Source of the DNA: Candidatus Omnitrophota bacterium
Lineage (GTDB): Bacteria; CAIJMQ01
Direction of reading: 5' to 3'
DNA: 39,366 nucleotides
Assembly: GCA_018812925.1 (NCBI GenBank)
Contig: JAHJCU010000001.1
Location: 1 to 39,366 of the forward strand
Of the stretch, positions 1 through 39,366 are shown piece by piece. Under the pieces are notes generated by a model. That model saw only the letters and a list, made by a program, of their open reading frames with translations. It searched no databases and was not told the origin of the DNA. The position numbers and the translations under genes were made by a program. Each line of letters starts with the position of its first letter. Within the stretch, counting starts at the first letter, position 1.

Positions 1-150
1 GACGCATACTTATTGCAGGAGAAGAGGTTCAGATTAATAGCCCTCATGATGCTATTAGGGCAGGTATGGCTTTAATTCCAGAAGACAGAAAGAACCACGG
101 TTTGAATTTGATTTTCTCGGTTCTTTATAACCTTTCTATAGAATATAGTA
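1..150 (+). pseudogene. Fragment of a ribose/xylose-type ABC transporter ATP-binding protein
   Basis: The reading frame open from base 3 gives RILIAGEEVQINSPHDAIRA and then GMALIPEDRKNHGLNL followed by FSVLYNLSIEY. This matches the start of the second ATPase half of RbsA/XylG-type proteins, where a 'PEDRK..GL' segment follows the substrate-class-specific 'I.SP.DAI.AG' stretch. The resemblance stops at about base 143. After that the same frame runs on as unrelated low-sense residues to a stop near 335, while a permease-like sequence begins in another frame. The upstream part lies outside the window, so whether the gene is intact before base 1 is unknown. I read it as a truncated, non-functional remnant; a misjoined assembly is the main alternative. 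Confidence 0.6.
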
Positions 151-408
151 GCAGTCTTCGGTATCATGGGACTGTTGGCCGGCATAGCCGGTGTGGTATG
201 GATGGCACAGAACCAGGGAGCAACGCAGAAGGCGGGAGAGTGGTACGAACTTTACTCTATTGTTGCCTGTGTAATCGGCGGAACGAGTCTTATGGGCGGG
301 CGAGGCTTTGTGCTGGCTATTGCCGTGGCTATTGATGTGGCCGGCAAAGACCCGGCGCCGTGGATGATTCATCTCAAGCACAAATTTAAAAGAGCAAAAC
401 CGCAATAA
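142..408 (+). pseudogene. Remnant of a ribose/xylose-type ABC permease with an internal deletion
   Basis: A frame open from about base 142 (after a TAG at 139-141) reads NIVAVFGIMGLLAGIAGVV, then AGEWYELYSIVACVIGGTSL and MGGRG. This is the 'SGLLAGIAGV...G.GYEL.AIAAVVIGGTSL.GGRG' block of RbsC/XylH permeases. It then passes directly into FVLAIAVAIDVAGK, which resembles the last transmembrane helix of the same family, and ends with a basic tail (KHKFKRAKPQ). About 45-55 residues normally lie between the two blocks, so an in-frame deletion near base 306 is inferred. The N-terminal two thirds are absent and an ATPase fragment is joined directly upstream. The first ATG is at 166 and lacks a clear ribosome-binding site. 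It is probably not expressed as a working permease. Confidence 0.6.
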
Positions 409-466
409 TAAATTTGTTCGGCAGGCTATTAAAAATTACCTCTTTTTTTCCATTCTGTTTCTGAAC

Positions 467-495
467 TTTTGCATATCTATAAATTGTGGTAAAAT
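467..495 (+). promoter_or_regulatory. Putative sigma-70 promoter for the rfaE2 operon
   Basis: TTTTGC at 467-472 and TAAAAT at 490-495 are separated by 17 bp, and a TG at 487-488 makes an extended -10. It lies in the AT-rich gap between the transporter remnants and the GTG start at 555. The -35 match is weak; the call rests mainly on the extended -10. Confidence 0.4.
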
Positions 496-554
496 CATTT
501 CACTTTATATCTTTTCTATCGTTACAACCAAAGAATCGAAAGAAATATTAAAAA

Positions 555-1025
555 GTGACTACTAAGTTCAAACCGCTAAAAACCCTTCAATTAATAATAC
601 AAAATCTCAAAAAGGAGGGTAAACGGATAGTATTCGCAAACGGTATCTTTGATGTTTTACATGTCGGACATATTAGATATTTGGAAAGCGCAAAAAAATT
701 GGGTGATATATTGGTAGTAGCTCTTAACAGCGATTCTTCCACGAAAAAACTAAAAGGCAGTAGTAGACCTATAATGTTGTTGGAAGAAAGAACTCTTGTA
801 ATATCTTCGTTGCAAGCAGTAGATTACGTTACATCTTTTGACGAAAACAGCGCGGACAATATCCTCTTAATTCTTAAACCACACATTCATGCTAAAGGAA
901 CTGATTATACTTCCCAAACTGTCCCTGAAAAAGACATCGTCGCTTCTTTTGGTGGTAAAATAGCAATAGTTGGAGACCCTAAAAATCACTCCACGAAAAA
1001 TATAATTCGCAAAATAAAAATATGA
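555..1025 (+). CDS. rfaE2: D-glycero-beta-D-manno-heptose 1-phosphate adenylyltransferase (RfaE2/HldE C-terminal type)
   Basis: A 156-residue cytidylyltransferase-like nucleotidyltransferase. The family joins ATP to heptose 1-phosphate to give ADP-heptose, the donor for the LPS inner core. The HxGH nucleotide-binding motif is visible at residues 36-39 (IFDVLHVGHIRYL) after a short N-terminal helix. The sequence VVALNSDSSTKKLKG and the downstream RPI...ER segment are typical of RfaE2. The length fits the stand-alone adenylyltransferase half of HldE; no kinase domain is fused and no kinase gene is seen nearby. The start is GTG at 555, with only a weak purine stretch upstream. The stop overlaps the next start in ATGA, indicating translational coupling with a heptosyltransferase and supporting the LPS role. 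Confidence 0.88.
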   Translation: MTTKFKPLKTLQLIIQNLKKEGKRIVFANGIFDVLHVGHIRYLESAKKLGDILVVALNSDSSTKKLKGSSRPIMLLEERTLVISSLQAVDYVTSFDENSADNILLILKPHIHAKGTDYTSQTVPEKDIVASFGGKIAIVGDPKNHSTKNIIRKIKI

Positions 1026-2050
1026 CAGCTGTATTTAAAACTGACGAAACACGTATTCTGATATTAAAACCATCTGCTCTAGGCGATATAGTTCATGCAT
1101 TACCCTTGCTTGCTTCATTAAAAAAATCTTTTCCAAACAGATATATTGCCTGGGGAGTTAAAGAAAAATTTGCCGAACTTTTGGAGAAACATCCTTATTT
1201 AGATGAGGTTATAATATGGAAAGAACGCGGCTTCTGGAAATTTGCAAGAGACATAAGACAAAAAAGATTTGATATTGTTCTTGACCTCCAGGGACTATTC
1301 AGAACAGGTCTTATTACATATCTTTCAGGAGCTACTCAAAGATGGGGATTTTCAAAAGAGGAAACAAAAGAGCAGCAATTTTTCTTTCTAAATATAAGAG
1401 TCCCTACGCCAAGTGCCAATATAGTCGAAAAATATCTGGATTTCGTTGAACCTTTACAGGCAGAAAAAACAGTAGAATTTTCCGTCGTAGAAAAAGAATC
1501 AGCAAAAGAATATATAGGGCAATATTTCCAACGAACAGATATTTCGCCTGATGATAAAGTAATCGCTTTAATTCAAGGTACCGGATGGGAAAACAAAACA
1601 TGGAAAGCGGAAAGGTTTGCGCAACTTGGAAGACTGCTTTCCGCAAAGAAAAACTGGAAAGTAATGCTTATTTGGGGTGTAGGAGAAGCTGAAAAAGAAA
1701 AAGCGCAGAAAATAAACAAAATGGCTTCGGATAAACTTCTAATCGCTCCAGCTACCACAATTTCTCAACTTGTATCTTTATTGAAAAGATGTTCTCTGGC
1801 TGTTGGTGGAGATACAGGACCTCTTCATTTAGCTGCCGCATTAGGGCTACCAGTTGTTGGACTCTATGGGCCTACTCCTCCATCCAGAAACGGTCCGTTT
1901 ACTGAAAAGAAAGAAATCATCTACCATAATCCTGCCTGCTCTCCATGCTGGAAGAGAATATGCAGGAATAAAAACAATGAATGCATGGATTCAATACAAG
2001 TCGAAGAAGTAATGAAAGCAATAGAGAATTTGGAAGCAAAATATTTTTAA
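1022..2050 (+). CDS. LPS heptosyltransferase, GT9 family
   Basis: A 342-residue GT-B glycosyltransferase of the ADP-heptose:LPS heptosyltransferase family (WaaC/WaaF/WaaQ group). These enzymes transfer heptose onto Kdo or heptose of lipid A core at the inner face of the cytoplasmic membrane. The N-terminal acceptor-side motif ILILKPSALGDIVHALPLL (residues about 12-30) and the C-terminal donor-binding block VGGDTGPLHLAAALGLPVVG followed by LYGPTPP are both clear. A late cysteine-rich stretch (NPACSPCWKRIC) is common in WaaC-like members. It overlaps rfaE2 by 4 bp, so substrate synthesis and transfer are coupled. WaaC-like (heptosyltransferase I) is my preference, but I cannot separate it from the other GT9 subtypes by eye. 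Confidence 0.88.
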   Translation: MTAVFKTDETRILILKPSALGDIVHALPLLASLKKSFPNRYIAWGVKEKFAELLEKHPYLDEVIIWKERGFWKFARDIRQKRFDIVLDLQGLFRTGLITYLSGATQRWGFSKEETKEQQFFFLNIRVPTPSANIVEKYLDFVEPLQAEKTVEFSVVEKESAKEYIGQYFQRTDISPDDKVIALIQGTGWENKTWKAERFAQLGRLLSAKKNWKVMLIWGVGEAEKEKAQKINKMASDKLLIAPATTISQLVSLLKRCSLAVGGDTGPLHLAAALGLPVVGLYGPTPPSRNGPFTEKKEIIYHNPACSPCWKRICRNKNNECMDSIQVEEVMKAIENLEAKYF

Positions 2051-2069
2051 GATATAATCCGACTTAATT

Positions 2070-3380
2070 ATGATAGAAAAACTAATGGATAAGGTGGTTT
2101 CTCTTTGCAAACGTCGTGGATTAATTTTCCAGTCTTCCGATATCTACGGCGGCCTGGCAAACACATGGGATTACGGCCCCTATGGAGTAGAATTAAAAAA
2201 CAATGTCAAACGCGCTTGGTGGAAATCAGTAGTTTACGAACGCGACGATATTTTGGGAATGGATGCAGCAATTTTAATGCATCCGAAGGTTTGGGAAGCA
2301 TCCGGCCACGTGAATAATTTTTTCGATTTGAAAAGTGATTGTAAATCCTGCAAGAAACGTTTTAAAGCAGAAGATTTAAAAGATAAAAACAAATGCCCTG
2401 AATGCGGAGGAGAACTAACCGAACCCAAATCCTTTAATTTAATGTTTGAAACAAATTATGGGTCCGTTACGGACAAATCAGGCGTAATGTATTTGCGCCC
2501 GGAGACAGCCCAGGGAATGTTCGTCAATTTCGCAAATGTCCTAGACTCAAGACACCCGAAACTTCCTTTCGGTTTGGCTCAAATAGGTAAAGCTTTCCGT
2601 AACGAAATAACTCCCGGAAATTTTACTTTTAGAACCCGCGAATTCGAGCAAATGGAAATAGAATATTTTGTGCGTCCCGAGGAAGCAGATAAAAAATTGG
2701 AAGAATGGATAGAATTAATGTTTAACTGGTACATTGATCTGGGAATAAATAAGGATAAATTACGCAAACGCCCGCATGAAAAAAACGAACTCGCGCATTA
2801 TGCCAAGGCATGTACGGATATAGAATATAATTTTCCGTTCGGCTGGAGCGAACTTGAAGGCATAGCCAACCGAACCGATTTTGATTTAAAACAACACTCC
2901 AAATTCAGCGGCAAAGAACTGCAATATTTCGACAATGTAAAGAACGAAAGATTTTATCCTTACATTATCGAGCCATCAGGCGGAGTTGACAGGAGCGTAT
3001 TGGCATTTTTGGTTGATGCTTATCATGAAGAAAAAATCAAAGATGACTTGCGTGTAGTTCTAAAATTACATAAAGATTTAGCACCCGTAAAAGTGGCAAT
3101 CCTGCCGCTTTTAAGAAACCGCCCAGAAATAGTAGAACTTGCAAAGAAAATATCGCGAAACCTCAAAAAAGATATTATTGCTGTTTATGACGATACGGGA
3201 GCCATAGGTAAACTTTACCGTAGACAAGACGAAGTCGGAACTCCGTTCTGCGTAACGGTAGATGTGCAATCGCTTGAAGATAAAAAAGTTACTGTTCGCG
3301 AGCGGGATACAATGCAACAAGAGCGAATAGATATAAACAATTTGAAAGAATATTTGCAGAATAAGTTGGGTTCTGTCTGA
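2070..3380 (+). CDS. glyS: Glycyl-tRNA synthetase, dimeric (alpha2) class II type
   Basis: 436 residues. Charges tRNA-Gly with glycine using ATP in the cytosol. The N-terminal class II segment is followed by a Cys4 zinc site (C91, C94, C109, C112) inserted as in the bacterial/archaeal/eukaryotic dimeric enzyme. Motif 2 is seen in GKAFRNEITPGNFTFRTREF, and motif 3 in PSGGVDRSVLAFLVDAY. The C-terminal anticodon-binding domain starts near KVAILPLL (about residue 341) and contains DDTGAIGKLYRRQDEVGTPF. There is no glyQ/glyS alpha2-beta2 arrangement here. The ATG at 2070 is 19 bp after the heptosyltransferase stop, with no good Shine-Dalgarno, so translation may depend on the upstream gene. Confidence 0.95.
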   Translation: MIEKLMDKVVSLCKRRGLIFQSSDIYGGLANTWDYGPYGVELKNNVKRAWWKSVVYERDDILGMDAAILMHPKVWEASGHVNNFFDLKSDCKSCKKRFKAEDLKDKNKCPECGGELTEPKSFNLMFETNYGSVTDKSGVMYLRPETAQGMFVNFANVLDSRHPKLPFGLAQIGKAFRNEITPGNFTFRTREFEQMEIEYFVRPEEADKKLEEWIELMFNWYIDLGINKDKLRKRPHEKNELAHYAKACTDIEYNFPFGWSELEGIANRTDFDLKQHSKFSGKELQYFDNVKNERFYPYIIEPSGGVDRSVLAFLVDAYHEEKIKDDLRVVLKLHKDLAPVKVAILPLLRNRPEIVELAKKISRNLKKDIIAVYDDTGAIGKLYRRQDEVGTPFCVTVDVQSLEDKKVTVRERDTMQQERIDINNLKEYLQNKLGSV

Positions 3381-3440
3381 ACTTTTAGTTCACTCCGTTT
3401 TATGCAATAGACAATTAATCGGTTTAAAAAGGAGAGGTTT

Positions 3441-4805
3441 ATGGAAAAGAGGACAAAATTTTTACTCGATGAAAAAGATATACCGACAAAATGGTATAAC
3501 ATTCAGGCGGATTTGCCGCAACCGCTTCCTCCTGTGCTTCATCCGGGGACAGGAAAACCCATAACTCCTGATGATTTGGCTCCACTATTTCCTATGGAAT
3601 TAATCAAACAGGAAGTAAGCACCGAAAGATGGATTGAAATCCCGGAAGAAGTGCGTGATATCTATCGTCTATGGAGACCCACTACTTTATTCCGTGCACA
3701 TAGATTAGAAAAAGCATTGGGTACACCCGCTAAAATTTTCTATAAATACGAAGGCACTAGCCCGCCAGGAAGCCACAAACCTAATACTGCGGTAGCACAG
3801 GCCTACTACAACAAAAAAGAAGGAATAAACCGTATAACTACTGAAACCGGGGCAGGACAATGGGGCAGCGCTCTATCTTTTGCCGGCGCATTGTTTGATA
3901 TTGAAATTAAAGTATACATGGTTGCTATCAGCTACCATCAAAAACCATATCGCAGAATTATGATGGAAACATGGGGCGGAAAATGCGTTCCAAGTCCAAG
4001 TCCCGATACTAACGCAGGCAGAGCAATGCTTGCAAAAGACCCGAATTGTCCGGGCAGTTTAGGTTTGGCCATAAGCGAAGCCGTAGAAGATGCTGCAACT
4101 CATGATGATACACATTATTCACTTGGCAGTGTGCTTAATCATGTTTTACTGCATCAAACAATTATTGGACTGGAAACGAAAAAACAAATGGAGATGGCCG
4201 GAACTTATCCGGATATTATCATCGGATGTGTTGGCGGCGGCTCAAATTTTGCGGGAATGTTCCTGCCTTTTATTAAAGATAAGATTGACGGTACAAAACC
4301 AGATCTGCGTATAATAAACGTTGAGCCAACAAGCTGCCCAACATTAACCAGAGGCCCGTATGCTTATGATTTTGGTGATGAAGCCGGACTTACTCCACTA
4401 CTAAAAATGAACACATTGGGACATGCTTTTATTCCGGCTCCTGTTCATGCTGGAGGATTACGCTACCACGGAATGGCACCTATTATATCCCACCTGCACA
4501 ATTTAGGATTAGTAGAAGCACGTGCTGAGCATCAGCTGGCTACATTTAAAGCAGGGATAGACTTTGCACGCACTGAAGGTATAATTAGTGCGCCCGAAAC
4601 AAACCACGCCATAAAAACAACAATTGACGAAGCACTTAAATGTAAAGAAACAGGTGAATCAAAAACGATACTTTTAACACACAGCGGACACGGACACGTT
4701 GATATGGCTGCATACGAGGCATATCTGGCAGGTAAGTTAAAAGACCATTCTTACCCTAAGGAAAAGATAGACGAAGCGCTTAAAGATTTACCAAAAATAA
4801 AATAA
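3441..4805 (+). CDS. trpB: TrpB2-type tryptophan synthase beta-like PLP enzyme
   Basis: 454 residues, the long TrpB2 class rather than the roughly 400-residue TrpB1 that partners TrpA. The PLP lysine is K113 in [18 protein letters not shown]; the phosphate-binding glycine loop is [10 protein letters not shown], and the [11 protein letters not shown] motif is conserved. The family condenses indole with serine to give tryptophan; TrpB2 often acts without TrpA as an indole-salvage enzyme. No trpA or other trp gene is in the window, which fits a stand-alone role. A good ribosome-binding site (AGGAGAGG) precedes ATG 3441, and the gene lies 60 bp after glyS and 33 bp before ppdK, so it could be part of the same transcript. 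Confidence 0.92.
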
Positions 4806-4838
4806 TTCTCAAAACACAATTAAACGGAGGTAGCATAA

Positions 4839-7601
4839 ATGGCAAAGAAGTATGTATATTTTTTCGGCGGCGGTAAAGCAGACGGCAATGAAAGTATGAA
4901 GAACCTTTTGGGCGGAAAAGGCGCAAACCTTGCTGAAATGGCAGGTCATAAAAATTTAAAGCTGCCCGTTCCACCAGGTTTTACAATTACCACAGAAGTC
5001 TGCACCCATTATTACAAAAATAAAAAGGCTTATCCTAAAGAATTAAAAAGCCAACTCAACACAGCAATTGAAAAAACAGAAAAATTAATGGAGAAAGGAT
5101 TTGGTAATCCCGGTAATCCTCTATTGGTTTCGGTGCGTTCGGGCGCGAGACGTTCAATGCCCGGAATGATGGAGACTATATTAAACGTAGGACTAACTTC
5201 AAAAACAATACCTGCTCTTATTAAACAAAGCGGCGGAAATAGCCGTTTTGTTTATGACGCCTACAGGCGCCTCATTATGATGTATTCGGATGTAGTTATG
5301 GAAAAAGCCGCCGGTATAGAACCCAAAGACGAACAAGGCATACGAAAACAGCTGGAAAAAATCATGACCCAAATGAAAAAGGATAAAGCTTATAAGACAG
5401 ACACCGACTTGAAAACTGAAGATTTGAAAAAGTTATGCGATTTATTCAAGGCAAAAGTAAAAGAGGTATTGAAAAAAGATTTCCCTGACGGACACAACGA
5501 ACAACTCTGGGGTAGTATTAGTGCCGTATTTACTTCATGGAACGGCAAGCGGGCAGTCAGCTATCGCCGGATCGAAAACATTCCTGACGAATGGGGCACC
5601 GCAGTAACTGTACAGACAATGGTATTCGGAAACATGGGAAATGATTGCGCCACAGGAGTCGCCTTTACCCGCAATCCCGGAAACGGCGAAAATAAATTTT
5701 ACGGCGAATATCTTATTAATGCGCAGGGCGAAGATGTTGTCGCCGGAACTCGCACACCTGCTCCCATAAATAAATATTCACAATCCGAACATAATAAGAG
5801 TTTAAAAACTCTTGAAAAAGGAATGCCGAAGATTTACAAAGAGCTGTTTGAATATCAAAATCGGTTGGAAAAACATTATTATGATATGCAAGACTTAGAA
5901 TTTACTATTGAAAAAGGGCGTCTTTTCATGCTTCAGTGTAGAGTCGGAAAACGCAACGGTCCCGCAGCAGTGCGTATGGCTATGGATATGTTAAAAGAAA
6001 GATTAATCAAAAAAGAACAGGCTCTTATGCGAGTGACTCCAAGCCAATTGGACGAACTGCTTCATCCTATAATTGACCCTAAGATAGAGATTACACATAA
6101 ACCATTGGTTAAAGGATTACCCGCAGGTCCCGGCGGCGCTACCGGTCAGATAGTTTTTTCTGCCAATGACGCAGTCGCATGGGCAAAACAGGATAAAAAA
6201 GTAATTCTTGTGCGTGAAGAAACAAATCCGGAAGATGTGGAAGGCATGCGCGTTGCTCAAGCAATTTTGACTGCACGCGGTGGAATGACTTCTCATGCGG
6301 CACTCGTAGCGCGCGGTTGGGGAAAATGTTGCATAGTCGGATGCAGCGCTTTGAATGTTGAACATGCTAAAAAAGAAATGTCCGCTGGCGGAAAAACCTT
6401 AAAAGAAGGCGACTGGATTACATTAAACGGAACCAAAGGAAATGTTTACGAAGGAAAACTTCCGATGATAGATGCCGCCGAAGAAAATAAAATATTTGAT
6501 GATTTCCTGAAACTTTGCGACTCCGTCAAGAAATTAGGCATTAGAACAAATGCCGATACACCTGAAGACGCAAGAAAAGCAAGACAATTCGGCGCCGAAG
6601 GCATCGGTTTGTTTAGAACCGAGCATATGTTCTACGGCAAAGGCACAGAAGAACCACTATTCAGATTACGCAAAATGATCGTTTCCAAAACAACAGAGGA
6701 AAGACAAAAAGCACTTAACGAATTATTTCCTTATGTAAAAAAAGACATTAAGGGAACTTTGAAAGCTATGGACGGATTACCGGTAGTTATCAGATTAATC
6801 GACCCGCCTCTGCACGAATTTGTGCCAAGAGATAAAAATAAATTAGCGGATTTAGCCAAAGATTTGAATATATCTCTTGAAGAACTTTCAAAAAGAGCCG
6901 ATGCTCTGCACGAATCTAACCCAATGATGGGGCATCGCGGAGTACGTTTGGGAATTACTTATCCTGAAATAAGCCAAATGCAAATCAGAGCAATATTCGA
7001 AGCCGCGGCTGAGTTGCTCAAAGAAGGCAAAAAACCATATCCTGAAATAATGGTGCCCGTGGTATGCGATGTGAAGGAACTGCGCAACCAGTTGTCTATT
7101 GCGCAAAATGTCTATCAGGAAGTTCTGAAAAAACATAACATAAAGAAAATCAAACATATGTTCGGAACAATGATTGAAATTCCTAGAGCTTCTTTTGTAG
7201 CGAATGAATTAGCTGAAGTTGCAGAATTCTTCTCCTATGGAACCAACGATATGACACAGATGGGTTTTGGATTTTCGCGCGATGACATCGGCGGGTTTCT
7301 GCCCGAATATCTACAACAAGGTATACTTCCCGAAGACCCGTTTCAAAGCATAGACCAAAAAGGAATAGGAGAATTGATAAAGATAGGAATCCAACGCGGG
7401 AGAAAGACAAATAAAAAGCTGGAAGTGGGAATCTGCGGCGAACACGGCGGAGAACCTGCATCAGTTGAATTCTGCCACAAGGTGGGAATGAACTATGTCT
7501 CCTGCTCGCCTTTTAGAGTCCCTATTGCGCGACTTGCCGCAGCACAGGCAGTGTTAAAAGAAAAACAAAACATAAGAAAAGTAAAAACCCCGCAAGAATA
7601 G
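4839..7601 (+). CDS. ppdK: Pyruvate, phosphate dikinase
   Basis: 920 residues, full length for the bacterial enzyme. Reversibly interconverts pyruvate + ATP + Pi and phosphoenolpyruvate + AMP + PPi in the cytosol, serving glycolysis or gluconeogenesis in anaerobes. The N-terminal ATP-grasp domain shows LLGGKGANLAEMAG and SVRSGARRSMPGMMETILNV, followed by the MLQCRVGKRNGPAAV hinge. The swivelling phosphohistidine domain has GGMTSHAALVARGWGKCC, with the catalytic His at residue 486. The C-terminal PEP/pyruvate barrel shows GLFRTEHMF, FSYGTNDMTQMGFGFSRDD and GICGEHGGEP, which carries the catalytic Cys. The ribosome-binding site ACGGAGGT precedes ATG 4839. The usual MLQTR is MLQCR here, a mild variation. 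Confidence 0.97.
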   Translation: MAKKYVYFFGGGKADGNESMKNLLGGKGANLAEMAGHKNLKLPVPPGFTITTEVCTHYYKNKKAYPKELKSQLNTAIEKTEKLMEKGFGNPGNPLLVSVRSGARRSMPGMMETILNVGLTSKTIPALIKQSGGNSRFVYDAYRRLIMMYSDVVMEKAAGIEPKDEQGIRKQLEKIMTQMKKDKAYKTDTDLKTEDLKKLCDLFKAKVKEVLKKDFPDGHNEQLWGSISAVFTSWNGKRAVSYRRIENIPDEWGTAVTVQTMVFGNMGNDCATGVAFTRNPGNGENKFYGEYLINAQGEDVVAGTRTPAPINKYSQSEHNKSLKTLEKGMPKIYKELFEYQNRLEKHYYDMQDLEFTIEKGRLFMLQCRVGKRNGPAAVRMAMDMLKERLIKKEQALMRVTPSQLDELLHPIIDPKIEITHKPLVKGLPAGPGGATGQIVFSANDAVAWAKQDKKVILVREETNPEDVEGMRVAQAILTARGGMTSHAALVARGWGKCCIVGCSALNVEHAKKEMSAGGKTLKEGDWITLNGTKGNVYEGKLPMIDAAEENKIFDDFLKLCDSVKKLGIRTNADTPEDARKARQFGAEGIGLFRTEHMFYGKGTEEPLFRLRKMIVSKTTEERQKALNELFPYVKKDIKGTLKAMDGLPVVIRLIDPPLHEFVPRDKNKLADLAKDLNISLEELSKRADALHESNPMMGHRGVRLGITYPEISQMQIRAIFEAAAELLKEGKKPYPEIMVPVVCDVKELRNQLSIAQNVYQEVLKKHNIKKIKHMFGTMIEIPRASFVANELAEVAEFFSYGTNDMTQMGFGFSRDDIGGFLPEYLQQGILPEDPFQSIDQKGIGELIKIGIQRGRKTNKKLEVGICGEHGGEPASVEFCHKVGMNYVSCSPFRVPIARLAAAQAVLKEKQNIRKVKTPQE

Positions 7602-7624
7602 TTAAAACCTGCGAAGTTTTTCTA

Positions 7625-7633
7625 TGCTATACT
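7625..7633 (+). promoter_or_regulatory. Possible extended -10 promoter upstream of the 7655 gene
   Basis: TGCTATACT (TG at 7625-7626, TATACT at 7628-7633) resembles an extended -10 element in the 53-bp gap after ppdK. No good -35 is visible. It would let the small downstream gene be transcribed separately. Confidence 0.3.
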
Positions 7634-7654
7634 TTAACAAAAACGGGAGGGGCT

Positions 7655-8149
7655 ATGAATAAAAAAGTTGTGATTTCTGTTGTTGTATTAGCAGTAGTAG
7701 GAATATTTGCTGGAAGATTGCTCTTCAGTAAAAAATCACAAAAACCGCTTACTTCTCCAGAGCAGTGGGAACAGAAAATAATGAAGCAACTCGAAAACAA
7801 GGAATTCCATAAACCTGTGGATTTACCTATAGCAGATCAAGAAAAATTGAAATCTTCTTGCAAAGATTTTTTCTCAGCCATAACTGAAAATGAATTGGCT
7901 GCAATACTTGCTCGCCCCGAATGGGAATACTACCGAGAAGATGCTGATAGTCTCAAAGAGCTTGTAGACCATATTGCTGAAGTAACAATCGGCGAACCTT
8001 TTAAAGTTGACGCATTTTCATTTAATATTTTTGTCCCATATAAACTCCGTTTTAAAAATGGTCATGTAAAAGAATGGCAGGTTGGCATTAGATATTATGA
8101 TGAAAATGGGGAAGCGTTGCCATCATGGTATATTGACGGCGGAATCTGA
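7655..8149 (+). CDS. Membrane-anchored hypothetical protein
   Basis: 164 residues with a strong ribosome-binding site (GGGAGGGG) before ATG 7655. One N-terminal hydrophobic segment (residues about 4-24, VVISVVVLAVVGIFAGRLLF) is followed by KK and a soluble, charged, mixed alpha/beta domain, so it is probably a type II anchored protein facing outwards. The C-terminal half (YKLRFKNGHVKEWQVGIRYY...PSWYIDGGI) looks like a beta-rich fold. I do not recognise a family. It is the last gene before a strong terminator and may be an unrelated addition to the ppdK transcript. Confidence 0.7.
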   Translation: MNKKVVISVVVLAVVGIFAGRLLFSKKSQKPLTSPEQWEQKIMKQLENKEFHKPVDLPIADQEKLKSSCKDFFSAITENELAAILARPEWEYYREDADSLKELVDHIAEVTIGEPFKVDAFSFNIFVPYKLRFKNGHVKEWQVGIRYYDENGEALPSWYIDGGI

Positions 8150-8164
8150 AATCATACAATAAAA

Positions 8165-8207
8165 CAAAAACCCCCGCAAGATAAGAAACTATTGCGGGGG
8201 TTTTTTA
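8165..8207. terminator. Bidirectional intrinsic terminator
   Basis: AAAAACCCCCGCAA at about 8166-8179 pairs with TTGCGGGGGTTTTTT at 8192-8206, leaving a 12-nt loop. The GC-rich stem is flanked by A-tract and T-tract, so it can stop transcription from both sides. It sits between the convergent 7655 gene (+) and DUF4870 gene (-). Confidence 0.9.
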
Positions 8208-8227
8208 TTCCTATTTAATTAAATTTA

Positions 8228-8578
8228 CTATTTTATCAACCGTATATTTACAGGATAGCGGTATTTTTCACCGTCATTGGCTTTAATACCGGCTATGATT
8301 ATCATTACTATGTCAAATATTCCCAAGGCAATCAAAAGAGGAACTCCAATTACAATGACTATTAAAATCCACGCAACTATAGAAGCTATGGAAATAGATA
8401 TCTGGAAATTAAGCGATTCTTTACCTTGGTCATCGACAAGAGGCGAATCTGCCTTTTTCATTGACCATATAATTAGCGGAGCAATAATATTACCAAACGG
8501 GATAATAAATCCTGCCAAAGCTCCTATATGACAAAGCATCGCCCACATCTTTTCCTGTTTCTCATCCATCTTAGCCAT
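8228..8578 (-). CDS. DUF4870 family membrane protein
   Basis: 116 residues starting at ATG 8578, preceded by a perfect AGGAGG. The N-terminal EKMWAMLCHIGALAGFIIPF followed by GNIIAPLIIW and KESLNFQ is the signature of DUF4870/Tic20-like small membrane proteins: a first helix, a conserved 'D.QGKESLNFQ' loop, then two helices (about residues 60-100). The cellular role is not established. It is last in a minus-strand run with the M48 protease and LemA, an association that suggests membrane upkeep. Confidence 0.85.
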   Translation of the reverse strand: MAKMDEKQEKMWAMLCHIGALAGFIIPFGNIIAPLIIWSMKKADSPLVDDQGKESLNFQISISIASIVAWILIVIVIGVPLLIALGIFDIVMIIIAGIKANDGEKYRYPVNIRLIK

Positions 8579-8608
8579 AATTAATCCTCCTTTTTTAATA
8601 ATTTCATC

Positions 8609-10045
8609 TTAATTTACAATATTTATTTTTCTTCCGCAATCATTACAAATAATACGGGAACCTAAGAATTTTGGGGAAATCTGCCTTAATCTGCCACAAG
8701 AACAAGTCACACTCTCCCACCCTGCCCCTTTTCTTTTATATGTGAGTGGTTCTAAATTGGCTTGTTTTTGTTTAGTATCTTCCGGTATTACAGCCCCAAC
8801 CGCCGCAATAGCCGCAAGTTCTCCAAGAGGCACTTCAATATCACGCCTACACCTTGGACAATTTATACGCGGCTTATTAAAATCGGGAGGGATTTTAATT
8901 TTCAATCCACAAGCACATACCAAAAATGCAAACTTATTAACCGCTCTTATTAAATCCCCTATTTCTCTTGCGTCTTTCTTTTTATTATGTTCTTGATTCG
9001 GTTCCACAGAAGCTTTACGTATAGGTATAACCTTAGAATCCTTAATTCCGGAAGCAGGAATAATAGGAGATATTCCTCCTTTAATAGCAGAGAAAGCTTT
9101 TTGATAATTTGAATAATTAACTCCCTGAGATATACTGCGCAATATTCTTATTCTCTCTGAAGTAGGTGGATGAGTGCTAGTCATATCCGAAAGTCCTATT
9201 GCCCCCAATTTTTTGATTGGATTTATGATATACATCGGCGCAGTAGCTTTATTCGCAGAAGCAAGATTAAGATGTGTTCTAGAAATTTTTTCAAGCGCAG
9301 AAGCTAATCCTTCGGGATATCTGGTTAACCTGGCACCAGAAGCATCAGCTAAATATTCTCTTTTTCTGGATAATGCAAAGTAAAGAAGTTGCGCAAAAAT
9401 AGGAGCTAATATAGCAAAGACAATAGCAACTGCCCATATAATAAGTTGTGCCTGTCCCCCACTCTTTCCGCTTGAACGATACCGCTTTGATGAGCCAGAA
9501 GAATACCACATACTTCTTAAAAATACTTGAGATATAAGCACGATACTTCCCAATAATACTCCGGCAAATGTAACAAAGAGCACGTCTCTATTTATTATAT
9601 GCGACAATTCATGTGCTACAACACCCTGCAGTTCGTCTCTGTTTAATCTGGAAAGAAGGCCGGCAGTTACTGCAATAGCACATTTATTAGGTTTGGTACC
9701 TGTAGCAAAAGCATTGGGAGCAGGGTCATCTATTATGTAAACTCGCGGCATAGCAGGTAAATTTGCCGCAATCTTCATTTCTTCCACGATATTAAAAAGT
9801 TGTGGATGAATTTCCGGAGTAACTTCTCTTGCACCACTCATAGTAAGGATTATAGAATCACCCGAAAAATAGCTGACAAGCGACATGATAAACCAGAGTC
9901 CTGCAGCTACAGAAATACCTATAATTCCTCCGCTTTTAGGATAAAAAGCGGCGCCAATTAAATATCCTAATAAAAGAAGGCATATGCCCATACAGAAAAA
10001 AAGAATTATGGACTTTCTTTTATTTGCTCTTATTAATTCCCACAT
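8609..10045 (-). CDS. M48 (HtpX-like) membrane metalloprotease with C-terminal zinc ribbons
   Basis: 478 residues. The zinc protease motif HELSH is at residues 145-149, preceded by DELQGVVA. N-terminal helices (about 13-32 and 40-60) and a further helix pair (about 155-175 and 203-227) match HtpX, a membrane quality-control protease. HtpX is usually near 290 residues; here about 180 extra residues follow. They include a C-x-C...CPRC element (ACGLKIKIPP...RINCPRCRRD) and a second one (CSCGRLRQISP...IICNDCGR), both like short zinc ribbons. No Shine-Dalgarno is visible before ATG 10045; a two-hairpin repeat occupies the gap to lemA. HtpX and LemA are recurrent neighbours, supporting the call. 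Confidence 0.88.
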   Translation of the reverse strand: MWELIRANKRKSIILFFCMGICLLLLGYLIGAAFYPKSGGIIGISVAAGLWFIMSLVSYFSGDSIILTMSGAREVTPEIHPQLFNIVEEMKIAANLPAMPRVYIIDDPAPNAFATGTKPNKCAIAVTAGLLSRLNRDELQGVVAHELSHIINRDVLFVTFAGVLLGSIVLISQVFLRSMWYSSGSSKRYRSSGKSGGQAQLIIWAVAIVFAILAPIFAQLLYFALSRKREYLADASGARLTRYPEGLASALEKISRTHLNLASANKATAPMYIINPIKKLGAIGLSDMTSTHPPTSERIRILRSISQGVNYSNYQKAFSAIKGGISPIIPASGIKDSKVIPIRKASVEPNQEHNKKKDAREIGDLIRAVNKFAFLVCACGLKIKIPPDFNKPRINCPRCRRDIEVPLGELAAIAAVGAVIPEDTKQKQANLEPLTYKRKGAGWESVTCSCGRLRQISPKFLGSRIICNDCGRKINIVN

Positions 10046-10072
10046 ATATTTTTATTAAAAATTTAAAATTAT

Positions 10073-10147
10073 CCCGAGAAATTCAAAGAATTTCCGGGAC
10101 TAAGTTCTCGGAATCTTTCCCAGATTCCAGAGGGAAGATTAAAAATT
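10073..10147 (+). repeat. Intergenic two-hairpin repeat, copy A
   Basis: The core starts CCCGAGAAAT and continues ATTTCCGGGACTAAG, then TCTCGGAATCTT...AGATTCCAGAGGG, ending AAGATTAAAAATT. The first half folds as CCCG(A)GAAAT/ATTTCCGGG and the second as CTCGGAATCT/AGATTCCAGAG. The same sequence occurs on the minus strand at 38012-38090 and in shortened form at 36934-36986. An AT-rich tail with TCTTTAATCTGAAATCTT (about 10180-10200) also has a counterpart beside the 38012 copy. This copy lies between lemA and the M48 gene. Confidence 0.75.
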
Positions 10148-10217
10148 GGTTAAAAAAGTTTGAATGTTAAATTATTTAAATCTTTAATCTGAAATCTTCA
10201 ATCTTAAATGTTACGTA

Positions 10218-10775
10218 TTAAAATTTCACTTTTGGCACTGCTTTTTCTTGTCCTTCAACTTCAAAGAATTCCTGGGATTTAAAATTAAACATACCGGCTA
10301 TAATGTTTGAAGGGACCATCTGAATTTTGTTGTTGAAGAAAAGAACCTGGTCATTGTAATTCTGCCTTGCAAAAGCTATTTTATTTTCCGTGGAAGTCAA
10401 TTCTTCCTGAACAGCCAAAAAGTTTTGATTTGCTTTCAAGTCGGGATAATTTTCCACTACAAGGAAAAACTTACCCATAGCGCCACTCAAAGAACTTTCA
10501 GCTTTTGCCTTATCGCCTACGCTTTTGGCACCCATTGCATCACTTCTTGCTTTTGTTATATTTTCAAGCGTTCCTCTTTCGTGCTGCATATATCCCTTTG
10601 CAGTCTCTACCAAATTCGGAATAAGGTCGTGCCGTCTTTTTAACTGCACATCGATTTGCGACCAAGCATTTTTCACCTGATTCTTCAAACCCACAAGAGA
10701 ATTGAAAACTCCCACAACAAATAAAACGGCAAAAACAATTATTGCCAATACTACAAACAGTAATATCATACCCAT
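10218..10775 (-). CDS. lemA: LemA family protein
   Basis: 185 residues, the usual length. An N-terminal transmembrane segment (residues about 2-26) with few residues outside is followed by a long helical region. The family sequence NSLVGLKNQVKNAWSQIDVQ and LKRRHDLIPNLVETAKGYM are highly characteristic. The C-terminal part NKIAFARQNYNDQVLFFNNK, then FPS-like MVPSNIIAGMFNFK, completes it. The function is not established; it is a membrane protein often encoded with HtpX-type proteases, as here. The start at ATG 10775 is fixed by AGGAGGTTTCTG directly upstream; the preceding gene ends 13 bp away, so the two are co-transcribed. Confidence 0.95.
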   Translation of the reverse strand: MGMILLFVVLAIIVFAVLFVVGVFNSLVGLKNQVKNAWSQIDVQLKRRHDLIPNLVETAKGYMQHERGTLENITKARSDAMGAKSVGDKAKAESSLSGAMGKFFLVVENYPDLKANQNFLAVQEELTSTENKIAFARQNYNDQVLFFNNKIQMVPSNIIAGMFNFKSQEFFEVEGQEKAVPKVKF

Positions 10776-10788
10776 CAGAAACCTCCTT

Positions 10789-11211
10789 TCAGTTTTTTAT
10801 TCTACTTTTAAACATATCTTTTAATAGATTTAATACTTTGTTTCCCTTATCAAAACTTCCCATTTTAATTATTTGCTCAAGCTCACCCAAATCAAACCAG
10901 ATACCGTCATTTTGGCGACATTTATCCATTAGAACTTTATTATCTCTGCCCGCACTTGAACGACAGTCTGGAATGCCGCCGAGAACTTTGTCCATCCTCT
11001 TTAAACATATAGGGCAATCCCTTGCCTTTTCTTTTGTATCTTTATCTATTTGGAAAGAAGTGAGTAACTTGTCTTTCTCCGTAGAAGTTTCCAACAAAAG
11101 CTCCAATTCTCCCCCGTCAAGCCATATACCACCGCATGAGATACAGTGGTCTATCTCCACTTCGTCAAGCTCCAGTACAATCATTGGTTCCTTACACACG
11201 GGACAATTCAT
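10789..11211 (-). CDS. Double zinc-ribbon (zf-TFIIB-like) protein
   Basis: 140 residues with two related zinc-ribbon modules. The first is MNCPVCKEPM...DHCISCGGIWLDGGELELLL (residues 1-40), with the complete CxxC...CxxC set and the 'GGIWLD.GEL' tail typical of the family. The second is CPICLKRM...MDKCRQNDGIWFDLGELEQI (about 66-119); its second pair has lost one cysteine (CRQND), so metal binding there is doubtful. These proteins are of unknown role, presumed nucleic-acid or protein binding. It sits 12 bp after rubrerythrin and 13 bp before lemA. Confidence 0.85.
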   Translation of the reverse strand: MNCPVCKEPMIVLELDEVEIDHCISCGGIWLDGGELELLLETSTEKDKLLTSFQIDKDTKEKARDCPICLKRMDKVLGGIPDCRSSAGRDNKVLMDKCRQNDGIWFDLGELEQIIKMGSFDKGNKVLNLLKDMFKSRIKN

Positions 11212-11223
11212 TCAGCTCTCCTT

Positions 11224-11799
11224 TTAATAATTCTCGCACAAGAGTTCATAATAACTCTGTGGATGCGCGCAAGCGGGGCACTTTTCGGGCGCTTCGTTTC
11301 CTTCATGCACATAACCGCAATTTCTGCACTTCCATCTGACTACTGTATCTTTCTTGAATACTTTGCCTTCTTTTACATTTTTTAGAAGTTTGCGATAGCG
11401 TTTCTCGTGTTGTTCTTCAACCTCGGAAATTTCCTTGAAAAGAACGGCTATTTCTTCAAAACCTTCTTTGCGCGCAATACCTTCAAACTCTTTGTATATA
11501 GTTGTCCACTCCAGCTTCTCGCCGTCAGCAGCTTCTTGAAGATTGGTAGCAGTGTCCCCTATTATCCCCGCAGGATAAATTGCTTTAATTTCCACATCTC
11601 CACCCTCAAGAAATTGAAAAAACCTTTTTGCGTGTTCTTTCTCGTTTTCTGCAGTCTCAAGAAATACCCCGGATATCTGCTCAAATCCTTCTTTCTTTGC
11701 CTTACTTGCAAAGTAAGTGTATCTATTCCTTGCCTGTGATTCTCCTGCAAATGCCGTAAGAAGATTCTTCTCTGTTTTTGTTCCTTTTACACTCTTCAT
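11224..11799 (-). CDS. rbr: Rubrerythrin
   Basis: 191 residues from ATG 11799, a start supported by AGGAGG 8 bp upstream; a longer frame up to 11880 adds residues unlike the family. The diiron ferritin-like domain shows TEKNLLTAFAGESQARNRYT and FLETAENEKEHAKRFF, with paired E..H motifs repeated later (EVEEQHEKRY). The C-terminal rubredoxin domain has CRNCGYVHEG and CPACAHP for a single iron. It reduces hydrogen peroxide in the cytoplasm of anaerobes using electrons from rubredoxin or NAD(P)H. It is first in the minus-strand run that includes lemA and the M48 protease. Confidence 0.96.
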   Translation of the reverse strand: MKSVKGTKTEKNLLTAFAGESQARNRYTYFASKAKKEGFEQISGVFLETAENEKEHAKRFFQFLEGGDVEIKAIYPAGIIGDTATNLQEAADGEKLEWTTIYKEFEGIARKEGFEEIAVLFKEISEVEEQHEKRYRKLLKNVKEGKVFKKDTVVRWKCRNCGYVHEGNEAPEKCPACAHPQSYYELLCENY

Positions 11800-11828
11800 T
11801 TTCAATGCCTCCTTTGTTCTATACTTGA

Positions 11829-11857
11829 ATTCTATCAGATGGTTATTAAAAAACCAA
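11829..11857 (-). promoter_or_regulatory. Putative promoter for the rubrerythrin operon
   Basis: On the minus strand TTGGTT (complement of 11852-11857) and TAGAAT (complement of 11829-11834) are 17 bp apart, about 30 bp upstream of the rbr start. A small inverted repeat TGGTT/AACCA overlaps the -35 and could be an operator. No known peroxide-regulator box is recognised. Confidence 0.4.
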
Positions 11858-11980
11858 TTCTGTAGAAATATGTTTTGCAACAGTAATCTATCTTAATTAA
11901 ATTGTTAGGATTAAAATGGAAGAGCAAAGAGGTCCACTATAGAAAGATTTTTGGGATATCTTCAATGTCTTCACTTGATA

Positions 11981-13762
11981 TTATTTTTGTTTAAAAATGA
12001 TTTTTTCAATAACGAGTCTTCCAGACCTTGCTTTAGTACGCTGGTCTGTATAATACCATGGTTTCTCCCACAACATTATTGTTAATTTATTCACCGCATA
12101 TGGTTTAGCTAACATTCCCAGTATTGACGACTCCGGAATATTGAATTCTTTCAGAACAGGTGATATTGCATCTATGTATGTATATTGTGATTGTCCCTGG
12201 TCATCATATAAATAAAGCCTAATTCCGCCAAAATCTTCTTTTGATTGGCCATAGCATTTAATTTGAATACCGTCGATATTTCTCAGGTTTATTTGTGGAA
12301 ATGTGATGTTTACATTTATTTCATTGCTTTGCTCATCTTCTGCCGCAAAATCAATAACTAAACCTTCGGTAGTGAATTCCGCGTCAACCTTACTGTTCCC
12401 AATACTCTCTGCATTTAAAATAAGTCCTTTGGGTTGCTTCATATCCAAAACTACGCTTTGTTTTGAAGATTTTCCATGCGACAAACGCTTAGGTTCCGAA
12501 ACATCTCGTTTCGCCCATTTTTTCAATAGGTTCGGATCCTGAGCAAGACGGGCCCCCAATAATTTGAAACCGTTTTTGACTAACGGGTCTTTTGCGAAAT
12601 AGTTGCGCACCATTCCATCTTCAAGAAAATTTGTCAAAGATAGAAATAGCATCGCCTGGTCAAGACTCAAATACCTGTCATCAACCTTTAATGTTTTGAT
12701 GTCGATGGAATCGCGAAAACCATAAGCGGGCGAATCTGCTGTTAAAGGCTTCCGCATTCCCATAGCATCAATCCTGCGCAAATTCGCGATAACGTGTCGC
12801 GGATAGTATTCTATTACTAATGCCGATGCATGCGGTGTTACAACCCACCACGGCAGAAACCCTCCTTCAGTATAGCCTTTGCCAGGGATATTGCAGTTTG
12901 ACCAGCCCCATACTTTAAGTCCGCGGTTTCTGGATTCTCGGATTTGATGCCATGCAAAATCGGCAATGGAATTTCCCATTTCTGTTGTAGCGGGAGAGTC
13001 TAAAAACATCGCGTCCATCGCCTGCATAAAAAGCCCGCCGAACCAGTAGCCCGGTTCATAAAAACTCAAACCGTCAGCGTTGACTTCATTTCTGTTAATC
13101 TTATCCCACAATTCCACCGGCGCAGAACCGCTTGCAATCATATAAAACACAACCGATCTGCAATCCGAGGCAAGCCAAAAATCGCATAATCCAATAGGCT
13201 TGTCATTTTTTAAATCGTAACCCCAGTATGTTCTACCAGTCGGGGCATCATAAAGTCTGCTCCAGTTTATTCGTTCGATTAACGGCGATACCTTGTCCGC
13301 GACTTCCGGAAAAAACTGCCGAACAAGTATCAGGCCGGTTACGAGTTTATTGAAATCTGATACACCCATAACGCCCTCGGCCAGTTTTGTATCTCCACCA
13401 ACATCAATCCAATTATACAAAAAACCATTACAAGATTCGATTTTGCCCAACGATTCGACAATTTTATTTATTCGTTGCAAAGCATCAGTTCTTGTGATAA
13501 ATCCCATCTTTTCAGCCGGGCCGATACAAGCCAGATACAAGCCAATGTTGGTTGTGTTTGTGTTTCCGCCGGATTCCTGAGAATCGGTCGGAAAGCCAGT
13601 TTCCTTTGCCAGATGACGGTCAAGATATGTCCAGGTTTCCTTCAGAAGCTGCCGCAAATACGCATCGTCCTGCTGTGAGCAAACAACAGCATGATTTGCC
13701 AAAGCGCTATTGCAAAACATTGCCATAATCAGCCCCAAAATACATAAAATATTTTTCCTCAT
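11981..13762 (-). CDS. Exported glucoamylase-like (GH144-related) protein with C-terminal beta-sandwich
   Basis: 593 residues. A signal peptide is clear (residues 1-22, ending SALA). Residues about 30-410 follow the pattern of the glucoamylase-like (PF10091-type) alpha/alpha barrel: TNIGLYLACIGPAEKMGFIT, GFLYNWID, then late GGFLPWWVVTPHASALVIEY and ANLRRIDAMG...YGFRDSID, equivalent to the 'PHASALA..F.P..A..NLR' and 'GFYDA.D' blocks of that family. Residues about 430-593 form a separate beta-rich domain (INVNITFPQINLRNIDGIQI, LYLYDDQGQSQYTYIDAI), resembling a carbohydrate-binding module. An AAGGAGGT site precedes ATG 13762. It is the last gene of the minus-strand carbohydrate unit, 50 bp after the preceding gene. 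Endo- or exo-beta-1,2-glucanase activity is plausible from context, but divergence from the 24559 gene leaves the substrate open. Confidence 0.75.
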   Translation of the reverse strand: MRKNILCILGLIMAMFCNSALANHAVVCSQQDDAYLRQLLKETWTYLDRHLAKETGFPTDSQESGGNTNTTNIGLYLACIGPAEKMGFITRTDALQRINKIVESLGKIESCNGFLYNWIDVGGDTKLAEGVMGVSDFNKLVTGLILVRQFFPEVADKVSPLIERINWSRLYDAPTGRTYWGYDLKNDKPIGLCDFWLASDCRSVVFYMIASGSAPVELWDKINRNEVNADGLSFYEPGYWFGGLFMQAMDAMFLDSPATTEMGNSIADFAWHQIRESRNRGLKVWGWSNCNIPGKGYTEGGFLPWWVVTPHASALVIEYYPRHVIANLRRIDAMGMRKPLTADSPAYGFRDSIDIKTLKVDDRYLSLDQAMLFLSLTNFLEDGMVRNYFAKDPLVKNGFKLLGARLAQDPNLLKKWAKRDVSEPKRLSHGKSSKQSVVLDMKQPKGLILNAESIGNSKVDAEFTTEGLVIDFAAEDEQSNEINVNITFPQINLRNIDGIQIKCYGQSKEDFGGIRLYLYDDQGQSQYTYIDAISPVLKEFNIPESSILGMLAKPYAVNKLTIMLWEKPWYYTDQRTKARSGRLVIEKIIFKQK

Positions 13763-13812
13763 AAAATACCTCCTTGTTAGTTATACACCAACGGCTTTAA
13801 TAAAACACGCTT

Positions 13813-16800
13813 TCAATAGTAAATAACCACCCTGGAGGGAATATCGTCAATCAGCACCTCGTCAGGCGTAAAAGATGCTATTGTTTTCCCATCGACCACA
13901 ACACTCTTAATCGGCGCTGCCAACGGCGATTTCAATACTACCTTAACAAGCGAAACCTTGTTTTTCGTCTGGATGTCAACGATTACACTGTTGTTAGATT
14001 TTTGCATCGACACACTGAATATACAATAATATGTCGGGAAATTTCTGATGGCAATCGGCTCTTTTTCCTTCAGCCAATTTTCAGGTATCCCTGCGCCGAT
14101 AACAAGCGTATTATCTGCAGTCTGTTCATATACAAACATCGTCCTTACGGCGTTTATGAAACCTGAGCCAATCCATGTATGAGGCATATCACCGATAAAT
14201 TGGGGTTCATTGGGGTCTCGCCAGACGACTTCTGCCCAGTGATTCCAGCTTGGAGGGCGACGGTCTTTAAGGAAATATTCAAGCAGCTCATTGGCTCTTT
14301 CCTTTTGTCCCATGAGCACAAACGCGCTGATAATCCGCATTTCATAAGGCGTATAATCTTTCCATTCTATTGTGCCGTCGCGCCGTTTAGTGAAATAGTC
14401 AAACCATTTATCAAAAGTATTATTCAGGAACGGTTGCGGTATGCGATTCAGTTCGCCGCAGATACCGATGCCGATAGCCGTTGATGTTGCATCAAAATCG
14501 CCCTTCTCGACACAGCCCGGAATAAAGTTAATCCCAGTGTTCGCTATTGCTTTCCGCATCGAGGCGTACAGATTCTCTTGAGATTCTTCGAGATGTTCAG
14601 CCCATTTCCCGGCAAGTTGTTTTTCGCCGAGCGCATTGGCTATTTCCACCGCGTCTTTTAGTCCTTTTATGATATAGAAGTCATCCCAGTATGAATGCAT
14701 CGGTTTGGCGGAATATCCTTCGTGGCTTATGGATTCCGGCACTAATCCGTAGCACGCCTGCTGCTCGGGAGTTCCTGAAAGATAAAGTTCTGTTTTGCGC
14801 TGGTTGTGCAGAGATTCTATGTATTCGACAGATTTAATAATTTTGGGAAACGTTTTTCGTAAATGCGCTATGTCATGCATAAATCGAAAGTATTCCGCTG
14901 TCAGGTAAATGAATTGCCCAGTGCTGTCATACTCATTAGTCGGGTCTGCTCCTCGCCAGTCAACCACACAGGGTATCTTGCCGTTTGGGTATTGATACTC
15001 GGCGTACCAGTCGATATATTCACGCACTTCCTCCGAATTCCCTGTTCGCAGAAGCGCTGTAGATATCTCAGAACCATCACGAATCCATGAACGGTCATAC
15101 GTCCTGGCGCCAGGTTCAATAGCAGCGCCGTTTCGACAAATGAGAATGTATCCGATGTTCGTCTTGAGAGTCTGAACAATCTGCTGCGCTGATGCAGGAA
15201 GTATGATATCGATTTTGTCGAGCTTGTCCTGCCATAATGTTTTTGCGTCATTGAACGTTTGCCTGACAAAAGCCATTCGCTCGTCTACAGCCACCTGCTG
15301 TAATTGCGAAATGCCATCAAACGGCGCTTCAAAAACTATGTCAATATACTGTTTCGATTTCAGGTTAAATCTGTATCCTAAAGCGGCAGAGCCAAGACCG
15401 GTTTCGTCAGAAATATTGTTGCCCGCAGGCGTTTTTAAGGAGGTTAGATATTCAGTGATATCTCCATCTGCGAATTGGGTCGCGATAAACCTGTCGGGTT
15501 TTGCGAGCAACACTATCGACCTATCATCAACAGAAACTTTGTATCCGTCAAAATTTATATTTTTTATTTTAGTTGTGCCACCAACGAGATTCAGCCACTG
15601 CGACGGCGGAAGCACCTGAAAAGGCCTTATCGCCAGAAAAAATGTGCCGCAGACTGTCCGCTCAGTCGGATTAGAAATTCGATAATTTGAGAAAATAGAA
15701 TACGCCCCATGTTTTCCTGCTGCCCATGCCGTAACTTTAAGTTCAATGTCTTTCTGCTGCCAGAGGACCGACGGAATCGGCAGATAGCCATTCTCCAGCG
15801 ACTGAGCCGTCGAAACATCAGCCCAGGTAATAAGACGGTTATTGACAAACAGAAATGGTTCAATAGAAAATCCTGCCTTGTCGATTTCGATTGCGCCCTC
15901 CTGGTTTATGAGCGCTTTTTTGCTGTTTCCTTCAGGCGGACCTATAATCGTCCAGTATGTTTGTTTTTTATCGAAATACTTCGGAAAATGTCCGCCAGGG
16001 GCATCGGCAGCAATTCTTTCATACAGTTTATTCAGTGTGGAGTCTGCATCTATCGGTATTACCTCAAGTGAACGGATGCCATAATATTTTTGGGGTCCTG
16101 AATTCATAATGAGCTTTAGGAATCTCGATTCACACTCGCCAAGATAGATATAGTCTTTCTGGCCGTTTCCATTTCGTACATGAAAGACCGGGTCGAAATT
16201 TTGACCATCGTTTGAAGTCAGCACCTGATAATCTGACGCATAGGCATTATCCCAGTTGATAACTATGCTGTCATATTCTGCGGCCTTTTTAAAATCAAAC
16301 AGAAACCACTGATTTTTGCCAGAACTGCTTCGCCATACCGTTTGAAGATTGTTGTCAATCACATTTTCCGGGCTCGCATTTTTTGTTGTAGAGGATGCGG
16401 CAACGACAGGGAGTGCGTTGTTGTCTGGTTTTTCGATAGGCTCGAAGGTAAAATTGTCTATGTATACAGAACCTTTGCCGCCTTTACCTGCTGAAACGAC
16501 AAATTCGATACGGTCGAGTTCACTAAGCGGTTTGCTGTCTGGTCCCCAGGCAAAAGAGATGTTGCGTTTCCTGATAACTGTTTTCTGCCAGTCGCGCGGA
16601 AACTCCACATCAACTTTTTTGTTCCACCATACATTGTCGGTCGGGTCCAAAAGTTTAAACTCAAAGTTATTGACCGGCGCATCAGCCCGCAGATAAAAAG
16701 TAAAACGGTAGTTGTCGGGCAGGTCAAGAGGAATATGTTTTTGAATGATTGCATAGCCTGCCCCGGCAACAAAATTAAAATCGAGCCGTATTGCGTTACC

Positions 16801-16977
16801 GCTAAAGCCTTTATCCGAGGCGATGTTGAGCGTAACGCCGTCGGAAACAATTATCTTCCAGCCCTGAATCGTTTCGAAATCATCAAGCATCTGTCCCTGA
16901 GCATTTACTTTTCCGGTTGAAAAAACTGTAAAAAATACCAGAAAAAAAATGTACAGTAATACACGATTGGCAGACAT
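13813..16977 (-). CDS. Large exported discoidin-domain protein with alpha/alpha-barrel catalytic-like region (paralog 1)
   Basis: 1054 residues. Signal peptide at residues 1-26 (ending KVNAQ). A first beta-sandwich (about 30-180) begins MLDDFETIQGWKI and includes DNVWWNKKVDVEF, like a carbohydrate-binding CBM-type fold. A discoidin/F5-8C domain follows (about 186-310; VVAASSTTKNASPENVIDN, QWFLFDFKKA). From about 340 comes a beta-rich linker, then a helical region (about 590-960) with YDRSWIRDG (about 626-634), SHEGY, HSYWDDF (about 761), GDFDATST, YTPYE, NHWAEVVW and IGDMPHTWIGSG. These suggest an (alpha/alpha)6 barrel glycosidase with acidic catalytic residues. A paralog lies at 19528-23028. 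I cannot assign a glycoside hydrolase family. AAGGAG precedes ATG 16977; the GH35 gene ends 37 bp upstream. Confidence 0.75.
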   Translation of the reverse strand: MSANRVLLYIFFLVFFTVFSTGKVNAQGQMLDDFETIQGWKIIVSDGVTLNIASDKGFSGNAIRLDFNFVAGAGYAIIQKHIPLDLPDNYRFTFYLRADAPVNNFEFKLLDPTDNVWWNKKVDVEFPRDWQKTVIRKRNISFAWGPDSKPLSELDRIEFVVSAGKGGKGSVYIDNFTFEPIEKPDNNALPVVAASSTTKNASPENVIDNNLQTVWRSSSGKNQWFLFDFKKAAEYDSIVINWDNAYASDYQVLTSNDGQNFDPVFHVRNGNGQKDYIYLGECESRFLKLIMNSGPQKYYGIRSLEVIPIDADSTLNKLYERIAADAPGGHFPKYFDKKQTYWTIIGPPEGNSKKALINQEGAIEIDKAGFSIEPFLFVNNRLITWADVSTAQSLENGYLPIPSVLWQQKDIELKVTAWAAGKHGAYSIFSNYRISNPTERTVCGTFFLAIRPFQVLPPSQWLNLVGGTTKIKNINFDGYKVSVDDRSIVLLAKPDRFIATQFADGDITEYLTSLKTPAGNNISDETGLGSAALGYRFNLKSKQYIDIVFEAPFDGISQLQQVAVDERMAFVRQTFNDAKTLWQDKLDKIDIILPASAQQIVQTLKTNIGYILICRNGAAIEPGARTYDRSWIRDGSEISTALLRTGNSEEVREYIDWYAEYQYPNGKIPCVVDWRGADPTNEYDSTGQFIYLTAEYFRFMHDIAHLRKTFPKIIKSVEYIESLHNQRKTELYLSGTPEQQACYGLVPESISHEGYSAKPMHSYWDDFYIIKGLKDAVEIANALGEKQLAGKWAEHLEESQENLYASMRKAIANTGINFIPGCVEKGDFDATSTAIGIGICGELNRIPQPFLNNTFDKWFDYFTKRRDGTIEWKDYTPYEMRIISAFVLMGQKERANELLEYFLKDRRPPSWNHWAEVVWRDPNEPQFIGDMPHTWIGSGFINAVRTMFVYEQTADNTLVIGAGIPENWLKEKEPIAIRNFPTYYCIFSVSMQKSNNSVIVDIQTKNKVSLVKVVLKSPLAAPIKSVVVDGKTIASFTPDEVLIDDIPSRVVIYY

Positions 16978-17014
16978 TATATTGAACTCCTTTTAAAAAG
17001 GTTTTTCCGCTCCG

Positions 17015-19432
17015 TCAGGATATCTTTATTGTGATTGGGTTTGCTGTTTTACTATGGGCGTAATATATTTTTACTTTTCGTGAAGATTGTTCGAATGGTA
17101 TCGATTTATCGTTTAGCAAAACGTTTTTTATTGTTCTTGTAGTGTCCAGACAAATCTGTCCGGGCGTATTCTCATTGCCGCTGACTTCTATGTTTATTCC
17201 GCAGTCAGTCGTTTCAATCTTTGTAATCTCTGAAGTTGTATTTACAATCGTAAAATTTTCCGACACCGGCATATCAAACACCAGCACAAGCCCGCTGAAA
17301 GGCGGCAGGAAAAATTCTCCACCGAAGTTTGCTTTCGTTGTAATCGCCTGATTATGGTAATTCAGCATAAAAAAGTATCCGCCGCCGTTTTTATGCAAGC
17401 GTGTGCGGGTTATAATCAAAGGATTATCGCAGTTGACCGGACCTTTGAAATTTATATCAAGACTTAAATGCTGCCATGCCTGTTTGTGAGCAGCGGCCTG
17501 ATACATAAAACCGGTTCCCAAAATCGCAGCTGAACCTTTTTGGCAATTTACTTTGATAGCGCAGGGTTTTCCGTTTCGCGTTAAAGCGATAACTTGTCCT
17601 TGTTTAGCGTTCAAAGTTTCAATATAACTGATTGCGTGTATTTCTTCTTTGGTTTCGACCCAGCGAATCATTCCATCGCTGTCAGGAAGTATCTGGTCAC
17701 TGCTTACGCCCAGACCATCGGCAAGCACAGTACAGGGATTAGCGTTAAGATCAAGTTTTGGCAGAGTCGGAAAACAAATCAAATGACCACCGCGGCGAAC
17801 ATATTCCAATAACATTTGCTGACTAGCCGCATCCATTTGTTCTGTGCAAGCTACCCATATTTGTTTGTAACGGTCGAGCTGAACCGCATCTGTGTTTGTA
17901 ATATCAACCGCATCATACTCCTGATTGTCCATAGCGAGAAGTTTGCCGAGGCTGTCAAAGAGGAGTTCATCCGTGACCATTCGCGGGTCAAGCCGACACT
18001 GAATAAACGAGCGGTCGTCGAGATTTTCGCCGATGAACAACGGGCAGGTAAATTCGCGATAATAATATGGTGGATAAAACGCCAATGCCTGCAAAGCTTT
18101 ATTTTGACTATCGCAAAGTCTTTGACCGTGGGTCTTAATCAATCTGCTGATATATTCTATTACAGGATAACTGTCGCCGGGCTCGCCTTGAATGTTGAGC
18201 GGTGTTTGCAGATAAAACGACGAATCGTAAATGCCCCAGCCGGGCGGATTTTCGCCTTCGCTAAACATATAATAATTCATAGCGACTGCGCCGTTTGCCA
18301 GACAGGCTTTATAAAACAACTCCATTTCATTTGGATAAACACGCACATTTGCTTCGCGGGTGCCTGCCTGAAGTTCAGCGACATAAGTCGGTCCGCGATT
18401 ACCCTGCAGGGCTTTTGTGAATGTGTTAATTAATCTGTCGTCGTGAAAATTGCGATATGACGGATTTTCCGGAATATGGTCAACGCCAAGCAGGATATTC
18501 GGATAGAGCCGTGACAATTTATGATACATCGACAGGCACACAGGCATACTTTTAGCTCTGCCAAAGACCCAGCCGGGCACATTATGGAATAGTGGAACAT
18601 TTACTTTGCGTTGGCGTATTTCTTCTATTAGCCAGCCGATATATTCAGCGTAAAAGTCGCGATGAAAAGTTTCCCAGTCGCGATAGGCAAGGTGGCCTTC
18701 TCTTGAAGTAACTTTGCCGACAGAAGCTTTGACTTTTGCAAAATCCGAATAGTCAGAGCCGTAGTATTTATTTAATGCGCCAATGTTTTTGTATGTGTTT
18801 TTAAGATAATCCCTGTATGATTCTAACGATGTTGCGCTGTAATCGCCACAGCCGTTAAGCCACTGGAACAGGCCGACTTCGTTGCAGACCTGCACCAAAG
18901 CTACCGGACCGCCATTGGAAAGTTGGTTTGCGGCGATAAGCGGCATTACGGCATCGTACCATCGCATTACTTTTTGTTTGTAATCGGGATGCTTTAAGCA
19001 GGTGTATTTTACCGGATACGGTCTGCCGTTTGAATCGCAGGCAAGAGCATCAGGATAATTTTCAAAAAACCATCGCGGAATTCCGTGCATAGCCAATTCA
19101 GCAAGAATGTATGGGCCGGGCTTGAGTATAAGATTCAGCTCCATTTCTTTGCAAAGTTCAATGAATCGCTCAAGGTTGAGGTTTGGAGCATACTTCCCCT
19201 TAAAATCGGGTCTGCCTTCGACCTGCTCGTGAAGCGACCACGGAACATAAGAAGATATGGTATTTAAGCCGGCTTCTTTTGCGAACTTCAAATGTTTTGT
19301 CCACAATTTGGCATCTATGCGGAAATAATGCATTTCGCCGCTTAAAACAAAATAGCTTCGTCCGTTACGCCCAAATGCCTGGTCGTTGAAATACAATCCG
19401 GAAACTTGCTGTTGATTTTTTAGCAATACCAA
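17015..19432 (-). CDS. GH35-family enzyme, probably cytoplasmic and acting on beta-1,2-glucosides
   Basis: 805 residues, no signal peptide. The GH35 TIM barrel is clear: SGEMHYFRIDAKLWTKHLKF, AKEAGLNTISSYVPWSLHEQ, LILKPGPYILAELAMHGIPR. The acid/base glutamate is E185 in ALVQVCNEVGLF. The nucleophile is probably E353 in TYVAELQAGTRE, a stretch unlike the 'E.W.GWFD' of classical beta-galactosidases. C-terminal residues about 500-805 hold a glutamine-amidotransferase-like segment (LLEYVRRGGHLICFPTLPKL) and beta domains. The start is TTG 19432 after AGAGGT. A GH35 member from Ignavibacterium has been reported as a beta-1,2-glucosyltransferase (from memory); placement beside GH144-like and phosphorylase genes makes such a role more likely than lactase. 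Beta-galactosidase remains possible. Confidence 0.85.
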   Translation of the reverse strand: MVLLKNQQQVSGLYFNDQAFGRNGRSYFVLSGEMHYFRIDAKLWTKHLKFAKEAGLNTISSYVPWSLHEQVEGRPDFKGKYAPNLNLERFIELCKEMELNLILKPGPYILAELAMHGIPRWFFENYPDALACDSNGRPYPVKYTCLKHPDYKQKVMRWYDAVMPLIAANQLSNGGPVALVQVCNEVGLFQWLNGCGDYSATSLESYRDYLKNTYKNIGALNKYYGSDYSDFAKVKASVGKVTSREGHLAYRDWETFHRDFYAEYIGWLIEEIRQRKVNVPLFHNVPGWVFGRAKSMPVCLSMYHKLSRLYPNILLGVDHIPENPSYRNFHDDRLINTFTKALQGNRGPTYVAELQAGTREANVRVYPNEMELFYKACLANGAVAMNYYMFSEGENPPGWGIYDSSFYLQTPLNIQGEPGDSYPVIEYISRLIKTHGQRLCDSQNKALQALAFYPPYYYREFTCPLFIGENLDDRSFIQCRLDPRMVTDELLFDSLGKLLAMDNQEYDAVDITNTDAVQLDRYKQIWVACTEQMDAASQQMLLEYVRRGGHLICFPTLPKLDLNANPCTVLADGLGVSSDQILPDSDGMIRWVETKEEIHAISYIETLNAKQGQVIALTRNGKPCAIKVNCQKGSAAILGTGFMYQAAAHKQAWQHLSLDINFKGPVNCDNPLIITRTRLHKNGGGYFFMLNYHNQAITTKANFGGEFFLPPFSGLVLVFDMPVSENFTIVNTTSEITKIETTDCGINIEVSGNENTPGQICLDTTRTIKNVLLNDKSIPFEQSSRKVKIYYAHSKTANPITIKIS

Positions 19433-19472
19433 TTTTCTACCTCTATTCTCTATATAATAAAATTCAATTTTA

Positions 19473-19500
19473 CCCCGTTAGAGATTTATTTCTAATGGGG
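19473..19500 (-). terminator. Intercistronic hairpin after the 1166-residue protein gene
   Basis: CCCCATTAGA and TCTAACGGGG on the minus strand pair over 10 bp (one G-T pair) around an 8-nt loop, followed by a short TAAAATTG stretch rather than a strong T-tract. It lies between the gene ending at 19528 and the GH35 start at 19432. It may partly terminate transcription or stabilise the upstream message, giving less of the downstream genes. Confidence 0.5.
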
Positions 19501-19527
19501 CTTACTAAACGGTTTTTCTGAAAATTT

Positions 19528-22500
19528 TTATTGGAGTATTAGTTTTACACCGTCCGGAACCACAAAACCATTTGGCGGCTGCTGCGAACATCTCAATTTG
19601 AGAATCACCTGACCGTTTTTATTACGTTCTAACGTGTAGCTAATCGGCCCCCACCATGTTTGCAGATTACTGACTGATACGCCTTTGTCGAGCCATCTAT
19701 CATAAACGCCTGCTGCCAGTACCAATCTGCCGCGCTCTTCGTAAACAAGCATGTCACGGATAGCGTTAATCAAGCCGGCTCCAACCCAAGTATGCGGCAT
19801 ATCGCCTATGTAGCTTGGCGTGCGTAAATCGCCGTGAACAACTTCACCCATATGGTTCCAGTTGACTGGTCGAACGCCGTCTTCCACAAAGAAATCAAGC
19901 AACATTTGCGCATCTGCAATTCGGCCAAGTCGGAGCATAGCTGAAATGTTGCGCACTTCATAGGGTGTATACAGACTTCGTGTGCCAACTGGTTGAGCAG
20001 CGCGGAATTTCGACTCTTCCATATACTTGTCATAAGTTGCCTTGAGCGCATCAGCCGGCAGTGTATCACGTTCATCAGCTACCATTATTCCAATAGAGGT
20101 TGAAGTCGGGTCGAAATCGCCAAGCTCCGCACAAGCGGGGATTGTAGCCAAACTATCACGAGTGCGAACTCGCTCTATAGATTCCAACACCGATTTGCGC
20201 ATATCCGTTTCAAATTTAGCAAGCCATTCGGCGTCTTCCTTATGACCGAGTCGCAATGCAATTGCTTGAGCATCCTGAAGGCCCTTTAGAGCAAAAAAGT
20301 CGTCCCAGTAGCTGTGTCGAGGAGGGTCAATGTAGCCTTCATGACTGACTGATTCGGGTAGGATACCTTCGTATTCCGTGCCTTTGTATTTTTCCGTCAG
20401 CCGTTGACTTCGCAGGTTCTCCATATATTTCATAACAGCTTTGATTTTAGGCCAGCATAATTTTGCGATTTCGTCATCATCGGTCAGTTCCACAACCTGA
20501 CGAACTAAAAATACATATTCGCCAAACGAGTCGTACTCCTGCCAGTTATCATTTGCCATCTGGCCAGTTTTTGTATTTACCAGGAATGGAACAAATCCGT
20601 CGTCTTTGATAAGACCTGTAAACCATTTCAGGTATGTAGCGCCGTTATCAACCAGGCCGAACCGCATCATAGCCGTTGCGCTTATAGCTCCATCGCGTAT
20701 CCACGAGCTGTTGTAATTGCGTGAACCAGGTTGAGTTGCAGGGCCATCGGCGTTAATCAAAAGATATGCAAGATTGGAGCGGATTAAGTTTGCGAGTTTT
20801 TTATCGGGAATGTCGATGTTCCAGTTGCCGATTGTTTCCTTCCACAGTTTTATGGATTTTACCATTTCTTCACTGAAGAATTTTTCACCATCCTTGGGTG
20901 CTGTAATATTTGCACCTTCTTCATTCGGATAAATGGCAAGAATGCTTTTTGTTTCGCCGGCTTTGAGTTTGTAATCGTAACGCACGCCGGCTGAAATAAT
21001 GCCGTCGGGCGAAGAAATGGAATTGCCGTCAGTGCGATTTCCAAGCAGGCACTCTATTACATCAACCGAATCTGTTGTCGGCCTTTGGTTATACGTAGAT
21101 ACAAAAACAGGTGCCGAACAAAGCCGCATGGCTTCCTGGTCGTTGAGAATCAATGTGTTTGTTTTATCCTGCCATTGGGCTTGTTTTATTTGTGAATATC
21201 CGCCATGCTGCCAGGGTGGATTTACCTGCAGCGGACGGGCAGCCAGCAGAAGTGAAATATCCCGTGTTTGTTTAGAAGTGTTTGAAAGTTTATAAAGAAC
21301 TACCGTTGTGTCGGGAGCAATTGTGTTAGCCGTAATATTCATTTCAAGACCATTGCCAAGCCATTTTACATTTGGAATCGGAATCCATTCTTCGGCAAGC
21401 GATTGACTTGTTTGGAAGTTTTTTGCACTAAGCAGTTTTCCATCGACCATTAGAGCAGGCGTTACACTAAAATTGCGCAAACCGGATTCGATTTTGCCGT
21501 ATTCTTCCAGCAGAGATTCATTGAAGCTGCCAGGCAAACCCGTAACAGTCCAGAATGCCTGCAGGCGGCTTAGCCAATTTGGCAAAAGACCATCCGGCAG
21601 ACGCTGTGCAAGCATTTCAAAATGTCTGACAGGAGTCCAGCCCTCAGAAGTACCCTTTACTTGAATATCAGCAATACGAACCGGCTCTGTTAGTTTCGCT
21701 GCGAAGACAAAACGCAACTTGTCGGCATATACCGGCGCAAAGAACAAATCTTCCACCTGGTTGTTAAAGCTCGCTTTTTTGTTCATTACCATTTGCCACT
21801 TATTTGCTTCTTCTGAGAATGCTTCGATTTTGCAGGCAGGAGTTTGGGCTTTAGTCCAGTCGATTTGAAGTCCGCCAACGCCGAATTTTCGCGGAAAGGT
21901 AAACTCGACGACAGTTTCTTTCCCGGGGTTTGATGCAGATTGCCAATAGGTCTCCGTCTTGCCATCCAGTATCGCTTCGGATGACATGCCTTTTGCAGTT
22001 GAAGAAGCGCTGGCAAAAATCTCATCTTCCGGCCCGAGAATTCCTACTTCCCAGAGTGAATAGCCCCAGCCAGTGCCACGTTTATGGCCGAGCATTTTAA
22101 TTGCTTTGGCTTTGTGAGGACCAAAATATATTTCATCGACTCCGCCATCGCCGAATTTTATTCTACTTGCTGTAATCCATTTGTCATCGGGTTGGAGTAA
22201 TTGTATTTCGTAATCTCTGCCATAGGCAGCTTCCCAGTGCAATTTGAGCCCTACCAGATCTATCGGGCTGTTAAAGTCTATTTGCAGCCACTCGTTATCA
22301 GTGAATTCGCTGGACCAGCGAGTATCCATCCTGCCGTCGAGTGCCATTATCGGCAGAGTGCCGCTGTTTTTTTGACCGGAACTGGCGGTGATAGATGTGA
22401 TTGGCAGAGATGGTGCGGATGCACCTGCAGCTGTAATTTTCTTTTCGCTTAACGCTTCAATTTTGTCGAGGATAATCGTGCCATTATCACCCACATAACT

Positions 22501-23028
22501 AATTACTAACGCAACTTCTCTTACGGCTGCTGCATCAATTTGTGTTTTTGCATCTTCAACATCAAATTCAATACAAGCCCAGCTTCCAGCGGGGGTAATT
22601 TCGGAACCAGTTAAATAAACTCCCTTGTTGCCATCGTGAAGCCACATATTCAGTGTTACACTGCCGGCATCGGCAGGAACCGCTGCAAAAATACGTATTT
22701 TCTGCCAGACCAAAATGTTAATCGGTGAAACGGGAAAATATTTTAGTTCAACACCATCGCTGTCTTTTCCCCATTTCAGCATTACGGCTTGATTAGTTTC
22801 TATTGCAGGGTTTTCGCTTTGGGCAGGCGCCTGAATCAGCTCTGAAGAACCGCTGATATTGACACGCTTCCATTTTTGCAGGCATTGCGACTCGTTGAAA
22901 TCCTCGAATGCATACCATTGTTGGGCAAATAAATCAGCAGTTTCACTATCTTTCACAGGCGCACACGAGGTTGCAATAAAGATTGTTAGTAATGCTGACA
23001 ATAAAATAAGAATTGGTAATCGTTTCAT
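19528..23028 (-). CDS. Large exported (likely lipoprotein) discoidin-domain protein with alpha/alpha-barrel catalytic-like region (paralog 2)
   Basis: 1166 residues from ATG 23028; the frame extends to 23091 but only MKRLPILILLSALLTIFIAT followed by SCAP makes a signal peptide, with Cys as a likely lipidation site. Residues about 40-200 are a carbohydrate-binding-like beta-sandwich (WYAFEDFNESQCLQKWKRV). Two discoidin-like domains follow (about 215-335 and 340-465; ITASSGQKNSGTLPIMALDG, ASSTAKGMSSEAILDGKTET). The catalytic-like part shows YNSSWIRDG (about 771-779), SHEGY, HSYWDDF (about 906), GDFDPTST, YTPYE, NHMGEVVH and IGDMPHTWVGAG, all shared with the 13813 paralog. CAGGAAAAC precedes the start. 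First gene of the minus-strand unit, with a consensus-like promoter. Probably an outer-membrane or periplasmic glycosidase; family and substrate are unknown. Confidence 0.75.
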   Translation of the reverse strand: MKRLPILILLSALLTIFIATSCAPVKDSETADLFAQQWYAFEDFNESQCLQKWKRVNISGSSELIQAPAQSENPAIETNQAVMLKWGKDSDGVELKYFPVSPINILVWQKIRIFAAVPADAGSVTLNMWLHDGNKGVYLTGSEITPAGSWACIEFDVEDAKTQIDAAAVREVALVISYVGDNGTIILDKIEALSEKKITAAGASAPSLPITSITASSGQKNSGTLPIMALDGRMDTRWSSEFTDNEWLQIDFNSPIDLVGLKLHWEAAYGRDYEIQLLQPDDKWITASRIKFGDGGVDEIYFGPHKAKAIKMLGHKRGTGWGYSLWEVGILGPEDEIFASASSTAKGMSSEAILDGKTETYWQSASNPGKETVVEFTFPRKFGVGGLQIDWTKAQTPACKIEAFSEEANKWQMVMNKKASFNNQVEDLFFAPVYADKLRFVFAAKLTEPVRIADIQVKGTSEGWTPVRHFEMLAQRLPDGLLPNWLSRLQAFWTVTGLPGSFNESLLEEYGKIESGLRNFSVTPALMVDGKLLSAKNFQTSQSLAEEWIPIPNVKWLGNGLEMNITANTIAPDTTVVLYKLSNTSKQTRDISLLLAARPLQVNPPWQHGGYSQIKQAQWQDKTNTLILNDQEAMRLCSAPVFVSTYNQRPTTDSVDVIECLLGNRTDGNSISSPDGIISAGVRYDYKLKAGETKSILAIYPNEEGANITAPKDGEKFFSEEMVKSIKLWKETIGNWNIDIPDKKLANLIRSNLAYLLINADGPATQPGSRNYNSSWIRDGAISATAMMRFGLVDNGATYLKWFTGLIKDDGFVPFLVNTKTGQMANDNWQEYDSFGEYVFLVRQVVELTDDDEIAKLCWPKIKAVMKYMENLRSQRLTEKYKGTEYEGILPESVSHEGYIDPPRHSYWDDFFALKGLQDAQAIALRLGHKEDAEWLAKFETDMRKSVLESIERVRTRDSLATIPACAELGDFDPTSTSIGIMVADERDTLPADALKATYDKYMEESKFRAAQPVGTRSLYTPYEVRNISAMLRLGRIADAQMLLDFFVEDGVRPVNWNHMGEVVHGDLRTPSYIGDMPHTWVGAGLINAIRDMLVYEERGRLVLAAGVYDRWLDKGVSVSNLQTWWGPISYTLERNKNGQVILKLRCSQQPPNGFVVPDGVKLILQ

Positions 23029-23060
23029 AGTTTGTTTTCCTGTATAGCAGACTTTGAGTT

Positions 23061-23086
23061 TAATAACATTTCTGCGTGTTATATTA
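23061..23086. promoter_or_regulatory. Candidate operator overlapping the minus-strand -10
   Basis: TAATAACA (23061-23068) and TGTTATATTA (23077-23086) form an inverted repeat around 8 bp. It overlaps the -10 element and start site of the minus-strand promoter, where a LacI-type repressor would act. The AACA...TGTT arms resemble the palindromes at 23297 and 23449. No experimental basis; inferred from symmetry and position. Confidence 0.35.
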
Positions 23087-23110
23087 TCCAATATGTCTTT
23101 GAAATGTCAA
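23081..23110 (-). promoter_or_regulatory. Promoter of the minus-strand carbohydrate operon
   Basis: On the minus strand TTGACA (complement of 23105-23110) and TAATAT (complement of 23081-23086) are separated by 18 bp, giving a perfect -35 and near-consensus -10 about 50 bp before ATG 23028. It faces away from the lacI promoters, so the intergenic region is divergent. Confidence 0.75.
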
Positions 23111-23250
23111 GTAAAAAAGCTGTTAGGAACAATATTATTTATGGTTGAGTTACTGCATAAAGATGAGTTTTAAAACTAAAAAAATTTCTATAATCCACAT
23201 TTTTAGTATATTTATGATTATGGCTTTTGGAATGCCTTAAAAGAATCATC

Positions 23251-23279
23251 TTGACAAAAATTAATGGGAGTTGTAAAAT
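23251..23279 (+). promoter_or_regulatory. Upstream promoter for the lacI-GH144-phosphorylase-transporter operon (copy 1)
   Basis: TTGACA at 23251-23256 and TAAAAT at 23274-23279 with an optimal 17-bp spacer. It is inside copy 1 of the 106-bp repeat, about 220 bp upstream of the lacI start. Confidence 0.75.
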
Positions 23280-23296
23280 TGTAAAAAGGTTTTTAT

Positions 23297-23307
23297 AACA
23301 TCATGTT
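23297..23307. promoter_or_regulatory. Candidate operator palindrome, copy 1
   Basis: AACATCATGTT is a perfect 11-bp palindrome about 18 bp past the -10, near the expected transcription start. This is a common LacI-family operator position, but the sequence does not contain the family's usual central CG, so the call is tentative. Confidence 0.35.
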
Positions 23308-23402
23308 TATTTTTGCTTGATTACTAAATAAAGTTGTATAACGTATGACCAAGTGAGAAATTGCCGGTCTATCTCCAGTTGGAATGCCTTAAAAGAATCA
23401 TC

Positions 23403-23431
23403 TTGACAAAAATTAATGGGAGTTGTAAAAT
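23403..23431 (+). promoter_or_regulatory. Proximal promoter for the lacI operon (copy 2)
   Basis: TTGACA at 23403-23408 and TAAAAT at 23426-23431, 17-bp spacer, identical to the copy at 23251. Transcription from here would give a leader of roughly 60 nt before ATG 23502. Confidence 0.8.
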
Positions 23432-23448
23432 TGTAAAAAGGTTTTTAT

Positions 23449-23459
23449 AACATCATGTT
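23449..23459. promoter_or_regulatory. Candidate operator palindrome, copy 2
   Basis: AACATCATGTT, same relation to the promoter as the 23297 copy. Two equal sites 152 bp apart (about 14.5 helical turns) could allow repression by DNA looping if the encoded LacI-type protein binds them. Inferred from symmetry only. Confidence 0.35.
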
Positions 23460-23501
23460 TGTTTTTGCTTGATTACTAAATAAATATGTGAGGATATCCA
23501 A

Positions 23502-24569
23502 ATGGTAACAGAAACAGGCAGTATAACCATTCATAATGTTGCAAAAGTTGCGGGGGTTTCAATTTCCACAGTATCGCGCGTTGTAAACGGTTTAGATCGG
23601 GTTGCGCCTGATACGCGACATAAGGTAAAAACGGCCATTCGCCGTTTAGACTTTCACCCTAACAGCCGGGCACAGGCGCTGAGCAGAAAACGGACCGATA
23701 CAATTAGTCTGATAGTTCCGGATTTCGAGGGCCAGTATTTTTCAATGCTGATGGAAGGCGCACATGAAGAAGCACAAGCCAATGGCGTTCACATTATGGT
23801 TCTCAAGGCAAAAAGCTCGGAGGAAAAAATCGAGGCTGTTACCCGCTTGTGTTCGCAGGGACGAACCGATGGCGTGATTTTAATGCTTTCTGACTTATAC
23901 GGTGATGTCCTCAAAGGCATCGGCCATATTAACAGCCCCTTGGTAATTCTCGACCAGGATGTTCACTCCTGGCGGCTGGATAATATACTTTTGGATAACA
24001 GGATTGGAGCTTTTGAAGCAACAAGGCATTTCATAGATACCCATAACGTTGATGATGTATTTTTCCTCGGCGGTTCTGAAGACAACGTTGATACTACTGC
24101 ACGAGCCCGTGGTTTTGCTGATGCACTTAAGTCAATAGGATTGAATGCTAAAGGCAGACAGTTTTTCGGCAATAGTTATAGCTATGACGAGGGTTATCAT
24201 CTTGCGGAAGAAAAAATATTTCCCTTGATTAATCCTGAGAAACATTATGGTGTTGTGGCGGCTAATGACGATATTGCCTGCAGTATCATTGATGCCTTGA
24301 TGGATAAAGGAATTAGGGTTCCTGAGCAGGTTGGGGTAACCGGTTTTGATGATTCAGATATGGCAATACATCGCAGACTAAAGATTACTACAATGCGTAT
24401 CCCAACCAAAGAAATTGGTCGTGTTGCGGTTAGAATGATTCTGAACCGCTTGTCAGGCCGGGTTTCAGAACCGGCGAAAGTTGTATTAAAAGCACGGCTC
24501 ATAGTACGTGATTCGTGCGGCTGTGGCAGGCACGATAACTCAATACCCGGAGATAAACATGGTAAGTAG
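23502..24569 (+). CDS. LacI-family transcriptional regulator
   Basis: 355 residues. The N-terminal helix-turn-helix and hinge helix are typical: TIHNVAKVAGVSISTVSRVV followed by NG (residues about 8-29), then FHPNSRAQALSRKRTDTISL. The periplasmic-binding-protein-like core spans about 62-345 with the dimer-core sequences DGVILML, VVAANDDIAC and VGVTGFDDSDMAIHRRLKIT. It should repress or activate the divergent carbohydrate units and be relieved by an oligosaccharide or its breakdown product. GAGGAT precedes ATG 23502. Its 3' end overlaps the GH144-like gene by 11 bp, so the two are translated from one message. The Cys-containing tail RDSCGCGRHD resembles a common LacI/GalR C-terminal pattern. 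Confidence 0.93.
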   Translation: MVTETGSITIHNVAKVAGVSISTVSRVVNGLDRVAPDTRHKVKTAIRRLDFHPNSRAQALSRKRTDTISLIVPDFEGQYFSMLMEGAHEEAQANGVHIMVLKAKSSEEKIEAVTRLCSQGRTDGVILMLSDLYGDVLKGIGHINSPLVILDQDVHSWRLDNILLDNRIGAFEATRHFIDTHNVDDVFFLGGSEDNVDTTARARGFADALKSIGLNAKGRQFFGNSYSYDEGYHLAEEKIFPLINPEKHYGVVAANDDIACSIIDALMDKGIRVPEQVGVTGFDDSDMAIHRRLKITTMRIPTKEIGRVAVRMILNRLSGRVSEPAKVVLKARLIVRDSCGCGRHDNSIPGDKHGK

Positions 24570-25932
24570 AAGATATACCAGCTTTATATTTTTTATTGTG
24601 ACCGTTTTGTTTTTTAGCGGGTCCTGCTTTGCTTTATCTTCTAAGGTTAACCGGATAGTCTTCACTGCCGAAAACGAGTGTTTGCTGGAGGAGATCAGCA
24701 GTGCTTCCTTTCAATTTTTCTGGAAGGAGGCCCATCCTGTTTCCGGCCTTGTGCGGGATAAAACAGGCAAAGATTTTTGCAGTGTGGCATCTTTAGGCTT
24801 TGGTTTGGCTGCACTGCCGATAGGCGTTGAACGTGGCTACGTATCCCGCCAAGCGGCACAGGATCGTGCGCTAAAAGCGCTTAGAACAATTAAAAAATCA
24901 AATGCCCAGCACAATGGCATGTATTGCCATTTTATCGATTTTGCCACCGGAAATACAACATCTCTTAGCTACGAGAGTAGCGCATCTTCAATAGATACGG
25001 CTCTTATGGTAGCAGGTGCAATTGTTGCCGGCGAATATTTCAAAGGTGAAGTTAAAGAACTTGCCGAAGATATTTTTGCCGGCGTGAACTGGCAGAGCTT
25101 TGTAGATTCCCAACAAAGAGGCCAGGCATACCAACAAAAAGGCCAGGTGTATATGGCCTGGAAGGCAGACGACCCGAATAATATGAGTGATTCAGGCCAA
25201 TTCGAGAGACAGACTTGGGATTGGTACACCGACGAAACGCTTCTGATAGTTTTGCTCGGTCAGGCATCACCTGTTGAAAAGTATCGACTAAAGCCGGAGA
25301 CAATGACTAACTGGAATCGGCCGGTCGGAAAATATAAAAACGGCCAGCCGTTTATCTATACGTATCCTGGGACATTGTTCACTTATATGTTCGCGCACTG
25401 TTTTTATGATTTCAAAAAAACAGGCAAAGATTCGCTCGGCATTGACTGGTTTGAAAACACTCGCAGAGCAGTGATTGCCAATCGCGATTGGTGCCGCGAC
25501 AATAGTGATAAATTCCCTACCTATGGATTAAATCGTTGGGGGATTACAGCCGGCGTAGGGCCGGGGGACGAATATGTTGTACTCGGCCATCAGCCTCGCG
25601 GAGCAAGCGAAAATCAGGGCGAATATGGGACGCTCCATCCTTATGGAGCGGGTATGTCAGTTCCATTTGCACCAAACGATGCAATTAAAGCGCTTAAAGA
25701 AATGCGAAATTTGGAAGTAGCAGGAAAACCAGTATGGCAATCTGTCGAGCAGGGCGGATACGGCTTTTGGGATGGTTTCAACATTAAGGAAGATTGGGTT
25801 TCGGACCAGGTAATCGGCATTGCTCAAGGACCAATGCTTTTGCTGATAGAAAATGCTCGCAGCGGACTTATATGGAAACTTATGATGCAAAATGAATATG
25901 TAAAACAGGGTCTTAAACGGGCCGGGTTTTAA
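24559..25932 (+). CDS. Secreted GH144-like endo-beta-1,2-glucanase
   Basis: 457 residues from ATG 24559, supported by GGAG just upstream and by the signal peptide this start gives (MVSRRYTSFIFFIVTVLFF, then SGSCFA); the frame itself is open further back. The glucoamylase-like barrel is well matched: SASFQFFWKEAHPVSGLVRD, SVASLGFGLAALPIGVERGY, SSIDTALMVAGAIVAGEYF, DWYTDETLLIVLLGQASP (from residue 221), TLHPYGAGMSVPFAPNDAIK and GFWDGFNIKEDWVSDQVIGI. GH144 enzymes cut beta-1,2-glucan into sophorooligosaccharides. Length matches the Chitinophaga-type enzyme. It overlaps lacI and lies 51 bp before the phosphorylase gene. Other PF10091-type activities cannot be excluded by eye, but the adjacent phosphorylase favours beta-1,2-glucan. 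Confidence 0.85.
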   Translation: MVSRRYTSFIFFIVTVLFFSGSCFALSSKVNRIVFTAENECLLEEISSASFQFFWKEAHPVSGLVRDKTGKDFCSVASLGFGLAALPIGVERGYVSRQAAQDRALKALRTIKKSNAQHNGMYCHFIDFATGNTTSLSYESSASSIDTALMVAGAIVAGEYFKGEVKELAEDIFAGVNWQSFVDSQQRGQAYQQKGQVYMAWKADDPNNMSDSGQFERQTWDWYTDETLLIVLLGQASPVEKYRLKPETMTNWNRPVGKYKNGQPFIYTYPGTLFTYMFAHCFYDFKKTGKDSLGIDWFENTRRAVIANRDWCRDNSDKFPTYGLNRWGITAGVGPGDEYVVLGHQPRGASENQGEYGTLHPYGAGMSVPFAPNDAIKALKEMRNLEVAGKPVWQSVEQGGYGFWDGFNIKEDWVSDQVIGIAQGPMLLLIENARSGLIWKLMMQNEYVKQGLKRAGF

Positions 25933-25983
25933 TCAGGTGGCATTAAAAAAGATTGATGAAAAATAATTTTGAGAGGTGGTAAA

Positions 25984-28900
25984 TTGGCGGATATTGCAAA
26001 AGTATATGAAATAAAGAATTCTTCGGGATTGAAATTTTCCATTTTCGAAAATGGCGTTGTAAAAAATATAGAGCAGAATTTGATACAGATAAATCTTACG
26101 GATGATTCGCTGCTGGAAAAGGGCTGCTCCAATCTGTATCTTAGAAAAAAAACAAATGGCAAAATTTCTGCTGTGCCGCTTCTTGGGCCGGCGAGTAGTG
26201 CGAAGAAATTTATCGATGAAAATAATTACCAGTTTAAAGGTGAGTTTGAAGGAATAAAATTTTCCGGTAGATTGCTGCTTACAGAAAAAAGCGGTTGTTG
26301 GTTGTGGAATGTGCAATTGCAAAATACGAACAAAGATGAGCAGGACGTTGACCTTGTTTATGTTCAGGATGTTGGGCTTTCCTGCGCCGATGGAAATGAA
26401 AAAAACGAATCCTACATAAGTCAGTACACGGATTATAAGCCGCTCAATCACAAAGAGATTGGCTATGTTGTTTGCTGCCGTCAAAACGAACACGGGCCGG
26501 GCTGCGTGCCCTGGCTGGCGTTGGGTTCAATTGGCAAAACGAAAAGTTTTTCAACAGATGGTATGCAGTTTTTCGGCACAAGCTACAGAGCAACGGGTCT
26601 GGCTGAGGCACTTTCGCAATCCGAATTTGGCGGATTGTCTCAACAGGAACTTGGTTTGATTGCTTTGCAAGCCGAATCAATGATTTTGAAATCTGGACAG
26701 GAAAAAGATTTTGGTTTTTTTGGTATTTTCCACAAAGACCATCCAGCGGCTACTACGCAAGATGATTTAAAATTGATTGAGCCGGATTTACAGGATATTA
26801 AAAAACTCGCCCAGAAACCATGGCAAGATAATTGTGCTTACGTTGAATCGGTTGGCAGCTTATTTTCGCAGTCGCCGTTATTTGCCTCTGAAGACCTTAC
26901 CGATGAGGAACTGAACAAACTGTTCGGCTCCGATCGCAGGCATAGCGAGTTTTGCAATGGACAGTTACTTTCATTTTTTTATGGCGATGACAATCGTCAT
27001 GTAGTGTTGCGCCGCAAAGAGCTTATTGTGCAGCGGCATCACGGCCATATAATGAAAACCGGCAATAGCTTAACGCCGGATGATGCGATAATGTGCTGCA
27101 CGTCTTATATGTTCGGCGTTTTCCAATCTCATATTGCTCAGGGTAATGTTAGTTTCAATCGCTTTCTGACTGTAAATACAAATTCCCTTAATATACCGCG
27201 TCATACGGGACAGCGGATTTTTGTGCGGCAAAACGAGCGGTATTACCAGCTGGGAATACCATCGGCTTTCGAGATGTCGCTTAATCAATGCAGATGGATA
27301 TACAAAAAGGGCGATTTGATGTTCGAGGTTCTCTCTTTAGCATCACAGGATTCTCCGGAAATTACGCTGAAGCTTCGGATTCTTCAGGGACAGGAACCGG
27401 AATGGTTGATTTCAAGTAATCTCACAGCTGAACACAACTGGCAGATAGTAAGCGAAGAGAAAAACAGCTTAAAAATCCTGCCTGGTGAAAAGAGCGAGCT
27501 GGCTCGTATGTTTCCCGGTGGTTTTTTTGGTGTCCGATTGGAAAATACAAAGGGTGTTAAACAAACAGGAGGTGATGAACTGCTTTTTGCCGACGGTAAA
27601 AGCAGGGGACTAAGTTTTCTTGTGATGACTCTGGCTCAAACGAAACAGTTCACAATGCGGATTGAAGGCAGGCTTGCCCCCTCAGCTTCCTGTGGAACAG
27701 AAGCAGAAACTGAGAAAGCTATTTCCTTCAGCTTCGATTTGTCGTCGGTTAAAGCAAATACGGCGATAAGTCCAATAAGCGAGATTCTGCCATGGTTTGA
27801 ACAAAACGCCCAAATCCATTATCTTGTATCGCATGGCCTGGAGCAGTACGGCGGAGCGGCATGGGGGACTCGGGATACATGTCAGGGTCCGATAGAAATG
27901 CTGCTGGCTCAGGGGCATTATTCTGCTGTGAGGAAGATACTTTCCGTTATCTTCTCGAATCAAAATACCGATGGCAACTGGTCGCAATGGTGGATGTTTG
28001 ATGGCTATAAAAAAATCAGAGCAGGCGAATCACACGGCGATGTTATTTTCTGGCCGGTCCTGGCGATGAGCGAATACATCTGTGCATCAAGTGATTACGA
28101 TTTTCTAAATGAATCGCTGCCATATTATGATGGCAAATCCGAAAGTGAAACTGTCATCGAACATATTAATCGCATAATCAAACATATAAAAGATACACGT
28201 TTTGTCAGCGGCACAAACTTGGTAAACTACAGTAATGGCGATTGGAACGATTCAATGCAGCCGGCTAATCCGGAACTTAAAAAAAGATTGATTAGCTCGT
28301 GGACTGTATGTCTGAGCTATCAGGCCTTCAGGTCTTTTGGAAAAGTATGCCAACAGAGCGGTCGCAACGAGATAGCCGAAGAAATGGGCAGATTGTGCGA
28401 TGCGATTCAAAAAGATTTCAGCCGTTTGCTGATTAAAGATGGTGTGGTAGCCGGATTCGGTCTTGTCGGCGATAAAGATAAAATTGATTTACTGCTGCAT
28501 CCTTCCGACAGCACAACAGGCATTCATTATCGCCTGCTGCCTATGACTCGCGGGATACTAAGCGGTATATTTACACCCGAGCAGGCAAAAGCACATGCTG
28601 AAATTATAGAGAAACATTTGAAAGGTCCTGATGGCGCAAGGTTGATGGACAAACCGGTTAAATACAACGGCGGATTACAAACATATTTCAAGCGAGCAGA
28701 AAGCTCGTCCTTCTTCGGACGTGAAATCGGTCTTATGTACACCCATGCTCATTTACGATATGCTGAGGCAATGGCTCGGTTGGGACATGCAAAATCTTTC
28801 ATAAAAGCGTTGCGTCAGGTTATACCGATAGACATACAGCAGATAATACCTCAGGCTGATATACGGCAGTCTAATTGTTATTACACCAGTTCGGACGGGG

Positions 28901-29313
28901 ATTTTGCAAGTCGTTACGAGGTCAACGACCATTACGAAGATTTGCTCGCCGGCAAAGTTGCACTAAAAGGCGGTTGGAGAGTGTATTCCAGCGGCCCCGG
29001 GATATTTGTTAAATTTATAATCGCTTATCTGCTGGGAATTCGTTATAACTGCGGCCATACTATTTTCGACCCTGTCTTATCCAAAGAGTTTGACGGTCTT
29101 GCCGCTCAGATGAAATTGCATGGTCACAATGTGAAATTGGTTTATTCTGTCAGCGGCAAAAACGATGGAGTAAAGAAAATTGAGATTAACGGCGCAGGCG
29201 TTGAATTTGAGAGGGAATCCAATCCATACCGCACAGGTGGCGCAAGCATTGAAGATTCCAAATTGAAAATGGCTCTTAATAAAAATAGCAACACGATAAA
29301 AATCAGTTTTTAA
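25984..29313 (+). CDS. GH94 1,2-beta-oligoglucan phosphorylase
   Basis: 1109 residues, close to the Listeria-type sophorooligosaccharide phosphorylase (about 1110) and well above cellobiose phosphorylase (about 800) and below cyclic glucan synthase (about 2800). No signal peptide, so cytoplasmic. The barrel carries YGGAAWGTRDTCQGPIEMLL (about 620-640), TDGNWSQWWMFDG, and SNGDWNDSMQPANPELK with the general-acid GDWND at residues 752-756. The C-terminal part shows YTSSDGDFASRYEVNDHYED and KGGWRVYSSGPGIF for phosphate and substrate contacts. It would cleave (Glc)n + Pi to (Glc)n-1 + alpha-glucose 1-phosphate. The start is TTG 25984, chosen because GAGAGGTGG is correctly placed; an upstream in-frame TTG at 25969 has none. 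It is 32 bp before the symporter gene. Confidence 0.88.
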   Translation: MADIAKVYEIKNSSGLKFSIFENGVVKNIEQNLIQINLTDDSLLEKGCSNLYLRKKTNGKISAVPLLGPASSAKKFIDENNYQFKGEFEGIKFSGRLLLTEKSGCWLWNVQLQNTNKDEQDVDLVYVQDVGLSCADGNEKNESYISQYTDYKPLNHKEIGYVVCCRQNEHGPGCVPWLALGSIGKTKSFSTDGMQFFGTSYRATGLAEALSQSEFGGLSQQELGLIALQAESMILKSGQEKDFGFFGIFHKDHPAATTQDDLKLIEPDLQDIKKLAQKPWQDNCAYVESVGSLFSQSPLFASEDLTDEELNKLFGSDRRHSEFCNGQLLSFFYGDDNRHVVLRRKELIVQRHHGHIMKTGNSLTPDDAIMCCTSYMFGVFQSHIAQGNVSFNRFLTVNTNSLNIPRHTGQRIFVRQNERYYQLGIPSAFEMSLNQCRWIYKKGDLMFEVLSLASQDSPEITLKLRILQGQEPEWLISSNLTAEHNWQIVSEEKNSLKILPGEKSELARMFPGGFFGVRLENTKGVKQTGGDELLFADGKSRGLSFLVMTLAQTKQFTMRIEGRLAPSASCGTEAETEKAISFSFDLSSVKANTAISPISEILPWFEQNAQIHYLVSHGLEQYGGAAWGTRDTCQGPIEMLLAQGHYSAVRKILSVIFSNQNTDGNWSQWWMFDGYKKIRAGESHGDVIFWPVLAMSEYICASSDYDFLNESLPYYDGKSESETVIEHINRIIKHIKDTRFVSGTNLVNYSNGDWNDSMQPANPELKKRLISSWTVCLSYQAFRSFGKVCQQSGRNEIAEEMGRLCDAIQKDFSRLLIKDGVVAGFGLVGDKDKIDLLLHPSDSTTGIHYRLLPMTRGILSGIFTPEQAKAHAEIIEKHLKGPDGARLMDKPVKYNGGLQTYFKRAESSSFFGREIGLMYTHAHLRYAEAMARLGHAKSFIKALRQVIPIDIQQIIPQADIRQSNCYYTSSDGDFASRYEVNDHYEDLLAGKVALKGGWRVYSSGPGIFVKFIIAYLLGIRYNCGHTIFDPVLSKEFDGLAAQMKLHGHNVKLVYSVSGKNDGVKKIEINGAGVEFERESNPYRTGGASIEDSKLKMALNKNSNTIKISF

Positions 29314-29345
29314 CTGTTATTAAATAAAGGAAGGAGAGAGACAAG

Positions 29346-30761
29346 ATGGATATAAAACAGCATCACATTACCGCCAAGGAAGACAGACTTCCTTTTATCC
29401 AAAAGTTTGGCTATGGAATCGGCGCCGTGGTCACAATCGTATCAGTTAATTCTTTGATGCAGCTAACCGGCCTTTTTTATATTGATTTATTGAAAATCAG
29501 CCCGATTCTTCTCGGGTTTGCAGCAGCGATACATAGATTATGGGATGCGGTCACAGACCCTCTGGTTGGAAATCTTTCCGATAACACTCGCTCCAGATTC
29601 GGCAGGCGACTTCCGTATATCCTGATAGGAGGTATTCTGGTTGGTATTACATTTGCGATGATATTCATGGTGCCCCGAGGCTGGAGTACAAATGCGATGT
29701 TCGGTTATTTCTTAGTGACGTCATTGATTTTTTATACTGCTGTTACTATTTACGGCGTGCCTCATGGCGCATTAGGTCTTGAAATGACTAACGATTACAA
29801 TGAAAGAACACGGCTATTTGCATATGCCAGTTTCATTGGAAATATAGCTGCCATTGCATCGCCCTGGATGTATTATTTCGCAAACAGGTCTATGTTTAAA
29901 GACCCAATCGAAGGCATGAAGTGGGTATGTATATGGATGGGGCTGATTCTGATTATTGCAGCAATCATATGTGTTCTTACATGTAAAGAAACTAGGACTG
30001 AACAGGTTAAAAAACAAAAGAAAATGGCATTCTGGGAAAGTTTTAAAATCACCTATAAGAATCGCACATTTATGATGCTGGTAATTGTTTTCGTGCTGGT
30101 AATAATCGGTTTCCAGTTCGTTATGGGTTTTAGTAATTTTATAATGATGTATTTTGTGTATTCCGGTGATAAAGTTGCTGCGTCCGGAATGATGGGATGG
30201 ATGGGAACAATCTGGGCGGTAACTGCCCTTATCGGTGTATTCCCCATGATGTGGGTATCTTCCCGTCTGGGCAAAACAAAGACGGTTATATTCTCCTTTG
30301 CAATTCTCACAGTTGCGCAACTTTTAAAAATCGTATGTTATAACCAGACATATCCTTGGCTAGCGGTGATACCTACCATTCTATTATCTTGGGGAATGGT
30401 AATGTGTTTCACGCTTGTCAATGCTATGAACGCTGATATCTGCGATGAGGATGAGCTTGTAACAGGAAAAAGAAGAGAGGGCAATTATTATGCGGTCTAC
30501 GGATGGTGGTGGAAGGTAGGGGTTTCTATAGCATGTGTCGTTAGTGGATATCTTCTAAAAGTAACAGGATATAATGCGGATTTTGCCCATCAGACAGCTT
30601 CCACCATGTTTTGGCTTAGATACTGTGAGATTGGGATACCTACAGTGTTATGCATAGTGGCAATACTAATTCTAACCAGATATCCTCTTACTGAAAATCG
30701 AGCTTATGAGGTTAAAGCGTTACTTGAAGAGCGAAGAAAAGCTCAGGCCGTCACTCCTTAA
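29346..30761 (+). CDS. GPH-family sugar:cation symporter (MFS)
   Basis: 471 residues with about 12 hydrophobic segments. The GPH signature is plain near residues 55-85: AAAIHRLWDAVTDPLVGNLS and DNTRSRFGRRLPYIL. A second family block is NADICDEDELVTGKRREGNY...YGWWWKVGVSIA. It should import oligosaccharides across the inner membrane with H+ or Na+. It is 32 bp after the phosphorylase with AAGGAAGGAGAGAG as ribosome-binding site, hence the likely importer of the sophorooligosaccharides; no TonB/SusCD outer-membrane system is seen. The substrate is inferred from context only. Confidence 0.92.
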   Translation: MDIKQHHITAKEDRLPFIQKFGYGIGAVVTIVSVNSLMQLTGLFYIDLLKISPILLGFAAAIHRLWDAVTDPLVGNLSDNTRSRFGRRLPYILIGGILVGITFAMIFMVPRGWSTNAMFGYFLVTSLIFYTAVTIYGVPHGALGLEMTNDYNERTRLFAYASFIGNIAAIASPWMYYFANRSMFKDPIEGMKWVCIWMGLILIIAAIICVLTCKETRTEQVKKQKKMAFWESFKITYKNRTFMMLVIVFVLVIIGFQFVMGFSNFIMMYFVYSGDKVAASGMMGWMGTIWAVTALIGVFPMMWVSSRLGKTKTVIFSFAILTVAQLLKIVCYNQTYPWLAVIPTILLSWGMVMCFTLVNAMNADICDEDELVTGKRREGNYYAVYGWWWKVGVSIACVVSGYLLKVTGYNADFAHQTASTMFWLRYCEIGIPTVLCIVAILILTRYPLTENRAYEVKALLEERRKAQAVTP

Positions 30762-31019
30762 TTTTTCGGAAATGACCGCAAATTGGGATGGAATAAAAAA
30801 TATATGTCTAAAACACCAGTGACCAAAGAGAACCCTGGGGGAAAATCGAGCCGGAAGCGGACTCAATGCCATTTCATTTCCTATCGGGCCATATCAACCG
30901 AAAATGTTCGCTGTGCGGTTAAAGAATCCGTTTGGTACTTCTCTAAAATTTCAGGGTGCAGATTCCTCGGGTCAAATAATTTAACAAAAAAATTGTCTAA
31001 TGTATAGGAGGAGCAGAAA
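30762..31019 (+). other. Gap after the symporter; possible decayed coding fragment
   Basis: About 258 bp between the symporter stop and the leader ORF. No terminator hairpin with T-tract was found. A stop-free stretch (about 30823-30984) reads ENRAGSGLNAISFPIGPYQP then KMFAVRLKNPFGTSLKFQG, which has protein-like composition and a glycosidase-like flavour ('G.ISF..G....FAVR') but no start codon and no match I can defend. An alternative frame at 30783-31007 has an improbable composition. It could be the remnant of another carbohydrate gene. Confidence 0.25.
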
Positions 31020-31073
31020 ATGAATAAAAATAAACGTTTCTATAAAAAAGGAGGGATGAGATATGATAAGTAG
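31020..31073 (+). CDS. Short leader ORF overlapping the prepilin gene
   Basis: ATG 31020 has a near-perfect Shine-Dalgarno (AGGAGGAG, 31006-31013) at ideal spacing and encodes [17 protein letters not shown], 17 residues. Its stop codon (31071-31073) lies inside the start of the prepilin-like gene, whose own Shine-Dalgarno (AAGGAGGG, 31048-31055) is embedded in this ORF. The arrangement suggests translational coupling or a leader peptide; a chance ORF is possible. Confidence 0.4.
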
Positions 31074-31893
31074 AATTAAGATTCTCCTCGGACAAGGTTT
31101 CCCGAAGAGGCGGGTAAGTAGTGGTTTCACGCTAATAGAGCTTCTTGTAGTAATAGCTATTATTGGAATTTTGGCTGCAGTGCTACTTCCTGCATTGAAC
31201 AGGGCAAGAGACCTCGCAATAAGGGCAAGATGTATGAACGGTCTGCATCAACTGATGCTTGCGAACATATTATATGCGAACGATTGGGATCAATGGCTAC
31301 CAGGACCATATGGTGTTGCTATAGCGTGGGGTGCAAGTGAAATTCATCTCAAGACAGGTTCTCTTTATACAGGTGGTTATCTGACTAACCTCGACTTCTG
31401 GAAATGTCCAAGTGCCCAAGCTCTAAATCCAATGGTTGGTACTACCTCGACGCCCCGGGCGTTTGACTATACTGTTTCGATGACTGGATACTTTAAACCA
31501 TATAACGAAGCATCTGCCGCAGGTACACTTGACGCCAACGATATGATGGTCTTTGCCTCTGGCGGCCCCCCTGGCGGCGATGAACTAAATCCTGCCAAAA
31601 CGCGGAAAATTACATCATTTCCGGGACCGAGTAAAACAATGGTCTATGCTGAGGAGAGGGCACAAACTATCAATGACCCATATTTTTCTTGGGACGATGT
31701 TACTGAACCACGTCATATTAATGATTCTACCGCAGGATGTTTAGATGGGCATGTGATTCTTATTCCAAGTAAAGCAGAAGGCGTCGGCTCTGGGAGTGGA
31801 GGAGTCTGCCTATATAGCGACAGTTGCCCAAAGAAGGCCTTCTTAATGCCTGAATACTGCCCATTCACTGGATGGACAGCTGGTGGTTACTAA
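31063..31893 (+). CDS. Prepilin-like protein with H-X9-DG signature (DUF1559/type II pseudopilin-like)
   Basis: 276 residues. A positively charged leader ends in [20 protein letters not shown] (about residues 19-38), with the prepilin-peptidase cleavage site after G21 and the conserved Glu five residues into the mature protein. The C-terminal signature H-X9-DG is present as [18 protein letters not shown]. The middle has PSAQALNPM and [11 protein letters not shown] segments typical of the group. These proteins, expanded in PVC bacteria, are exported and assembled by type II/IV pilus-like machinery; their substrate or structural role is mostly unknown. It follows the carbohydrate operon and might contribute to surface attachment to polysaccharide, but that is speculation. 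Confidence 0.9.
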
Positions 31894-31911
31894 ATAAGAC
31901 TTACAACGATT

Positions 31912-31949
31912 TTCACCCCGTTTGTTCTTATCGTAACAAACGGGGTGAA
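31912..31949. terminator. Perfect 15-bp stem-loop after the prepilin gene
   Basis: TTCACCCCGTTTGTT (31912-31926) pairs fully with AACAAACGGGGTGAA (31935-31949) around CTTATCGT. There is no clear T-tract, so it is either a factor-assisted terminator or an mRNA 3'-end stabiliser. It is 19 bp after the stop codon. Confidence 0.6.
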
Positions 31950-32120
31950 TTCTAGCATTGCAGGTAAATAGCTGAAAAAGAAAATTTGTAGGAAAAAGCT
32001 GTATATTCGTCAAAAACAGTTTCAATCCAATGACATTGGAGAGGAATTAGTTTTTATGGTAAAGGGTTGAAAGCATCCGCAAAATTAGTTATTTAAAATA
32101 AAGCCTGCATAACAATTCAA

Positions 32121-33194
32121 CTATTTGAATACTGATAGATAAACTTCTTCTACTTTTTCTACCATTTGGGAAGCAGTAAATTCCTGAAGGACTCTTTTTT
32201 TGCCTTCCTTTGTAAATGTTTCTCTTTTAGTTTCATCTCTAAGAAGCTGAATAATCGCCCCTGCTAAAGCAGATGGGTCTTTAGGTGGAACAAGTAATCC
32301 TGTCTTACCATTTTCTATTACTTCCGGTATCCCGCCCGCAGTTGTCGCTACTACAGGAACTTCCATATACATAGCATCCATCAAAGATGTGCACAATCCT
32401 TCAAGATGCGAGGGGAGAACAAAGAGGTCTAATACAGAGAGAATTTCAGGGATATCTTCTCTAAACCCGGTTAAAAAAACCTTGTCTCTGATTCCCAATA
32501 TTCTGGATTTTGTCCTTAAAAAATCTTTCAATTCCCCTCCGCCCACGAACAAAAAGAAACTATGAGGAAATTCTTTTAAAACTTGAGGAATGGCATCCAA
32601 TAGATAAGTATGACCTTTATGGTCGGTAAGGTGAGCTATTGTCCCTATTATCAGCTTTTTATCGGGAATATTAAATTCCCTTAACAGATAATCCGCAGAT
32701 TTTATACTATCAAACTTTTTGGTGTCGATACCGCTTGGTATAAGAACAATTTTATCTTCCTCAACTCCCCCTTCTATTAGTACATTTTTTACTGCTTGTG
32801 AAATAGCGATAACTTTATCAGCAAGTTTAGTGTATTTAAATCTGCCTCTAACGGGGAAATCCACTCTTCTGGTAACAACGGTGGGTATGTCCTTAATCCA
32901 ACCGGCTATTCCTCCTATAAGATGAGAATGAGAAGTATGAAGATGCAGAATGTCGGGTTTTGAAGAATTTATACATTTGCAGACTTTGAAGACATTTGCA
33001 ATATCTAATATTCTTTGGGGCTGTAATGTAAAAACAGAATTTGCGATAAGTTTGGCTTTTTTACTTAAGAGGCTCTCAAACGGAGTTACCAGAAAATTTT
33101 CATGCCCTCTTTTTTTTAGTCCTTCCATGAGAAGTAAAACCTGCAACTCCCCGCCCCTAAACCCCTTTTCGGTATCTATATGAAGAATCTTCAT
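32121..33194 (-). CDS. Glycosyltransferase family 4
   Basis: 357 residues. A GT-B retaining glycosyltransferase, probably acting on cell-surface polysaccharide or LPS at the cytoplasmic face. N-terminal MKILHIDTEKGFRGGELQVL and PDILHLHTSHSH, donor-half VIAISQAVKNVLIEGGVEED and KIVLIPSGIDTKKFD are typical. The donor site is PSHLEGLCTSLMDAMYMEVP followed by VVATTAGGIPE, with the second acidic residue of the E-x7-E motif being Asp, a known variant. AAGGAAG precedes ATG 33194. The donor and acceptor are not predictable. It stands alone, with a 14-bp inverted repeat upstream. Confidence 0.93.
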   Translation of the reverse strand: MKILHIDTEKGFRGGELQVLLLMEGLKKRGHENFLVTPFESLLSKKAKLIANSVFTLQPQRILDIANVFKVCKCINSSKPDILHLHTSHSHLIGGIAGWIKDIPTVVTRRVDFPVRGRFKYTKLADKVIAISQAVKNVLIEGGVEEDKIVLIPSGIDTKKFDSIKSADYLLREFNIPDKKLIIGTIAHLTDHKGHTYLLDAIPQVLKEFPHSFFLFVGGGELKDFLRTKSRILGIRDKVFLTGFREDIPEILSVLDLFVLPSHLEGLCTSLMDAMYMEVPVVATTAGGIPEVIENGKTGLLVPPKDPSALAGAIIQLLRDETKRETFTKEGKKRVLQEFTASQMVEKVEEVYLSVFK

Positions 33195-33241
33195 GCAAAA
33201 CTTCCTTTTACATTTTTACGACTTTTATTATAACATTTAGA

Positions 33242-33280
33242 GCAAGCCCTGAACCAGAGCGAGCTCGGTTCAGGGCTTGC
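33242..33280. repeat. Perfect inverted repeat upstream of the GT4 gene
   Basis: GCAAGCCCTGAACC (33242-33255) and GGTTCAGGGCTTGC (33267-33280) flank the 11-nt loop AGAGCGAGCTC. It sits between divergent genes (GT4 on minus, small ORF on plus), only about 50 bp before the GT4 start, and a TTGACA (33295-33300) follows it on the plus strand. Without a T-tract it is not a typical terminator; its function is open. Confidence 0.8.
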
Positions 33281-33342
33281 ATTTATGTATTTACTTGACA
33301 GAATTCGTGGTATGATATTGTGGTGGTACCAGGAGATGAACT

Positions 33343-33534
33343 ATGAGCACAACCCGCAATTGAGCAATTCAAGAAACTGTGGAAGAAAAATTGGAACGTA
33401 TGGAACGCAGCCGTTTGGCAAAGGAATGTGTCAAACTCAATCCAACATTTGAGAAAGCAATGGCTGAGGAAAGTGTGTTTCCAGGAGAATTGGCTCAAGC
33501 TGTTGAAGATTTGAATGAAATAATTGGCACATAA
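33343..33534 (+). pseudogene. Small hypothetical gene interrupted by an in-frame TGA
   Basis: ATG 33343 has a well placed AGGAG (33331-33335) and reads MSTTRN, then TGA at 33361-33363, then continues in the same frame as [20 protein letters not shown] and [16 protein letters not shown], ending ...[14 protein letters not shown] at TAA 33532-33534. The post-stop sequence has the composition of a real helical protein of about 60 residues. An in-frame ATG at 33394 could restart a 46-residue protein but lacks a Shine-Dalgarno. Other genes here end in TGA, so recoding is unlikely. Probably a recent nonsense mutation, or a sequencing error. The size would suit an antitoxin-like protein, but no motif supports that. 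Confidence 0.55.
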
Positions 33535-33624
33535 AAAAATCATATTAGTGCAACCCGTAGGATATCCGAAGAAGTAGCGGAATATTTTTCATTATTTCAG
33601 ATTTATCTAAAAAAGGAGGGAATT

Positions 33625-33963
33625 ATGCTTGAAAAAGGTGAAAAAATCCATGCCGTAGAACGACGCTATTTCCCAAATGATGTGAGGAGACATTTTTGTG
33701 GGGAAGTACTTGATAGTAGCGAACATCTTATCAGAGCAATTGGCTATGTTTGGGTCTTTAATACCGGAACAAACCAATTTGTTAAGAAACCCGAAAAAAG
33801 AGAACGGATATTGTGTTTAGGCGACCGTCTGACAGTTAATGTTATACCTAAAGGAACAGATATTAATAAAGTAACATATATGTATAACTCAAAAGACGGA
33901 CATCTTGTAACCGACGGACAAGATTTCCATCTAAGCATGACGGAATTTGGGATTGTCAGTTGA
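33625..33963 (+). CDS. Hypothetical protein (112 residues)
   Basis: AAAGGAGGG is correctly placed before ATG 33625. The protein begins MLEKGEKIHAVERRYFPNDV and continues RRHFCGEVLDSS; it is soluble and beta-rich with alternating hydrophobic and charged stretches (AIGYVWVFNTGTN, RLTVNVIPKGTDIN). No transmembrane segment or catalytic motif is evident. I do not recognise the family with certainty, though the N-terminal pattern resembles conserved short bacterial proteins of unknown function. It lies in an accessory stretch with other unknowns. Confidence 0.75.
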   Translation: MLEKGEKIHAVERRYFPNDVRRHFCGEVLDSSEHLIRAIGYVWVFNTGTNQFVKKPEKRERILCLGDRLTVNVIPKGTDINKVTYMYNSKDGHLVTDGQDFHLSMTEFGIVS

Positions 33964-34022
33964 ATATATTCTTAAATTGCTATTCTAATTATTATTAGAT
34001 ATATACATAAGGAGGTGTGAAA

Positions 34023-34226
34023 ATGGGATTGATAGATAATATGAACAAAAGAGTAAAAAAGCTGAATGTTTTTGATTTTAAGTTGGCACAATGGACTGCA
34101 ATGTTTTTTGCTTTAATCATCGTCAAGTTCTTCCCCCAAATAATGAAGATTAATATCTGGTGGTTTGTTGCATTAGGGATACTAAGCGCAATAAAACCCT
34201 TCTATGTGTTTTGGATTAAGAAATAA
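34023..34226 (+). CDS. Small two-helix membrane protein
   Basis: 67 residues from ATG 34023, chosen because AGGAGGTG (34010-34017) is best spaced for it rather than for the upstream GTG at 34017. A charged N-terminus (MGLIDNMNKRVKKLNVFDFK) precedes two hydrophobic helices, LAQWTAMFFALIIVKFF and IWWFVALGILSAIKPFYVFW, ending IKK. It probably has both termini inside. No function can be inferred. Confidence 0.7.
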   Translation: MGLIDNMNKRVKKLNVFDFKLAQWTAMFFALIIVKFFPQIMKINIWWFVALGILSAIKPFYVFWIKK

Positions 34227-34262
34227 TAGAATAACTTAACTTATTAGGAACAGGAATATCAA

Positions 34263-35042
34263 ATGGAATGGATAAAAAACATAGAGGCAAATAATTTTCT
34301 AGCTATTTATGATGTGCTTTTAGATATAAATGAAGAAGCGAGTATATCACCCAACCGCATTGATATTCCGATTATGCGCTCAGTTGTTCGTTTTGAACAA
34401 CTATTCCCAGCAGATGGGATAAATTTCAGAGATGAATATTGTAGTAAAAGATGGAAAGCACTTAATTTTCTTAAAGAAAAAAATCTAATAGCAGATTTCG
34501 AAGTTAATAAAGGAGCATCACACAGATGGTTGAGTAGAGTAAAAGTTCAAGTTAATGATCTCGATAAATTGCAAAAAGTGTTATCAGAAATGCATAAGGA
34601 GTATAATACAAGAACAAACCATATGGAAGATGAAGGCAGTATAAATAAAATTGAATATATAGATAAATCCAGATTAAAGGAATTAAAAAATATAAGAAAT
34701 AGTAATTTTGATTTATCAAGGTTAATTGAAGTAGTAGAAGAAATTGACAAAAATTATAACAATCAATGTTACCTATCAGTAATTCTTTTAACTAGAACAT
34801 TAATAGACCACGTACCACTAATCTTCAAGTTTAAAAATTTTTCAGAAGTAACAAACAATTATAAAGGCGCAAAGTCATTCAAGGAATCTATGGAGCATCT
34901 TGATAGATCTTCACGAAAAATAGCTGACACTTACCTGCATTGTCAAATTAGAAAACAAGAATCTTTACCTAATAAAACTCAAGTTAATTTTTCAAATGAT
35001 ATAGATGTTCTATTAGGAGAAATTGTTAGATTATTAAAATAA
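34263..35042 (+). CDS. Hypothetical protein (259 residues), AT-rich accessory gene
   Basis: Starts at ATG 34263 after a modest ACAGGAAT. The protein is charged, mostly helical and without signal peptide or transmembrane segment, hence cytoplasmic. The N-terminal half includes RWKALNFLKEKNLIADFEVN and HRWLSRVKVQVNDLDKL, possibly a winged-helix-like region; the C-terminal half has YLSVILLTRTLIDHVPLIFK and SSRKIADTYLHCQIRK, which looks like a conserved all-helical domain. The AT-rich codon choice differs from ribF next to it, and the stop is convergent with ribF 27 bp away. I do not recognise the family; such standalone AT-rich genes are often horizontally acquired. Confidence 0.75.
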   Translation: MEWIKNIEANNFLAIYDVLLDINEEASISPNRIDIPIMRSVVRFEQLFPADGINFRDEYCSKRWKALNFLKEKNLIADFEVNKGASHRWLSRVKVQVNDLDKLQKVLSEMHKEYNTRTNHMEDEGSINKIEYIDKSRLKELKNIRNSNFDLSRLIEVVEEIDKNYNNQCYLSVILLTRTLIDHVPLIFKFKNFSEVTNNYKGAKSFKESMEHLDRSSRKIADTYLHCQIRKQESLPNKTQVNFSNDIDVLLGEIVRLLK

Positions 35043-35069
35043 TTACGGAATAACTCAACCAAACCAAAA

Positions 35070-35981
35070 TTACTCGTTTTCCTCCAGCATCTCCCCCACC
35101 TTCTCCACATCCTCAGCAATCTGTTTTTGGGCTTCTTGGCGGGTTTTGAAAACTATTCTTGAGCGGAGTTTTTTAAAGAATATAATTTCAACTTGCTTAT
35201 GATAGATATTTTTCTTTAGTCCTATAATATGCGCTTCTATTAATCTTTTCGGTTCGGTTGTTACAAAGAATGCCGACTTGTAGTTCTTCTTACCAATTTT
35301 TGCCCATCCCGCATATATGCCTTCGGGAGGTAAAAAAACCTCGTCAAAATGTATGTTAGCTGTAGGAAACTTGATATCCTTACTTATGCCTTTGCCTTCA
35401 GTCACTTTCCCTAAAAGCGAATATTTTCTGCCTAAGAATTTTTCTATTCTTTCGAAATTGCCTTCGGTTATTAATCCTCTTATCTTTGTGCTTGATACGG
35501 TTTCGCTCCCTATCTTCATAAGGGAAACAGCGATAACGGAAAAGCCAAATTTCTTGCCTTCTTTCTTAAGTAGTTTAATATCTCCCCGCCTGCTTTTTCC
35601 GAAGCGGAAATCCTCGCCGATATAGAGTTTTTCCACCTTTAGTTTCTTAGCAAGAATCTTTTCTATAAAATCTTTGTCTTGCATTTCTACAATATGCTTA
35701 TTGAAATCCAGAACAAAAGCATAATCTACACCTAACCGCTCAAAATAATGTAGTTTCTGCTCAAGCGGCATAACAAGAAGTTTTCCGTGAGAATAACTTA
35801 ATAATTTTAAAGGATGAAATGAAAAGGTTATCACTGCAGAAGGATACCTTTCCGCTTTTGCTTTTTTGACAAGTGTTTTCAGGATTTTTTGATGTCCCAG
35901 ATGCACTCCGTCAAAGAAACCGATGGTTAAAAAGAGTGGTTTTCTTTTTGTGTATTCATCAAAGTTATTGAATAGTTTCAT
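35070..35981 (-). CDS. ribF: Bifunctional riboflavin kinase/FAD synthetase
   Basis: 303 residues from ATG 35981; the frame extends upstream but only this start gives the family N-terminus. Converts riboflavin to FMN and FMN to FAD in the cytosol. The FAD synthetase half shows TIGFFDGVHLGHQKIL with the HxGH motif, FSFHP, IGEDFRFGKSRRGD and VSSTKIRGLI. The riboflavin kinase half shows GKVTEGKGISKDIKFPTANI and PPEGIYAGWAKI; the usual 'NIG.RPTF' segment is replaced by SAFFVTTEPK, whereas the later acidic IEAHIIG is kept. The Shine-Dalgarno is weak. It is usually next to truB, as here, but a LolA-like gene lies between them. Confidence 0.94.
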   Translation of the reverse strand: MKLFNNFDEYTKRKPLFLTIGFFDGVHLGHQKILKTLVKKAKAERYPSAVITFSFHPLKLLSYSHGKLLVMPLEQKLHYFERLGVDYAFVLDFNKHIVEMQDKDFIEKILAKKLKVEKLYIGEDFRFGKSRRGDIKLLKKEGKKFGFSVIAVSLMKIGSETVSSTKIRGLITEGNFERIEKFLGRKYSLLGKVTEGKGISKDIKFPTANIHFDEVFLPPEGIYAGWAKIGKKNYKSAFFVTTEPKRLIEAHIIGLKKNIYHKQVEIIFFKKLRSRIVFKTRQEAQKQIAEDVEKVGEMLEENE

Positions 35982-36016
35982 AAGTACTTTCTTAATTGTT
36001 GGACTAAATTCTGTTG

Positions 36017-36022
36017 TATAAT
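36017..36022 (+). promoter_or_regulatory. Consensus -10 element for the LolA-like gene
   Basis: TATAAT about 40 bp before ATG 36061, in the divergent gap with ribF. The best -35 candidate (TTGTTG, 35996-36001) is only 15 bp away, so the promoter is not optimal. Confidence 0.5.
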
Positions 36023-36060
36023 ACACGATAAATGAATTCAAAACAAAAGGAGAAATGACA

Positions 36061-36825
36061 ATGATAAAAAACAGATTATGGATAGTAAGCAGTATATTTA
36101 TTATAGTCTTATTTATAAGCGCCAGTTTTGCTTGCGCCGACCAGAAAACCGAAGAGTTAATATCTAAAATTAAAGCCCAAGCAAAAACTATCAACAGTTA
36201 CTCATCCGACTTGACTATGAATATGCAGATTATGGGACAAAAGATAATTTATACTGGAAAACTTTCTTTCAAAAAACCGAACAAAAGCAGAATGGAAATG
36301 AGCGGAAAAATAGGGCCTGTGGATATAAAGCAAATTATTATATCCAACGGCAAGACAGCGTGGACTTATCAGCCAAATATGAAGATGGCGCAAAAAATTG
36401 ATTTGGAAAAACTTGTTGCCGAAACGGGCGATGAAACAAAACAAAGAAACGGAGACCCTTCAAATCCGTTTCAGAGCTTAAAACGCAACAGCATAACTTA
36501 TATCAGAACAGAAAAGATAGACGATAAAAATGTTTATTTATTTCAGGGCACTCCTGAAGTCTCCGGTATAGAGGATTTGGCTCTAGTTCCCGAAAAAGTA
36601 GAAATAGGTATTTATGCCGATAACGGAATGATTAGCAAAATGGTTATGCTTGATAAAGAAGACAAAGAAATGATATCTCAATATTATTCAAATATCCAAT
36701 TGAATGTAAAGATACCTGACAGTGAATTTGAGTTTACACCTCCGGAAGGAATTCAAGTTATGGATATGACCAACCCTACTATCAAATCAATGAAAGAAAC
36801 AGGAGAGGAAACTCCGGAGGAATAA
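36061..36825 (+). CDS. LolA-like periplasmic outer-membrane lipoprotein-sorting protein
   Basis: 254 residues from ATG 36061; AAGGAGA is 8 bp upstream, while the in-frame ATG 36055 is too close to it. The signal peptide is IKNRLWIVSSIFIIVLFISA ending SFACA. The mature part, beginning DQKTEELISKIKAQAKTINS, with YTGKLSFKKPNKSRMEMSG, IIISNGKTAWTYQPNMKMAQ and VPEKVEIGIYADNGMISKM, follows the LolA/LolB half-barrel pattern. It probably carries lipoproteins or lipid across the periplasm to the outer membrane. It is on the strand opposite to ribF and truB, and its end at 36825 is followed at once by half of a terminator-like stem. Confidence 0.82.
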   Translation: MIKNRLWIVSSIFIIVLFISASFACADQKTEELISKIKAQAKTINSYSSDLTMNMQIMGQKIIYTGKLSFKKPNKSRMEMSGKIGPVDIKQIIISNGKTAWTYQPNMKMAQKIDLEKLVAETGDETKQRNGDPSNPFQSLKRNSITYIRTEKIDDKNVYLFQGTPEVSGIEDLALVPEKVEIGIYADNGMISKMVMLDKEDKEMISQYYSNIQLNVKIPDSEFEFTPPEGIQVMDMTNPTIKSMKETGEETPEE

Positions 36826-36933
36826 AAACCCCCGCAAGAACGATGGACGATAGACGACCGTCCCGACTTAGTGTCGAGACTAAGACGATGGATTACTTCC
36901 TTCGTCCTCCTAGTCCCCCTGTTTTGTTTTCGC
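36826..36933 (+). other. Half terminator followed by degenerate repeat sequence
   Basis: AAAAACCCCCGCAAGA at about 36824-36839 is the same as the left arm of the terminator at 8165, but the matching right arm is missing. It is followed by CGATGGACGATAGACGACCG and a CTTAGT/ACTAAG inverted repeat, then TAGTCCCCCTGTTTTGTTTT, which is nearly complementary to GGGGAAGAAAACAAGGGGGA after the repeat core (36980-36999). The element seems to have replaced part of a terminator. Confidence 0.5.
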
Positions 36934-36986
36934 CCCGAGAAATTCGGAGGATTTCCGGGATTTTAGTCCTGGGTCCCCAGGGGAAG
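36934..36986 (+). repeat. Intergenic two-hairpin repeat, copy C (shortened)
   Basis: CCCGAGAAATTC...GATTTCCGGGA matches copies A and B over the first hairpin; the second hairpin is reduced to TCCTGGGTCCCCAGGGG. It is framed by an imperfect longer inverted repeat (about 36914-36933 with 36980-36999) that reaches the truB stop codon. It lies between the convergent LolA-like and truB genes. Confidence 0.65.
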
Positions 36987-36999
36987 AAAACAAGGGGGA

Positions 37000-37962
37000 T
37001 CATCCCTCGTCCCTCGGTTTAAATACTCGCATATGATTGAATACTATTCCGTTCTGCGCTAATTTTTCGATGTCTTCTTCATCTCTGATACACTTGGAAA
37101 CTGAGATAAGCTGACCATCTTCCGACAAAACTTTAACTATAAGACCTTTACTTAGTTTAAAATCTCTGTCTGAGATAGTTTTCTTGTATATCGGAGTTCC
37201 GCAAAAAGTGTCTTTTAGAAAATCATTTTTTATTTTAAGCTCAGGCAAGTCCGTTAAGCCTATTTTTATGTCAATCAAATAATCTTTAATATTTCCCTTC
37301 TTATCGGCTTCGCCGAAGGTAGGTTCCAATAACTCTTCAAGCGGTTTTGCGTTTTTTATGGAAAAATTACCGACTTTGGTTCTTCTTAAATCTGCCAACG
37401 TAGCACCGCAACCTAATTCTTCGCCTATATCACTGACTAGGCTTCTTATATATGTACCTTTTGAACATGCAACCGTAAATTTTATTTTAGTTTTGCTAAA
37501 AAAATTTATTTCCAGTGAATAGACGGTAATTTTCCGCTTCTTTCTTTCGATTTCTTCACCTTTATGGGCGAGCTTATAGAGCTTCTTACCGTTTTGTTTT
37601 ATAGCTGAATGCATCGGCGGTGTTTGCAAATATGTGCCTGTAAATTTTTTAAATGCAGTTCTTATTTGAGCTTGGCTCACTTCAAATTTTTTGTTTTCTT
37701 TTATTGTTTTCCCGGTTATATCACCCGTATCGGTAACGGTACCTAAAAGCAAAGTTGCTTCGTATTCTTTATCTTTATTCATCATAAATTGAACGATTTT
37801 TGTGGCTTCGTTAAGACAGACAAGTAAAAGCCCCGTAGCCATAGGGTCAAGTGTGCCCAGATGTCCAGCTTTCTTTATGTGGAAGTTACGGGTAACCTTT
37901 TCAACAACTTTATATGAAGTCAAACCTTTGGGTTTATCTATTAACAGAATTCCGTTAAGCAT
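37000..37962 (-). CDS. truB: tRNA pseudouridine(55) synthase
   Basis: 320 residues. Converts U55 of the T-loop of tRNAs to pseudouridine. N-terminal NGILLIDKPKGLTSYKVVEK and the catalytic motif GHLGTLDPMATGLLLV with Asp39 are diagnostic. Further family blocks are KEYEATLLLGTVTDTGDITG, QTPPMHSAIKQNGKKLYKLA and CSKGTYIRSLVSDIGEELGC. The C-terminal part (about 255-310) resembles a PUA-type domain. ATG 37962 has only a weak purine stretch upstream. The extreme C-terminus (RVFKPRDEG) and stop overlap the flank of the 36934 repeat, so its end may have been reshaped by that element. Confidence 0.96.
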   Translation of the reverse strand: MLNGILLIDKPKGLTSYKVVEKVTRNFHIKKAGHLGTLDPMATGLLLVCLNEATKIVQFMMNKDKEYEATLLLGTVTDTGDITGKTIKENKKFEVSQAQIRTAFKKFTGTYLQTPPMHSAIKQNGKKLYKLAHKGEEIERKKRKITVYSLEINFFSKTKIKFTVACSKGTYIRSLVSDIGEELGCGATLADLRRTKVGNFSIKNAKPLEELLEPTFGEADKKGNIKDYLIDIKIGLTDLPELKIKNDFLKDTFCGTPIYKKTISDRDFKLSKGLIVKVLSEDGQLISVSKCIRDEEDIEKLAQNGIVFNHMRVFKPRDEG

Positions 37963-38011
37963 GTTAATCTAATCTTATTAAAGATTGAAAATTACAAATT
38001 AAAGATTCTTA

Positions 38012-38090
38012 AGAATTTTTAATTTCCCCTCTGGAATCTTTTCAAGATTCCGAGGACTTAGTCCCGGAAATCTTCCAGATTTCTCGGGGG
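38012..38090 (-). repeat. Intergenic two-hairpin repeat, copy B
   Basis: Read on the minus strand it starts CCCGAGAAATCTGGAAGATT and continues TCCGGGACTAAGTCCTCGGA, ending in the GGAATCTT/AAGATTCC hairpin, AGAGGGG and an AATTAAAAATT tail. It agrees with copy A (10073-10147) at most positions, and the AT-rich region next to it (37981-38010) contains AATCTTTAATTTGTAATTTT on the minus strand, also similar to copy A's flank. It lies between truB and the FG-GAP gene. Confidence 0.75.
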
Positions 38091-38135
38091 AATCTTGAAT
38101 TTTAAATAATTATTCCCACAATCTCTTGTGCTCTT

Positions 38136-39366
38136 CTATTTTATATTTTTTCTACTCATCCAGATTAAAGGGTTCAATGCACCTCTTACTGCTTTCTTTA
38201 ATACTGGATGTTCTCTTATAAATAGAGCCACACGTGGAGAAACTTTATAGTAAGTCTTTACGAAACCTTCACCAACAGGATTAGTAAGCAGGTAGCTGTC
38301 TCTGAACCTGCTCAAAACTCTAACCTCAGAAGCCATCGGAGTCCCATAACAAGCTGTAGCTATGAAACAATGACCTCCTTCTGCACCTTCACTAACAGTT
38401 TCATCCAACCACTCTATAAAATTCTGCTCGGTCTGGTCACTATCAAGAGGCGTATAAGAATAAGAAGTTGGAAAGAATCGGTAATTCTTTAAGGAAGGAG
38501 TAACTTTATAGTTATAATACCCTTGTAATCTCTCGAAACTGTAATTTCCGTCTTCATCAGGATTTGTAGTGCCATTTGCCGCTCCACTTAAAGTCAATAC
38601 AACATCTGTAACATCTACAACACTTCCGCCATTAATAATAACTTGGCCAGAAATGTCATAGGTATTGTTTATTCCGGTTACTGTCAAGGTTACAGTATTA
38701 GATTCAGAAGATAGTCCGGTAGAATCTGTGGCTGTGAAGACCACTGTTTCTGTTCCCGCCCATCCAGCCGGCTGTGAAAAGGAGACATTATTGTCAGCAT
38801 CAATTGATACATCTATTATTGGATTATCGGCTGATGAAGCGGTGTAGGTTGCTGTCTGACTTCTGGCTGGTATTGTTGAGTTGTTGGGGTCAATGAAATA
38901 ATCATCTAAATCAAAGGCATTGGTTTTGGAACTTGCTTTGGACCAGGATTGAATGGGAATATTACCGGTTGAAGAATAGATGTAGGCGGAGCCGGCATTA
39001 GTACGACCGCCAGGGTCAGCATAACGAGCCCCCACCAAGACATTGTCTTTTCCGTCTCCGTCTATGTCTGAAATGGAGGAAACAGACCAGCCGAAATAAT
39101 CACCTGCCGCTCCGCCGTCGTATTGTTTAAGAAGAGTACCAGCTGTGCCGGAAGAGTAGATATATGCGGAGCCGGCATCAGTAAGACCGCCAGAGTTAGC
39201 AGAAGGAACGCCAACCAAGACATCGTCTTTTCCGTCTCCGTCTATGTCTGAGATGGAGGAAACAGAATAGCCGAAATTATCATTAGCCGCTCCGCCGTCG
39301 TATTGTTTAAAAAGAGTACCAGCTGTGCCGGAAGAGTAGATATATGCGGAGCCGGCATTAGTACGA
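38136..39366 (-). CDS. Secreted FG-GAP repeat protein with CFI-box C-terminus (5' end outside window)
   Basis: The frame is open from the window edge to TAG 38136-38138 (about 409 residues). An internal TTG at 39218 is not the start, because the same repeat continues upstream without a stop. Repeats carry FGWSVSSISDIDGDGKDNVL and ARYADPGGRTNAGSAYIYSS, i.e. integrin-alpha-type FG-GAP blades with a DxDGDG calcium loop. Then come a cadherin/Ig-like segment (VDVSI-like IDVSIDADNNVSFSQPAGWA), a prealbumin-like domain (GYYNYKVTPSLKNYRFFPTS) and a CFI-box tail (GGHCFIATACYGTPMASEVR; VLSRFRDSYLLTNPVGEGF). It is probably a surface or secreted protein. The CFI-box is a recurring C-terminal domain, thought to act in sorting. 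Confidence 0.85.
   Translation of the reverse strand, partial: RTNAGSAYIYSSGTAGTLFKQYDGGAANDNFGYSVSSISDIDGDGKDDVLVGVPSANSGGLTDAGSAYIYSSGTAGTLLKQYDGGAAGDYFGWSVSSISDIDGDGKDNVLVGARYADPGGRTNAGSAYIYSSTGNIPIQSWSKASSKTNAFDLDDYFIDPNNSTIPARSQTATYTASSADNPIIDVSIDADNNVSFSQPAGWAGTETVVFTATDSTGLSSESNTVTLTVTGINNTYDISGQVIINGGSVVDVTDVVLTLSGAANGTTNPDEDGNYSFERLQGYYNYKVTPSLKNYRFFPTSYSYTPLDSDQTEQNFIEWLDETVSEGAEGGHCFIATACYGTPMASEVRVLSRFRDSYLLTNPVGEGFVKTYYKVSPRVALFIREHPVLKKAVRGALNPLIWMSRKNIK
38946..39366 (-). repeat. 180-bp tandem repeats encoding FG-GAP blades
   Basis: Near-identical DNA recurs every 180 bp (60 codons): the block at 39311-39366 matches 39131-39186, and 39219-39300 matches 39039-39120 with a few differences; the block at about 38970-39006 belongs to a third, more divergent unit. 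The series runs off the window end. Low divergence between units implies recent duplication or gene conversion. Confidence 0.9.

What the first reader, a model, noticed from the sequence alone, without database searches (positions are those of the whole stretch)
11981..30761. Two-transcript beta-1,2-glucan utilisation locus in a PVC-like anaerobe
A secreted GH144-like endoglucanase, a GH94 enzyme of sophorooligosaccharide-phosphorylase size, a GPH symporter and a LacI regulator form one operon. Divergently there are a GH35 enzyme, a second GH144-related protein and two giant discoidin proteins. Motifs are read directly; the pathway (outside depolymerisation, import, inside phosphorolysis to glucose 1-phosphate) follows from known GH144 and GH94 functions. 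The set as a whole, with GPH import and no SusCD, is not a layout I know for this polymer.
Basis: partly seen in the sequence, partly recalled or inferred. Interest (0 to 1): 0.8.

Follow-up and report, generated by a model that had tools for sequence, protein, structure and literature searches.

The report
Beta-1,2-glucan utilisation locus with orphan hydrolases
A small-genome bacterium from a sparsely sampled lineage carries a two-operon kit for eating beta-1,2-glucan (a bacterial sugar polymer), and the kit includes two secreted enzymes of an uncharacterised family that travels with beta-1,2-glucan genes across many bacterial phyla.

Summary
Eight genes in two divergent operons (11981-30761) are present as described, and beta-1,2-glucan use is the best reading. 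The phosphorylase is SOGP-type (657.6 bits to LpSOGP against 51.2 for the next GH94; all checked specificity residues kept). The 24559 protein is GH144-like. The GH35 protein is not a galactosidase: it matches Ignavibacterium beta-1,2-glucosyltransferase IaSGT (524.6 bits against 229.6 for the next group). Three corrections. First, the two 'discoidin' proteins are CBM32 modules fused to a beta-sandwich/(alpha/alpha)6 glycosidase domain of an unnamed family (called AA6 here). AA6 relatives occur across many phyla, often beside GH144 and beta-1,2-type GH94 genes. Second, the 11981 protein is nearest to GH189 but lacks its nucleophile, so it is probably an inverting glucanase. Third, the layout is not unique: at least three Planctomycetota MAGs carry it. 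New here: a tandem-duplicated promoter-operator ahead of the LacI operon, unique in the genome, and a likely beta-glucosidase-free route in which GH35 disproportionates sophorose so SOGP can finish it (no GH3 in the genome). No activity is proven. The novel part is AA6 as a possible beta-1,2-glucan hydrolase family.

The parts
11981..13762 (-). P0001: secreted beta-1,2-glucanase-clan (SGL clan) protein nearest to GH189 (CGS cyclisation domain) but lacking the retaining nucleophile; probable inverting beta-1,2-glucanase
   Evidence: PDB 8wy1 E 1e-20; profile alignment: TiCGS E1356->D200, D1127 kept, E1442->N; signal-peptide-like N-terminus
13813..16977 (-). P0002: secreted CBM32 + beta-sandwich/(alpha/alpha)6 hydrolase of family 'AA6', branch shared with Ignavibacteria/KSB1 members
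17015..19432 (-). P0003: cytoplasmic GH35 beta-1,2-glucosyltransferase homologue (IaSGT type)
   Evidence: 7vkw E 4e-156; acid/base, nucleophile, E102 and R349 equivalents kept (PMC8861115)
19528..23028 (-). P0004: secreted, probably lipid-anchored; two CBM32 + AA6 hydrolase region (window 19528-21645)
23083..23110 (-). Promoter-like site for the AA6/GH35 operon (TTGACA-16-GATAAT)
   Evidence: joint best of 51 sigma70-like sites in 19.4 kb, 11 of 12 matches
23227..23337 (+). First copy of a 111-bp duplicated promoter-operator unit (promoter 23251-23279, operator TTGTAAAAAGGTTTTTATAA 23279-23298)
23379..23489 (+). Second copy of the promoter-operator unit (promoter 23403-23431, operator 23431-23450), 97% identical
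23502..24569 (+). P0005: LacI-family regulator, probable repressor acting on the flanking operators
   Evidence: Pfam LacI + Peripla_BP_3; operator found with LacI in L021 and L022, no comparable site in the L020 divergent region, where no LacI gene was found
24559..25932 (+). P0006: secreted GH144-like endo-beta-1,2-glucanase
   Evidence: PF10091 170 bits; XcSGL/CpSGL E 7e-49/3e-38; acid E, candidate base D and clan Phe kept, clan Tyr replaced by His
25984..29313 (+). [quoted passage not shown]
   Evidence: LpSOGP 5h3z E 3e-196; subsite residues kept
29346..30761 (+). P0008: GPH-family sugar symporter, probable importer of beta-1,2-glucooligosaccharides
   Evidence: PF13347 236 bits; 94% identical copy behind SOGP in sister genome G002

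Best explanation
A LacI-controlled locus for catabolism of beta-1,2-glucan. Outside the cytoplasmic membrane, the GH144-like enzyme (24559) and the GH189-like inverting enzyme (11981) cut the polymer. The two CBM32-AA6 enzymes act on the same glucan or on a form of it (cyclic, alpha-1,6-closed or end-protected). The GPH symporter imports the oligosaccharides. Inside, SOGP phosphorolyses Sop3 and longer to glucose 1-phosphate and stalls at sophorose. The GH35 enzyme disproportionates sophorose (2 Sop2 -> glucose + Sop3), which returns Sop3 to SOGP; net, sophorose + Pi -> glucose + G1P without a beta-glucosidase. Shown here: homology, active-site residues, gene order, operator. Shown elsewhere for homologues: the SOGP, GH144 and IaSGT reactions. 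Inferred: location, import, the coupled GH35-SOGP cycle, and the AA6 role.
For: SOGP: 657.6 bits to LpSOGP against 51.2 for the next GH94; N138, Y141, Q621, G623, A626, R630, D631, W758, D760, R907, R916, E917 and H924 all kept. GH144: best solved relatives include XcSGL and CpSGL, with catalytic residues kept. GH35: IaSGT 524.6 bits against 229.6 for the next group, and Glu176, Glu343, Glu102 and Arg349 equivalents kept. IaSGT disproportionates Sop2-5 without hydrolysis (PMC8861115) and SOGP acts on DP 3 or more (PMC5309861). No GH3 in the genome (10 of 14 controls ring); two phosphoglucomutase-family genes. Same divergent set in L020-L022. Operator at both copies of the LacI-side promoter, no other site in the genome within 3 mismatches.
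Against: No biochemistry. In the GH144-like protein one of three clan-defining residues (XcSGL Y367) is His. The 11981 protein has Asp where the clan has its Glu acid. GPH substrate is unknown. No outer-membrane uptake gene was seen among the annotated genes of the locus. GH1 and other beta-glucosidase families were not searched in the genome. Sister genome G002 has SOGP, GPH and an AA6 gene, but GH144 and the GH35 were not found; its contig begins inside SOGP, so absence there is not proven.
Confidence: 0.85

Rival explanations
1. The core genes handle beta-1,2-glucan, but the AA6 proteins act on a different polymer or decoration (for example alpha-linked glucan or rhamnose-like side chains) and sit in the locus because both substrates occur in the same material.
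For: AA6 Pfam matches are to alpha-rhamnosidase, GH15 and amylo-1,6-glucosidase domains; about half of the AA6 loci show no beta-1,2 marker (39 of 88 do).
Against: Across 80 loci (1.16 Mb) there are 26 GH144-like genes in 21 loci, about 160 times the density in 60 genomes (23 in ~169 Mb). All 25 GH94 neighbours score best against SOGP or against the CGS GH94 domain. All 5 genomes outside the genus with strong AA6 hits also carry PF10091 (hypergeometric P 7e-5). Many loci without a marker lie on short contigs.
Confidence: 0.35
2. The locus serves turnover of the cell's own periplasmic or cyclic beta-1,2-glucan rather than foraging.
For: The 11981 protein is related to the cyclisation domain of cyclic glucan synthase.
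Against: PF10091, which detects CGS-type proteins (~2900-residue frames) in other genomes, has a single hit in this genome, the GH144-like gene itself; a synthase gene outside the assembled 92% is not excluded. SOGP, importer and LacI control fit catabolism. CBM32 modules fit external polymer.
Confidence: 0.08
3. The locus targets another beta-glucan or beta-galactan, with GH144/GH94 names carried over from distant relatives.
For: Sequence identity to characterised GH144 enzymes is modest, and the clan Tyr is replaced.
Against: Three independent enzymes (SOGP, GH144-like, IaSGT-like GH35) point to the same linkage, and SOGP subsite residues that define beta-1,2 specificity are kept.
Confidence: 0.06

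Closest known systems
Ignavibacterium album SGL/IaSGT gene cluster (IALB_1177-1187; PMC8861115)
   Same: GH144, a GH94 phosphorylase and the GH35 beta-1,2-glucosyltransferase in one cluster; a final product sophorose is proposed as donor for the GH35 enzyme
   Different: That cluster has an ABC importer with a binding protein, a TonB-dependent transporter and a CGS-type GH94; here GPH import, SOGP-type GH94, LacI, and two CBM32-AA6 proteins. Whether the I. album cluster has an AA6 gene is not stated in the text read
Listeria innocua SOGP cluster (lin1839/lin1840; PMC4757417, PMC8861115)
   Same: SOGP-based intracellular phosphorolysis
   Different: Listeria uses an ABC importer and a GH3 beta-glucosidase for sophorose; here no GH3 in the genome and a GH35 transferase instead
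L020-L022 Planctomycetota loci (JAGLSG010000076.1, MHXZ01000005.1, JAHDQI010000187.1)
   Same: GPH-SOGP-GH144(-LacI) divergent from AA6-GH35(-GH189-like); 49-81% protein identity (GPH 55-57%)
   Different: One AA6 gene instead of two; no LacI found in L020; GH189-like partner only in L021
GH189 (TiCGS cyclisation domain, PDB 8wy1) and GH193 (SkSGL)
   Same: GH189 is the nearest solved relative of the 11981 protein; SGL-clan sequence
(alpha/alpha)6 glycosidases with a beta-sandwich (GH94, GH15, GH65, GH78, GH95, GH116)
   Same: AA6 model superposes at Z 23-27
   Different: About 10-15% identity to all of them; no family stands out

Membership tests
[quoted passage not shown] SOGP N-terminal domain | tested here: met
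   PF21958, PF21250, PF17167, PF21270 all above cut-off
[quoted passage not shown]
[quoted passage not shown]
   needs assay
GH144 / SGL clan (24559 protein) | PF10091 domain and similarity to characterised GH144 | tested here: met
GH144 / SGL clan (24559 protein) | Clan residues E239, F286 (XcSGL) and acidic residue at CpSGL E142 | tested here: met
   with PMC12102758
GH144 / SGL clan (24559 protein) | Clan residue Y367 (XcSGL) | tested here: not met
   His in the window protein and in L020-L022; so it is called GH144-like
GH35 beta-1,2-glucosyltransferase (IaSGT) | Best match to IaSGT over GlmA and beta-galactosidases, with Glu176, Glu343, Glu102, Arg349 equivalents | tested here: met
GH35 beta-1,2-glucosyltransferase (IaSGT) | Transfer of glucose from sophorose without hydrolysis | not testable with these tools
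   needs assay
GH189 (11981 protein) | Retaining nucleophile E1442 and acid/base E1356 | tested here: not met
   Asn and Asp respectively
GH193 (11981 protein) | Clustering with SkSGL | not tested
   SkSGL sequence not available here
Known Pfam/NCBIfam glycosidase family (AA6 region) | Match above curated cut-off in Pfam or NCBIfam | tested here: not met
   window proteins: only PF17389 below cut-off; no NCBIfam model above cut-off
CAZy family (AA6 region) | Assignment by CAZy/dbCAN models | not testable with these tools
   no CAZy library here

The most novel reading that the evidence does not exclude
AA6 (CBM32 + beta-sandwich/(alpha/alpha)6, hallmark motifs SWIRDG, SHEGY..HSYWDDF, GDFDxTST, GDMPHTW) is an unrecognised glycoside hydrolase family that acts extracellularly on beta-1,2-glucan or on its cyclic or alpha-1,6-closed forms, and is a widespread hidden partner of GH144 and GH94 in beta-1,2-glucan loci across many phyla.
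Probability: 0.5. Interest if true: 0.65.

Novelty: new variant of a known kind. Interest (0 to 1): 0.5.

Why it matters
Beta-1,2-glucans are signalling and virulence polymers of many bacteria, and few degrading enzymes are known. The locus gives a compact, testable pathway that may not need a beta-glucosidase, and it points to a large uncharacterised glycosidase family whose genomic company suggests beta-1,2-glucan as substrate. That makes the function of hundreds of unnamed genes directly testable with commercially available substrate.

Tried and rejected
GH35 as beta-galactosidase or glucosaminidase: rejected on scores. 11981 as a GH189 cyclising transglycosylase: rejected, nucleophile absent. 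AA6 as a structural discoidin adhesin: rejected, confident glycosidase-fold model (pLDDT 95). AA6 filed under GH15/65/78/94/95/116: not supported, equal Z to many families; VIA-align lists do not exclude unlisted families. Naming the distant AA6 relatives (L102-L104) by Pfam/NCBIfam gave nothing above cut-off. AlphaFold job for the 11981 protein did not finish, so its fold was not checked. Organism identity: no named match to the window's own genome; only the small held phylum is known. The '189L' labels printed partly duplicate GH144, because the profile contained fused GH144 domains, and were not used for counts. CGS-type labels for GH94 neighbours at 33-40% identity are weak, because no cellobiose or chitobiose phosphorylase was included as a control there.

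Full report
What is there. The region 11981-30761 holds two divergent gene sets. Rightward: LacI (23502), secreted GH144-like enzyme (ATG 24559), SOGP-type GH94 (TTG 25984), GPH symporter (29346), separated by -11 to +51 bp. Leftward: CBM32-AA6 (P0004, ATG 23028), GH35 (P0003), CBM32-AA6 (P0002), GH189-like (P0001), separated by 37-95 bp. Pfam assignments are; start codons and upstream sequence.

Phosphorylase. The best solved relative is LpSOGP (5h3z, 657.6 bits); the next GH94 (4zle) has 51.2 bits. In the printed alignment, read with the residue list of PMC5309861, N138, Y141, Q621, G623, A626, R630, D631, W758, the acid D760, R907, R916, E917 and H924 are identical.

GH35. The protein matches beta-1,2-glucosyltransferase IaSGT (7vkw, 524.6 bits) far better than the GlmA-type and related GH35 enzymes (229.6 bits) or beta-galactosidases (93 bits). 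The equivalents of Glu176, Glu343, Glu102 and Arg349 are present. Arg349 is said not to be conserved in many homologues (PMC8861115). IaSGT disproportionates Sop2-5 by single-glucose transfer and does not hydrolyse. SOGP acts on DP 3 or more (PMC5309861). Together these give a complete route from sophorose to glucose plus G1P without a beta-glucosidase. This coupling is my inference. It fits the absence of GH3 in the genome (controls ring in 10 of 14) and the presence of two phosphoglucomutase-family genes. GH1 was not searched.

GH144-like enzyme. Characterised GH144 enzymes (XcSGL, CpSGL) are among the best solved relatives. The Glu acid, the acidic residue at CpSGL E142 and the clan Phe are kept. 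The clan Tyr (XcSGL Y367) is His in this protein and in the three close relatives. By the definition in PMC12102758 one clan residue is therefore not met, and the protein is called GH144-like.

The 11981 protein. Its nearest solved relative is the GH189 cyclisation domain of TiCGS. Against TiCGS, the nucleophile E1442 is Asn, the acid/base E1356 is Asp (invariant in six relatives), and D1127 is kept. Residue roles are from PMC10834661. A retaining transglycosylase is therefore unlikely; an inverting hydrolase is more likely. Relatives in L038 and L044 are fused to a GH144-type domain in one polypeptide, which supports the same substrate. The structure job did not finish, so the fold itself was not checked.

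The AA6 proteins. The two 'discoidin' proteins share a ~700-residue C-terminal region with invariant acids including D318, E370, D372, E436, D448, D510, D512, E563, E601 and D615. AlphaFold gives pLDDT 95.3: beta-sandwich, (alpha/alpha)6 barrel and C-terminal sheet. Foldseek and VIA-align put it equally near GH94, GH15, GH65, GH78, GH95 and GH116 (Z 23-27, about 10-15% identity). No Pfam or NCBIfam model passes its cut-off for this region in the window proteins, and the profile finds only two weak PDB matches by sequence, the better a GH94 enzyme at E 2e-5.

Company of AA6. In 80 loci (1.164 Mb) there are 26 GH144-like genes in 21 loci and 6 GH189-like genes, and 25 GH94-type genes in 25 loci. 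PF10091 occurs 23 times in 60 genomes, about 169 Mb summed from the table, so GH144-like genes are enriched about 160-fold near AA6. The two counts use different search methods. All 25 GH94 neighbours score best against the window SOGP or against the GH94 domain of cyclic glucan synthases; those at 42-53% identity are clear, those at 33-40% are not. In a set of genomes not chosen for this, all 5 genomes outside the genus with strong AA6 hits also carry PF10091 (45 of 290 do overall; P 7e-5), and in three of them the two lie on one contig about 4-5 kb apart. The tree places P0004 with the L020-L022 group and P0002 in a separate group with Ignavibacteria and KSB1 members, many of them flanked by GH144, so two branches of the family independently accompany beta-1,2-glucan genes. 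About half of all AA6 loci show no marker (39 of 88 do), partly because contigs are short, so other substrates remain possible.

Regulation. A 111-bp unit is duplicated in tandem at 23227 and 23379 (97% identity). Each copy has a sigma70-like promoter (TTGACA-17-TAAAAT) running straight into TTGTAAAAAGGTTTTTATAA. With one leftward site at 23110 these are the three best promoter-like sites in 19.4 kb. The operator occurs nowhere else in the genome within 3 mismatches. L021 and L022, which have the LacI gene, carry (near-)perfect TAAAAACGTTTTTA palindromes in the same intergenic region; L020, where no LacI gene was found, has no such site there. This supports local LacI control; binding is not shown. 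The leftward promoter has no copy of this operator, so its control is open.

Distribution and origin. Of 7 genomes held for the phylum, only the window's genome and one sister have SOGP or AA6. The L020 Planctomycetota MAG is as close in SOGP (78%) as the sister genome (77%), while GPH is 94% in the sister and 57% in L020. Locus GC is 43.5% against 39.2% and 37.5% in the flanks. Horizontal transfer is plausible but not proven.

Verdict. Ordinary core, well supported: a beta-1,2-glucan utilisation locus, a new variant of a known kind. The surprise is the AA6 family.

Noticed in passing
window 23227-23489: Tandem 111-bp duplication of a promoter plus LacI-type operator ahead of the LacI-GH144-SOGP-GPH operon.
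   Followed up: yes
L038:5930-8959 and L044:2613-5711: GH144-type and GH189-like domains fused in one secreted protein, next to AA6 and SOGP or GH35 genes.
   Followed up: partly
L105-L107 (G035:C40, Lindowbacteria-like contig): A ~60-kb stretch with several GH144-type genes, a CGS-type GH94, AA6 proteins and a GH5-CBM32 protein: a very large candidate beta-1,2-glucan locus.
   Followed up: partly
L059, L066-L068, L073, L084 (Competibacteraceae): AA6 gene with a stand-alone CGS-type GH94 gene close downstream, with no GH144 detected nearby.
   Followed up: partly
L013:8051-9811: Probable lipoprotein of 586 aa with no Pfam match in the sister genome, near AA6; a similar N-terminal fragment seems to occur at L022:2-631.
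   Followed up: no
window 11224-11880: Rubrerythrin gene next to the locus, consistent with an anaerobe.
   Followed up: no
window 31063-31893; L013:6886-7725 and 10099-11040: Prepilin-like N-methylation-motif protein beside the locus in the window, and two proteins with [28 protein letters not shown] near the sister's SOGP-GPH genes.
   Followed up: no

Follow-up and report, generated by a model that had tools for sequence, protein, structure and literature searches.

What two giant discoidin proteins do amid genes for β-1,2-glucan breakdown is the question raised by this locus. β-1,2-Glucans are bacterial glycans of osmoregulation, symbiosis, and virulence, and the enzymes that break them down have been found only since 2014. 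The window, meaning the whole stretch of 39,366 nucleotides that was analysed, carries two genes of interest, both on the reverse strand. The first, hereafter called DiscA (13813-16977), encodes a predicted secreted GH15-like protein of 1054 amino acids. The second family member, DiscB (19528-23028), encodes 1166 amino acids when read from the ATG at 23028; an alternative start at an upstream TTG gives an open reading frame of 19528-23091 (reverse strand) and 1187 amino acids. The N-terminus of DiscB reads as lipoprotein-like (LLTIFIATSC). A GH35-like gene (17015-19432, reverse strand) separates the two, which are 31% identical overall and 39% over the barrel described below. An earlier note on this DNA had listed a series of seven motifs common to both proteins, and all seven were found in the same order in each: SWIRDG, SHEGY, SYWDDF, GDFDA/PTST, YTPYE, NHWAEVV/NHMGEVV, and IGDMPHTW.

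DiscA comprises a signal peptide, a CBM-like sandwich, one discoidin domain, a supersandwich, an (α/α)6 barrel, and a C-terminal β domain. The discoidin domain (F5_F8_type_C, residues 193-299; 16081-16401, reverse strand) matched PF00754 with an E value of 5e-16, and its nearest solved relatives are CBM32 domains of glucanase/chitosanase enzymes. Two such domains are present in DiscB (F5_F8_type_C, E = 8e-24), in agreement with the one or two discoidin domains read earlier from the sequence. The DiscA supersandwich (about residues 339-552; 15322-15963, reverse strand) and barrel (about residues 591-948; 14134-15207, reverse strand) were delimited from an AlphaFold2 model and comparison with PDB structures, as was the DiscB barrel (19741-20817, reverse strand). 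The helical barrel that had been anticipated was thus seen in the AlphaFold2 models of both proteins. The region earlier called a beta linker forms a full supersandwich domain, as in GH15 and GH94 enzymes.

The surroundings had been called a beta-1,2-glucan locus, and this description proved much better founded than was first seen, the neighbours being truly related to a 1,2-β-oligoglucan phosphorylase (SOGP), GH144, a β-1,2-glucosyltransferase, and GH189. The intervening GH35-like gene product is a relative of the β-1,2-glucosyltransferase IaSGT (7vkw, E = 4e-156). Upstream of DiscB, on the forward strand, lie genes for a LacI-family regulator (23502-24569; profile matches), a GH144-type β-1,2-glucanase (24508-25932; relatives 8xul XCC2207 and 5gzh CpSGL), the GH94 enzyme SOGP (25969-29313; 5h3z, E = 3e-196), and a GPH-family sugar:cation symporter (29346-30761; profile matches). 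On the other side of DiscA is a gene for a stand-alone secreted relative of GH189 (DUF3131/PF10091; 11981-13762, reverse strand; 8wy1, E = 1e-20). This protein is kin to the cyclisation/transferase (transglycosylation) domain of cyclic β-1,2-glucan synthase, here found outside any synthase, and may possibly act as an endo-glucanase or a transferase.

In Pfam, NCBIfam, and the PDB sequences, no characterised family gave a sequence match that both reached its threshold and covered the barrel. Matches to Pfam and NCBIfam were partial and mostly below cut-offs. DiscA scored 13.2 bits against PF00723 (GH15), for which the gathering score is 22, and other members scored individually reached up to 20.7 bits, all under that cut-off; the best of 32 members had an E value of 5e-5, so a few members may touch it. 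The NCBIfam oligosaccharide amylase profile aligned to the barrel with an E value of 1e-8, yet far under its own cut-off. Against PF17389 (Bac_rhamnosid6H, GH78; cut-off 24.5), DiscA scored 26.0 bits as an isolated barrel and 23.5 as a whole protein, and DiscB 22.9 bits, with matches spanning about half of the profile. PDB searches with phmmer and with profiles returned discoidin matches only, or E values of at least 0.06 over the barrel; with the family profile against PDB sequences, no solved structure matched over the barrel, the best being a GH15 enzyme at E = 0.063. A profile-profile comparison, the kind of check proposed in the earlier note, was carried out against GH15, GH78, SOGP, and GH144, and GH15 emerged as the closest sequenced family. 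The hhalign E value, which in all these comparisons refers to a single pair and is uncalibrated, was 3.4e-15 for GH15 over 360 columns and the whole barrel (reversed control 0.69), and 4e-10 for GH78 (reversed control 0.36). No sequence relation to GH94 or to GH144 was detected by hhalign, with probabilities of 0.1% for SOGP and 0.0% for GH144, the one family compared within clan GH-S.

The AlphaFold2 model of DiscA, predicted from an input of 43 family sequences, had a mean pLDDT of 92.4 and a pTM of 0.88; that of DiscB had a mean pLDDT of 78.1, with the barrel mostly above 90. In comparison with the PDB, the supersandwich and barrel of DiscA matched enzymes of GH15, GH94, GH65, GH116, and GH78. 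The top VIA-align match was the GH15 enzyme dextran dextrinase (Z 33.0, 3.8 Å over 557 residues), followed by isomaltose glucohydrolase (Z 30.9) and a bacterial glucoamylase (Z 30.5), where differences in Z of less than 1 count as ties. DiscB retrieved the same set of enzymes, with isomaltose glucohydrolase (GH15) the best at Z 32.2. The structure prediction that had been suggested as a check therefore places the barrel model closest to GH15, with GH94 also similar in fold. GH144, GH162, and GH189 were absent from the best 50 structural matches listed for DiscA, and they may still be similar in fold. Function is not readable from the fold alone. The matches to GH15 enzymes are at 11-13% identity, which is uninformative on the linkage cleaved, and the fold is silent on anomer specificity because α- and β-acting enzymes share it.

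Residue conservation was counted over 133 catalytic domains, using DiscA numbering. E753, E916, D765, D702, and the pair R633-D634 were near-invariant, and W631, R633, D634, D684, E753, D829, and E916 fell on GH15 columns W, R, D, D, E, D, and E that are invariant in 17 of 17 sequences. The WxRD motif of the GH15 −1 subsite is thereby represented by W631, R633, and D634. GH15 enzymes hold the −1 glucose at O4/O6 through the RD pair and carry the catalytic acid in the α5→α6 loop and the base in the α11→α12 loop (PMC12446779). The corresponding candidates here are R633-D634 of SWIRDG (15076-15081, reverse strand), near-invariant and a putative −1 subsite clamp; E753 of SHEGY (14719-14721, reverse strand), the putative general acid in the α5→α6 loop, conserved in 129 of 133 domains; and E916 of NHxxEVV (14230-14232, reverse strand), the putative general base in the α11→α12 loop, conserved in 130 of 133. 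Both glutamates precede helices that match α6 and α12 in the DiscA model, the helices having been counted by hand. The earlier suggestion that conserved acidic residues could be catalytic is thus plausible, with E753 and E916 on the acid and base columns of GH15. At four further positions the family has near-invariant E682, D765, E879, and D930 where GH15 has Q, S, N/S/A, and N; the pocket has thus been reworked and may bind another ligand. In GH78 the general-acid glutamate lies in the loop preceding the second barrel helix; column 628, near that position, holds E, D, N, Q, or T, and the alignment of this loop to GH78 is uncertain. The earlier note had found the motif series attachable to no established GH family. 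This holds insofar as no family covered the barrel above its threshold, but it was too strong a statement, since the GH15 hhalign E value of 3.4e-15 and the aligned acid/base glutamate pair and WxRD motif identify the barrel as a remote GH15 relative.

A collection from genome contigs by sequence similarity alone yielded at least 567 relatives, of which 80 loci were kept, and this number, with the near-invariant residues across the 133 catalytic domains, argues that the motifs are not due to chance. Among the 41 loci of at least 20 kb, GH144 or SOGP was present in 40, GH144 lay immediately 5' on the same strand in 33, the exact order GH144-DiscA-GPH-GH35-SOGP occurred in 24, and GH3 was found in 13. 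An evenly drawn sample of 296 genomes of Bacteroidota, the phylum of a Bacteroidales MAG in the set (L030), contained the barrel in 18. All 18 of these had GH144, versus 7 of 20 barrel-negative genomes (Fisher p 1.6e-5), and coordinate comparison placed it on the barrel's contig within about 10 kb in 18 of 18. SOGP_N was nearly missing (1 of 18 positives), so the universal partner appears to be GH144 and not SOGP. In an even sample of Verrucomicrobiota the family was present in 22 of 337 genomes; SOGP occurred in 15 of 22 positives versus 0 of 20 negatives (Fisher p 1.9e-6), and in 12 of those 15 it shared a contig with the family gene, within about 12 kb. Both p values are indicative, because the negatives were the first listed genomes and related genomes are non-independent. 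In a tree of the 133 barrels, members with GH144/SOGP partners fell into several distinct clades, the DiscB clade among them. The GPH symporter at 11413-13479 of L030, like those of similar Bacteroidota loci, is about 690 amino acids long, some 200 above the usual length, with a hydrophilic coil-like insert ahead of the last membrane helix.

Individual loci showed the same partnership in several arrangements. On a Croceibacterium plasmid (Proteobacteria) a TonB receptor gene, GH144, and the discoidin gene occur together, the latter two overlapping by 4 bases, and on a Methylosinus plasmid (Proteobacteria) SOGP adjoins the family gene. The Xanthomonas sacchari plasmid NZ_CP010410.1 (L237, L240) carries a LacI regulator, a TonB receptor, GH144, a sugar ABC transporter, and then the family gene, whose reading frame is broken by a frameshift in that record and which adjoins the Entner-Doudoroff genes zwf-glk-pgl-edd. 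GH144 and the DiscA copy are the only glycosidases annotated or detected in this cluster, and its position beside glk-zwf-pgl-edd points to glucose. GH144 (736 bits) and the DiscA layout (698 bits) are joined in a single open reading frame (L022, 6947-11392), in which the DiscA signal peptide is missing at the junction. Some members, for example L058, L173-L175, and L177, had no β-1,2-glucan neighbour within the stretch read, and no family match was found in phage records. L067 and L182 at first seemed to hold GPH-DiscA fusions, but these were rejected, as the reading frames gave no transporter profile match. One protein of 1868 amino acids (L170, 3275-8881) contains two tandem family barrels, which belong to different clades, and has SOGP adjacent. 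A closely similar locus was seen in a MAG from Lake Pavin assigned to Phycisphaerae (L004), with 87% identity in the DiscA barrel, 78% in GH35, and 80% in LacI; DiscB is missing there between GH35 and LacI. Its presence under that assignment points to horizontal transfer, or else to a bin placed in the wrong group.

Since the family neighbours known β-1,2-glucan breakdown enzymes across several phyla, it very probably represents a missing step in the bacterial use of this glucan. DiscA and DiscB are best explained as GH15-like exo-glucosidases of β-1,2-glucan breakdown, with a probability of about 0.62 that does not extend to the bond cleaved. Members of the family are probably secreted, exo-acting, inverting glucosidases. 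As their relatives suggest, GH144 and the GH189-like protein would cut the polymer outside the cytoplasm. The discoidin and CBM-like domains may keep DiscA and DiscB on the glucan, and the barrel pocket would accept a glucose at the non-reducing end. In the alignment-based placement, R633-D634 would grip O4/O6, E753 would serve as the general acid and E916 as the base, and glucose would be released with inversion. The GPH symporter would import small products, to be consumed by the predicted cytoplasmic SOGP and β-1,2-glucosyltransferase. For the bond itself, β-1,2 is tentatively favoured, the second and doubtful choice is an α linkage or a branch point, for example α-1,6, and transglycosylation or something else accounts for the rest. 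The very constant GH144 neighbourhood and the X. sacchari cluster with its glucose catabolism genes speak for β-1,2; the retained −1 residues of GH15 type are an awkward fit.

An α-glucosidase or debranching enzyme is an unlikely alternative to that reading; it would remove residues attached by α-1,6 or by other linkages than β-1,2, which would block full use of natural β-1,2-glucans. One such target would be the α-1,6 joint of the cyclic glucans of Xanthomonas, Ralstonia, and Rhodobacter, once GH144 has opened the ring. To our knowledge, all characterised GH15 enzymes act on α-glucosides, and the kinship to GH15, the α-glucoside-type acid/base pair, and the −1 site are retained here. Enzymes that act on α-1,6 bonds are among the best structural matches, although matches at 11-13% identity carry no linkage information. 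SOGP requires oligosaccharides, and a periplasmic saccharifier of β-1,2 bonds would take its substrate; an enzyme for α bonds would avoid this competition, and redundancy with SOGP and GH3 in shared loci as well. α-1,6-Cyclised β-1,2-glucans do exist and are produced by several bacteria (PMC11228985), which counts for the same alternative. However, the GH144 neighbourhood is more constant across phyla than would be expected for a linkage found in some glucans only.

Less probable still is a transglycosylase or retaining enzyme in place of a hydrolase, similar to dextran dextrinase or the GH35 β-1,2-glucosyltransferase. Dextran dextrinase, the top structural match of DiscA, is a retaining transglucosidase related to GH15, and one transglycosylase, the GH35-like protein, is already encoded in the locus. 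The Gly-Glu dyad that occurs in the dextran dextrinase cluster (PMC12446779) is present in DiscB, but just 3 of the 133 members have it, and most carry Ala-Glu instead. That the proteins belong to GH78 (α-L-rhamnosidase) or another six-hairpin family, act on an unrelated glycan, and sit in this locus incidentally is very improbable. Partial Bac_rhamnosid6H matches, some over the cut-off (26.0, 31.5, and 27.7 versus 24.5 bits), and the hhalign E value of 4e-10 point that way, but the match spans only about half of the profile, GH15 is better in profile comparison, and the association with GH144/SOGP is repeated in several phyla.

The preferred GH15-like reading sets the family beside several known systems. 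GH15 itself (glucoamylase, glucodextranase, isomaltose glucohydrolase, and dextran dextrinase) shares the supersandwich, linker helices, and (α/α)6 barrel at about 12-19% identity; unlike GH15, the DiscA/DiscB family has CBM-like and discoidin fusions and β-1,2-glucan gene neighbours. GH94, including SOGP, occurs in the same loci and has the same supersandwich-barrel fold, with no profile-profile signal. In inverting phosphorylases phosphate takes the place of the base glutamate, and unlike GH94 the family has a glutamate at the base position. GH144, GH162, GH189, and GH192-194 (the β-1,2-glucanase clan and GH189) have the substrate context and an (α/α)6 barrel in common with the family, which differs in its supersandwich and GH15-type motifs. 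The GH35 enzyme IaSGT (IALB_1185) was likewise traced as an odd enzyme within an SGL cluster, but it is a TIM-barrel enzyme of unrelated fold.

No description of the family was found in the openly accessible literature, and annotated members are named only 'discoidin domain-containing protein' at NCBI. A new GH number is likely for the family, set apart here by Pfam, NCBIfam, PDB, and pairwise hhalign comparisons. The chances are about even that it forms a GH family of new specificity, one that would act on β-1,2 bonds with a GH15-type site, or clear the α-1,6 joint of α-1,6-cyclised β-1,2-glucans, in either case as the first to do so. In environmental bacteria, few genes accompany GH144 and SOGP as constantly as those of the DiscA/DiscB family. 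Knowing what the family does would close a gap in this pathway, and might lead to a new CAZy family or to a new boundary for GH15.
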